Shown one piece after another: positions 1 through 64,000 of a stretch of 64,000 bases of DNA (position 1 is its first letter; every line of letters begins with the position of its first letter). The stretch spans positions 12,034,382 to 12,098,381 of the forward strand of contig CM049317.1 in NCBI GenBank assembly GCA_026874595.1, in the 5' to 3' direction. The position numbers and the translations under genes were made by a program. The notes below the pieces were generated by a model. The model had not been told where the DNA came from, searched no databases, and worked only from the letters and a program-made list of their open reading frames with translations. Source of the stretch: Sipunculus nudus (lineage: Eukaryota > Annelida > Sipuncula > Golfingiida > Sipunculidae).

Positions 1-299
1 TCCATAGTCCCCTAAAAGCATTTTTTTTCTCTTGTGGCATTTTTTTTTCTCTTTTTTGTTATTATTTACACTTCAGGCATTCAGAATAGAAGAGTCTCTG
101 TGCCATATAAATACCAGGGAACATATATCTAGGGATATTATTTCTAGCATTTCTCCTTAGATAATTGCCCGGGCTGTTTACATCTGGGGGCAATTGTCTC
201 AAGTGATAATTGTCTTAGTGACATATGTGGGTCGGTTGTATATATCTTAGTTTAAATTGTCTGAGAAAAGTAATTGTCTGAGGGTAATGGGCTTGCCTA

Positions 300-690
300 A
301 TTTTACTCTTGCAGTTATAAATATAAGCAGTTTTTTTTTATTTAGATATTCTTCAAATGAGTACTGTTTTTGCAGAGATTATACTTATGTGTATATCTGC
401 TATATTGTGTATAACCTCAGATTTGTATAATGTGTATGTTAGCTAATAAATTCAGCTGTGATTTTTTTAAACCACATAGCAAGGTCAAATGGTTCTTAAA
501 TCAGACACTGACTCATTCTTTGTGACAAACTTCATGCAAGTTTAATCAATTGTTATCAATGGTGCACACATAATCTTTAACATAGTTTACATATACAGGA
601 GTGGATGCATTTCATGTTGACCTTACCAAGACGGCTGATAAACCATTACACTTTGTACGCGTCCTTGTCTGTATGACATCAGCTAGAGGG
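300..690 (+). repeat. Diverged direct repeat, copy 1 (copy 2 near 1950-2290)
   Basis: The two segments share a collinear series of words: tattctt/gaagata, 'tgtataacctc', 'cacatagcaaggt', 'gtttacata', and 'gctgataaaccatta' against 'gactgataaatcatta'. The spacing is similar and there are many mismatches. It looks like an old dispersed repeat or segmental duplication. No coding content is evident. Confidence 0.45.
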
Positions 691-949
691 CATTACATCT
701 TTACATCCACTGCTTTTTTAGGTCGTTAGCAAGTTCACAAATATGATGTGGCTAACAGCAAAAGAAACATCATCAGAAATATCATGCGTTATCACTTTTA
801 TTTGGACAGGGGTTCTGTAGTATATCAATATTTACTTCATATGTGTCAGTATAAATTTTTTCAGTAGACATATGAGTTATAACACGGGTATGATATAATC
901 TGCATATCATGGTCATTTGACATATATGCAGTTTGAATGGTTCTGAATG

Positions 950-953
<4 letters not shown>

Positions 954-1002
<49 letters not shown>
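954..1002. repeat. (TA)n microsatellite
   Basis: Uninterrupted TA dinucleotide run. Open frames reading Tyr-Ile repeats across it are artefacts. Confidence 0.95.
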
Positions 1003-1006
<4 letters not shown>

Positions 1007-1949
1007 CCTTTCCATACATGTACATTTTGCCCGCTACCAAGGACCGGTCTCCATTAACTCTTGGATGAAGAGACCTCACATGTTTGGTATATACCTTAGC
1101 CCTCAGTCTTAACCCCGGAAGGCGGCCAGAACGGGACGTGAACCCATAACCTTGCGCCCAACACCATCCATAAAATCATAAATCAGAACAATACTCTAAT
1201 TCTTGCTAATTTTTTTTTATTAATGATAAAATATATCCAGGCTTTGGCAGTATATGACGATGCTTTCTTTTGCCATCTGGAGAACTTCAAACTCTTGCTA
1301 AATCTGCGACTGTGAATGGTAAGTGACCTTGGTTCCAGCCACCAAATCATGAATAAATCGAAGCATAACATGTTACATTTATATAGGGTATCATATATCT
1401 ACGATCCAAAATAAATAAACTTTGACCTCCTTTCACGGAAAACGTTTTAAAAAAATTTTAGTTAAAATGTCAATTAATCATTTAAGTCAGTCGGAGTAAA
1501 TCCTTTCAACTGGTCTTTGGGGGGTCACTGGGGACTGCAACGTCTGCCTTCTTTGCATGTGTGGCAGTCTGTCCTGAGCGCTAACGTTTAGAATGGAAGT
1601 GTAAAACTTCCTCATGCTCGCAACCTAAGGCGGTCGTACGTTTCTGAGAATCATTTAAAAAAATATGTAGAGCAAACGGTGGTCAGTTGTTTCTCCTGGA
1701 ATATCCAGTATTGTTGGTCATTTTTAATAGATATACTATACGGTTTAACGATATATACATCAATAAAGTATTTATAAATAGCAATAATATAACTTAAAAA
1801 CTAATAGATTTTTTTATCGTGTTTTACGGTTAAAGGGGAATATTATCATTCGAAGTCCGCAGGCAATATAATCGGGATGCAGCCTGCGGGTATACCAAGG
1901 TTTGAATAGCTGCTGCACTGATACCAACTTTTCAACATTTTTTGTTGGC

Positions 1950-2290
1950 GAGGTGTTCTTGTTATTTGAAGATACTCTTTATATAAAGGTTGTTGTTCCT
2001 TAAGGGACTATATTTTTGTGTGCAGAATATATACTTGTTTATGTATCTGTATAACCTCTGACTGTATTTGCATAATATGTGTAGATGGTTATCAAATCGT
2101 AGTCACATAGCAAGGTTACATTGTATATAAAAGATCACGACCAAATTTATGACACAGGTCCTATCAGCCTAATCATGCTTTATCAGACGGTTCGCACATA
2201 CTCGTTTACATAGGTGTTACAGGCAGTAGTGAGTGTGTTTATATGGACCTTTTGTCAGCCGACTGATAAATCATTATAAGTTCTGTTAAT
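1950..2290 (+). repeat. Diverged direct repeat, copy 2
   Basis: This is the partner of 300-690, in the same orientation with the same order of shared words. The divergence suggests an old element. The family was not identified. Confidence 0.45.
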
Positions 2291-4672
2291 AATTAGAACA
2301 TCTAAAAAGGCTTCCCGAAGCTGTGTCAGGGATAAAACATCTTAGATGACAATATATGTAATCCTTAAGAGAAAGCTTTAAGTATACTTTAATAACAATT
2401 TCTTTTAATGTTACTTTTTTTTCAAAAGAAAAATAAAAAAGTATATGTTTTTGTATTTTTTTTAATTTATAAAAACTGTTGCTGTAAGATTGGTGGGTGT
2501 ATACAATGGGAGCACACAAACCAACAAGACCTAATAGGCCCAGGAAGGTTGTTCGTTTTACGTTATCCCTGCCGCCCTGCATCAGTATCCATTCATTCTT
2601 GGGTGGAGAGAGCGCCCCTGTGGTAAATATTTTGGTGAGCAATCTTACCACGGAAAGCGGTCAGAACGAGGCGAGAGGAATTTCGAATTTAGAAACCTCT
2701 TGGGGAATGTATTTGGTCAATTTAAGATTTAATTTTGAAAATTAATTATATATATATTTACGGTTTAAGGCCAATGTTTTGTGGTTTCGCTTTATATATA
2801 CCAATATGTTCTATATATACAACTATACTGATATGGTACTAACATTTATTCACACCAATGCAGCCATACTGTCTAAAATAATAAAAACATACGTATGCAT
2901 GTATAAAACGGCATGCAACTTTAATTCCAAACATTCCCGCCCTGATATGCTATCAATGGATACGCTTTCATCTGTATGTTTGACCTGTTTAACTAATTAA
3001 CAGTACATTTTATGACTTGCCAGGCGCTCTTTATCTAGTTGTTAGTGGTGAAGAACAAAGGTTCAAATGAACTGAAGGGACCAAAATAAATTATTAAAAA
3101 GAGGAAGGAGGTATTCGTAATACCAAGGGTTGAACATATGATATAAAAAGCATATATGATAGGGACCATGAAAGAATGGTTGTAATTTCGAGGTGGCGGC
3201 TCTACTAAGATGGTCGTTAGGAGAGGTTATATATGTTTATTGATATACACACTGTTTGATATTCGCTTTATATTTCAGTCACGTGGGTTCTTTATAGCTC
3301 AGTCATCTTTGCTTATCTAATTGATTACCAGTTCAGAGGCTATATTTTTTAAATGCAGACTGTGGGTATAACAAGGTTTTTGCATAACGAAGATAAGAAC
3401 TTCTTTTTTGCCGGGCTGACCTTTGCTTAAGAAAATTGATTACATGTTGAATTCAGGAATGAGTTTACATGAACATAACACACAAAGCATTCGCGTTAGG
3501 AACAGACAATCTTTTTACCGACACCGCTGTATACAACGCACGATGTCGCCTTATCATTTTTGGTACTTTGATCACATACCCCTGCATAGAGATTGTTGGT
3601 ACTTTGATCGCATGCCTCTGCATAGCGAGTTCTTATTCTGCTACACATATGTATCAACCAGGTACACCGGACAAATGTACCTAAAGTGTATCTATACAAA
3701 CAGGGACAATTTTACTTTATTACATGTTTGATGTTTTCTTGAATCACAGCAGCGTCAACACCTATTGGTCACTTTTCATGCAAGTTCTTTGCCCACCTTT
3801 GGGTCATTTCAGGGATATAACCCTACATAAGAATACATTTGGTATGCTTAAACCCTTGTTATAAAATATAAAAAAAGTATTCATGATATTTCATTTACAA
3901 TTTAAAATTTAATCTATACAAATAACCAGAAAGATGACGGTGAGTGTTAAAGTATATCATTGTGTAGGGAATACACTATGGTGCATGATATCTGGTTCTT
4001 GCTTTTGTATCCTAAACTTGAAACACAGTAGAGCAGCTGTAAAGTGTTATCATAAACGTAATTTAAATAATAATTATAATGTTCAGTACAGGAAACATTT
4101 AAATCGATCACACAGTGTAAAAAAAAAAAAAAAAAAAACGAAAAAAGGGTATTCTCCAGGAATGAATCTTGCCTTTACGGCGTTACTTTGATCATATGTC
4201 TCCGCAAATGCGAAATTTCTGAAGTATCAAATATGTACACACGTTTTAAACAGACATTCATGACATTTACTGATCGTATTTTTACATGATAACGGCAAAT
4301 ATGCTGACGTCTAACATGTTTCATATCCTTGCATCACAGCAGCAGTCATATATACTCGTTGCCTTGTATTCAAATTAAATTTTCGCTTATTAATGGGCGT
4401 ACCAATATACAATAGACAATATGTAATACACATGCATACACTTTAGTGCAGAAAAAATACTTATGAAATATATTAACTATATAGGTCGACAAAAAATAAT
4501 AAAAGATTACTTTTGTACCTCGTTTTACGTAAATTAATTTTACCATTATAATATTAATTTCTTAATTTGTTCATTTTAAATCCGTGAACGACAGCAAAAA
4601 TATCATAAGTCTTGCACATCGCGTTGAATGCTCTTCAAATTATTCTTACATTCCCAGGAGAACACGCGTATC

Positions 4673-5346
4673 TTAAAGCTGAACCAAATGTTCCAGGTCA
4701 AGGAAAGGATCTTTGTTCGGGAACTTCTTATCTCTTATCACAAAGTGCATCGGAAATTCTGTTGCCGGAGAAACATACATGTTCCGACTGAGGTGATACT
4801 CTGCTATTTTCACTCCATTACAATTTCTCGTGGTTTTGTCCATGGAAAATTCCTAAAAGTTACACAATATATTATATATTTCTCAAACTCTACAGCACAT
4901 TACTTCTCTGTGAATATTGCATGCACTTTTTTCAAATGTCTCTTACTTTACTGAATATGCTTTAATATATATTGCAACATTATCGCTGTTCACCGAAAAA
5001 TCGAAATTTAAGCTATTATCTATCTCAAAACTAGAACAATTACCAAAATTATAATGTGTCTCCATTCATTAAATTATATTGAGTTGAAATTGCACTAAAT
5101 AATGTATCAAAACATTTTAGTTTTACTCTATATCAATAGGTCGAAAGACCAGTTGAAATATTTAAAAAAAAATAAATAAAAATCTACCTTTAAAATATAT
5201 TGTCTCTCTTGTTCTGTCTCCTTCCACGTTGGGTCAGACCATTCAAACAATATTTCAAGTGCATCAACACCGGTGATGAGGGCTTTGGTAAATGCATCGG
5301 TCAGTCGCACACATGTTTCATTACCATCGAGATGTCCATGAAGATA
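4673..5346 (-). CDS. Lectin receptor 1, exons 7-8: end of cytoplasmic tail
   Basis: Exon 7 (5346-5188, 53 aa, YLHGHLDGNETC...) and exon 8 (4852-4673, 59 aa plus TAA) are both phase 0. Exon 8 follows the acceptor ttttag and ends FLDLEHLVQL before the stop. Exon 8 lacks its own start codon and is easily missed. Together they could form a UPA-like module after ZU5, as in UNC5 and PIDD, but I cannot show that. No death domain is visible. Confidence 0.75.
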
Positions 5347-8300
5347 CTACAAATATAAAACGATCGTTTCTGTAAGTTTCATAAATGTATCTCTAACAGC
5401 CTGCTGAACATGGCAAACATGAGCCGTCGTTGTAGGTGTTTCTGATAATCTGTAATCTATCTGATAAGGGTAGTAACGGTAAATACTAAATCACGCAAAT
5501 GTCTAGGATTTCGTAAGAGTGTTAGCGAAAAGTGTAGTCGGGCGACTTACGTTGAGATAGTCACTCAAATTGTTGCAAGTTCTAATGAGGTAGACAGAAA
5601 TATATAATTTTTGATTTTTCTCCTCTTCATGGTCTTGGTTATAAAAGAAAGCAGCTGTTCTATTGTAGTAATCATCCACGTTTTCTCTTTTTGAGAGAGC
5701 GAACGTATATGAGGCCTGCGTGTTGTCAGCATAAATTACGAGATTGGGATCACTTTCGATATATTTAACATCGGTTATCCATGTAAGATGTCCGTCCTCA
5801 TTGACTGACGCCTTAAACGCTTGGAGTTTATGTGGTTTCTTCAATGCATGTTCAAATTCAACCTTCACTGGGATGCCACTATGCAAACCTTGTAATTCAA
5901 CGACTGGCACAATAAGAAAGTATTCAGAAGAAAGCTGATAGGTCTCGGCTTCCATGTCTGAGTGTACCTGACAAATTATTTTCAGAATCTCACTTTCAGG
6001 AATTGTCCTTTCCTGGATTTTTAGTCGAATATCTGACAATCTGTTGCTCAGGATCCCTCCTTCACTTGAAAAGCTTCCTTCCATTATAAGATTTGCGCTC
6101 CTGTTAAACATAGATGTTGCCTGTGTTCCCAATAAGGGTCGCCCTTCTTCAGATAATCCCTTGGATTGATTCATCGTTGTATCATATAAACCTCTGTCTG
6201 CATTAAATTGCTGGGGATTCCATGCCTGTGACACTTGATGTCGGCTCTTGCCCTTTAAAAGAAGACAAATGAGGCATAACTTACTATCGCAAGCAGCAAT
6301 GTGTTCTCTACATCAAAATTTCTAACGCGACTTTAATTATTTTTTTAATATTATGACCATGTCAAAGTGTGAGAACCCTGTACATTTTTATTGTTGGCAT
6401 CACTATAGTGATGGGAATAGTTCTGGGATTTATAAATCTGAAACGTGACAGCATAGCCTTACGTTTTGGTCTTTTATCCTTATTTTATATAAATTTGCAT
6501 TATCTGAACTGTTTCTAAGAGGGGATCACGTGTATTTCCTGCCGACATTAAGATGTCATCTTCTTCAGGTTTCTTAGAATGTTTTGTCTTCCGGGCGGTA
6601 AATATATATATATACTTTGTTATTTTTTTCTCAGTTTTCGAACACATTTTGAAATCAACACAAAACATAGCATTGTATTAACCATGCGTGGGTGAAGATA
6701 GCATTACGTATGTTTTATATATTATCTTACAGAAAGGGTATACATTATATGGATTGATTTAGAACGTACCTGATAGGGTCCGTTCCTTTTCATCTTGATA
6801 TATAGGCAAATAATTGCAATGATACAGACTATGAAGATCGGAACTGTTACGCCAACAATTACCCCAGTCATCTTTTTACCTTTAATATAAATAGAAATTC
6901 ATACAACAGATTTACAAAGCTTTCACGCGCAATAAGTGAATTTAAGTTTGTCTTTTACATCTTACATCTTTTTTGATTTTCTGTTTCCATTGTAATTCAC
7001 TAAACAACCAGTCATGTTCGCATTTCCTTAGTTAAACGGTATAGCAAAAGGTATGAACCAATGAAAATGTATTTAACCTGCATGATTCTGTGATTTATCT
7101 TCTGCTCTCTGCTCTGGGTAAGCTTCCGTATTCAGATGGCCATCATTTGTTGTTAGTCCTTTCAGTATCGGAAACACGATCATATTAATGATTATATACT
7201 ATTTGCATAACATTTGTGTACTTTCCTCTGATTTATTTTGTATCCTAACGAGGAGGTTGGACTTATTAGTTTTACATCAAAACTGTTTAGTGGAAACGTC
7301 TAGGAGAGAACCAAATCTTCTCGTGTAAAACTTAAAGAAATATATTTTACATAATTATAATATTTATAATAAATTTCAATATTTATTTTATTTAAATATT
7401 TATATAAATTGTGTTATTCTAAAGGTCATATTGGTTCATACCGTAAGTCTGTCTATATTTAGATACATTCTCTTGTGGTTCCTCAGTTACAGGTGAAACG
7501 TGATGACATCGCCAATGGTGCTCAGCCCCACAATACTCAGTCTTCCATTTGATGCTCCCTGTGGTGTCCGTGTACTGAACGGCACAGTTTCCATCGGGAG
7601 AAGGCTGCTGTGAAGCCCATTTCATTTGAAAAGTATCTTCACCTTCTGTGACCAAATAAAGATCAAAATATAATTACTTAAAATGATGTCGAAAAGCTCC
7701 ATCACTGTTACTTGTTTAATACAATCATACCTGCATGGTTTACAGAGTCTTTTGACAAAATAGGAACAAGCTTTAATCATAAGTATGCCCACTGTTGTTG
7801 CCCACAGTTGTTCCTGTAGTGGTTGGAATGCATCTTATTTATTTGGTCTTATGCTCATATGTCTCTGCAGTAATGGATAAGTTTTTTTTTATGATCTGAA
7901 GTTCACTTTTCATCTACATTTGTTCATATCCTCACCTCTCCCATTGTGACTATATAGATACCAATCTTCCCGTCGCAGTCCAACCCAAAGTCGCATACAA
8001 CTGAATTTAAGATTTTTATAAAGTGTTTTAAGTTCCTTCATCACTTCTGGTGATCGCACCATCGCTAATACCAGGCCCCTCTGCTTACACAGATGCTTTG
8101 CCTCATACCAGTTATTTACTGCACATTGGTAAGAAAAGGTCCGGTTAAAAACTATGAAACATCCAGCATCTGAATCCTTGCAGACATATTTTCCTGTCAA
8201 ATAAAGACAATTTGCAACAATCAATGCTGTACAGTCAACCCTTGATATAATCAAAACAATTTGTATATAAATTTATACACATTGTTGTGAATATTGCATT

Positions 8301-9810
8301 CGTTATTCCTAATTGCAATTTACACAGCAAAAGCTAAAAGGTACCAGTTGCATCGCATAATGCTCCAACTGAGTTTCTGTTGCACTCTTCGGCTTCAAGT
8401 AAACCGTCTCGAAGATGAAAAGCACCACAATGCATTGTTCTTCGCCAGTTTTGTTGAGCGAAACTTTTATCTACAGCAACGATTGCAACATTAACCAATT
8501 GTTATTTATTTATGCCAAATTTATATAAATAAAAATTACAACTAATATACAAATGTCCCTTCAATGTTACTTTTTACTGTTAATTAAAAGTATCTGTGTA
8601 TTGGTGTATGTTTTACTAATTCCACTTTTATAAAAAAAGAAAATTAAAGCATTTCATTGAGAGAGGAAGAAACAAAGAGAAAATGAAAATATACGAACTT
8701 GATCACATAAACGCATATTATAATAAATGCAATCATTATAAATGCAGTTAGAAAGACTCTTAAGTGTGCTGATTTTGTTCCAATATTGAATATCACTTTT
8801 GGTCATTTTAGGATATGTATTATGGATCTTACCGACAGGCCGATCATCTAACCACTTCCATGTCGGATATCTAGACTTCTGAAGCGGAAGCCACAGTTGC
8901 AAACCAAGTAAGTTTCCATTTTTAGTTAATGGAAAGTTGAAGCCGTCTCCTTTTCCAGTACACTTGTCAAACGCTTTCTTCCAGGACAATTTCCCGTAAA
9001 TTACAACAGATCCTTTTCCGGGTTCTTGAAGAAAATAAAACTGATTTGCTCGTTTGTTTGTTTTACCTTGAGACATTCGTGCATAATACAGCAATAAGTT
9101 TACGTCATTTAAAAATGACTCAAATAATATTTATTTATACTGCGGTTTGAAATGCAAATAGTATTTCTCACTATATCATTAAGAAATGTCAATACTATAT
9201 ATCATTGAGGAAAGCATTAAATCTATTTACCAGTGCAAATTGCAAATGATAAAAACATTTCTCTAAGCGGGATTTCCCCACTTTACACTTAGAATTAGTA
9301 TATGTCCCTATTTTATTCACCTCTGTCATTATTAGCAAATACGCCTTTCACAAGGTCTATGATACACTGGTATTTCGTTTCGCGTTACACATCTAAATGA
9401 AAGTTATAATGAAATCCAAACGTGATAACATAGCATTTAGCTGCAAGATCAGGTAATATCTGGTATAAAACGGGGAAAGTCTTGTAAGATATCATTGTGT
9501 AGCCTTACAGTGTGAATGGAGGCCTTATTGCTCGTTATATTCATATATTGATCAATCGCAATCATAGTGATCCTTTCACAAATGAGACACAATGAATATG
9601 AAAAAAAAGAAAAATTTAGGATTGCGTGAGGCCAATATGCATGAAGACCATTACTAATGTTCTGTTTAAAAACTACTATATTAAAATAGCATTAACTATG
9701 CACATGCAAACTTGGTGTTCCGTATTTCACTTACCTGAAGTTACTACTAGATATAAGCATGCAAAAATGAAGGGCCTTAACCCCATCAGGTATAAATGGT
9801 GGTGATCCAT
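4673..9810 (-). CDS. Type I membrane C-type-lectin receptor with a ZU5-like cytoplasmic tail (8 exons, 686 aa)
   Basis: Exons on the minus strand in order are 9810-9735, 9066-8695, 8193-7936, 7645-7442, 6879-6770, 6252-5551, 5346-5188 and 4852-4673. All junctions are AG/GT. The first four introns are phase 1 and the last three are phase 0. The lengths sum to 2061 nt ending in TAA, with no internal stop. The product has a signal peptide (aa 1-25), one C-type-lectin-like domain (about 27-149), a second long-form one (about 150-290), a single membrane segment (about 307-331) and a 355-aa tail. None of the usual calcium or sugar motifs (EPN, QPD, WND) is present, so ligand binding may be calcium-independent. 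I infer a cell-surface recognition receptor. The ATG opens a clear signal peptide, which fixes the start. The model was assembled by eye. Confidence 0.85.
5551..6252 (-). CDS. Lectin receptor 1, exon 6: tail with ZU5-like domain
   Basis: This 702-nt phase-0 exon encodes 234 aa. After a low-complexity linker it holds a beta-rich region beginning near IPESEILKIICQV, continuing YFLIVPVVELQG, GIPVKVEFEHAL, then EDGHLTWI. The order (an IP-x-E-x-I start, a PVVEL strand, a PVKVEFEHA strand) resembles the ZU5 domain of UNC5, ankyrin and PIDD-type proteins. That assignment is inference by pattern and needs a profile search. SEYFLI formally fits an ITIM-like pattern but lies inside the fold, so it is probably structural. 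The donor GTAAGT at 5550 is strong. Confidence 0.7.
6770..6879 (-). CDS. Lectin receptor 1, exon 5: transmembrane segment
   Basis: A 110-nt exon, entering in phase 1 and leaving in phase 0, encodes GKKM followed by about 24 hydrophobic residues (TGVIVGVTVPIFIVCIIA...) and a basic stop-transfer KMKR. This sets type I topology, with the lectin domains outside the cell. The switch from phase 1 to phase 0 marks the border between ectodomain and tail modules. Confidence 0.85.
7442..8193 (-). CDS. Lectin receptor 1, exons 3-4: second C-type-lectin-like domain (long form)
   Basis: Two phase-1 exons (8193-7936 and 7645-7442). The N-terminal half has an extra Cys pair (VCKDSDAGC), W-x2-A-x3-C and LWVGLRREDW, which fits the WIGL-type core. 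The C-terminal half has MKWASQQPSPDGNCAVQY, WKTEYCGAEHHWRCHH and a short stalk. QPS replaces EPN, and the WND position is WKT. The cysteine spacing matches the long-form fold. The 290-bp intron between the halves holds nothing notable. Confidence 0.85.
8695..9066 (-). CDS. Lectin receptor 1, exon 2: first C-type-lectin-like domain
   Basis: This 372-nt phase-1/1 exon encodes a whole domain of about 123 aa. It has W-x3-F-x2-C near the start, a hydrophobic core LQLWLPL, a WKWLDDRPVG segment where ligand-loop residues normally lie, and a C-terminal pattern C-x4-C-x7-C ending LCDQ. It lacks EPN/QPD and WND. The donor was taken as GTATAT at 8694, because it gives phase 1 matching the next acceptor. 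A GTTCGT three bases earlier would break the frame. Confidence 0.8.
9735..9810 (-). CDS. Lectin receptor 1, exon 1: signal peptide
   Basis: The ATG is at 9810-9808. The 25 residues begin MDHHHLYLMGLRPF and run into a hydrophobic core (FIFACLYLVV) before TS. The donor GTAAGT leaves one base (G), which with GT from the next exon makes Gly. This is the typical phase-1 junction between a signal peptide and a lectin domain. Confidence 0.85.
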
Positions 9811-10400
9811 ATCTGTAGAATTCCAGGACAACTTGCCGCTGTTAAATCCGTCTTGTCGTACAGGACAAGTGGTACCCTCCGTCCTCACTATACTCTATAC
9901 ATATCAAAGTACATGTTGCTTTATCGTGCTATCGAGTGTTTCTTTGTATACTCACGTATCAGTTAATGTTTAACGCAGCCTCATAAATAGAACAGTATAA
10001 ACAGCGTGTGTTCTTATTGCAATGTTGAACTCATCATATACGCAGATCAGGTGTACCTCCAATGGAAAAGCTGCGCAAGATTCTGGTAGGTTCTCACAAT
10101 TTTATACATGCAGGTTAGAAAGAGTGGATTCATCTCTTCTCCTTAGAAGAAGCTGTCTTTTTAATGAAAGGTTATTCTTAGAATCATTGTTCCCTGATAT
10201 AACGTACAATGCTCTATTGGCTTGATGTAATTTCTTGGTTCTGCATATGCCTCTACGTTTTCGGAGAGCTTCCTGTTAAATACCGATGTTTAATACTGAA
10301 TGAAACTGAACTTAGCCATATAAGCTACTTTTCTAACTTAAATACACGGTCATCTACTTTTCTAACTTATATACACGGTCATCTGGGTGCTGTTTTGGTG

Positions 10401-10404
<4 letters not shown>
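9811..10404. other. Upstream flank of lectin receptor 1
   Basis: No clear TATA box was found for the minus-strand gene. On the plus strand, an ATG at 10022 opens 21 codons up to a good donor (GTAGGT at 10086), shortly after 'aacagtataaac'. It could be a first exon of a plus-strand transcript, but its phase (1) does not fit the phase-0 array gene downstream. Confidence 0.25.

Positions 10405-10494
<90 letters not shown>
10405..10494. repeat. (TA)n microsatellite
   Basis: A TA run of about 90 bp with one TG interruption. It borders a possible small inverted-repeat element on its right. Confidence 0.95.
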
Positions 10495-10497
<3 letters not shown>

Positions 10498-11346
10498 CAC
10501 ACAGAGTAGAACTCCTGCTCACTGTCAACCCTTAATAACGGCCAGAACTTCTATTACGGTCAGATTTCTGGTCCCTGAAATCTATATAACGGTCAGGTCT
10601 TTCGGTTCCGCAGGCCAGTGAGCGCTGCAATTACGGTCGTTAGCCAACGTTGACATCACATGTACCTGTCTATTTATTAGTGCCTCATTAACAGTCAACC
10701 GCTTAACCTCATTAGTAAGATCAAATATATGGCTTTACCCCTGTGGGTGTTCTTTTGGTGCGAGTTGGATCTGCTCGACAAGTTTGTTATTTATTTAACG
10801 ATAAGAACCAGCTTGTCCCAATGATAATGTCACCATAAATACTTATCGTTGTACGGATAACTCGCCTACACATGAATTCTAATTAAACAACACGACGTGT
10901 ATGAAATGTTTGCATACTCCGTCCCGATCCCTTTAACTATTATGGTGACCATAATAAGGCACGAGGTTACTCTCAAAGAAAAGGTAAAATTGATCAAGAA
11001 GAGCAACGGGAAAGAAAACCACAGCTAGCAGAATTTTATGGCTGGCCACAATCAGGTTCAAAACATACTAAGGAAACGGAAGATTGTCGAGCAATGTGAA
11101 GAAAAAACACCAATACACTTATGCATGTCTGATTGTATGTAATGTTGGTACTGGTAATAATGATACACATAATTTTTTATGCCGTTGATTGTAATAAAGA
11201 CTTTAACTTGGTTTTGTGTTATATTTACAACCTCCCCTTTCTACTGGTCGAATCCTGAATTAAGGCCACTCCTGTATTTAGGCCACTTTTATCAAGTCCC
11301 AATAGTGACCGTTACACAGCAGTTCTACTTTACATATATGTATATA
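10495..11346. mobile_element. Possible small non-autonomous element with imperfect inverted ends
   Basis: The left end reads 'agagtagaactcctg' and the right end, reverse-complemented, reads 'aagtagaactgctg'. A related run of 'acggtca/acggcca' words follows at both ends. The segment sits exactly between two (TA)n tracts, as expected of a MITE targeting TA. No transposase is seen. Confidence 0.3.
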
Positions 11347-11378
11347 CATATAAACATATATATATATATATATGTATG

Positions 11379-11448
<70 letters not shown>
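11347..11448. repeat. (TA)n / (TATG)n microsatellite
   Basis: TA run with short TATG interruptions. Confidence 0.95.
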
Positions 11449-11449
<1 letters not shown>

Positions 11450-11819
11450 TGTGTTAATCTCTCTCAATACCAATGAGAAAATGAATGAGAGATTTCGCTG
11501 TTCTGTGGACTGACATATTTTTCTAATCTTAGCTTTTGAATAAAACAGTATGTTTTGTTAGGTATGATAAGCAGACTTATGATTAAATATATAGAAGATT
11601 CCTGCCTATTAATTTTGGGTATTAATTCCGTTATTTGGTAATGGGTGTCAGGATCTTTTGTATTTATTTAGTTATTTTAAGTTATTTCAAAGGTTTGTTG
11701 TTGCCTTTTTTTTTTAAGTTACCCGTCTAATGTTACTATTCCTCCACCTTTATCTGCTCTTGCGATCACAGTATTTTCATTGTTCTGTCTGTACGATGGA
11801 GATGACTTTTCGTTCCAGA

Positions 11820-12785
11820 TGGGACTAGTTGTTCTATATACTACCAAAGATGCATAAATCTGCTATCCCCGGCAGACCTTATGTATTAAGCATAGACACC
11901 CTAACTGAAAACTTATCCGGTTTTGTGGAATCATACTAAAAACCATTAATTACACAATCTAACAGTCATATTATTGACACCAGAAACTTCACAAATGAAA
12001 GAAATCAAACAGATCTCCAACATTCAATTCTAGTAACAATAAATATTATTGACACCAGAAACTTTACGAATGAAAGAAATCAAACAGATCTCCAAAATTC
12101 AATTCTAGTAACAATGAATGTAGAATCTTTATACGCAAATATACCTCGTGTAGACGTCTTAAAAGCAACACTTGAAACACAACAAACACAACGACCAACT
12201 TAAACCTGAAATTATCAACAAGCTCGCAGATTCCATTCTAGATCACACCGATTGCTCTTTTTTTAATAATAAGGTTTACCTTTAAATTATGGGAACCGCC
12301 AAAGGAATACGCATGGGGCTATGCTAAAGCCTTCATAATTTTCCTTAAAGAGGAATTCTCCCAAACCTCTCAAGGCTCTCTAACCCCTTCAACCCCAATA
12401 TATCTCAGTTACATAGATGGCATTTTTATAATGTGGCATCGCGGGCTTGAAAAACTTATGAACTTCCATAAAGCACTCGATTCCTATCATCACAATATTT
12501 ATCTTAAAATAGAACATCAATTTTAAACTATTAATTTGCTAGATACTTAGTTAAAATAGAATCAACATCTTTAATTACATCAATATGTAGCTAACCAACT
12601 GACATATATAATTACATACACCCAGCTAGTTTTCCCCCTCACACGAAGGAACATTTACAATATACAGCCAAAAAGGAAGAAACAACATTTGTTCAGATTC
12701 TAATGACAGAGGTCAATACATTAAGAAACTACAAAAAGAACCAAAAACAAATGAGGAAAGCCATCATAAATCATATTTCAAAGAA
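11820..12785 (+). mobile_element. Penelope-like element, degenerate reverse transcriptase (left part)
   Basis: Frame-broken plus-strand pieces match the Penelope-type RT order. These are a PxxHKSxxPGRPxV start motif (here MHKSAIPGRPYVLSID), TENLSGFVE, an LVTMxVxSLYxNIP block, and a SYIDGIFIMWHRG block in which the catalytic YIDD reads YIDG. Several stops and frameshifts make it inactive. A short stretch (about 11977-12060) is duplicated within it. The element continues beyond the inserted Gypsy element at 19.96-20.6 kb. Confidence 0.7.
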
Positions 12786-13185
12786 ACCCATAGTCGCACC
12801 CCGCTAACTGTGGCATAACACCCGTGTCTGAAACCACTTACAATTACTTCGCGAACGATAGGCAGTTCTCAGTTTAGACAAGACCTTAAAGATTCTTTCC
12901 AGAGTTGAAGTTACCCTTATACAGATGTCGATGTCACGTCGTTTTCTGTCTGTCTTAACCACGTGCTCGTGCACAGACACACTCACTCAAGGCTCACAGT
13001 AAGCACAGAGACCTGCATATAAAATAAACGTATCTTTAATGCGCTAAATCTAACTAAAACAAAACATTTTCTATCTACACAGTAAACTCACAAGATCTGT
13101 TAGGTATCCTAGAGCACCCAGACAATCTGCAGCACTCAGACGTCGGTACCCAGACTACCAGTTCTTCTATGCTGGTCTCGTGCGC
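12786..13185. other. Unassigned sequence between the Penelope-like RT and the Gypsy LTR
   Basis: No coding content is recognised. It could be Penelope-like non-coding sequence or a remnant of another LTR. The words 'gtcgttttctgtctgtctt' and 'atctttaatgcg' recur loosely at 49.56-49.65 kb. Confidence 0.3.
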
Positions 13186-13760
13186 TCTTAGTCCTCAGTT
13201 AGTCACTGCCCGGTCACGCCGTATCTCGATACCTTTCGTCAATGACGAAAAATCTACCCCCGGTCACACATGAGCGCCCTCTCTCGGCCTCGTTGATGAA
13301 CCTTGCGTCAAGCGTGCGCTTCGGCGGTGCTGGTCTGCGTATCACTAGTCACTTTCCACCATCCCAGGATGTCCGCTACTCCGTCAGCTGGACATGTAGT
13401 ACACCCACTCTCCGCCCTGCGTTATTTGGCCTCGCCGATGTAGTCTCAACCGGAGTAAAAAGGGGTCTTCAACCCCAACCTGTCGATTACACTCGAAGAT
13501 CTGCTGCTTCTGCTGGAGATCTCTTCTCGTTTGTGGAGTGTGGGTGCCTTATCTGAACATTTATACCGGACCCTGCTGATTGGTACTTAATATTATTAAA
13601 ATGCAGTAATAAAGTAGCAGTACGCAAAGTATTCGGCAACCCTATTAATATTCATTAACTTGGACACGCAAGTAAGTTGAAACATTTACACACATGTCGT
13701 GTCCCCTCACCTCTGAACTGGTGACCTATGAACTACTGACCTGAGCGTTTGGTCAGGCAG
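13186..13760 (-). repeat. Gypsy element, 3' LTR
   Basis: It aligns along its length with 19286-19880: shared 'cctc(a/g)gttagtcact', 'ggtcacacatgagcgccctctc', 'tttataccggaccctgctga' and 'cctgagcgtttggtc'. Boundaries are good to roughly 10 bp. Confidence 0.75.
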
Positions 13761-15000
13761 ACAAATAAAGCAGTTATCACGATAGTTCACAGATTCCATT
13801 AATCCCATAACACTAATCCTCCTAACACAGACACAGTTCCAGTTGTTTAAGGACACATGACCTCTCGCTCTCACGTGACGTCTAGACGTTCCTCTAGTCC
13901 CTGGCGTAATATGTGTACACGGAGCACAGTCTAATCCCAGCGTACTACGATGGATACAAATCACAACTGGTTCTCATTGCGGTATAACTGTTCATCGTCC
14001 ATAAATCACATTTCGCGGGTCGCACACCGAATGTTCCTTTGGAACTCTGAATCAACGGCTCTCCCGGCTGTAGTCTACTGTAGCCCTCCAGTAAACGGGT
14101 ACCGTATGTACGCACTCTCTAGCTAAATTCAACACGATTACAGTTCCGCGTCAAGACAAAGTCCCCTTGCCTGTTCCTGGGAGAGCTCACCATCACAATT
14201 ATACCTGTTCTTCGGCAAGAAATACCACTGTCTCTGAAGTACTTAACAGATCGAGTATCAACAAGGTGGCCTGCTTCAGACGCAGACTGTCAATAACCAC
14301 TGACGTGATCGCCCATCTTGAAACACAGAAGTTAACAGACGGGCCGGTTGGACTGCTATAGCTCACTCATGTGACGCAATACTCACGAAGCGCTCCGGCT
14401 CTTCTCAAGATTACTGGGAATCACGCTTTATCTGAGACGCCTGATGTCACCACTCCCCCTAGACTTCTCCACCAATCAGCATTTCCATCCACGATGTATG
14501 TTGTCAACACACATAAAACTTAACGCAGACACACCCCCAGGGATTATTTCGTAGGAAAACTACCCTAAACAAATTCGCAGACAAGACGTCGCCTACCAGA
14601 CACATTAACTGTTGAGACCTTCATAGAAGTTCGGTTCTCACGAGTTTATACTATAAAGAAATGAACATCAAAGGATGCAGGTGGGGCCTACTAATTGCTT
14701 AACAGATTTGAATTTACATCAAATGAAACACATATCCATCCTAACTAGGTTTCTTACGTTAATGACTAAACAATAAACTCTATACAATAAATAAAACTTG
14801 AAAAATTATTCTCTGGTCATACTCCGTATACCTAATAACATAAAGTCACAGTCCTCTTGGGGCACGCGTGTTCTCTGGAACCACCAGTGAATCTCCAAAA
14901 CTAATTTCTCAACTACGAAACTAAGAAAATATAACCCAATGTAAATTTACAGTCTTACATGCTTACTTCTGTCTTATCCTTATCTGCCCCCCAGCACAAT
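13761..15000 (-). other. Gypsy internal region between RNase H and 3' LTR
   Basis: About 1.2 kb with no recognisable integrase, envelope or other domain. The absence of IN here supports the IN-before-RT order. Short open frames on both strands have no family signature. Confidence 0.5.
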
Positions 15001-15340
15001 GCGGTTGGGACCGTGTCATCAATAGTTTGATGCTCAGACACATCGGCTTAAACAATCTGCAAGTACATTATTATGTCTTTGACAACTCTTACTTTGTACC
15101 GGAATATCTGCATTACCAGTGCCCATCTCTTTATTCTTCGATTGTTGATTTTGGACATGTCAACAAATAACAGTGGTACATGATCTGTTTCTAAGACGAA
15201 CTATCTTCCGTACAGATAAGGGAACAACTTTCCTCTTGCCCATACTAAAGAAAGGCATTCTCGTTCGCCGGTAGAGTATCGGCTCTCGGCATCACTCATC
15301 TTCTGCTGACGTAGAACCAAAAATCTTTCCTCTCCATGCT
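15000..15340 (-). pseudogene. Gypsy RNase H domain remnant
   Basis: On the minus strand the frame reads DAESRYSTGERECLSLVWA, then KLFPYLYG, a stop, and FVLETDHVPLL. This is the standard Gypsy RNase H signature. It directly follows the RT on the same strand. Confidence 0.75.
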
Positions 15341-15399
15341 GCTGCATATTTTCCTCCTATTTCAGCTTGTAAAGCATCGGTATACATTATAAATCCTTA

Positions 15400-16330
15400 G
15401 AAGAAATCTGGCAGGCGTAAAACTGGCTGTGTAGCAAGCTTACCCCTCAAATTTCCGAATGCCTTAACGGCCTCCATAGACCCTTGTAGTTCCGTTGTTT
15501 TTTCCTTCTTCGTCATATCCGTTAAAGGTTTGGCTATGCTGGCAAAATTGTGCATAAACATGCGATATTACCCCATTGCTGTTAGAAATGATCGAAACTA
15601 TGACTTGTTCGCTATTTTAGCAATGTCAATGATTTTACCAACCTTACATGTCTTAGGACGTATCTCACCTCTATCTATCATGTGGTTCAAGAACTCCACT
15701 CTCGAACCGCCTATCTTATTCTTGGCTGGCCTGGCTGTTATGTTGTGTCTACGAAGCCTGTCGAATACCTTCTTGACTACCTCAATGTGTGTTTTCCAGT
15801 CCTCAGCATGGATGATGATATCGTCTCTGTAGCTTTCTACGATGTCCAGTCCTCGTATTTATTGTCGAACCATCCTGCAAAAGACTGCACTTGCATTTAC
15901 TAATCCGAATGGCATGCGAACGAAGTTAAATAAACCTTTATCAGTCTAGAATGCACTGAGATGCTTATATTCCTCTGCCATTGGCACTAGCCAGGATCCT
16001 ATCGACAAGTCTATTTTGGTGAAATACTAAGAGTTACACAGCTTCCCCATTACAATCTCTTGATTAGGTTTGGTTCCGCATGAAATTTCGTTTTAGCATT
16101 CAACCGGCAAAAATCAATACAGTACCGATTAGATCCATCAGAGTTACCCAAGATTAACGGAGGGCTGGCATATTACGACTTCGAAATGAAGCATATTCAC
16201 TCATCTTATTGACGTCTTCCTTCATTTCCTCCTAGATTGCGTACGATACTGGGCATGACTTGCGCCAAAAGGGTTCCTTATCTACTAGATCGATGATGCA
16301 ATATAGCAAGTTTGTCTTATCGGATATATC
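15400..16330 (-). pseudogene. Gypsy reverse transcriptase domain remnant
   Basis: Minus-strand pieces appear in order: DLVDKEPFWRKSCPVSYAI (RT start), a TKIDLS-type block, PMAEEYKHLSAF, FNFVRMPFGLVNASAVF, the catalytic SYRDDIIIHAEDW (YxDD), and FDRLRRHNITARPAK. Several stops and frameshifts separate them. This is the core Ty3/Gypsy RT, non-functional in this copy. Confidence 0.8.
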
Positions 16331-16608
16331 TGTCAAATCATAATGATACGTCTCTATCAGTTTCCCCGCCTGCTGTTGCTGCTTTGCTGACAGGTTCGGC
16401 CAATGATTACCTCGTTGCATGTCTCCTTGGCCTGTAACGGACAACACGCATCTTCTGTGCTTAGTTTTGAATCATCAGGGTCTTCGCTGCTTACCTGAGC
16501 GTTCTGGACAACTTCGAACAGCAGACTTCCTATACATGTCACCATCCATGTAGTTGATATGGAAGGTCTTGTGGTTCCCTTTGACACCGAGTCAATAGTT
16601 GCAATAGT

Positions 16609-17535
16609 TCACTTCCCCACAACTGAGAATTGACCCTTCCACTGCATTAGTAGCTTGTAGGTGTCAGTCGGCAATAAGAACAACAATATGTTCCTCACTT
16701 CCAGTCGTCTGATTGGGGTTTTCCGGTCAAAGAACATACGTTGTTTCACTTGGACCTTCCTTGATTTCTCATGTGCCAACCTGCAGGTCTCCTCCAACTA
16801 TCATTCAGTAATAACAAATATTCTTACGTATTGACGGTATCTTCGGCCCTGGTCTCGTCTTTCCACAGGTCACGCAAGCACTCATGGGACCTCTTACTGT
16901 GCGTCCGTATAGTAGCTCAAATGATGAGAACTTAATGCTCTCCTGTGGTACCTAACGATAAGCAAAGAGTAAAGTTGGTACATACCTATTTCAATCTCGG
17001 GGCATCTCCTGGCATATTCTTTGCAACATCTTTTTCGTATCACCCCATTGCAAATGGGGTGATACGATGTCGTTGTATTATCGACAACAGCCTCGCGATC
17101 TCCCGCATCAAATCTGAGGTGACATGAGTTCCTCACTCACCAAGGATCTCTTTTGGTACACCGACCCTGGAAAACACATTCATAATTGCTTCAGCTATTA
17201 ATTGTTTCAATACTACGCAAAGGAAATGCTTCTGGATTGCATGTAGCTGAATCTAATACTGTCAGAAACCATCTGTACTTAAGATATGATTCAGTCATCG
17301 GTCCAACCATATCAATATCGATACGATCGAAGGGAGTACTGATCATCGGAATAGTTCCAAGTGGAGCTTTGCCTATCCTTCCTTTCGGAATAGTCCTTTG
17401 GCATATATCACATGACTGGCGATACCTTGCAACGTCACCTTTAATCCCTGGACAGTAGAAATTAGAAGTCACCCTTTCAAATGTATTCTGATATCCCATA
17501 TGACCTGCGAGAAGCCAGTCGTGTGCCACCGCCAT
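16609..17535 (-). pseudogene. Gypsy integrase remnant lying upstream of RT
   Basis: The zinc-binding region is HDWLLAGHMGYQ...YRQSCDICQRT (H-x5-H ... C-x2-C), followed by FDRIDIDMVGPM with the first catalytic Asp. The later core includes KEILGE and NGVI blocks with stops. The C-terminal end has LLFLLPTDTYKLLMQWKG, resembling a GPY/F module, and then a TFHINY motif that runs straight into the RT linker. This places IN between PR (18.1 kb) and RT (16.3 kb). Confidence 0.8.
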
Positions 17536-17923
17536 TGCTTCATTTCATAGCTTCCGCGGTACCACCAGTTGAACAAAAGGAGTATGGTCTCTGGGTGAAA
17601 AGTAATCCCTTTAAATGACGCCATTCTTGGTTTAATATCTTTCTGTGCATCCTTTCTTTGAGTTTGTCCTATGTCCACGTTTAATTAACGTCGCACTCTG
17701 TCAAGAGTAGTATCCTGCCGCTATGCTTCACGCTGTTGTACCACCATTTTCTCTTGTGCTCTGGCCACTACGGCACACGGCTGTCATTCTCCCTTACTGG
17801 CTTCAATCTCCTGTTTCTCGGCGACCACCTACCATCTGGATCTGCTGGTTGCATGGCTCCTTCAAGATTGCATATTACCTGAACAACACTTGGTTTTCAA
17901 TGGCTAAAGCCTCTACTGAACCT

Positions 17924-18238
17924 TCACAGTACGGTGTATCTCCGTAGACGTTTTGACAGTGCCTTTATCTCTTGTCCGTTAATCATCCAACAAGATTTAT
18001 ACTTGCCAGTGTAATCCCGATCTGTGCACAGACTTCGTTTCACCACTGTCCCATAGCATCCCGTGTCCCGTAACACCTCTACGTCTCTCTGGTTGTGGTC
18101 GACTCTCGCTTGGGTAACCGGCATCCGATCATTGTCTTCGAGGGATAAGGTTGTGATCTCTGTCCGACCTACATCTTGAGCCTTGCAGAATCTCACGTCA
18201 TCGTCCCGCTCTACAGGAATCCTCAGGCCATTCTCCAA
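17924..18238 (-). pseudogene. Gypsy aspartic protease remnant
   Basis: A 104-aa minus-strand open frame contains VEVLRDTGCYGTVVKRSL, the DTG active-site motif in the context usual for metazoan Gypsy proteases. It lies between the gag zinc knuckle and the integrase. Confidence 0.75.
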
Positions 18239-18298
18239 TGTAAAGTTTTCCAGTTGCGGTACCCCCGAGACCTAATCTCGACGTAGAATTGCCCTTCT

Positions 18299-19281
18299 TT
18301 ACGATGTCGGTGTCCTTTCTACAAGTGACCTACAGTCCTTGGCGAAATGACCTGTTGTATTGCAAATAAAACAGTTACGTACGTTCATATTATCTGGCGT
18401 TCTCGAGGTTTGTTTTCTAGGACACTTGTCTAGCTCGTTTGATCGCCGGATACTTGTGCGTTTGGCGCCCTTTAGGGGCACTTAAGTGGTAGCACATATT
18501 ACCATGGACTTGCAAATGCTGTTCTGCGATGTCACACATGGTATCTCCTGGCCCACGTTTCTTAACGAATTATTTTGAGATATGTGGTGCATACGCTGGT
18601 GGCTTGTCTCTTAAAAATATATCTTTTAGCCTATCAAACGGTTGCAGAAGATGACCTAGTTCTATCCATTTATATAAGTAACCAACAGTCCTGATTACAA
18701 ACTGACTGAAACTCTCACCTGATTTTGGCAATGTCGTACGAAACTTGTATGAAAACCCGTTGCAGTCAACTGGTATTTGTATATCAACGTTTCCTTCACG
18801 TTGTCGTAGTAATTTATATCCTCAGGTGTCATCCTAGTACACTAGCAATGCACTACCTCGGAGCAATGTACTAAGATTTGAAGCCAACCCGTCACGTGAT
18901 CATCAAGTCCTTGGCGTTAACCTCGTATCTATGTAAATACGCATCCTTGTCATCACGTTTCTCGTCAAAAACGGCAACCTACGAACACTAGCCTCTCCAG
19001 AAGACCTCCCTGTATTCTAACCGGCTGCGGCCAGTGCAAGCTCATGTTTTCTGTGTTTCTGGGCCTCCCTGGCATTGGCTTCTCTCTCCTCGCGGGCTGC
19101 TTCTCTTTCCTCGCGTTCTGCCTCCAGTTGCCTCCCTGTTTCCTTGCGGGCTGCTTCTCGATCTTCCCTTGCTGTCTCTATCTTAAGACGTAGCTTTGCC
19201 CCCTCAGTGTGCACACTGTGCCCGCGTAAACGCTGCCAATTCAGGTCCCGTCAAGCCTGCCTTCTTGCACAACTCAAGCAT
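18299..19281 (-). pseudogene. Gypsy gag remnant (coiled coil and CCHC zinc knuckle)
   Basis: The likely start is the ATG at 19281-19279 (MLELCKKAGLTG...), which after a one-base frameshift continues as a strongly charged coiled coil rich in REEREAARE repeats (19214-19017). Near the end, CFICNTTGHFAKDC is a CX2CX4HX4C zinc knuckle (about 18340-18385). The middle part has stops. Confidence 0.75.
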
Positions 19282-19285
19282 TGCC

Positions 19286-19890
19286 TCAGTCCTCGGTTAG
19301 TCACTCCCCGGACCCGCCGTATCTCATTACCTCTCGTCACTGACAAACAACCCTACCGCCGGTCACACATGAGCGCCCTCTCTCGGCCTCGTTGATGAAA
19401 CCTACGTCGACCGTGCGTTTCGGCGGTGCTCTTCTGCGTCGCACCAGTCACCTTCCACCATCCCGGGATTTCCGCTACTCCGTCAGAATTCAAGACCACA
19501 TACCGGACAGGTAGTACATCTACTCACCGCCCTGCGCTATTCGGCCTCGTGGATGTCTCACCCGGGATAATAACGGGTCTTCGACCCCAACCTTTCGATG
19601 ACACGAACATCTGCTGCTTCTTCTAGAGATCCTTTCTCGTTGGCTGTTGTCGAACGAGCGAAGCTGAATTAAGCCTTTTCTGTACATTTATACCGGACCC
19701 TGCTGATTGGTACTGAATATTCATAAGATGCAGGAATAAAAATACGTGAATAGTACGAAAAGTGTTCGGTAGCTCTATGAACATCATTAACTTCGAAACG
19801 CAAGTTGCACCATTTACACACATGTCGTGTCCCCTAACCTCTGAACTGATAACCTATGAACTACTTACCTGAGCGTTTGGTCTCAGTTGG
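19286..19890 (-). repeat. Gypsy element, 5' LTR
   Basis: Partner of 13186-13760. The left edge is nearly adjacent to the gag ATG. The right edge is where similarity stops, near 'gagcgtttggtc' at about 19880. Confidence 0.75.
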
Positions 19891-19959
19891 CAAACATTAG
19901 TTTATGTTAACATGCGGAGGCGGCCGAATTGCAATGAGCGCCTGCTCAACGAGAACGGC

Positions 19960-20514
19960 AAAAGGAGCAAGTGACAATGCAACCATATGTCAGTGTACAA
20001 TTATGTATGGGAAAATCTTTAACGCGTCATAATAGACAACCCAAATCTACAACAGAAGATGTCCGTAATCAAATTACTAACACACACACACTGAGAATTC
20101 CACATATCCCTGTAAAGGAATATGCGGCCTATCATGTCCGTTAAACAGGGAGACCAAAAAACTGCTTCCATGGACATTTTAGTTGCAAATCAAAAGGTTT
20201 GGTTTGATCAATGAAATGCAACATTTGTCCCCCTGCAATACATATAGGAGGAACTAGTCAGACAACTAAGCCTCAGAATTAACGACCACAGTCTAACAAT
20301 AAAATCAAAAGACAATAACACACAGATAGGTGAATATATAAAAAAAACGGAACACACAGATAATAATATAAAGGAATTTTTATTTAGTGGAAATTTGGAT
20401 AACAAACCCACAAAGGGTTCGTGAATTAAAGCTAGTTGAAAGGAGGTTTAATTGTATTAAAAACGGATAAAACTATAGTCAACAGAAAGGCGTCTTAGTT
20501 CATTTATTTTTCAA

Positions 20515-20520
<6 letters not shown>
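19960..20520 (+). mobile_element. Penelope-like element, C-terminal endonuclease region (right part)
   Basis: Plus-strand frame pieces read SMKCNICPPAIHIGGTSQTT, resembling a degenerate GIY-YIG segment (normally CxxCxxxYIGxTxxT), and later ELKLVERRFNCIK, like the C-terminal end of these elements. It is separated from its RT (11.8-12.8 kb) by the Gypsy insertion. Confidence 0.55.

Positions 20521-20577
<57 letters not shown>
20514..20577. repeat. (TA)n microsatellite
   Basis: TA run following 'tttttcaag', at the 3' tail of the Penelope-like element. Confidence 0.95.
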
Positions 20578-20578
<1 letters not shown>

Positions 20579-20851
20579 CTAACACTGAACAATAGTTCTA
20601 ATAATTAGCTATATTCATCATTAAATTTCTAATATATATGTTTGATTCCTCATATTTCAACTCTATGTGATACGTCTTGTGATGACATTTTTAATCAACC
20701 TTGTAAAGTATATTGAAGACCCCATATTGAAATTAAAATAACATTAATGAATTCATGAAGAAACATAACAGCCATGTGTAAGTACACCGGGTAAACATAT
20801 AGCATTTTGAGACTGTAACAACTAACACTGACCACATCATTTACCCCCTTC

Positions 20852-20871
20852 TATGTATGTATGTATGTATG

Positions 20872-20954
<83 letters not shown>
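20852..20954. repeat. (ATGT)n then (TA)n microsatellite
   Basis: About six ATGT units run into about 78 bp of TA. Confidence 0.95.
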
Positions 20955-20956
<2 letters not shown>

Positions 20957-20959
20957 AAA

Positions 20960-21067
20960 CATAAAGTCCACTTATCAAACCTGACGAAGAATATGGTGTT
21001 ATCAAAACGATCGGATTGATAAAACTATAGTCAACAGAAAGGCGTCTTGGTTCATTTATTTTTCAAG

Positions 21068-21124
<57 letters not shown>
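20960..21124 (+). mobile_element. Second Penelope-like 3' tail plus (TA)n
   Basis: 'aaactatagtcaacagaaag' and the following 'gcgtcttggttcattt' repeat the sequence at 20469-20513 almost exactly, and both copies run into (TA)n. A 'cctgacgaag...gatcgg' stretch just before resembles Penelope 3' untranslated sequence. Such partial tandem copies are common for this element class. Confidence 0.5.
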
Positions 21125-21126
<2 letters not shown>

Positions 21127-21402
21127 TAAATGTAAATTTTCCTTGTCCATCATTTATTTCATTTTTAATAGGCATTACGTGTAACAGTAACTCTTTAATT
21201 AACTATGATTATATTCATTTATTCCTTTCATAAACAAATCCTCGCGATGAACATATTCGGGTATGTCTTGGTTACTTTAAGATATTATTGGCGTATTTTC
21301 GTCTGATGATAAACAAAGGAAGGTGTCCTTTAGCAACCATAAAATTAAGATATTACCTGTGTTGTAACAACTAGATTAAGATATTGTTTGACGTCTTACC
21401 AG

Positions 21403-22354
21403 ACTGACACAGAAAGGTCACTTCTTGATCCATCTCCCGTCAGGCCAGGGCACAAAAAGTGGTCTTCCACTAGCCGCTAATATAATGGGTCAGGAAAAAA
21501 GTAATAGGGAAACGTCATTTATTACGGCATATACGAAATGTATGTTGGAAATTAAAATTTCATGCTTGCCTTGTGTAGATTTAATTATAACTATTATATA
21601 CAAATAGCATGGTAAATTATATCATACAATAATCAAACACTTTATCAGTATGAAGAAGTAAAGCAGGTAGGTAGAGCATACATATCTATTAAAGTAATTA
21701 CATTATTCGTAAAGAGATCATTTTACATTAAGTAAATAAAATTGTTGGGCATAGGAAATGACGAACAACGGAATTATATTTAGGAAAGTGTAAAATTAAG
21801 ATATCATAAAAATGGAAAACATAGGAAGGTGAGTTCTGGTAAGTAAGATGTCAAGATATCAATTCTGTTGCTAGCTGCTAAATTAAGAAGTTTTATCTAA
21901 GCCACAAAGGTCGACTCGTGATCCCTCTTCAGTCAGTTCTGAGCAGAGGAAAGGGCCTTCAACGGACTGCTTAGAAAACCAGTTAATTAACAAGGTAATA
22001 GGAGCTCCTCCCCTTATTCAAAGCATAAGTTAACTCTGTAGCGTCTATACATTTTAAAGCAAGGTGCAATATCTGAAGAAGCTTCAGATAAAGTTGTAGG
22101 TAGTTAAGTCTATTGATCGGGCATATTGGGTTCTCTGATATAAATACATTGAACGCACACCTGATTTTCCGTTTAGGAAAATGACCAATCCTAAGATATA
22201 ATGCACATCAGAATGTATATGTTGCTTACTACTAAATTAAGATATTATTTCACATCTGAGCAGGCTGATTTAAAAAGGGATCCCTCTCCAGTCAGGTATG
22301 AGCACGGGAAATGGCCTTTTCACAACCAGCTCAGATAAGCAGTCAGAAGGAAAG
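21403..22354 (+). pseudogene. Decayed R exons at the left edge of the array
   Basis: 21403-21500 keeps the start (TDTERS...SPVRP) but has an in-frame TAA and has lost one base at the donor. 21902-21994 is open (31 codons) but has a weak acceptor, and the conserved Trp codon is GGG. 22264-22354 is 91 nt: it lacks three codons and carries one extra base, so it is frameshifted. These look like retired copies. Confidence 0.7.
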
Positions 22355-25300
22355 GTAATAGGAAAACTTTGTTTTACATTAAGATTTATAGGAAAATTGT
22401 GGGATGAAAATTTAAAGAGCATGTTTCATTTCGTGTTGATATGAGTATAACATAAGCATGCATGTAATTTCATAGAACATGGTTTCAGTAGGAAAAGTCT
22501 AGATTGGCACATAAAATCGATTAAATTAATGAATCAAAGCACAAGATAATGTTCAGTCTGATAATTCTATAACGCAATATACAATATATGAAGAAGTGAA
22601 AGGACAATTGTAGATATTAACCTCTATTGACTGGGCACATACAGTCCTTTGAAATAATAATATTTACCACACAACTCATTCTGCCCTGAGAATTGGCTGC
22701 CCTGACCAAGTGACGGACCTATTTGCTTTTGATTTAACGTGGTAAGGTAGAAATGGTGTGCCTGTTGATGGTGCTGTATACTCGTCATATTAGCACTCTG
22801 ATATACATCACACCACAAGACAGTGGCTAAGCAACAATGAATATATAATAACAACAATTGCAGAATTCAAAATCATATACCGGATAGGGTTACCAATCCA
22901 AAACGCCTTATTTAGTAAGTAGAGGGGGACATAAACGGCACTGCCTGCAAATATAAATACTCCAGTTATATACAGAATCAGGCTAAACAGTCTCTAGACG
23001 TCCTTAACTGGCGGCACTAGACCACAACTGGCGGCACTGGTCCTCGAATGGCCCCCAACTGCCGCATACTGCACATCCTTTTCATAATAAGCTTCAGAGT
23101 TCCATTAAACCGCTCCATCATCCCATTGCATATCAGGTGGTAAGTTGTGGTGAACAAGTGCTTTTAGATAGTAGTCTGCTTACCTCAAGCATATGTCCAG
23201 AGGTAAATAGATTCCCAATGTTAGTCAGAATATCGGCCGGTATACTTTCTCGTGTGTACAGATCTGCTAGTGCCTTTACTATCGTGACCATCTATATGTT
23301 CGGCGGTGTCACCCACATTCGTATTTCATAGGGGTGAGGATATAATGATTCCCCGAGTCCAACATCGGTGTATCGGTCCGATCAGGTGTGCTGCCACACG
23401 ATAGAACCGTTTGTGGACTATGGGCAATTCACCTAAGGTAGTGGTCCTAATCTCATCTTTTGGTATCATTCAGTGACCCACGTCACACGTCTTACAAATT
23501 TTTGTTACTTCGGATTAATACCAGTAAAATTGGCTACGTTTCTCTCATACGTACGTTCTGTTCCCTGACGGCCGCCATCATGGTCTCATGGCTAAACGTC
23601 ATCACTTGGTCTGGGAGACCAGTTGGTACCACAATCTGCGTATCAGACTTCCCTATACGTATCGCTCACTTAACACCTATCCTGACGTGAAACCGGATCC
23701 GATCCGCAGGCGCATTTGCTGCCTCTTTCCAGTACACAGCTTAGGTCCAGTAGTCTTTTTATTCTTGCCTGGGCAATATCCGAATTTATTCCAGAATAAC
23801 CGCTATGGGTACTCTTTACTTAAACCGTTGATCATTAAGCAGCTTACCCGATTACCATATACTGTTGGGACGGAACAAATCTTTTCCTCAGTGCAAAACA
23901 GGTACAGCTAGCGTACCGCATCACAGTAGAATTTCGAAACCCATACACAATGACCCGACAAGTCGGCAAAGCCACCTTACCACAAATCCGAGCAACACCT
24001 ACCATCAACTTGTCTACAGTGTTCTCAGGTCTCCGGGTTACATCTTCTTTACTCCCAAACCATGGCCGTGCATCACTGACGCTTCCTACCGACTTTATGT
24101 CTGTAATAAATGGAGCTAGATAATTGACTGTAATATTGACTGTGCTGTAGGCTTCCGATTTTGATCTAAATCGGGCTTTCTACCATCCGCTATCCTGTTA
24201 TCTACACCGCGAATCAAAACAGCACAATAGGGCTGCCAACGACAAATTTGCTTCGCCTTTCCTAACCTTGGCCCCTGTGACTTGTCACGTTTCTGCACTG
24301 AGATTTGGTATACTTTAGCCGCAGAATTCTGTAAGTATGTCGCAAAACTATGCACCTCGTGTGGATCAGTGAAACGTTCTGTTAACGCAAGCATTTCAAT
24401 AATCGAGCTACACTTCTCCCTTAAGAAAAATACTTGCTCTTTGCTCTTTTAACAGCAAGTCTCAGATAGCTTCAAAATCCTTTCCCTGTGCCCGAAATTG
24501 CAATCCAATTGTTTAGGAATCCGGTAAGAATAACAGCCTTGGTCATCATGTGTCCCTTCAATAGGGCTAATCTATCGTAATACGACGTATCCGCTGCAGA
24601 CAGGTATGAACAAATGTCGGGTTGGAATGCTAAACTATCTATCGGATGCTCTTGCCTTAAGGCCAATCTCTCGAATCTCTTGAGATATGCATCGATCCTA
24701 TCGATCTATTCATCAAAAGGCGGCAACTTTACAGTCGGAAACTGAAAACGTGCATCCTCATCGGCTGCTTGCTTACGGATGGAAACCCCCAACCAAAAAA
24801 AAAAACATGGGGGTAAAAGCTTAGTGGGCGAGGTCACCTGACACTGCGGAATGAAGTGGCCATGGTCACCCGACACCTCAGAGTACCAATGTTCAAGCCG
24901 TATACAAAAGCTTCTTAAGGAGAAGATGTTGTTTCCTCAGATCTCATCTTACATGTTAAGTGTAACGGTCGAGTGCCAGCCGTTTTCGACACCTTAACGC
25001 AACCTATACCAACGTGCACATCTTACGACCGTTGTGATTTTAAGTCGAAACAGACGAACGCTATCTATAAAAAGGTCAGGGATATTGTCTTTCTGAAAAC
25101 AAACACTTAAGTACGTGCCAAAATAACCAGTTTTTACCCTAAACCTCCCGTTAAACGATGCCCCTTTCCGGTACGCTAAGAAACGGCTGTGCTTATAGGT
25201 GATGTACCGGGTTGTCTTTGGTTTTAAATTGTCAGGTAGAGAAATGCGGTTTGGTATTGGCACTCAGGTTTACAACAAAACAAAAGGGGATGGCTAAGCA

Positions 25301-28300
25301 ACAATGAATATATATTAACAAATTACAGAAATCAAAACCATGTAGCAGATAGGGTCCCTAGCCTGATACGCCTTACAAGTGCACGAGTAGAGACCAAATT
25401 AACTGCAGTGGCCGCACACAAAGGAATTCTGTTTTATACAGAGTCCGGTTAAAGCATCTCTAGACGTGCTTAAATGGGAGTACTGGACCCTGACTGGCTA
25501 CCCGAATTGCGGCACTGGTCCCGAATAGGCGGGACTGGGGCCGAACTGGCGGGACTGGACCAAAACTGGCGTCACTTGACCCCAACTGGCGGCACTGAAC
25601 CCAGACTGGCGGTTATTTGGCCTCTGGTCACTGAAGCCAGACTTATCAATGAACACTCTGTGTATGCGACCTATTTAAATAGCCTTCTGTCCTGGAGGCT
25701 CATCCATATTCCTAGGTCTCATAAAATACCTGGGACCCGCTTTCTATCTAGATGCCATAATTAAAAAAAGGGAAAATCTTGCCAAATGGCATGATTTACT
25801 TCGTTACTTCTAAATTGAGATTTTATTTCACGTCCAAAGAGGTTGATTCAGAAAGGTTGCCTCGTGATCCAATTCCAGTCAGGCCAAAGCACAGAAAATG
25901 ACCTTCCACTGGCAGCTTTGATAAGCAGTCAGAAGACAAGGTAACACAGGAAAAGTTTCACAATACTGTATATTAGAAAATTTGGGATGGCAATTTAAAG
26001 AGATGTGTGCTTCCTTTAAATTTAATATAACCTTAACATGCATACAGCATGACGAATCATATTAAGAAAATGTAGTATAATGTATTTGTGTGAACTACAT
26101 GATGAGGTGAAAAATAAAAGCCCCTTGATTAATGACATGCAAAGTAGAAACAAATATGCATTAAGTGTAATCTAAACACATGTAATCTAAACGAATGAAA
26201 CATTATCGGAAGATTCTACAGGGTTAAGTAATGGTATAAATAAATGTTGTACGGGCATAATAAAGTCATGGTATTTACGAAAATGACCGTACAAGAATAT
26301 CATACGGTATGATTTACATAGGAATGTATATGGTGTCCGCTACTAAATGCGATGTTGGCTGATGTCTTAACAGACCGAGTCAAAAAGGCTGCCTCGTGAT
26401 CACCCGCCTGTCAGGCCTGAGCACAGGAAATGGTCTTCCGATAGCCGCTTGGATGAGCATTCAGAAGACAAGGTAAAAGGGTAAACTTTGTTAAATAAAA
26501 AGTTATAAGATTTGAATTTAAAGACGGTCTTCCTTCGTTTAGATTAAAGTATTTCGTTAATTTGCAAATAGTATATCAATTATATTACAAAATTACCCGA
26601 TAATTTATTATTATGAACATTTATAGGTACAACTGATAATATCCCATAAACTCATAACATTATATTAAAACAAGTCATTTCACAGTTCGTAAAACATGTT
26701 TGATAAAGATGGAAAATGGTGAACATAGGAAGGTGTGTTTTAGTAAGTGTCTTGTTGAAATATCATTTGTGTTGCTAGCTACTAAATTAACAGGATGTTT
26801 GGCAAATGAAATAATATCTTTAACTACAGAACTCATTTCCATTTAGTAAATAATATAAACCGTGAGACGTGGTGCAAACATTTATGTATTTTTTTCTAAC
26901 GTGTAAATTAAAATATTTCTTTAAACATCTGTACAGGCTGAGTCAAACAGGTCGCCTCGTGATCCCTCTCCGGTCAAGCCTGAGCAGAGAAAATGGCCTT
27001 CCACTGGCAGTTTAGATAAACAGTCAGAAGCCAAGGTAATAGTATAACATTGAAACATACTGAGCCACAAAGGTCGAATCGTGATCCCTCTCCAGTCAAT
27101 CTGGAGCAGAGTCAATGGCCTTTATCTGGCAACTTAAATGATCAGTTAACTGACAAGGTAATAGGAGCACCTCGCTGAATTCAAAGCTTAAGATAACACT
27201 GTACAGACATTTTATCGTCAGGTGCTTTATCTGGAGAAGTTAAGGATAAAGGTGTATGTATTGACAGATATTGACTGTGATCATAATATTTTCTGAAATA
27301 ATAACATTGTCCCCACAAATACTTCCCTATTAGGTAACTAAACAAGGGCAAGATGTCATTAACATAAGAAAGTATATGTTGCTTACTACAGAATTAAGGT
27401 TTGTTAAATAGCAGAACGTTTCTCAATACAATGCATACGTGTGGGACTAGAATTTCAAAGTGCACGTTTCCGTCTATCAGATTTCATTTCAAACAATATG
27501 TTAATTGCATAATGAATTATTGAAGGCACGGTATGAACATCCACCGCAATGACTGAAAATCCACTGAGTTAATTATAGTGATCATCCCCCTGTGGTGATT
27601 TAGAAGATAGCAAGGATAACTCAAATTCACTCTTGAACCCTAGCGTAGGATTTAATCATCAGAAAACTGAACATATGACCTACAAAGAAAGAAACAAAAA
27701 CTACTACTACTACACATGCATAGGAAACAAAAAGCTGCAATGACAGCACAGAAATGAGTTCATACAGATCACAACACCTCCATTTGGTCAAAATAAATAT
27801 GCAGATGTAATGAACATAATACGGTATGCTTTTTTTACTTTAGAATTGGGATATTATTTGACTTCTGAACAGGTTGAAAATAAAAGGTCGCCTTCTCGAT
27901 ACTCTCCAGTATAAAAAATATGGGAAAAAGAAGACTTGCTTCCTTCGCTTAGACTTAAGTATTACTTTAATATGCAAATAACATGATCAACTATATTAAC
28001 AAAATACCCAATAATTTATTAGTATGGACTTCTGTAGGTATAACTAATAATATCTTAAGAACTTAACTAATTGTATTTAGTGTAACACAACTCATTTAAA
28101 AGTCAGTAAAACAAATTTGATAAACGTAGGGAATGATAAACATAGGATGGTATGTTTCGGGGAGTGTCAAGTTAAGATATCATTTCTGTTGCTAGCTACA
28201 AAATTAACAGGTTTTTTGACACTTTAGCAGTCTGAGCCACATAGGTCGACTCGTTATTGCTTTCCAGTCAGTCCAGATCAGAGGAAATGGCCTTCAAATC

Positions 28301-31300
28301 GCAGTTTTGATAAACAGTTTATTGCTAATCTAATAGTGGCACCTAGCATAATTCGAAGCATAAGTTAACTCTCTACAGTCCGAATTTTTAAACGCATTTT
28401 GCAATATTTGAAGAAGTTACAGATAAGGTATCTACATATATTGATTTGGCACAAAACATTCCCTGAAATAATAACACCGACAACTCAACTCATTTCCATT
28501 TAGTAAATACACAATCGTAAGATGTTGCGCACATAATCATGTATATGTTTCCCACTATTAAATTAAGATATCACTTAACTTTTGACCAGGTTGATTCAAA
28601 CAGGTCGACTCGGGAACCTCCTCCAGTAAGGCCTGAGCAGAGAAAATGGCCTTCCACTGGCAGCTTAAACTTACAGGTGGTTGACAAGGTAATGGGGACA
28701 CCTCGCATAATTTGAAGGATAAGATAACTCTACACAATCTTTACATTTAAAGGCATTTTGCATTATTTGAAAAGGGTACAGTTGAAGGTATAGGTATTAA
28801 CATATATTGCTCAAGCACAAAACAGTTACAGATAAAGGTATAGGTATCTACATATATTGATTTGGCACAAAACATTCCCTGAAATAATAACACCGACAAC
28901 TCAACTCATTTCCATTTAGTAAATACACAATCGTAAGATGTGGCGCACATAATCATATATATATTTCCCACTTTTAAATTAAGATATCACTTAACTTTTG
29001 AACAGGTTGATTCAAACAGGTCGACTCGGGAACCTCCTCCAGTCAGACCTGAGCAGAGAAAATGGCCTTCCACTGGCAGCTTAAACTTACAGGTGGTTGA
29101 CAAGGTAATGGGGACACCTCGCATAATTTGAAGGATAAGATAACTCTACACCGTCTTTACATTTAAACGCATTTTGCATTATTTGAAAAGGGTACAGTTG
29201 AAGGTATAGGTATTAACATATATTGCTCAAGCACAAAACATTCCCTTTTATAATATCACTGACCAGGTCTGAGCAGAGGAAATGGCCTTCCACTGGTAGC
29301 TTAAACAAACAAATTGTTGACAAGGTGATAGGGCACCTAGCATAAGTCGAAGCATAAGACAACTCGGTGCAGTCTTTATATCTAAACGAATTTTGCAATA
29401 TTTGAAGAAGTTACAGATAAAGGTATAGGTATTTACATCAATTGGTTGGGCACAAAACATTTCCTGAAATAATAACACTGACAGCACCACTCACATCCAT
29501 TCAGTATATAAACAGTGGTAAGATGTGAAGCACAAACGAAAGTATATGTTTCGAACTAGAAAATTCAGATACTATTTAACATCTGACCAGGCTGAGTCAA
29601 ACAGGTGGCCTCGAGATTCATCTCCAGTTAGGCCTGAGCAGAGGAAATGGCCTTTCACTGACAGCTTAAAGAAAAAGGTGTTTGACAAGGTAATAGGGGC
29701 ATCTCGCATAATTCTAAGCATCAGAAAACTCAGTACAGTCTTTATATTTATACGCATTTTCAATATTTGAAGAAGTCACAGATAAAGGTATAGGTATTTA
29801 CATATATATTGGTTGGGCACAAAACATTTCTTGAAATAGTAACACTGACAGCACCACTCACATCCATTCAGTATATAAACAGTTTTAAGATGTGATGCAC
29901 AAACGAAAGTATATGTTTCGAATTAGAAAATTCAGATACTATTTAACATCTGAACAGGCTGAGTCAAACAGGTGGCCTCGGGATCCCTCTCCAGTCAGGC
30001 CTGAGCAGAGGAAATGGCCTTCCACTGAGAGCTTAAAGAAAAAGGTGTTTTACAAGGTAATAGGGGCATCTCGCATAATTTTAAGCATCAGAAAACTCAG
30101 TAGAGTCTTTATATTTATAAGCATTTTAAATATTTGAAGAAGTTACAGATAAAGGTATAGGTAATAACATTTATAAGCTGGGCACAAAACATTCCAAGAA
30201 ATAATATACTGACCACACATCTCGTATCCATTAAATGGAGACTCAAGCGTAAAAAGTTAGGCACGTAAGAAATTAGATATTCCTAACTAGAAAATAAGAT
30301 ATTACTTTACGTCTGAACAGGTTGCGTCAAACAGGTCGCCTCGGGATCCCTCTCCAGTCTGGCCTGAGCAGAGGCAATGGCCTTCCACTGGCAGCTTAAA
30401 CAAACATGTGGTTGACAAGGTAATATGTGCCCCTCGCATAATTCGAAGGATAAAATAACTCTGTATAGTTTTAATATTTAAAAGCATTTAGCAATATTTG
30501 AAAAGGGCACAGATAAAGGTATAGGTATTAATATATATTGTTTAAGCACAAAACATTCCCTGAAATAATAACACTGACAACTCAACTCATTTTCATTTAG
30601 TGAATACACAATAATAAGATGTGGCGCACATAAGAATGTATATGTTTCCCACTACTAAATTAAGATATTACTTTACTTCTGAACAGGTTGAGTCAAACAG
30701 GTCGACGCGGGATCCCTCTCCAGTCAGGCCTGAGCAGAGGCAATGGCCTTCCACTGGCAGCTTAGACAAACAGGTCGTTGACAAGGTAATATGTGCCCCT
30801 CGCATAATTCGAAGGATAAAATAACTCTGTATAGTTTTAATATTTTACGGCATTTAGCAATATTTGAAAAGGGTACAGATAAAGGTATAGGTATTAATAT
30901 ATATTGTTTAAGCACAAAACATTCCCTGAAAAAATAACACTGACAACTCAACTTATTTCCATTTAGTAAATACACAATATTAAGATGTGGCGCACATAAG
31001 AATGTATATGTTTCCAACTACTAAATTAAGATATTACTTTACTTCTGAACAGGTTGAGTCAAACAGGTCGACTCGGGATCCTTCTCCAGTCAGGCCTGAG
31101 CAGAGGAAATGGCCTTTATCTGGCAACTTAAACAAACATGTGGTTGACAAGGTAACATGTGCCCCTCGCATAATTCGAAGGATAAAATAAGCCTCTACAG
31201 TCTTAACATTTTAACGCATTTTGCAATATCTGAAGATGTTAAAGATAAAGGTATAGGTATTTATATATATTGACTACACGCAGTACATTCCCTGAAATAA

Positions 31301-34300
31301 TAACACTGACCACTCAACTCATATCCATTTAGTAAATACACAATAATAAGATATAGTGCACATAAGAAAGTATATGTTTCTATCTAGTAAATTAAGATAT
31401 TACTTTACGTCTTGAATAGGTTGAGTCAAACAGGTCGCCTCGGGATCCCTCTCCAGTCAGGCCTGAGCAGAGGCAATGGCCTTCCACTGGCAGCTTAAAC
31501 AAACATGTGGTTGACAAGGTAATATGTGCCCCTCGCATAATTCGAAGGATAAAATAACTCTGTATAGTTTTAATATTTAAAAGCATTTAGCAATATTTGA
31601 AAAGGGCACAGATAAAGGTATAGGTATTAATATATATTGTTTAAGCACAAAACATTCCCTGAAATAATAACACTGACAACTCAACTCATTTTCATTTAGT
31701 GAATACACAATAATAAGATGTGGCGCACATAAGAATGTATATGTTTCCCACTACTAAATTAAGATATAACTTTACTTCTGAACAGGTTGAGTCAAACAGG
31801 TCGACGCGGGATCCCTCTCCAGTCAGGCCTGAGCAGAGGCAATGGCCTTCCACTGGCAGCTTAGACAAACAGGTCGTTGACAAGGTAATATGTGCCCCTC
31901 GCATAATTCGAAGGATAAAATAACTCTGTATAGTTTTAATATTTTACGGCATTTAGCAATATTTGAAAAGGGTACAGATAAAGGTATAGGTATTAATATA
32001 TATTGTTTAAGCACAAAAAATTCCCTGAAAAAATAACACTGACAACTCAACTCATTTCCATTTAGTAAATACACAATATTAAGACGTGGCGCACATAAGA
32101 ATGTATATGTTTCCAACTACTAAATTAAGATATTACTTTACTTCTGAACAGGTTGAGTCAAACAGGTCGACTCGGGATCCTTCTCCAGTCAGGCCTGAGC
32201 AGAGGAAATGGCCTTTATCTGGCAACTTAAACAAACATGTGGTTGACAAGGTAACATGTGCCCCTCGCATAATTCGAAGGATAAAATAAGCCTCTACAGT
32301 CTTAACATTTTAACGCATTTTGCAATATCTGAAGATGTTAAAGATAAAGGTATAGGTATTTATATATATTGACTACACGCAGTACATTCCCTGAAATAAT
32401 AACACTGACCACTCAACTCATATCCATTTAGTAAATACACAATAATAAGATATAGTGCACATAAGAAAGTATATGTTTCTATCTAGTAAATTAAGATATT
32501 ACTTTACGTCTTGAATAGGTTGAGTCAAACAGGTCGCCTCGGGATCCCTCTCCAGTCAGGCCTGAGCAGAGGCAATGGCCTTCCACCGGCAGCTTAGACA
32601 AACAGGTGGTTGACAAGGTAATATGTGCCCCTCGCATAATTCGAAGAATAAAATAACTCTGTATAGTTTTAATATTTAAAAGCATTTAGCAATATTTGAA
32701 AAGGGTACTGATAAAGGTATAGGTATTTATATTTATTGACTAGACGCAGAACATTCCCTGAAATAATAACACTGACAACTCAACTCATTTCAATTTAGTA
32801 AATACACAATAATAAGATGTGGCGCACATAAGAATATATATGTTTCCAACTACTAAATTAGGATATTACTTTACGTCTTGAATAGGTTGAGTCAAACAGG
32901 TCGCCTCGGGATCCCTCTCCAGTCAGGCCTGAGCAGAGGCAATGGCCTTCCACCGGCAGCTTAGACAAACAGGTGGTTGACAAGGTAATATGTGCCCCTC
33001 GCATAATTCGAAGGATAAAATAAGCCTCTACAGTCTTACCATTTATAACGCATTTTGCAATATCTGAAGATGTTAAAGATAAAGGTACAGGTATTTATAT
33101 ATATTGACTACAGGCGGAACATTCCCTGAAATAATAACACTGACCACTCAACTCATATCCATTTAGTAAATACACAATTGTAAGATATAGTGCACATAAG
33201 AAAGTATATGTTTCTATCTAGTAAATTAAGATATTACTTTACGTCTGAATAGGTTGAGTCAAACAGGTCGCCTCGGGATCCCTCTCCAGTCAGGCCTGAG
33301 CAGGGGAAATGGCCTTCCACTGGCAGTTTTGTTATACAGTCAGAAGCCAAGGTATTTGGAGATACTTTGTTTCCCAATACGGTATGCACATGTACAAAAA
33401 TGTGGGATGGAAATTCAAACGGCATGTTTGCTTAGTGTTTATTTTAGTATAACTTTAGTACCCATACATCATGATGAAATTTTATGATGAAGTGACAGGA
33501 TACCGTAAGTCTATAAGAGCCATGATAATATGTAGATGGGCTCATAAAATCCCCTGCATTAATTATTTTAGCCATAGAGAATATGCCCTATTAAGACCCA
33601 AGGGTAATCTTAGAACGTCAACGCAAAATGCATTATCAAAAGATGTTACAGAGTAATTGGTATAATAATCTGAAAATGTGATGGAGATACTAAGATGTGA
33701 TTTTTTCACTTTTAAATTAAAATGTTGTTTGACATCTAAACAAACCAAGTCACAAAGGTCGAATCACGATCCATTTCCGGTCGATTTGGAGGGAATGCCC
33801 TTCAACTCGCATTTCAGATAAACAGTTAATTGACAAGGTAATAGTAGAACGTTTCTTTATATGGTGCATTAGAAAATTGTGTGGCGGGAATTTAAAGTGC
33901 AAGTTTTCGTGGTTTATATTTAATTGTAAAGTTAAATATGTAAATTGCATGATGAGTCATTTAAGGACATGTATGAATATCCGTCGAGATTACACATAAA
34001 TCCACTGAGTTTTTCATAATGATCATCCTCCATTTAGTATGATGATATGACATGATACCTTAAGTCTATCAGAGGCATAAACTTTTGTAGATGGGCACAT
34101 GAAACCTTTGCATTAATGGCCGTATAAAATGCCCCGACGGCTCGTGCCCTCTCTCCAGTCAGGTCGGAACAAAGTGAAAGGCCTTCCACTGACGCCCTAG
34201 ATAAACAAGATAAACAGATACTAGTCAAGGTAATATGGGAATACATGAAATATAAGATAACAATTTTAAGGAAAGTGTTATATATAAGTATAAACTAAAC

Positions 34301-37286
34301 TCGCAAACGGTATTATACCTCATCTGAAGAAGCTTCAGAACAAGGTATAAGTTGACACTTCACTGGAATCGCCGAGAATCTGTTGCCTGAACGTATGCTC
34401 CTTAAATGCTCGCTCGTAAGCAGACAAGGCCGAATTACTGTCTGATTTTATAATGGACAAACAGTATGACATAGTAGGTATTACTGAAACGTGACTGAAA
34501 GAATCAACCCAAAGTGTTGTACTTAATGAACTTATGCCAACCAGCAACAGTATAAAACATAACCTGCGCCCTTGCAGCAGGAAAAGTGGTGGTTTTGCTG
34601 TGATTTACAAGTCTTCCCTCGATCACTCAGAAATCAGCAGCAACAGAGGGGAGTTTCTGTCAAATGTGGCTTTTTTTTAGATTTAGCAAGTGTCTCTAGG
34701 TAAGTCTATCAACGTCGGGGATTTAAATTTTCATCTCGATGATAATTCGGATACTGACGCCTCTCGCTTTAAAGCTACACTTATTTCAGCTGGCTTCTCA
34801 AAGCACATTCCAACACACAGGAAAGGTCACTTACTGGACGTGATCATAACGCTTGAAAATTAGACCATGGTGAGAGAAACCCACGTGACAGACCCAGGGG
34901 TTCGTGACCCAGATGGAAATAGTCCATGTGATCATGATGCCATTGCCTTCACACTGATCACAGCCAGACCCCCACCCATCAGGAAGCTAGTAAAATTCAA
35001 AAGGCTCAAGGCTATCTCAGTGCAGGGTTTCAAAGACGACTTGCAGCTGACCCTTACTAGTGATGTTGGTGAGCATAGAGCTGCACAATACATCTCCATT
35101 ATTCACACTCTTATTAACAAGCATTCCCTACAGATCACAAAGACCATTGTCCTTCACTCTGAAACACCATTTTACACCAAAGAACTTGCGGAAATTGCGG
35201 AAATCCCTCCTCGAAATTGACCATCAGCTTTACAGATTTAAATGTAGCTAGGTTAATCTTCTTCTTAAGAAGGCAAAATCAGAGTACATTTCATAAAAGA
35301 TTGAAGACTGTGGAAGAGACACACAAGCCTTGTTTAAGATTAGAGAAAACTTATAAAACGAAGTGGCCCATCCTTGCCTCCACATACATCTGCCGATGAG
35401 CTTGTAGAAACATTTGTGGACTTCTTTACCGCCAATATAAATACCATCCGTGATCGAATGCCGGAGACATGTGTTGATCTAGCTGAGCCTGACCGTTGTC
35501 CACCCGTCAGCTGCAAAATCGACCATTTCAATGCAGCCTCAACAGAGGAGATGATAAGGTAATAAAGAAGTAACCACCCATGAGTTGTGACCTTGGCTAT
35601 GTACAGACCTGGCTACGAAGGAATGTCTGGATAATATTCCTCTCAGCTCCTTAATTATATGTATTGTAAAGAATTGGATGAAAGAATCAGCGCCTACGAA
35701 ATGAAAAGTGCTCTCATAACGCCACTTCTGAAGAAACCTACGCTTGATCATGCTCTCTTGAAAAACAATCGACCGATCCCAAATTTTGCTTTCCTGGCAA
35801 AAGTGTTTGAAAAAGTGGTGGCTTGCCGCTTGAAGGAACACCTGAGGCAGCATTGTCTTTCTCAGCAAATGCAATCTGCTTACTGAGAACACCATTCACC
35901 AGAAACAGCCTTAGTTAAAGTATAATCAGATTTTAATGCTGTAGATAACAACTGCGTAGCTGAACTAATGTAACTTGACCTCTCCGCCGCATTTAATACT
36001 ATCGATCACCAAGTCTTGCTGAGGAGACTCAATAACACGTTCGGTATCGAAGGAGATGAATTGCAATGGTTCAGTACTTGCCTGAGGGGTATACCTCAGT
36101 CTGTACTGGTGAAAGGTGCGACTTCCAAGCCCAGGGCCCTTTACTACGGCGTTTCCAAAAGCTCAGTGTTCGGGCCTCTGTTTTTCACTTGTTACACCTG
36201 TCCCCTCGGCATCATCATTGAGAAACATAGCCTTAGTAGACCCTTCTACACTGATAGTTTACAGTTTTACCTGTGCTTTAAAGCACCCACTGAGACCATT
36301 CGGGCCATCTTTTCTGTTGAAGCCTGCGTGGCAGATGTTAGAACATGTAAAACAAAACAAAAGTTGGCACAATTACCAGATATAAAGGTGAGAGTTGGAG
36401 ATACATCCATCACTCCGAGTACCACTGCAAGGCCCTTGGAATAACATATGATCGTAACATGTCAATGGACACTCAAATTAGTTCAGTATGTAACACCATC
36501 TACCTGCAGATGCGGAACAAATCCAACATCAGAAAATACCTAACAACATCTGCCCTAAAGATTCTCATACAGGCACACGTGACCTCCTTACTTGACTATG
36601 CCAACTCTCTCTTATATGGCCTCCCAAATCATGCTATTGGTCGCCTACAACGCGGCTAGGATCATTACAAGGACGGTCATTCTGATAGCATAACCCCTAT
36701 GTTAGCCGACCTTCACTTGCTGCCTAACTAGTACTGCATTAGATACAAAAAGTTGCTGTAAACATTTAAGGGTTTGCAGGGAAATGATCCAGGTTACATT
36801 GACAACATGTTCCAACAATACCAACCTACCAGGTCGCCACGCTAATTCAGCGATAACCTTTTAACTGTGCGAAAAACCAGATTAAGTTTTTTTTGGAGTG
36901 GCAGGACCTTCCAGTATGCCTCAGCACATGAGTGGAATTCTTTACCGGATGCCATCCGAAAAGTTGAAAGTCTGACTGCTTTTACAAGGTTTTTATATGT
37001 GTCTATGTCTGAACTAGGTCATGTCATGCATTTTTTATTAGCTGGTCAGTTTCTAAGGACATTATGCCACAAATATTAATATTTTACATCAAGCAGGAAA
37101 ACTCACATAATGTGTAATATCATAGTTTTGTTTACTATCATTATTTATTATCGAATCTAGTATTTTAGCCATCATTATCTATCCATTTATAAATTCATGC
37201 GGTGTAATTTTAATATAATACTTACCTCTTTTTTATGTAAAGAGTATAAGAGCATGCTCTCTATGTGGTTTTTGTGCTATAACATG

Positions 37287-37330
<44 letters not shown>

Positions 37331-40300
37331 GTATGAACAGTTGACAGCTGGGCACAAAATACTTACTGAATAAATGGAAATCCGTTAAACTCTCAGCATT
37401 GAAAACAATAAGTAGTCAAGCTAACTAGTGGAATGTTTCTTATGACCAGTGCATACTTTAACCCTGTGTTGAACATTAAAAGGTCCTGTATTGTTTAGAT
37501 TTAGGTAAAAACATAAGATGTAGATATCATGATGAGGTATATGAAGAAGTTCCAGAACAATGCATAACTTAGACGAGACCTAACTAGGAAAGAAACAGGA
37601 GGAACGTTAGTTAATATTATACATAATGTAATTGTGTAGAGAACATTTAAAAGAACCTGGCGTCTTCATATAGGTATAGTTTCCTCTAAGCACAGCCGTG
37701 AAGTACAAACAATACCTTTTTTGATTTTGAAACCCTGACTTTAAAGAAATAATGAAACGGTTAATATATTATGTTTTACGTGTGTTGCAGGCAGACTCAG
37801 AAGAGCCTTCTCGTCAAGTGTGCCTGGTTACGACTGAAACTGCGAAATTGTTCGGCGGTATGAAGCTCAATAAACAGGTAATGGGGAAATGATAACATGA
37901 ACATTTGAAGATACGGCACAAAGATAACCTGAATTTAATCATATTCTGTTTTGAAAACACTGTTCTATGGTGAAGACAAGAATATACTTTTATATGCATA
38001 AATGTGGCAAAGTATCTGTAGATTGCTTTCATATGAAGGTATATGTTTCACACCTGAACAGACTGAGTCAAAAGGAAAGTGCGGTTACCCGTGCCCTGTT
38101 AAGGTGGTCCCTACAACATGGCCTGAAAAGCACAAATTAGATGAACATATCGAAGACCAGGTAACATTTGATAATATATACTTTAAAATATGAGAATTAC
38201 ACAAACACGAAATGTAAATATCAACTGTTCTAGACGTCTTAAATGGCACTAATTTACAAGTGTAGAAAATAACAATTCCATCGGTTAACCCCGACATTAA
38301 TTTTGTCGAAAAGAAAATTGTTCTCTAGTCATCCTAGATCAGTAGTTATAATCACGTTTGATACCGGAAACTGTTTAAAGATGTGCGGCAGATGTAATAC
38401 CCTTTTTTGTCTTAAATCCTTTAACATGGAATAAGCATGATAAATTATCTGACGACCAGTTACAGGTTACGATAAAAGTATGAACGTTTCACCACATTGG
38501 ACACTAAATCATTGTAAAGCTCATTTTCTATTAAATCACTTTATTAATACGTGAACAGCAGTACATGTTTATAGGTACTTGTCCATTTGACACGTCTATT
38601 TTCATGTCTTTTCATGTCAAGAATGATCAAACGAAATTGATGTCCCCTGGCATTGCTGCAGAAACGATATCAGATACGGTAATTACTTACACATATAAGG
38701 ATAAAATAACACATGGACTGATTTTATGAAACGTATATATTTCCTTTACATATTAAGGCAATCAGCTTACAGTTGAAGACGGTTACAAAACCATTGATTG
38801 ACATAACCCTCGTATTGATAATATACACAATAACGGTATATAACATTAGTAAAACGTAAACAAAAGGTTTTGTGAAGATTGTCATGCATCAAGCTGCTGA
38901 GAATTGTTCCCTGAATATACTTTTCAGTAAAACCATGAAATCATATATCTGTTGATAATTTTGTTTGTTATTCCTGATCTGATAACCATATGTAGATGTA
39001 TATTATTTATAACACAAAAAAAACCCTTTATACCTACAAGATTAAGAGCTCTGGAAAATCTTTTGCTTTGCTCTGGTGAGTAAAAATCAGGAGACATTTC
39101 TTCTGACCCAGCCTGTAAAGAAACTACGGTTTTACTGAACAGTTATCAATCAATTAGGTTATCATTCAGGATAAGTTCTTCCCTAACATGAAATAAAAAA
39201 GGCATCTTTAGAATAGCTACCGCACAGGGTTACCATTTGAATTTTTTTATGACACGGCACATAGGAACCCCGTTAGTACGATGAGTGGCCATAAAACAGC
39301 ATATTCCCAATTCACGTTGAAATTCTACCTGAACATAAAATGTAGATGAGATGTTATTCCTTTCCTATCAAAGGAGAGAGATAAGTTTTATATATATGTT
39401 CGGCCGGAATCGAAAGGAACCTTTTCCGAATCGCTTCCAATTCAGCCTGAGAAAAGGAAACGGCCCTCCGGTAGTAACCTTGACAAAGAGGTTTTGTATG
39501 AGGTAATGACATAAACATATGGCGATACGGCGAAAGATTAACTGAATTAAAGTAAATACCTCTATGTACTAGCAAAGGCAATACATTTATGTGTTAAATC
39601 GGAAAAGGTATTTGTTCACACCTTAACAATGGGGGTGCCTATTGTCCCATCTCTAGTAATTCAGGAGAAATGCAATTAGCTCGATGACTTTCTGCAGTTT
39701 TTGATATACCTAACCTTAACTGTTTCGCGTTATACCTATTATCACAAATACCAAAATGACCAATGAACAACAGCTAACGATCCCAATTCCGGCAAACTCA
39801 TGTAAACATTAGTCCATACAAAGTTTTAAGTAATGAGAAAATCTTAAACACTTTTGCTCTTTTTTAATTAAAATGCCATAGCCTGGAACTGTAAAATTAT
39901 ATGTTGTATCAGGGTATCTTGAGCGCAAATGCGATCCGTTGCACTGTAGTGTCTGCCAAATCTCCCTTGCGTGACTCGTGCGACCTCCGCCGCCGGTGAT
40001 CTCTGCCGTGACAGCCGTACCTCGCCCGTCTCATTCACAGCTTTCTTTCCAGATGTACCTCACCCACATGTCACATTAGAGCGCCATCTCTCGACCCTTA
40101 GTTCTTGGGGAAACACCTGTGTTGACTATAGGGTTCTCTGGTGCTATCCAGTCAACCTCGACCATATCCAGCGGTTTTCGCTATAGCATCGGCTCTCGGA
40201 CCCTGGAGCAGAAACTATGCGCCCTGGGCTACTCAACCCCTCAGAATTTGATACCAGCAATGCTTAAGAGCTACTAGAAAAAAGTACACACACACAAACT

Positions 40301-42047
40301 CTGGGGACACACAGATAAAAATTGCAGTGGTGGTCTACCGCTTAGAGAGTTCCCTATTCTGAAAACGTTACATCATATGCATGGGATATTGCATAACGGC
40401 TCAAATTAAAATTAGCTTTGCACCAACTGTATCTGTAGAATTCATGTTGACAAATAGAAAAAAGGTAACTGAAGGAGTTTTGTTGCATATCCGTGGAAGA
40501 AGAATGATCACTAGATACAAAACGCCATTTGCAAAACTGGGGTTCCTCTGACTTGCTGTCAGATGTCTTTATCTGGCGTGTTTGGATTTTCGAGGGATTC
40601 CAAATGTTCTAAACACGTGGATATAATCAAAAGGAATAACCTGTTATTGTATGATTGGTGTTTTCTGAGATATGTTTCAATAAACTTTCAAGCGGTTATC
40701 TTTGGGTTATAAACGTTTGATATCCGAATAAGGCCCTTTAAAGTTACATATTCGGAAAATGTCAACCGGTGCTTTGGACGCCAAACGCACTTACAGCGGT
40801 AATATTCACAGTCTCTGTGATGCTCTCGGTATTATGCTTACAGACATTGTACTTGTATCATATTTACATGTGCTGGGCTTTGGCAACAGTTGTCGGACTG
40901 TGACAGCCTCCGATATCACTGTCCACTAAACTTCTATGCTGAATTCTACTTTGCACTATGTTTTCCCCTAAAGCTGTCCTACAACAATCTACAAATACTT
41001 CTACTGTGCACTGGCTTGTAAAAATAGCCAGGTAATCCGAACATTCTTTTCTGTATGATATGAACTAGAATACATATATGCGACAAGACACAATTAGCCA
41101 AGAAAACAGCTTATTCTTGTATATGGAAGGGTCCATAATATAAAGAATGAAGACCGTGACTAAAATAATGTTCAGATATTGCTTATAAAAAGCACATTGA
41201 TCTATATTCGGAATAATAATATTAGAATATGAGACAAGGAATACTAGCTAATTTACGTTTTGATGTTACTTCAGTTGTTTCTACCCGAGGAGACAATAAA
41301 GAGACTGGAAGTTACACATTATGCCAAGGCGACAGAGGAGATAGAGGCTGTTGCACTTGAACAGGTATGTTTTGAAGGATTCATAGGAGATAAGGTCAAT
41401 CCTTGATTAACTCAGGGAAACCTTCTGTGTGACGCTACTGCTTTTTGCATTTTTTATTTTCAACCAACCTTTTTATACAGGACCCCTTGGTAATTATCAT
41501 CTGAATTTATGATGGATATCATAAGTCGTTTTCAGATGTCACAGCTTTCAATCCAACCGTACTCAAGGGTCAACTTTGTAACTGGCCCGCTTTTCCTAAA
41601 CGTTCTAAAGATAAAGTTGATGAGGGTAAGGATAAGAGATCTTAAAGTATAAAATATATTGTAGGTTCCATGTTTGTTACCAAACAAGCCTTTAAGCCAA
41701 ACTATCTGTTAATTACTTGACATGTGTATAATGCTCGCAGATAATATTTTATTGAGTTATCCAGGAAGTTATCCATATTGTTGAAATGTGCGTTCATACC
41801 TGTTAGCTGGGGAATGAACGCATAATTGTCATCCTCGAAACAACTATATTTTATCAATATACGTGTTGCTGTAACGTCTTACAGAGTGTAAAGAAGGAGA
41901 AAACAATCGTTTATGCGGAACCCGAATGCAAAATAGATCCACAATTACTAGTCACTTCAAGAGAGTGCTGCCACGTTCGGGTTGAAAAGGTACCTTTGGA
42001 AGCACTATGTTGCTTTTCAATTATTACGGCTGTTTTTCATTTCCAAT

Positions 42048-42126
<79 letters not shown>

Positions 42127-44321
42127 TTAAATAAACATGTATGCGTCAACAAAATACATTAATTTCAAAGAAGTTTTATTTGAAAATTTTTATTAATGTT
42201 CCTAGACAATAAAATACATCTACTGTAAATCCTGGTCTACAGGGTTTCCTTGTATATGAAATGGTACACATGGTGAATGAAGGCCGTGACTGCAATAACG
42301 TTCAGAAATTAATAAAAAAAAAACATATTGACCTTTCCTCTGGGAATAATAATACTATAAAAAGAATACCAACTTAATTTACATTACATATGCTGCTTTA
42401 GCTGATTGTACCCGATGAGAAAATAAAGTCATTGGGAATTACGCATTTGGCCAAAGCGACGGAGGAGGAGCCTGTTGCACTTAAACAGGTATGTTTTGCC
42501 GTAGTTATTGCAGATGAAGTTAATCATTGACCATATCTGAGTAAACATCTTGGTCAATTGTAATGAACCTTCTGCGTAGCACTGCTGGGTTTTTTCTTCC
42601 TTTTTTTTTAGTTTGCAAATTTATATAGGGCCTCTTGGTAATTGGGTGTCATCTGAATAAAGGACAGGTATATCTTGTTTTCCGCTGTCACAGTTTTAGG
42701 TCCAGCCGCACTCAAAGGTCAACTATGTAACTAGTCCCATTTTCCCAGACGGTTTTAAAATAAAATTGATGTTTTTAAGTAAAAGAGCTCTTAAAGAATA
42801 AAACATATTCCAGGCTCAATATTTTTAATTAACAAACCATCATTTAACACAAACTAGTGTAATTTGATATAACTTGTGATGTGTGCAACGTTCCGAGATA
42901 AGGTCTATCATGTATCATTTGTTGTTGGCGCTTATGGGCGCTCGAATAACACCGTATATATTTCAAACAAAGAACTTTTGTTGCCGTCCGTTGCACTGCT
43001 AAAGGGATCACGCGATATACGTGATGTGATAATTTTGTATCTCATTCATTAATCACATTTTCAGAAACAATATTGTTTATTACAATTAAGTTGTCAAGTA
43101 TATTTTAAATATTTTTTTTTGTGTTCATACGTATGGTAGCCTGGGAATGAATTAGTCACTGCCATTATCAAAACAACTACCTATGAACATTACTCGCGTG
43201 ATGCTGTAACTTCTTACAGAGTGAAACGGTAGAAAAAAATAATTGTTACTGAGGAATTTGAATGTAAAATAGATCCAGAAATCTTGGTTGCTTCAAAAGA
43301 ATGCTCCCACATTTCGGTTGAAGAGGTTCATTTAGGCAACTTTACATTATTAATGACTTATAACTGGCGTTTGTCAATGGTAGTATTTTTTATCTTAATA
43401 CCAATGTTTTTATTTACATGATATATTAATTTAAAAGAATTATTGTTGGAGTATTTTGTTTAATGTTCCTAGACGATATAAACACATATCCTACAAAACA
43501 AGGTCCAAAAAAACTTGAGTATAATAATGTACACTAAACATTGAATGCATTGTAGTGATCCACCTGTATGGTGGTGTTGCTTTATGGATTACAACGACCC
43601 ATTTATATCAGTTCTATGATAACTCAATACCATATGAAATTATGATGAATATAAATCGTTTTCAGATGTCACAGTTTAATGTTATATGAATCTGTGATGG
43701 GTATATCTGGTTTTCAGATGTCAAAGCTGTTAACCCAACCGCACTCAAGGGTCAACTTTGTAAGTGGCTGCCTTTTCCTAGACGGTTTCAAGATAAACAT
43801 GGTGGAGGTAACTAGAAGAGATATTAAAGCATGAAATGTAATCCAGGTTTAACGGGTGTTAACAAGTCGTTCTTAAACTCAATCTGGTGAATTTTTTGTA
43901 TGGAGATGTAACGTTCGCAGATAATGCCTACTAAGGGACCCAGTATGATTTAAAACTTTTGTGAATGTCTATGCAAACGTGGTCACTAAGGAATGATCCT
44001 AACAGTGCTATCCTCGAAACAACTGTCTTTTAAAAATACACGTGCTGCTCTAACCTCTTACAGAGTGTCAAGGAAGAGACAATAATCTGTACTGTGGTAC
44101 CTGAATGCAAAATATATCCACAGTTACTGATCAGAGAATGCTGCCACATTGGACTTGAAAAGGTAGGCTTACCTAGCAGCAGCAATAGATTGCTTCTGAA
44201 TTAAAGCAGCCGTTTGTCATGTTATTTCGAGGATTAGTACACGTTAATAAACATTAATGTATCAATATTATTCATTAAAATGAAAGGAATATAACCGGTG
44301 AATTTTGTTTTCTATTCCTAG

Positions 44322-44363
<42 letters not shown>

Positions 44364-46075
44364 AAAATGCTTGGTCTACAGGATTTCATTGTATATGGAA
44401 TGGTACATTACATATAAAAAACCATAGCTTTGACAGATACAAGTTTCAGAGATTGCCCCAAAACAGATTAACCTATATGTAAGTTTCATTTGACTTATGC
44501 TGTGTAATTAAAGGAATACAAGTTCAGTTAACTGAGGTATGCTGTTTCAGTTAATTGTACCCGTGGAGACGATACAAACAGTGGAAATTATACATTATGC
44601 CAAAGCGACGGAGGAGAAAGAGCCCATTGAACTTGAACAGGTAAGATTTGAATTAGTTATGGAACATAGTTTAATCATTTGATCATATTTAGGTAAACTT
44701 CATGATAAAATATAATGACCCTTCTCCGCGGCGCTGCTGCTGCTGCTTTTACCATTTTTTAGTTTTACCATTTTTTTAGTTTTACAATCAACCCTTTTGT
44801 GTACGTCTCTTTTGTAATTGAATGTCATATGAATCTATGGTAGGTACATGATTTTCAGCTGTCACAGTTCTTGATCCAACCGCTATCAAGGGTCAACTTT
44901 GTAACTGGCTGCCTTTTCCTCGATGGTTCAATGATAAAGTTGATGGAGGTAAGAAGTAGTGATATTTAAAGAATGGAATATATTCCATGTAAACTGTTTG
45001 CAAACAAACTGTCTTTTAACTGAAACTGTTGACTTATGGTATTGAGATGAAACGTTCGCAGATAATGTCTATAAATATATCCGGTCTGTGTTCCACTTCT
45101 TGTGATTGTGCGTTCAAACGAGATAACGGAAGAATTAACCCTAGATTGCCATACTCGAAACAACTGTCTCTTGAAAATACCCGTGCTGCTCTATCGCCTT
45201 ACAGAGTGTAAAAGACAAGAAAACAGTCGTTACTACGGAACCGGAATGCAAAATAGATCCACAATTACTAGTCGCATCGAGAGAACACTGCCACGTTCGG
45301 CTTGAAAAGGTATCTTAGAGCAGCAATAGCTTGCTTTCGAATGAAAACAGCTGTGTATCATTTCAAACATTAGCATATATTAATACATAAGACTGAATCA
45401 ACATGATATATTAATCTGAAAGGAATATTATTGAGAAATTCTTGTCAATGTTCTTAGACAATGTAAACATATTTACTTTAAAGCCTGGTCTCATGGGCTT
45501 CCTTGTATTTGAAATGAAACATAACATAAATAATTAAGACCTTGACTGAAGTAATTTTTAATTTTTTCAGAGATTATTTAAAATTGTTTTGACCTATTCT
45601 GAGGTATAACAATAATAAAATGTGTGATATAAAGGAATACTAGCTAATTAACCTTACATATGCTACTTTAGTTGATTGTATCAGAGGAGACAATAAAGAC
45701 AGTGGAAATTATACATTTTGCCAATGCGATGGAGCAGAAAGAGCCTGTTGCACTGGAACGGGTAGGTTTTGAATTGTTTTTTTTCAAATAAGGTTAATCG
45801 TGTGATTATGTTTAAGGACACATCTTGATCAACTGACATGAACTTTTTGCTTGGTGCTGCTGAATTTTGCATTTTTGGTTTACAACCAACCCATTTATAT
45901 AGGCCCTTATGGTATTTGAATGTCAAAAGGATATATGATGAGTATATCTCGTTTTCAGATGTCCCAGGTGTTAGTCCAACCGCACTCAAAGGTTAACTTT
46001 GTAACTGGTCCCTTATCAATATTATTCATTAAAATGAAAGGAATATAACTGTTGAATTTTGTTTTCTATTCCTAG

Positions 46076-46135
<60 letters not shown>

Positions 46136-49100
46136 TGCTTGGTCTACAGGATTTCATTGTATATGGAATGGTACATTACAACCATAGCTTTGACAGATAC
46201 AAGTTTCAGAGATTGCCCCTAAACAGATTAACCTATATGTAAGTTTCATTTGACTTATGCTGTGTAATTAAAGGAATACAAGTTCAGTTAACTGAGGTAT
46301 GCTGTTTCAGTTAATTGTACCCGTGGAGACGATACAAACAGTGGAAATTATACATTATGCCAAAGCGACGGAGGAGAAAGAGCCAATTGAACTTGAACAG
46401 GTAAGATTTGAATTAGTTATGGAACATAGTTTAATCATTTGATCATATTTAGGTAAACTTCATGATAAAATATAATGACCCTTCTCCGCGGCGCTGCTGC
46501 TGCTGTTTTTACCATTTTTTTAGTTTTACCATTTTTTTAGGTTTACAATCAACCCTTTTGTGTACGTCTCTTTAGTAATTGAATGTCATATGAATCTATG
46601 GTGGGTACATGATTTTCAGCTGTCACAGTTCTTGATCCAACCGCTATCAAGGGTCAACTTTGTAACTGGCTGCCTTTTCCTCGATGGTTCAATGATAAAG
46701 TTGATGGAGGTAAGAAGTAGTGATATTTAAAGAATGGAATATATTCCATGTAAACTGTTTGCAAACAAACTGTCTTTTAACTGAAACTGTTGACTTATGG
46801 TATTGAGATGAAACGTTCGCAGATAATGTCTATAAATATATCCGGTATGTGTTCCACTTCTTGTGATTGTGCGTTCAAACGAGATAACGGAAGAATTAAC
46901 CCTACATTGCCATACTCGAAACAACTGTCTTTTGAAAATACCCGTGCTGCTCTATCCTCTTACAGAGTGTAAAAGACAAGAAAACAGTCGTTACTACGGA
47001 ACCGGAATGCAAAATAGATCCACAATTACTAGTCGCATCGAGAGAACACTGCCACGTTCGGCTTGAAAAGGTATCTTAGAGCAGCAATAGCTTGCTTTCG
47101 AATAAAAACAGCTGTGTATCATTTCAAACATTAGCATATATTAATACATAAGACTGAATCAACATGATATATTAATCTGAAAGGAATATTATTGAGAAAT
47201 TCTTCTCAATGTTCTTAGACAATGTAAACATATTTACTTTAAAGCCTGGTCTCATGGGCTTCCTTGTATTTGAAATGAAACATAACATAAATAATTAAGA
47301 CCTTGACTGGAGTAATTTTTAATTTTTTCAGAGATTATTTAAAATTGTTTTGACCTATTCTGAGGTATAACAATAATAAAATGTGTGATATAAAGGAATA
47401 CTAGCTAATTAACCTTACATATGCTACTTTAGTTGATTGTATCAGAGGAGACAATAAAGACAGTGGAAATTATACATTTTGCCAATGCGATGGAGCAGAA
47501 AGAGCCTGTTGCACTGGAACGGGTAGGTTTTGAATTGGTTATTTTCAAATAAGGTTAATCGTGTAATCATGTTTAAGGACACATCTTGATCAACTGACAT
47601 GAACTTTTTGCTTGGTGCTGCTGAATTTTGCATTTTTGGTTTACAACCAACCCATTTATATAGGCCCTTATGGTATTCGAATGTCATAAGGATATATGAT
47701 GAGTATATCTCGTTTTCAGATGTCCCAGGTGTTAGTCCAACCGCACTCAAAGGTTAACTTTGGAACTGGTCCCTTTCTCCTAGACCAATTTATGATAAAA
47801 TTGATGGAGGTAAGTAGGCGACATCTTAAAGATTAAAATAAATTTAAGGTTTAATGCTTGTTAACGCAAACTAGTGTTTTAAGTAACTTGAGATGTGTGT
47901 AAGTTTTCAAGATACTGTTTATTAAGTTTCCCGCTACGTTTACCATATTTTGCGAATATGCGTGGATACTTATGGAAGCTGGGGAGTTATTGTGATAATT
48001 AAAACAACTGTCTTTAAACAAAACTGTTACTATAACTTCTTACAGAGAGCGAAGGTACAGAAATCAATTATTATAGTGGAACCTGAATGCAAAATAGATC
48101 CACAATTACTAGTCGCTTCACGAGAATGCTGCCACATTCGGTTTGAAAAGGTTTGAAAAGAGTATAAATATATTGTATTAAAATTGTCACATCCGTTATT
48201 CATTTCCAGCTTTAAAAAAATGTTATTTAACCTGAATGTGTCACAAATGAAAAGTAATGTGAAAGGAAAGTTATTGGAGTATTTTGTTTAATGTTTCAAT
48301 GTATAATTATATATACATCTGCTATCAAATGAGGTCTACATAATTATCTTCTACATAGAATTACAAAAAAACATAATATTACAAAACGTATTTACATGTA
48401 ATGGTTAGATTAAAGATGGTTTGATAAAAGAAATTCCAGCTAACTTTCCGTTACGTATTCTAATTTAGTTGTTTGTACCAGGGGAGATAATAAAGCCAGT
48501 GGAAATTATACATTTTGCAAAAGCGACAAAAGAGGAGGTGTCTATTGAACTCAATCAGGTATATTTTAAAATAGCCGTGCAAGATAAGAAAAAAACCGAT
48601 TGACCATATTTCAGTAAATGTCTAAATTAACTGTGCTAAAGCTATACTGCCTTATTAAGTAAATTTAAATTTTATAAAGGAAACACCATCTACATTTACG
48701 TTACGTATCTTGTTTTAGTCATTTGTGTTCGACATACTACAAAAATAGTATTGGTAAAGAAGGGAATACATATAATTCTGTTGAACTCAAATGCAATATT
48801 GAACCATAAATACTATAGAAAAGAAAGTTATTAAAATCCCTCATGTTCGTGAATTAATCAGCGTAACATATTTTTTACGATATAAATTAATCCAAAATTC
48901 AATAATAATTATAATCATTACCGTAAATTATAATTATAAAATGCTGGAGTCATATACACGTGAATACTCTTCTGTGCTTATTTTATATCCCCACTAGCGT
49001 ACACACTTAAAGACTGCTTTAGACATTTGTATCTCTGAAACCAATATAAACCTCCGTGTATATATTAACAGGCTCGTGAAAATGAGAGGATCATTGTACT

Positions 49101-49272
49101 ATCGGGAGTAAACCAGGCTGAGATATTGCCAAGAGAACGTGAAATACAATATTTCAGAAAGGTAATTTAAATTTGTCAGTGTGCACAGATTGTTTACGAA
49201 ATAAACGTAGGGATGATACATTACGTTCAAAAGATTCAGAGCATGCAGCATATTATTGCAAAGAATACACAA

Positions 49273-49343
<71 letters not shown>

Positions 49344-52300
49344 ACTGGGATTCATCCCTCCACAATTCATAATTGCGACGCATTTTAATGTCTTGCCTGC
49401 TGAAGCATTTCATTCACAACCGACGTCACATCAGGCCCCCGTATCCATCAGATCTCTCACATCACTCTCATAGCCGACTGGACATCTTGTCCAAGATTTG
49501 ATCTGACATAATTAAACGGCTCTAGACCTTGTCCTTACAACATAGCAAAGACTAACAATCGATATTGTAACGTCGTTGTCTGTCTGAATCACGCCCTTTG
49601 CACATACATACGCTGTTATATCCGAAACACTATCTTTAATACGTTCCCCTTCTCTAATACAAACAAATGCCCTGCTCAAAACTCGCGAGTAAGAAACGAT
49701 AGCTTGTGCGTCTACGCGATCAGCTGCACTTTTGTATAAAAGAGAGAGAGAGAGAGATTAGTCGTAAATAGTGTTGTACAGCTTGTTTGATTTCGTATCC
49801 ATATATTAACAGCAGTTATTATTTTCAGACGAAATAACAAAGTGTGAGTTAAACTGATACAGGATGCTTTACAAGCTTGCACGCATGTGTATGTCATTAA
49901 AACAATAAAAATTTCTCAGCAGTAAATACTTAAATAAATAATTGAATTTTGTACATTGAATACTCTTAGTGTAATACTATAAAACTATACTTGCATGCTC
50001 GAAATTTTTTTACAGCCATTGTATCATTATCAATTTTTCGACGTAACTAAATATTACTCAGAAAGGGAAAGGCAGAGACAAAAGGTAGATAGACTTATAA
50101 TATTTGATTCAGAAATTGAGATATATAGTTTGAACATCAAACAAAAAGTATGCCTAATCGATCTGAATAAAGCTTAAAATAAACTTTCCATGGTGAAAGC
50201 TCAATAATACACATGACGCCATATTATAGTTTTTTTCTTTGATTTATTTCAAGAGGACATATCAATATGGCGCAGAATTCCTAAAAGATCGACCAATGAA
50301 TACACCAACTTCGGTATGTATAAAACTTTACCGTCAGCAAAACCATGTTAACATAATGCTATATTTTTCATGTTATATAAGCCCATTTTACCATTTTGCC
50401 TAGTTGGACAGTATTGACGAAGACAGGTTTTTGGATTTTACATGTTGAGCGATATTGCTCCTTTGCATAACCACATTAATAAACCCTGTTTATACGATGT
50501 TGACTGCATTAAAATTCTCTACATGACATACGGCCCGGGGAACGGGCGGTGTGTCACAATATCCATATGGAATGTGTAGTAGACTGCTTATGAAATGAAT
50601 CATTGATATTTAAATTATTCAAATTATTTATTAAATTATCAGTTAAATAAGTACAGTGGAACCTGTGTGAAATCCCTTCTGTCTAATAAGACAACCTGTC
50701 TATAAATACCAGCTTTTGGTGAACTGAAAACACTCGCAATGGTTAAAAATATCTTGTTTGATTTAACTACCTGTACATTCAGACCATGTTTGGATTTCTT
50801 ATTACACAAGTTTCACTGTTTTATCATAGTAACTACCTCAAGTGTAAGTAATTGTCAAATGCTCTTTATATTTCCAGCAAACGGCTCGGTATCCACCATT
50901 TTACGTATTGAAGTATTATGAAATAAGGAGAAGACAAACAAGAGATGTAGGTTATTGATTATATTATAAATATTCTTTCAGAGGGCCTTATATTCAAAAC
51001 CGACCTACATACAAAAGTTTCGTTTGAGAAAGTTAAATTATATACATTATAGAATGCTACCATTTTTTTTCTTTATATTATTTCCAGAGGACCTATCGAT
51101 ATGGAAAAGAGTTACTAAGAGATCAAAACTTAACCTCACCAACCTCGGTATTATTCAGCATTTCCTTCATTATGAAGACTCTGTTAGGAGAAAACCATTT
51201 AACAATTCTCATTATTTGGAGAAACATCCTAAAAGCATTACATTTTCATCTTTCAGCGACTTTGGTATCATAAATAATTTTTCTTTGATGTGAACTTTCC
51301 GTAGTCAAAATTAAAATCACCATAACTATACAATACAAACTATCTAAGGCTTTATTTTTCATTTGACTGTATTACAATTGAAGTTCAAAGATCTTAGGCA
51401 GTCAACTAGTCAAGATTCAAGAAATGGCAGAAGCAATGCTGAAGTTTATGTTGCAAGAGACGTAAGTCGCTCTCATTTTCTATCATATATTACAAGAATG
51501 AAATATATTCATGCTTTGTTAAATCCTATATTTATATGCTAATGAATTACCTGTATGCGTTTTACAACTGCGGATATTTGTTTAGATTTCTTTACAAGAA
51601 GAGATGACAAATATACTGGGAAATGTACATTCAACTAAAGCTAAAGAAGGAGGTGAATCTGAACAGGTGTGTTTCAAGGCGCAGTATTCCAAAGTAATCC
51701 GTCTAGCAGAATTATGCCCTTTTTCATTTACTCATTTGGTAGCTCATTTAATACGATGCTTCTGTTTTTTATGTTTTATTTTAATATCTAAAGAATAAAG
51801 TAAGCTTCATTGTAAGGAGGTGACACTCATTCAATCTTCAGGAATGATATGTTCCAAATATGTAGGATTTCTAGCAAGGGATCAGTGTTCTCCCCTGAAC
51901 GACTTTAGGTACCATTTGTTTCACAGGACTGTGAGTGAAACCTAATTTTCGGCATAGGCATCTATCAGTCAAGCGGAAATCTGGTCAAGTAGACGGATTT
52001 TCCATTGTTGTTATTCTTACTTTTACTTTTATTACATATGATCATTACCGAGAAAGAAAATAATCAAAGCAATATATAAACATTCCATAAACTTAGGTGA
52101 TATTTTCCCTGAACAGTACTGGAGGATAGTAAAACGCAATTGGAATTATTAAAATATTTATATCTAAAGACGTTATTCCTTTATAATGATTAGGTGATTT
52201 CATATAGGTTCCTACAACTAAAAGACTTGTTTCTGTACGTGAATTTCCCCGTTCAGTTATATCGACGTTTTCGAGTAGTTTTCAGTTAATTTGTCCTTAT

Positions 52301-53851
52301 GTTTCGGGGCATAACTCACTTTCTAAGACTGGTTAAAGGCTCTGGTCAATAGTGGCAGTGCTGTTGAAACTTCGCTTATTCAAGATACTATAGGGAAACT
52401 TTTCTAAATAAAAATAATCACGTCTTACCCAGGATGATTCCTGTTTCTGATCCTTGAATTCAATACTGATAGAGAACAGAATCCCTATATATTTGCGTTT
52501 GTTAAATTTAAACATGTTCTGTTATGTTTTTTTTTAATTTTCTATAATTCATGCAATAGCCAGATATCTTTTTTCCAAGAAATTTATCTGTTATTTTAAA
52601 GATATCTTAATAAATGATTAAATAAAATAATATTAATCTTAACTTATTTCAAAGGTCACAGAAGAAAGCGAATCAACTGGATATAATTCTGAAAGCATCG
52701 AAAGCAATGCGACTCTTCCAAACGTAGGTGATTTGAAAATGTGTACTTAGCTTTAAGCTGAAAGTATTATGTAAATCTTTTAATGTGCTTGTAATGCTCT
52801 CTTTTTTATTATTAGTCCATTTTATTATCCTGTTATCTAATCTGTATAATCTTGGTGTACATTTACATTTCTTAACATTGAAACCACCTAAGCATGTGGC
52901 CTGCTCATTCGCCCTGGAATATTCTGTCTTAAAATAAAATATTGTTTTATCTAGTAAAATAATTTGAGGAATATCCGAGTGTTTTTAAAAATTACCCGTA
53001 GTAAATTACAAAAAGTCCGGAGGTGTAGGAATCTCAATTTAATATTTTACTTTCCTTTGAAAACTGATGGAACGCTATTACAAAATTTTGTTTACTTATT
53101 GTCAGGTATAATAGCTTCATGAAACGACTGAATACCATTCTTAAAGCAATGCAAGATATACCAATGGAAGATATTATGATATAACAGACATTAGAGGGTA
53201 GCACGAGTTAAATATTCTTAAATGATTTTTAAATATGAGTTAGAGATGATTCTGGTTGTTACAAGGGTAGGTTCGATTAGAGATATATTTTCCTTAACAA
53301 AGGTAACCCTACAATTATGGTATTTATATTCTCCATTATGACCCATGGGCTATGAGGCTGGACCGGTTTAACATGGAATTAAAGACTGACCGAGAGATAT
53401 TCGCGAATGGAAGGATAATCACATATAAATATTATGAATGCTATGAACAATTTTTTTTTTCTACAGGATTCTCAGATTTATAGCAGCAGTGTCCAGTCTG
53501 TCAAATGGACGACTTCAAGGTTGTTTCCGCGCATTTTCAGTTAACACGGACTTGGTTTTCCTTAGAATGATCGCAAAGTAATACGATGATATTTTGAAAT
53601 ATACATTTTATATTTATGGTTTTACTCTTTAAAGGCTTTGTTTGATTTTAAAGATAGTATATCCCATAAATAGAGTAGGTGCAGATTCAAACAACGCTGG
53701 AACCTCAACAAGAGCAGGAATGGAAGCAGATGCAATAAAGCCTATACAAGGAGCACAACAAAATATTCGAGAAAACAAACAGACAGACAGAACAAACCCT
53801 CAGAGGTACCCAGCTTATCATCAATGTAAAAAGGTCTTCTGCGACATGTGA
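21403..53851 (+). CDS. Exon-array gene: dozens of tiny phase-0 exons in tandem families (5' end not found)
   Basis: At least 45 short segments on the plus strand are bounded by AG and GT, have lengths divisible by three, and are open in the same phase (0-0). They fall into families R (33 aa), A (30), B (30), C (35) and paired D exons, and end in a 65-aa terminal exon followed by AATAAA. Summing the intact exons gives about 1,400 aa. Differences between copies fall mainly at third codon positions of this phase (for example Arg CGG/CGT/CGA in R; GAA-CCT/CCG and GCT-TCA/GCA-TCG in C), which supports coding use. The product is hydrophilic, rich in Lys, Glu, Pro and Arg, with no membrane segment seen. 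No family was recognised. No start codon or signal peptide could be tied to it; the true first exon may lie left of the Penelope/Gypsy block. Confidence 0.65.
22815..25640 (-). mobile_element. Second Ty3/Gypsy element, internally deleted
   Basis: Direct repeats at 22815-23065 and 25285-25640 share 'ggctaagcaacaatgaatat', 'agatagggt/ggatagggtt', and 'tctctagacgt' followed by a GC-rich minisatellite; these are the LTRs. On the minus strand a gag-like frame appears at 24666-24472 and continues at 24394-24116, preceded by PTVKLPPFDE. Integrase pieces occur at 23.45-23.1 kb, including a CKTCDVGH-type zinc site and a GMMERFNG block. No RT is seen, so most of pol is deleted. It sits inside the R array. 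Confidence 0.65.
25480..25625. repeat. GC-rich minisatellite within the LTR (unit about 20 bp)
   Basis: About seven imperfect units of 'aactggcggcactggaccc' type. The other LTR (22990-23065) has only about three units, so copy number differs between the two LTRs. Confidence 0.7.
25841..25940 (+). pseudogene. Decayed R exon with Trp codon changed to TGA
   Basis: 100 nt instead of 99: one extra C causes a frameshift, and the conserved TGG reads TGA. Splice sites are still AG/GT. Confidence 0.7.
26374..27035 (+). CDS. Intact R exons at 26374-26472 and 26937-27035
   Basis: Both are 99 nt, phase 0, with AG acceptors and GTAAAA/GTAATA donors. The products begin TESKRLPRDHPPVRPE and AESNRSPRDPSPVKPE, and each has the conserved KWxSxxxL core and a charged end. 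A further R-like segment at 27065-27157 is open for 31 codons but has only a weak acceptor 29 bp after the preceding donor, so it is probably unused. Confidence 0.65.
27873..28329 (+). pseudogene. Damaged R exons (27873-27915 partial; 28231-28329 donor lost)
   Basis: The first keeps the acceptor and about 14 codons, then is cut short by TAA and a deletion. The second is open over all 33 codons with a good acceptor, but the donor GT has become CT. The intron word 'ctaatag' shows this is a point change. Confidence 0.6.
28590..29104 (+). CDS. Intact R exons at 28590-28688 and 29006-29104
   Basis: The two exons are identical in predicted peptide (VDSNRSTREPPPVRPEQ... ending NLQVVDK), 99 nt, phase 0, donor GTAATG. 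The flanks are also nearly identical, so this is a recent duplication. A truncated copy (29267-29324) follows, in which the intron 'gaccag' is fused to the exon middle. Confidence 0.7.
29591..30056 (+). CDS. Intact R exons at 29591-29689 and 29958-30056
   Basis: Both begin AESNRWPRD and carry a distinctive LKKKVF(D/Y)K end in place of LNKQVVDK. Both are 99 nt, phase 0, donor GTAATA, 367 bp apart. They form a subfamily pair within the array. Confidence 0.7.
30321..33351 (+). CDS. Nine consecutive intact R exons with 366-367 bp period
   Basis: Exons are 30321-30419, 30687-30785, 31053-31151, 31420-31518, 31786-31884, 32152-32250, 32519-32617, 32886-32984 and 33253-33351. Each is 99 nt and phase 0, with AG acceptor and GT donor. 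The consensus begins VESNRS(T/P)RDPSPVRPEQ and ends with KWPSTGSLNK and VVDK. The run shows no stops and mainly conservative changes. Copies 1-3 and 4-6 are near-identical as 1,099-bp blocks including introns. The exon chemistry (Arg, Ser, Pro, Glu; one invariant Trp) suggests a flexible repeat domain with unknown role. Confidence 0.75.
33740..34229 (+). pseudogene. Decayed R exons at the right edge of the array
   Basis: About 33750-33837 has lost the acceptor (caaaccaag) and is shortened. About 34128-34228 keeps 'ccctctctccagtcaggt' and a donor but is rearranged. Neither reads through in the family frame. Confidence 0.6.
34350..37335 (+). mobile_element. L2/CR1-like LINE, degenerate, inserted in an array spacer
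   Basis: Endonuclease pieces (MDKQYDIVGITET, stop, LKES; KSGGFAVIYKSSL; VGDLNFHLDDN) are followed by RT pieces (LDLSAAFNTIDHQVL, a GVSKSSVFGPL block, LDYANSLLYGLPNHAIGRLQ) and the typical C-terminal FQYASAHEWNSLPDAIRK. There are many stops and frameshifts. It ends in an (ATA)n tail at 37289-37330. Short 'gttgaca' words flank it (34350 and 37340) and may be the target-site duplication. Confidence 0.75.
37289..37330 (+). repeat. (ATA)n tail of the LINE
   Basis: About 14 ATA units at the 3' end of the LINE, consistent with the simple-repeat tails of the L2/CR1 group. Confidence 0.85.
37791..38678 (+). CDS. R-related single exons at 37791-37877, 38062-38160 and 38622-38678
   Basis: 37791-37877 (29 aa, ADSEEPSRQVCLV...) has a strong ttgcag acceptor and a GTAATG donor. 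38062-38160 (33 aa, TESKGKCGYPCPVKV...) keeps family length, the Trp-Pro pair, and an IEDQ end as in the R copy at 26374. 38622-38678 (19 aa, NDQTKLMSPGIAAE...) is weaker and could be chance. All are phase 0. Confidence 0.55.
39374..39502 (+). CDS. Long R-related exon (43 aa)
   Basis: 129 nt, phase 0, pyrimidine-rich acceptor (cctttcctatcaaag) and donor GTAATG. The second half (LPIQPEKRKRPSGSNLDKEV) matches the R consensus SPVRPEQRKWPSTGSLNKQV with Trp replaced by Arg. The N-terminal ten residues (ERDKFYIYVR) are extra. It looks like an ancestral or diverged R exon, linking this part of the gene to the array. Confidence 0.65.
39930..40330. mobile_element. Probable diverged LTR fragment
   Basis: GC-richer than its surroundings. 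It shares 'cacatgtcacattagagcgcc' and 'ccctgggctactca' type words with the Gypsy LTRs at 13.26 and 19.36 kb ('cacacatgagcgccctctc'). No internal domains, so it may be a solo LTR. Confidence 0.35.
40331..41274. other. Intronic stretch with no clear exon
   Basis: A possible exon at about 40974-41031 (acceptor ccctaaag, donor GTAATC) has an in-frame stop in phase 0 and was not accepted. Nothing else is recognised. Confidence 0.4.
41275..41989 (+). CDS. Cassette 1: exons A1 (41275-41364), B1 (41536-41625), C1 (41885-41989)
   Basis: A1 (30 aa) starts LFLPEETIKRLEV and ends EAVALEQ. B1 (30 aa) reads MSQLSIQPYSRVNFVTG then LFLNV. C1 (35 aa) contains PECKIDPQLLV and ECCHV and ends VEK. All are phase 0 with good acceptors (cttcag, ttttcag, cttacag) and donors (GTATGT, GTAAGG, GTACCT). 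This three-exon cassette is repeated downstream. Function unknown. Confidence 0.7.
42052..42124. repeat. (TA)n microsatellite
   Basis: TA run in the intron after C1, with a short interruption. Confidence 0.95.
42402..43325 (+). CDS. Cassette 2: A2 intact (42402-42488), B2 and C2 decayed
   Basis: A2 (29 aa, LIVPDEKIKSLGIT...) is open with a GTATGT donor. The B2 position (about 42690-42780) has lost its frame and contains stops. C2 (43220-43325) is 106 nt: one extra A in a poly-A stretch shifts the frame to a TGA, although EC-K-IDP words remain in another frame. Confidence 0.6.
43718..44162 (+). CDS. Cassette 3: B3 (43718-43807) and C3 (44064-44162); no A copy seen
   Basis: B3 (30 aa, MSKLLTQPHSRVNFVSG...) and C3 (33 aa, two codons shorter; SVKEETIICTVV...) are open in phase 0. 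No A exon could be found between C2 and B3, so this cassette is incomplete. Confidence 0.65.
44327..44361. repeat. (TA)n microsatellite
   Basis: TA run in the intron before A4. Its duplicate at 46079-46130 is longer. Confidence 0.95.
44551..45309 (+). CDS. Cassette 4: A4 (44551-44640), B4 (44859-44948), C4 (45205-45309)
   Basis: A4: LIVPVETIQTVEIIHYAK and an EPIELEQ end. B4: LSQFLIQPLSRVNFVTG then CLFLDG. C4: SVKDKKTVVTTEPECKIDPQ, with EHCHV in place of ECCHV. All are phase 0 with good splice sites. This cassette lies in the segment that was duplicated to give cassette 6. Confidence 0.7.
45672..46016 (+). CDS. A5 intact (45672-45761); B5 truncated at the duplication junction
   Basis: A5 (30 aa, LIVSEETIKTVEIIHF...) ends GTAGGT. 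B5 starts at 45959 with MSQVLVQPHSKVNFVTG but is cut at about 46016, where sequence copied from the intron at 44265 begins. B5 therefore has no donor. Confidence 0.65.
46079..46130. repeat. (TA)n microsatellite
   Basis: Longer duplicate of the tract at 44327-44361. Confidence 0.95.
46311..47070 (+). CDS. Cassette 6: A6 (46311-46400), B6 (46620-46709), C6 (46966-47070)
   Basis: Near-identical to cassette 4, offset by 1,760-1,761 bp. The predicted A6, B6 and C6 peptides equal those of A4, B4 and C4. All are phase 0. Confidence 0.7.
47433..48150 (+). CDS. Cassette 7: A7 (47433-47522), B7 (47720-47809), C7 (48046-48150)
   Basis: A7 equals A5. B7 is complete (MSQVLVQPHSKVNFGTG..., GTAAGT donor) and shows what B5 lost. 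C7 (RAKVQKSIIIVEPECKIDPQ...) differs from C4 mostly at third codon positions over the shared core. The C7 donor reads GTTTGA, weaker than the others. Confidence 0.65.
48469..48558 (+). CDS. Exon A8
   Basis: 30 aa, LFVPGEIIKPVEIIHFAK, ending IELNQ, phase 0, acceptor ttttctaatttag-like and donor GTATAT. A further A-like start at 48719 (SFVFDI...) runs into TAG and is a decayed copy. Confidence 0.65.
49072..49161 (+). CDS. Exon D1 (30 aa)
   Basis: ARENERIIVLSGVNQAEILP..., ending YFRK, phase 0, acceptor ttaacag, donor GTAATT. It is highly charged, fits the style of the surrounding exons, and has no obvious copy. Confidence 0.55.
49276..49334. repeat. (TA)n microsatellite
   Basis: TA run in the intron after D1. 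Confidence 0.95.
49335..50015. other. Intron between D1 and D2
   Basis: No exon seen. It contains a short (GA)n tract at 49740-49757 and a GC-richer patch at 49390-49700 that may be an old LTR piece. Confidence 0.35.
50016..50313 (+). CDS. Exon pair D2 (50016-50084) and D3 (50254-50313)
   Basis: D2 (23 aa): PLYHYQFFDVTKYYSERERQ and a basic end. D3 (20 aa): RTYQYGAEFLKDRPMNTPTS. Acceptors are tttttacag and tttcaag; donors are GTAGAT and GTATGT; both are phase 0. The pair has a diverged duplicate (D4-D5) about 850 bp downstream. Confidence 0.65.
50404..50448 (+). CDS. Possible alternative terminal exon
   Basis: After a strong acceptor (ccattttgcctag), 14 codons (LDSIDEDRFLDFTC) end in TGA in the family phase. 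AATAAA follows at 50478. It could give a shorter protein isoform. The evidence is only splice signal plus poly(A) signal. Confidence 0.35.
   Translation: MDSIDEDRFLDFTC
50640..50735. repeat. Fragment of a common dispersed repeat
   Basis: 'gtacagtggaacctgtgtg' and 'aacctgtctataaatacc' resemble widespread invertebrate interspersed repeats. The family was not identified. A related 'gtcttataagacagctt' occurs near 56040. Confidence 0.3.
50878..51147 (+). CDS. Exon pair D4 (50878-50946) and D5 (51088-51147)
   Basis: D4 (23 aa): QTARYPPFYVLKYYEIRRRQ; same length and Y-x-x-KYY core as D2. D5 (20 aa): RTYRYGKELLRDQNLTSPTS, clearly homologous to D3. Both are phase 0 with tttccag acceptors. The order D2-D3-D4-D5 shows a duplicated two-exon unit. 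Confidence 0.7.
51402..51666 (+). CDS. Exons D6 (51402-51461) and D7 (51586-51666)
   Basis: D6 (20 aa): STSQDSRNGRSNAEVYVARD, donor GTAAGT; its acceptor (cttaggcag) lacks a good pyrimidine tract. D7 (27 aa): ISLQEEMTNILGNVHSTKAK, then a Gly/Glu-rich end, donor GTGTGT. Both are phase 0. Confidence 0.5.
52655..52723 (+). CDS. Exon D8 (23 aa)
   Basis: VTEESESTGYNSESIESNAT ending LPN, phase 0, acceptor tatttcaaag, donor GTAGGT. Acidic and serine-rich. Confidence 0.55.
53467..53544 (+). CDS. Possible alternative last exon D9
   Basis: After ttctacag, 25 codons (DSQIYSSSVQSVKWTTSRLF...) reach TAA in phase 0. The visible donor (CAAG|GTTGTT) would give phase 2, which does not fit the terminal exon. 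So this is either an alternative end or not used. Confidence 0.35.
   Translation, partial: DSQIYSSSVQSVKWTTSRLFPRIFS
53654..53851 (+). CDS. Terminal exon of the exon-array gene (65 aa and TGA)
   Basis: After the acceptor tgattttaaag, phase 0 reads IVYPINRVGADSNNAG..., a hydrophilic Asn/Thr/Gln/Arg-rich segment ending CKKVFCDM and TGA. The other two phases hit stops within a few codons. AATAAA lies 141 bp after the stop. Confidence 0.6.
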   Translation: MVYPINRVGADSNNAGTSTRAGMEADAIKPIQGAQQNIRENKQTDRTNPQRYPAYHQCKKVFCDM

Positions 53852-53991
53852 AATGTGGATTGACAATATCTGCAATTGGAAAAAAATATCAAATTCAATA
53901 TCGTAAAGATGGACTGTACGGAAGCAGGAGGGAGTAAAAGAATTAAAACACACAGCAAGAGGACCTCTACCATTTAAATATTTTAAAAGGA

Positions 53992-53997
53992 AATAAA
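53992..53997 (+). promoter_or_regulatory. Poly(A) signal AATAAA
   Basis: First AATAAA downstream of the terminal exon, in the order expected for the end of the exon-array transcript. Confidence 0.55.
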
Positions 53998-53999
53998 AT

Positions 54000-56640
54000 A
54001 ATGTCTTTGTCTCAGATAACCTGTTCAGTGCACTTATTAAACAGAAGTTCGCTGTAATCCGGATATGATTATACCTTGGCTGCAGTCGTCATGGCACTTT
54101 TGGAATACTTTAAAGGCTTTAGTACTTAATAAAATTTTCTTATTTTTTTAAATATGATTAACCTATGCAGTATTTTTGTAAAGAAAAAAGGCAAACGTCT
54201 TGATAAGTTTGATGCATAACGTATATTTACCATTTAGCGAAAGAGGAAAACTGTTTCAAGTAATTTGATGTTGTAACAGAAGCAACAGAGTTACAAGTAA
54301 CCTGAATGCAACAAATGTCTTAAACAATTTACAATCTTTAGGGATCTAAATTATCTGAAAACGGTAGAATACCCTTAATATAATGATTTTATTATTTACA
54401 AATGTTTTGCATTACTTTCTTAGATAGATTTCACTGCACAAATTAAATTCAGGGATAAAATAAAACGTTCTCAATCTTTTATGTCGCGAGCCTTGATGTG
54501 AGTATCGTAATTCGACAAAAATTAAATAAATAAATAAATAAAGACGTATACCGTGTGATTTATCATGCAAAGAATAGAAGATATTTACATGGACGTATTG
54601 GAGAGTAGTGTTGCCTCATACAAAACCGATGCAGGGCTGAGGTTCAGAGGACTCCCAAATTCCGTCCCTGGACAAACACCGGTTCTGCCTGAATGGATTC
54701 CCGTGGACCGGGCTGGCTAGTATTCAGAGGTGCTCTGGGAGGTTCCAACCAAACCGCATATCCCAAATGGGAAATAAAGATCTTCTAAAATAAACTGGAT
54801 ATCTAAGAAAGCTGTGGCCAGGAATGTAATTGTTTGGGAGAAGTATTACCTAAATATTACTTATGATCAATATACCATGAGATATATATTGTTTCACCTC
54901 TAGTTCAGTTATGCTAGTAAGTGCAGTGATGGGTACGATTAGCATGAAAGATTGGTAAAGACCATGATGGGTACGATTAAGCATGAAAGAAATAAAAATA
55001 TAACCTTTAAAACTTTCATGAATAATATCCAATCCATGCTTGTAACAGAAATATGCAAATAGAATATACAATAAATGTCAATGTAGTTTTTTAATTTACC
55101 ACGTATGTTTAGCATTCTAGTGAAATATTTCTATGTACGTTAACAACTAAAAAAGACTATTCACTCAAATCTGGTTTTCTTTTTATTGTCTACCTTCATG
55201 TTGTCTGCATTCTAAGATATTGAAAAGCATCATATCGTTACATCCTGGGCTTTTCGTGTTGATATTCTAACAGGGAAAACATAATGCTATGTTGTGTATA
55301 ATATCATATTTATTCTAGTAGAGATACTTATATTTCTGATTAATTATCAAAGCCGTATACATTCAGACTTTGTCAGAAAAAAATGTTAAACCGTACAGTG
55401 TAACATTGTGAAACAGAAGAAAAGTATAAAGCGTATAGAGTAGCGCACGTACTCCGTTCTGGTATGTTGCTTAAAGAAGTAGCTTTTTTCAATAGCACAT
55501 ATCAATTAAATGAATCCATTTCGTTTTTTAGAGGCCGTCGCACTCGCAACTCGCAACTCAATCTAACAGAAATTGAAAAAACATAAATTATGATTCAGGA
55601 AGACTCGTCTTCAATGTTTATTGAAGAAACATACGTGTCCGGCAAGCAACCATCCCAACCAAAAGGATTTAGGTGCGGCTCGAGGCTAGGAGAGAAACTG
55701 ATTGAGTCCCTTTGCAGTACTTCAATAAATTTATTATATCGGTCCCACGGTCACTCAATATAACAATGTGTCTTCCATGGAATAGTAATACGAACACGGA
55801 AAATTTAGGAGTTGTCATTTTTTCAACTATTTCTCCTCTAACATATTTTCCAATGTTACATGTCCATTCACCATGTTTTTTTAATTCTTTGCTTTATTTT
55901 ATTTTTCTCTACGGTGTCATTATCTGTCTAGCCAATACCAGCCAATAATATAGATGATTATGCTTATACAACAATAAAGTCCATCATTTCTAATGCGACG
56001 ACCCTTGGGACTAGACTTAGCGGTCGTAATAGACAGGTGGTCTTATAAGACAGCTTCTTAAAATTTAGGAATTGCTCAAACCTAGATGACACAGGCCTTT
56101 GTTTGACGGAAGTATACATGCAAGACAACCTTCATGACCACCTTCAACTAGATACATATTTGGTTAAAGTTCAAGACCTTCGTGTTAAATGTGTTTTGTA
56201 ATTATGTACCTCTATGTGTAATTTTATGTGTTGATATATGAATGAAATTAATTTTTATACAGTTGATTAAACTGTCATTTCAAGCTAGAGCGGACTCTTT
56301 TACTCTCAACCGACTGATTGAAATTATGCTTTCTTATCCACGTCGAGTCAGGTGCGCTCGCATGGCTTTTCGAGACATTACCAATACCAACTGTCCGACT
56401 GCAACATACGGTAATTCAGTAAATTTTACAAAATACGAATGGAATATAATAGAGGGTTTATGTAAATATGGCTATGCTAAACGCATTCTAATCAGGTACA
56501 ATTTGAACTCATATGGACGGAGGTTCTTCTGACACGACGAATGCGCTCATGTGAACGACTCAAAATTGTTTGATTTTCAACTGATTACCAATATCAGTTA
56601 TTGATAACTAAGAATTAAGACTCTAAAAGGAAAGGAATAT
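54000..56640. other. Intergenic stretch, no gene recognised
   Basis: It contains a 38-bp tandem duplication ('gatgggtacgatta...' at 54928 and 54966), an (AAATA)n-like run at 54520, and a GC-richer patch at 54600-54770 of unknown origin. A 96-codon plus-strand open frame at 56242-56532 has no recognisable features. Confidence 0.45.
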
Positions 56641-56649
56641 GCATAAAAG

Positions 56650-58450
56650 GACAATTAATGTAAGAGAAGAGTTATACAATGTAAGAGAACAATGGTAGAT
56701 CAAATGGCAACAGCGGCGAAAAAAGCAGCAGATAAAAAAAATTAAAACCCTTATAAAATCGCTTATCAACTTTGTAACAGTAAAGGTAAGGCAGACAATT
56801 ACTCCAGGAATTAACACGGAAAGCTGTTAGCAGATGGCCCATGTATTCAGAAAAGATGGAATAAACATTTGAAGGAAGTATTATACAGATAATATTAATC
56901 AGATCAATAAACAAAAGACATGGACAATATAAGGAACGATAATAATTGGAGAAATTGATTCACAAGAAAGGGAATTCAAGAAACAATCAATAATATTAAG
57001 ACAGCTAAAGCAGCCGGAGAAGCTAGAATAAGTGCAGAGGAATTAAAAACAAGTGATGATATAGCGACTAATGAAATATACACCTTTTATGAGAAAATAT
57101 GGTGTACAGGTGATGTACCAATGAATGGAAGAAAGATATTTTGCCAAATTTCCCTTAGAAAGGAGTATTAACTAGGGGGAAAGGAATATCATTACTACAA
57201 ATACCGGATTAATACTTAGGAAGAATAATAATATACCATATCAAATCAGGAATAGATAATCATCTGCAAATTTAGCAATCAGGATCCAGAGAAAGTAGAG
57301 GAATCAGTGAGCAGATTTTTATTTTGAGAAACATAATTCAACAAAGTGTAGAATTCAATTCTTTACATTAATGTTGTAGACTATGAAAAATTGTTCGATA
57401 GCCTAAACCGCAACTAGCTTTGGACAATAACTGATAGTTATGGGATACCAAGGAAGTTAATAAATTTGAACAAGATATTTACAAAGACTGTACTTGAAGT
57501 GTCATTAATGATGGCAAAATGTCAGAATGGTTTCAGATAAGAACAGGAGTACGGCAAGGATGCGTGAAATGTCTGGTTTTCTATTTGTAGGAGTAATAGA
57601 TTGGGTAATGAGAAGTGCTTTAAAAGACAAACAAAGAGGAATTAGACATTTACATCAATACTGGTGGGTTCAGACTATTCACGTGTTATTACATTAATAT
57701 CCAGCAAACACAGTGACATGCAAGAGAAAACCCACAAAGGTAAAAGGAACTTCAAAGCTAATTGGACTGAACGTTAAAGCAAAGTAAGTCAAAATCATAC
57801 AAAAATAGTAAGATAAATACAGTTAAAATAATTCAACAGGAGTTAGGAGAAATAGACAGATTAATATACTTTGGTGCTGATGTTAATAAAACTGGAGGTC
57901 CGGAAGAGGAAATACAAAAAAGATTATCTTTAGTTAATTTCAAAATCTTAAGACATAATGGAAATCATCAATATAAACAAAAATAAGAATCTTTAACAGT
58001 GATGTAATGGCCATTAGCTTTAGGGATCAGATACGTGGGAAACGAATGAATCAGCTGTAAAAAAATTAACACATTTCAGAGAGTATGTCTCAGAAAAAAA
58101 ATTATGAAAATTCTTTGGCCAATGAAAGTAACCAACATAGAATTATACCCGAAAGTAGTGAAAATAGATGCAAGTGACATAATAAAGCAAATAAGGTGGT
58201 GATGAACAGGACACGTATTAAGTAGAGAAAATGATACACATACAAGAATCGCATTAATCTTGAAACTAGAAGGGAAAAGGAAAAGAGGGAGACCAAAGAC
58301 AACATTAAGCCGCACAGTAGAAGCAGAAAGGAGTGACAGGGGTTGGAACAACTGGAAGCAGGCAGATTGAGTAGCAAGTGACTGGGATGAGCGGGGTATT
58401 TGTTCACCAAAGGCGTGAAGAGGATAACCAATTAGTGATATTGTGAAAGA
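56650..58450 (+). mobile_element. Degenerate LINE reverse transcriptase (probably RTE-like; clade uncertain)
   Basis: Plus-strand fragments read RWNKHLKEVL, TAKAAGEARISAEELK, an NVVDYEKLFDSLN block, SYGIPRKLINLNK, TGVRQGC, IDWVMRSALKDKQRG, a RPKTTLSRTVEAE stretch and RGWNNWKQ. They are interrupted by many stops. The order matches a widespread invertebrate LINE RT with its C-terminal region. The long minus-strand open frame at 58076-58609 is a shadow of it. Confidence 0.65.
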
Positions 58451-59050
58451 AAATATAAAATGCAGATAGACTACGTGTTGACTAAGCTGTAACGCTAAAC
58501 TCCTGCACAAATACATCGGGTTAGAAAATAATACAGCATATGGGTTGCGTAACAATTTTCTGTGTCGGCCTGTTGAGGAAATATTAGCACCAAACAGACA
58601 GTCTAACATTTAACTAGCAATTGTGGCCCAGTGAGAAAAAAAAAACGCAATAGGCTACAATGCAGTTTATCGACTTATGTATCAATAAACGCTATACAAT
58701 ATCTCCGATCGGACAGGCTGTATCTTTCTTCATTGTCCATAAACTGTGGAGGCGATCATGAAATCTGGTCTATAAAACATGAGATCTCTAACAGGTCATG
58801 TACTTCTACGATTCGTGTATTGTATTTTATTGCCAAAAAGCATCAAGACACGTGTCCTTTTGGAGGATAATATATTGCTAATGCCAAAATGATAACATCT
58901 GTCATCTGACAAACACTACAGTATATTTATATAATTTTATTCTAGTTTTATGTGTTTGCTATGCGGGAAATAGAGTGCCAGTGGTTATATCAGAGTCCAT
59001 GTATACAGCTGAATAGGTAATAACCAGTTGAAATAGGACAGTCGATATTC
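58451..59050. other. Region between the LINE and the second lectin gene
   Basis: No gene is seen. It holds the presumed upstream region of lectin receptor 2. Confidence 0.45.
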
Positions 59051-59054
59051 ACGA

Positions 59055-59060
59055 TATAAA
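59055..59060 (+). promoter_or_regulatory. TATA box of lectin receptor 2
   Basis: TATAAA with an initiator-like TTCATT at 59077-59082, about 25 bp downstream, and the start ATG at 59121. The spacing is typical of a TATA promoter with a short 5' leader of about 40 nt. Confidence 0.5.
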
Positions 59061-59120
59061 AACATTTCCTGGTTGTTTCATTGTCAACATCTGTTCAGCT
59101 TGCGCTCGGTCTACCAAAAC

Positions 59121-59915
59121 ATGGAGAAAATAGTGTTGACATATTTGGTCTACCTTTCCTCTGCAGAATTGAAAACGATCATAATATCTGATTACGAAAT
59201 TTATTACGGTAAGGAAAATGACTGTGTTAAAGCTCTTTTACTCAGATTTAACTGTATAATAATGTACCCATGGTGAGATTTACTTCCCTTATCCTAAAAT
59301 TGGACAATTACAGACACGGGAGTGGTCAACAAGGATCAGGCGGAATCCATATGTTCACGAAAAGGGTACGCTTTACCAAACACCATCGGGCTGGAGGAGA
59401 AAAAAACTGTTGAGAAATTAATGCTATCATGGAATATTGATAAACTGTGGTTAGGAATATCTTACTCACATGACGAGGAATGGAGATGGTCTGGCAGCTT
59501 TCATAGTCAGTGAACAAATATGGTATTTTGGCTTGACACCATAGTTTCTTAACCTTTTGCCTTTGATATATACTATTTTCAAGTCATCATTAATCGTAAC
59601 TTATATAACGCATTTGCATAATTAGAACTTGAAGATGTGATTGTTATATTTATTGCTGATTTAAAGTAAAAGGATCAAACCTTACTGTTAATATTAATAT
59701 AAATATATTTCAGAAAAAAAAACAAGAAAGGATATCTTACGAACGTTACCTGGATTGGATTGTGTAGTCGTCCGACACCTCGAATATTTTGCCAAGAATT
59801 GTTTTTCAATCGCTGACGGCTATCTCTGTGAACGCAAAGGTGTGTCGGTATAAACATTTCACTTTTATGTTTTCACGTTTAATCTTATCTTTTGTATTTA
59901 ATAAAAGAATTATAT

Positions 59916-59965
<50 letters not shown>

Positions 59966-61188
59966 AAATTACAGGTAACCTAGTCAAAGCCAAAATTAAA
60001 TTATTTCATAAAATTAATTGGTAAACGATTCAATACTATTCATTCGGTGCAGATTGTTCGTATTGCTCGAGGCCATCTTGTGTCACTGCTGATGGTACCT
60101 GCGCATCTGTTGTCAGTAGAAACGTTACATGGTATAACGGCATGGCTGAGTGTGTAAACACTGGTGGTCAGTTGGCTGGTATTAGCACCATGATGTCAAA
60201 GGAATTACGTAGCATGAATAAGGAATACTGGATAGGTTTATTCCGAAACGGTTGGTTTGCATCAGCTAAGCAAAAATCAAGTATGTGAATACATTTATAA
60301 TCCCTTATCCATTTTATTTGCAACACTAAATATAATATCTCATGGCACTCTGGTATAATTCAATATCAATTAACCGTTCTCCCAGACCGGTTGATAACGG
60401 AAAACAGATGGCAAAATGATATCGATATGAAGAAAGGCGAATACTGTGCTATAATAACTCAGTCGATGGCTGTGGATGGATCTGATAGCAAATCTGTATG
60501 GAAGCCAGTGAAATGTGACGAGAAATATCAATTTGCTTGTTTGTATCGTGAGTTCATTTTTCTGTTATTCGAGGCAGGAGAGATACGCGCATACATTTCA
60601 ATTTTAGTAACATTTTGCAAAGGAACAACATTTCTTAGAGGAATTTTGTACCTTCTCATTGAAAGGGATAATCTCTATCATCATATCTCTATGAACTGTA
60701 ACATATTGGGGTTAGGTAATTTTTTTTTCAGTAAATACTTTCAATATATAGGTAAACCACTTAATGAAGACGAGGCTGGTACGAGTTACTCTACTATACC
60801 TACAGTATTACCAGGTAATGGAATATCTAAAGTAAAAATAAAGTACCTAAAAGACAAACATGTTATTTAAACTCCATGAGGTAAAGGGATTAATGGTTTC
60901 ATGATAATGCACATATTTGATATGTGTATACACATATATTATGAAGTTTATAAATGCTTAATCTGTATTGGACGCGATTTGGCCAATAAAAGAATAGATA
61001 TCAAAAACAAATATGAATTAATCATTTGTGATTTAATTAACTCGAAGTAATTTAAATTAAAATTTCACGCAGATGATACATTGCCGACTTTCACAGATAG
61101 GAATGAATTCACAGCGAACACAGGTAATCTCTTTTTCAACGGGCTATATTCATAGATTTTTGATGTTTTATAATATTTTAATCTTAAC

Positions 61189-61235
<47 letters not shown>

Positions 61236-63948
61236 TGCGAGTATTGAGTATTGTATCGGTACAGAATTTTGCTATCTGTGACGCCATGTAATATTTATAG
61301 ATGAGGTCCGCAGCTTAATTTTTACATGTGTCATGATCCTTTTCATATTGCTGTTAATTTTTGCATCGTGTATATTGTATTTGAATTAAAGTCGATGCAG
61401 ATATCCGGTAATTCAACTAAGTAGATAATTGTAACTAGGTTTGCACACTCTCTGGAGCATTCACGACAGTCATACAGTTGATGTTAACACTGTTGCTCGC
61501 GACCATCAAGCATTTGATTGTCAGGATAATGATGCAGCGTATAAATATATTTCTTAAAGCTAAGTGTCACGATTGCTACTGCGCATAGCTGACCCGCTGT
61601 TACCAGTGCACTTGCTATTGAGGCACACTGAAACCCGAGCTGAGACTGAGAAACCCGGGTCTAATTTAACACATGAAAAGACATGTAAAAGCAACGATCT
61701 TGAAACTAAGATAATCATGACGATTGGGATTACCCCTTCCCTATGAAATAAAAATTAAACTAATAAATGCGTATTTTTAGTGGTAATTTATTACTCTCAA
61801 TATGGGTTAAAATTACTTTATTTGGGGCCGTCGGAAACCTTGGCCAACAGAATACGGCCGTATCATACTTAGTTTATGCGTAAATTACACTTTCTTCAGG
61901 TCATTATAATATACTTGACAGTACTCTATCAATAGACACCAGAAAGGTAACTAAATATTGGAAGATCAAGCCGATTCATTACTAAAACATACGGTCCAAC
62001 AGCCGCTCAATTTGCCCGCAATACGTCTCCTGGGTTCAAATCAAAATGCATTAACACTCCATTGCAAATTATGTATCTCATTTTATGACTGATTACGTTA
62101 GATTACACAATCCTTATAACTGTTGACAAGATTAAAAATGTAAATATTCCGAATTTCTAGCGTTTATTATGGTTTTTTCGATGGTCTCACAAAATGCTAA
62201 TGAACGTACCGTGTACTATGACCGAACCCTTATCGCCATGCATTATACGGGGTTCAGAGGTCCAATTTTCAAAATGTTCCGATTTAAATAGCTCTAGTGA
62301 TTTCTCCAGTTACTGTTTAAGTGTTTTATTTTTATTTGATGTGGTTAGACCATAATCTTCCAATGAATTTAAATTTGTTTTAGGTATAAGTCACGACCAC
62401 AAATTGATGTAGCACTATATCATAGAATCGCTACTTTACTTAGTAAAAAAACTCATAAATAATTGGAGGTGGCAGATCGATAATTAATAACCAACTGCTG
62501 CTTAATTATTTGCCCTCCACACACCCGGTATACGATACCACTCCTGCTAAATCACCTATCTTAAGGTTTCATGTCATCATTGTTAGGGAAACTACTTTTA
62601 TAGATTTATGTATCGTTTTTATACAATTATTTTATATTCTTGAAATATAGAAACAGTGTTTGACTGCTAAGATCTGTGGAGACCCCATATTTTTTTTTGT
62701 CGGTGATAATTTATCATATAGTATTAGGGATTCATAGGCCAAATTGAAATAAGATATCAATTCTAGTTTTTGTAAATTTTATTTTATTCCCTTTAGAGGA
62801 ATTATGTATTCTGCTCATTCTGCCAGGTTTTTTTTATTATTTATGAATTTTGACAATATGTTCTTCTGTTTTGCTTTTAAACTTTTTTTATTTCATAAAA
62901 AAATGATGTTGCTTGTTTCTTTAATTTATCAAATTTTTCAAATTACACTTAATTGCAATTCTGTATCTTATTACATTCTTAAACTGATTTTTCTTCAGTA
63001 CATCATAAAAGCCAATTAATCCACAATCTTGTTTACAGATCATATCTTGCATGGTAACCACCGTTGATCAGTTTGATTTCCAACATGAATCAACCTTAAG
63101 CACAAAGTATAAAAGTTTCAATTGATTGTCAATCCCAGTGGAACATCCCTTTAAGCAGGTGTATACTGGCTGCAGTTATTTCGAAGAATAAAACATGAAT
63201 CAAACACAGTTTATGAAAACATTTGCAAGGGCAATAATGCTAATTCGTTTTGATTATGATTTCAGTGTTGGGAGCCCAGCTTCCAGTACTGGCCTATGTA
63301 GGAATAGGTTTGGCATCGGTTATGTTGGGGACAGTTATGCTATGCCTGCTTTATGTGAAGTTGTATCCTTCAGTAGAGAACACAGGGTAAAACGTTACCA
63401 AAAGCGCAAGTTTAAAATGATACAACGTTGAAACTACAAGACTTTAATTTATAACATCGTCGTATCATATAATATGATAAAAAAAATATTATTTAGCCTT
63501 TTCCTAATGATGGTATACACTACAACATGTTTAGTCTTTTGAATTATAATATTTTAGTTTTTCGCACGACCCAGAATATGAAGATGAACGATATGGCACG
63601 GGCAATTCGCCTGTTTGCAGTATATACACAGATATTGAGTGGCAAAACAGTACCCCGCCTGGTTTGTCAAGAATGCCGATCAGGAGTCCAAATGAAAGGT
63701 GCAACGCCAGCAGATTCAGTTTTGATCTGACACCCCATGGTTCACTAAGGTCCCTCCAGAGCAATAATAAGGAAGTCTTGGATGAGTTCTGTAGAGAAGC
63801 TACTTGCTCTGAAAGAAAGGATTTAGACCAGTCTCATCTCTCTTGGAAAGAGCCATCCAACCATGTCTGTTACTCTACGCATCCCACGGAACCGCAAGTA
63901 TATGTTGACGCACAGTATCCAATATACACAGTAACATCCTCAAGCTGA
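59121..63948 (+). CDS. Type I membrane C-type-lectin receptor with ITIM-like tail (9 exons, 473 aa)
   Basis: Exons are 59121-59208, 59314-59505, 59714-59839, 60053-60280, 60386-60547, 60752-60814, 61073-61123, 63266-63386 and 63558-63948. Introns 1-7 are phase 1 and intron 8 is phase 2. The total of 1422 nt is open to TGA. The product has a short signal peptide (MEKIVLTYLVYLSSA), two C-type-lectin-like domains (about 16-135 and 136-265), a Thr/Ser-rich stalk (266-303), one membrane helix (about 310-334) and a 139-aa tyrosine-rich tail. An acceptor-like ctttcctctgcag inside exon 1 could mark an alternative first exon upstream, but the TATA box favours this start. I infer a cell-surface recognition receptor with tyrosine-based signalling. 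Confidence 0.85.
59314..59839 (+). CDS. Lectin receptor 2, exons 2-3: first C-type-lectin-like domain
   Basis: Exon 2 carries AESICSRKGYALPNT and LWLGISYSHDEEWRWSG (WIGL-type core). Exon 3 supplies LDCVVVRHLEYFAKNCF and YLCER, the closing cysteines. The donor of exon 2 is GTCAGT (phase 1). Exon 3 begins with nine A's giving KKKT. No EPN/QPD or WND is seen. Confidence 0.8.
60053..60547 (+). CDS. Lectin receptor 2, exons 4-5: second C-type-lectin-like domain
   Basis: Exon 4: extra N-terminal Cys pair (CSYC), VTWYNGMAECVNTGGQLAG and YWIGLFRNGWF. Exon 5: RWQNDIDMKKGEYCAII, VWKPVKCDEKYQFACLY. The fold and the four core cysteines are complete. The split into two phase-1 exons mirrors the second domain of lectin receptor 1. 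The donor GTGAGT at 60548 is taken; the longer open frame beyond it is intron. Confidence 0.85.
60752..61123 (+). CDS. Lectin receptor 2, exons 6-7: stalk
   Basis: Two small phase-1 exons (60752-60814, 61073-61123) encode Thr/Ser/Pro-containing segments (RKPLNEDEAGTSYSTIPTVL and DDTLPTFTDRNEFTANT). An alternative acceptor at 60731 gives a stop in phase 1 and is rejected. Confidence 0.65.
61193..61232. repeat. (TA)n microsatellite
   Basis: TA run in intron 7 of lectin receptor 2. A (GA)n tract occurs in intron 3 at 59921-59961. Confidence 0.95.
61233..63265. other. Intron 7 of lectin receptor 2
   Basis: About 2.1 kb with no additional exon accepted. Short open frames have no splice support. 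Confidence 0.5.
63266..63948 (+). CDS. Lectin receptor 2, exons 8-9: membrane helix and signalling tail
   Basis: Exon 8 (63266-63386) gives VLGAQLPVLAYVGIGLASVM... then LYVKLYP. It ends GG|GTAAAA (phase 2). Exon 9 (63558-63948) must be read in phase 2, because the other phases meet stops, and encodes the tail to TGA. The tail has YEDERY, then SIYTDI (Tyr367), which fits the ITIM pattern S/I/V/L-x-Y-x-x-I/V/L, and C-terminal tyrosines 459, 464 and 467 (QVYVDAQYPIYTV). Six cysteines and many Ser/Pro residues are spread through it. Confidence 0.8.
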
Positions 63949-64000
63949 GGGAACACTCTGCCTATAAAGTATGTCAGTGTTTTCTTGTTCGATTAAGAAA

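Follow-up and report, generated by a model that had tools for sequence, protein, structure and literature searches.

A long array of short exons occupies the plus strand in the middle of the window, i.e., the whole 64,000-nucleotide stretch of Sipunculus nudus DNA analyzed here (GC content, 36.2%). An exon was counted as intact when it had an AG acceptor, a length that is a multiple of three, an open phase 0, and a GT donor. Between positions 26374 and 53851, we identified 43 intact internal exons (15 R, 3 X [X1 to X3], 7 A, 5 B, 5 C, and 8 D [D1 to D8]) and a terminal exon with a TGA ending at 53851, making 44. The internal exons are 60 to 129 nt long, with 7 of the 43 at 81 nt or less; an R exon encodes 33 aa, and the A-B-C cassette encodes 30 + 30 + 35 aa over three exons. 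A preliminary description of this DNA had reported at least 45 such segments, a figure that is approached if two open R copies (21896 and 27059) are added, although neither has its AG in register. Several families of like exons, open and with the same phase on both sides, are present in the exon table as that description had it. Its statement that every exon is symmetric fails for 8 of the 25 R stretches (broken or partial), for the broken B2 and C2, and for a truncated B copy at 45959, and the start that it proposed, 21403, is a broken R copy carrying an in-frame stop.

The R exon is 99 nt long (33 aa), with the consensus VESNRSPRDPSPVRPEQRKWPSTGSL.K.VVDK and a composition rich in Pro, Ser, Arg, and Lys. 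Alignment across 20 to 56 kb placed 24 R stretches on the plus strand (scores, 62 to 198), whereas the minus strand had no alignable stretch, its best score being 26. One more R stretch, with an in-frame stop, was found at 27873 in the exon table. These 25 stretches comprise 15 intact copies, 2 open copies with a moved acceptor, and 8 broken or partial copies, as follows (source in parentheses).

21403, plus strand: broken R copy, in-frame stop (alignment)
21896, plus strand: open R copy, acceptor moved (alignment, exon table)
22264, plus strand: broken R copy, in-frame stop (alignment)
25842, plus strand: broken R copy, in-frame stop (alignment)
26374..26472, plus strand: intact R exon, 33 aa (exon table)
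26937..27035, plus strand: intact R exon, 33 aa (exon table)
27059, plus strand: open R copy, acceptor moved (alignment, exon table)
27873, plus strand: broken R copy, in-frame stop (exon table)
28231..28329, plus strand: open R copy, donor lost, counted as broken (alignment, exon table)
28590..28688, plus strand: intact R exon (exon table)
29006..29104, plus strand: intact R exon (exon table)
29264..29324, plus strand: partial R copy (alignment)
29591..29689, plus strand: intact R exon (exon table)
29958..30056, plus strand: intact R exon (exon table)
30321..33351, plus strand: core R array of nine intact 99-nt exons, period about 366 bp, exon starts 30321, 30687, 31053, 31420, 31786, 32152, 32519, 32886, and 33253 (repeat listing, exon table)
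33744..34228, plus strand: two broken R copies, at 33744 and 34122 (alignment, exon table)

In the copies at 21896 and 27059, the in-register AG is gone and an AG that is in frame follows within a few bases. The core array has a three-unit (about 1.1-kb) higher-order repeat, with full-unit identities of 99.2% for 30321/31420, 99.2% for 30687/31786, and 100% for 31053/32152; this repeat arose by recent tandem duplication. Between 29591 and 33351, each of the 11 R exons is intact, and the broken R copies all lie outside that segment. The stretch at 22950 to 25640, within the R region, looks repeat-like by eye, with tandem 20-mer copies at 25501 to 25612, and two of its reading frames gave no Pfam match.

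Three X exons are followed by the A-B-C region (41275 to 48558), in which 7 of 7 A, 5 of 7 B, and 5 of 6 C copies are intact. The rows below come from the exon table, except for the truncated B copy; alignment (X2) and the repeat listing (X3) were also used.

37791..37877, plus strand: X1, 29 aa, single copy
38062..38160, plus strand: X2, 33 aa, distantly related to R (30% identity)
39374..39502, plus strand: X3, 43 aa, R-like second half
41275..41364, plus strand: A1, 30 aa
41536..41625, plus strand: B1, 30 aa
41885..41989, plus strand: C1, 35 aa
42402..42488, plus strand: A2, 29 aa
42685..42779, plus strand: B2, broken (stop, acceptor lost)
43220..43325, plus strand: C2, broken (frame lost, splice dinucleotides kept)
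43718..43807, plus strand: B3
44064..44162, plus strand: C3, 33 aa
44551..44640, plus strand: A4
44859..44948, plus strand: B4
45205..45309, plus strand: C4
45672..45761, plus strand: A5
45959..46030, plus strand: B copy cut short at the joint of the duplication (about 19 codons of B, other sequence, stop)
46311..46400, plus strand: A6, recent copy of A4
46620..46709, plus strand: B6, recent copy of B4
46966..47070, plus strand: C6, recent copy of C4
47433..47522, plus strand: A7, recent copy of A5
47720..47809, plus strand: B7
48046..48150, plus strand: C7
48469..48558, plus strand: A8

Both AG and GT are kept in 18 of the 19 tabulated A, B, and C copies, including the frame-broken C2. Among four joined ABC units (the fourth being A2 + B3 + C3, which are not direct neighbors), three share 62 to 68% identity with the first, and 35 of 95 columns are invariant, including a run within C, PECKI.PQLL...RE.CH. 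A roughly 1.6-kb block (44.4 to 46.0 kb) is repeated at 46.1 to 47.8 kb with 20 mismatches in 1,618 aligned bases, of which a single one, silent and at a third position, separates exons A4, B4, C4, and A5 from their young duplicates. The repeated block is a recent local tandem duplication. C2 (43220 to 43325), with its frame lost and its AG and GT retained, is a possible poison exon; its inclusion would truncate the product, so splicing must avoid C2 or the gene is partly failing.

The 3' end is formed by the D exons, listed from the exon table apart from D9, with D2 to D5 also from a pair comparison.

49072..49161, plus strand: D1, single copy
50016..50084, plus strand: D2, pairs with D4
50254..50313, plus strand: D3, pairs with D5
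50878..50946, plus strand: D4
51088..51147, plus strand: D5
51384..51461, plus strand: D6, single copy
51586..51666, plus strand: D7, single copy
52655..52723, plus strand: D8, single copy
53467..53544, plus strand: D9, perhaps an alternative last exon (TAA after 25 codons)
53654..53851, plus strand: D10, terminal exon, 65 aa, TGA

The predicted tail is rich in tyrosine and arginine, and an AATAAA lies at 53992, past D10. Read up to one GT that was tried, D9 is 53 nt long. Exon and flank divergence are roughly equal in the pairs D2/D4 and D3/D5, so these calls are based on open frames, splice sites, and the D2-D3 order that recurs as D4-D5. Weaker calls, made from splice signals and place alone, are D1, D6 to D8, X1, and D10.

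Lectin receptors on both sides had been noticed in the preliminary description, and Pfam supported them through Lectin_C matches, which occurred only in these two neighbors, and a ZU5 match. The following features surround or interrupt the array.

4700..9780 (about 4.7 to 9.8 kb), minus strand: receptor-like gene with two C-type-lectin-like domains
15600..17545 (15.6 to 17.5 kb), minus strand: retroelement remains
35974..36441 (35.97 to 36.44 kb), plus strand: reverse-transcriptase fragment between R and X1
59100..63950 (59.1 to 64 kb), plus strand: second lectin-like receptor

The minus-strand receptor gave Lectin_C matches with E values of 1.6e-8 and 1.1e-3 (the second of these short of the curated cutoff), a hydrophobic membrane segment seen by eye, and an intracellular ZU5 tail (Pfam E, 3e-4, just above the cutoff); it combines a lectin ectodomain with an UNC5/ankyrin-type tail domain. 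A PDB search with its joined intracellular tail returned nothing below an E value of 0.17. The second receptor (Lectin_C E, 3.5e-7) ends in a frame at 63550 to 63945 in which several tyrosines (e.g., in YEDERY, SIYTDIEW, and YVDAQYPIYTV) were read by eye and which resembles a signaling tail. Nothing in the evidence gathered ties the modular gene functionally to the flanking lectin genes. The retroelement remains match Integrase_H2C2 (E, 9e-15), with RVT_1 below the cutoff, and the fragment at 35974 to 36441 matches RVT_1 at an E value of 5e-4, likewise below the cutoff. By eye, 34400 to 37330 on the plus strand is a degenerate LINE-like element with an ATA microsatellite at its end, between the R exons and X1.

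Splice signals and open frames by themselves carried little information. Open symmetric AG..GT segments of 60 to 129 nt number 478 on the plus strand and 428 on the minus strand, with a mean of 291 in 10 first-order shuffles. The shared exon logic put forward in the preliminary description is barely commoner on the plus strand, and we rejected the AG/GT/symmetry rule alone as proof of coding because the minus strand is nearly as rich. What stands above chance is the family structure together with constraint over whole exons. Divergence between copies was 0.216 in A exons versus 0.30 in both the upstream and downstream 150-nt flanks, 0.206 in B (flanks, 0.26 and 0.30; 150 nt), 0.193 in C (0.30 and 0.35; 150 nt), and 0.207 in R (0.28 and 0.25; 100 nt). 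Gap openings per 100 aligned bases ranged from 0.2 to 1.3 in the exons of these families versus 2.3 to 5.4 in their flanks, an excess of about 2-fold for C to well over 10-fold for R; for C with 60-nt flanks, the difference nearly vanished (0.99 in the exon versus 1.14 and 1.50). Whole exons of R, A, B, and C are therefore better kept than their flanks, whereas those of the D pairs are not.

Equal divergence of exons and introns, which would speak against a gene, is absent from R, A, B, and C; it is present in four broken R copies (21403, 21896, 25842, and 28231, two of which are open but have lost a splice site) and roughly in D2/D4 and D3/D5. The four broken copies diverge by 0.317 in the exon register versus 0.31 and 0.33 in the flanks, and their dN/dS among themselves is 1.12; they were chosen for their 99-nt length, hence their low gap count is uninformative. 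Two of them, each compared with an intact copy, gave a dN/dS of 0.66 to 0.67, like intact copies. The idea that conservation drops sharply at each splice site was considered and rejected. Divergence in 30 exon versus 60 intron bases was 0.23/0.26 (A), 0.22/0.26 (B), 0.27/0.22 (C), and 0.19/0.28 (R) at the acceptor and 0.20/0.31 (A), 0.26/0.29 (B), 0.15/0.31 (C), and 0.26/0.27 (R) at the donor. The step is clear at the A donor, the C donor, and the R acceptor, reversed at the C acceptor, and small or absent elsewhere.

Substitution patterns were examined in intact older copies (5 of 7 A, 4 of 5 B, 4 of 5 C, 6 of 15 R, and 2 in each D pair), with young duplicates and broken copies kept out and reported apart. 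By counting, dN/dS was 0.63 (A), 0.67 (B), 0.51 (C), 0.61 (R), and 0.61 and 0.53 (D pairs), with every family-wise interval including 1; dS was 0.36 to 0.39 and dN 0.20 to 0.25. Intron divergence (0.287 raw, about 0.36 after Jukes-Cantor correction by hand) is close to dS. The pooled value was 0.62 (0.43 to 0.88) for all families and 0.60 for A, B, C, and R. Two sets of 300 neutral simulations gave means of 0.85 and 0.86, lowest 2.5% limits of 0.63 and 0.62, and lowest runs of 0.57 and 0.60; these runs assumed a star phylogeny and did not condition on open frames, which makes the margin of 0.60 versus 0.62 to 0.63 rough. Some shifted or reverse-strand frames gave ratios that were no higher (reverse phase 0, 0.31 for C and 0.56 for B; reverse phase 1, 0.42 for R; phase 1, 0.42 for C), so the ratio alone is unconvincing. 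The phase 0 comparison proposed in the preliminary description thus yields a pooled ratio below nearly all neutral runs, but the interval of each single family includes 1, and we regard the constraint on A, B, C, and R together as weak.

That description had also held that copies differ mostly at third codon positions. The counts contradict this (72 of 200 differences in A, 42 of 124 in B, 43 of 124 in C, and 134 of 316 in six of the 15 intact R copies), and for A to C a third-position excess was rejected as proof of coding. Among older lineages, 13 of 15 ABC copies are still open (P = 2e-4 at a neutral chance of 0.39 from the intron rate and 6e-3 at 0.52 from the exon rate, counting substitutions only); the 8 of 14 open R lineages are within chance (P = 0.13 and 0.45 at the same two values, again for substitutions only). 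Overall, coding is well supported for A to C, fairly supported for R, and less so for the remaining exons. The exon array and the families of the preliminary description are largely borne out, whereas its claims on third positions, universal symmetry, the start, and the exon rule fail.

Searches with the predicted R, X, ABC, and D peptides, which represent the 3' part of the gene, gave no Pfam match above the cutoff; those listed (YsdD, E value of 0.019; FF, 0.14) were rejected as identities because they fall below it, and neither Lectin_C nor Ig/Fn3 was matched above the cutoff. The PDB searches covered R, X2, ABC, and D. ABC as one unit had a best E value of 1.4 and as a profile returned nothing, and neither the R profile (with X2 among its rows) nor D returned anything up to an E value of 1. 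The predicted protein appears to have no Pfam or PDB relative, and the word orphan applies to these two databases only. In a protein library, neither an 82-residue R frame nor the 1,257-residue joined prediction, for which only the 7,989 candidates sharing most words were scored, found a relative. The lectin-receptor control (656 residues, 1 to 640 used) was likewise missed, so this null result says nothing on absence in animals, and the word undescribed in the preliminary description is unproven. Searching the rest of the window by tblastn with the exon peptides, including six R copies, gave only E values of at least 0.08, apart from the self-match of the ZU5 query. No convincing signal peptide or first exon was found in 9.8 to 41 kb; the one signal-like ATG frame, at 23048, has a phase 2 donor and surroundings that look repeat-like by eye. 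On a charge-hydropathy plot, a crude proxy, R and D fall on the disordered side and ABC on the folded side, as does the ZU5 tail used as a control.

We interpret the locus as probably, though by no means securely, the 3' portion of a single plus-strand gene that encodes a long modular protein. R, ABC, and D exons would be joined in one transcript. New copies would probably come from unequal crossing-over between similar introns, which would change the number of R and ABC modules and whose recent action the young duplicates show. Recent copies have formed by local tandem duplication, alongside other copies that decayed. Because each intact internal exon is symmetric, the loss of an exon, or its presumed skipping, would leave the frame unbroken, and protein length could therefore vary between individuals and perhaps between isoforms. 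Most likely, R would serve as a flexible spacer or as a docking segment in repeated copies, and ABC would fold into a small repeat unit; the protein would have a flexible R part that varies in length, ABC repeats in varying number, and a tyrosine-rich tail. The modular protein of variable repeat number suggested by the preliminary description is the best reading, given the exon constraint, the kept AG and GT, and the recent unequal duplications, but the copy-number variation is a part that we infer.

An unlikely but serious alternative is a gene that died recently or is dying, with past constraint and decay under way, R copies first. It would account for the 8 of 25 R copies that are broken or partial and the 2 more that lack an in-register acceptor, for the broken B (2 of 7) and C (1 of 6) copies, for the splice dinucleotides retained in C2, for the reverse-transcriptase fragment between R and X1, and for a dN/dS of just 0.6. 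It fits poorly with the intact state of all seven A copies, with the retention of both splice dinucleotides by 18 of the 19 tabulated A to C copies, with the block of 11 intact R exons at 29591 to 33351 outside which the broken copies lie, and with the youngest ABC duplicates, which differ by one silent exon change.

A further division of the array, into an R gene (26 to 39.5 kb) and an A-B-C-D gene (41.3 to 53.9 kb) that each have their own start, strikes us as rather improbable. Strand and phase 0 are shared throughout, and no last exon was noticed by eye from X3 (39502) to A1 (41275), although the gap of about 1.8 kb between them contains no recognized exon and, at the sensitivity of alignment and tblastn, neither is an R copy found inside the ABC-D part nor an A to C copy inside the R part. 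That the array consists of noncoding tandem repeats with frames open by chance is very improbable. The near parity of open symmetric AG..GT segments (478 plus, 428 minus), the satellite-like 366-bp array, and the several splice sites without a clean step are what such repeats would show; four families that diverge less, with fewer indels, over whole exons and a pooled dN/dS under nearly all neutral runs argue otherwise.

If the single gene that we favor is transcribed as proposed, it would clearly illustrate, in nature, how a protein can lengthen and shorten through whole-exon duplication, and its two independent arrays would let exon turnover be measured between individuals. Live, dead, and freshly copied exons adjoin here, an arrangement with which gene finders cope poorly. 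The protein is possibly new. A bolder reading, which we hold to be a long shot, is that of an undescribed animal protein family in which the R spacer and the ABC cassette vary in phase 0, possibly as an immune or signaling scaffold. Equally doubtful is the scope of that reading, namely, a setting among lectin-receptor genes with individuals and isoforms differing in module number.

As a modular array in which live, young, and dead exon copies coexist, the locus belongs to a kind that is already known. Fibrillar collagen genes have long runs of phase 0-0 exons of 45 to 162 bp; the present array resembles them in these runs, but its exon peptides lack a Gly-X-Y repeat. Davis et al. reportedly described, in 1988, tandemly repeated 81-base exons in Schistosoma mansoni, a likeness, by title, in small exons set in tandem. 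Schistosome micro-exon (MEG) genes have exons of 6 to 81 bp (3 to 81 is also given), most of 15 bp, and encode proteins that begin with a signal peptide and whose central exons are spliced into isoforms, according to PMC10526429. Like these, the present array is a row of short exons with lengths mostly in multiples of three; unlike these, its exons are 60 to 129 nt long, with 7 of 43 at 81 nt or less, and the signal peptide with which MEG proteins start has no convincing counterpart in 9.8 to 41 kb. No tandem exon array in a mollusc was evident by title among the matches listed; one title (PMC5589949) concerns a single duplicated exon in an oyster oxidase.

The PEVK segment of titin is another likeness. 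According to PMC6469411, its exons are short, repetitive, of low complexity, and hard to annotate; tandem duplication at the locus has added and removed them, LINE elements are implicated in causing such duplications, and the exons are recognized by a P+E+V+K (and Ala) ratio of at least 0.54 per exon. The present array shares the many short repetitive exons, the low complexity, and the local tandem duplication, whereas its ABC cassette has no PEVK counterpart. The R exons also fall below the 0.54 threshold, with a P+E+V+K ratio of 0.39, or 0.41 with Ala; the highest single exon, among the 11 of 15 intact R exons measured, reached 0.48 for P+E+V+K+Ala.
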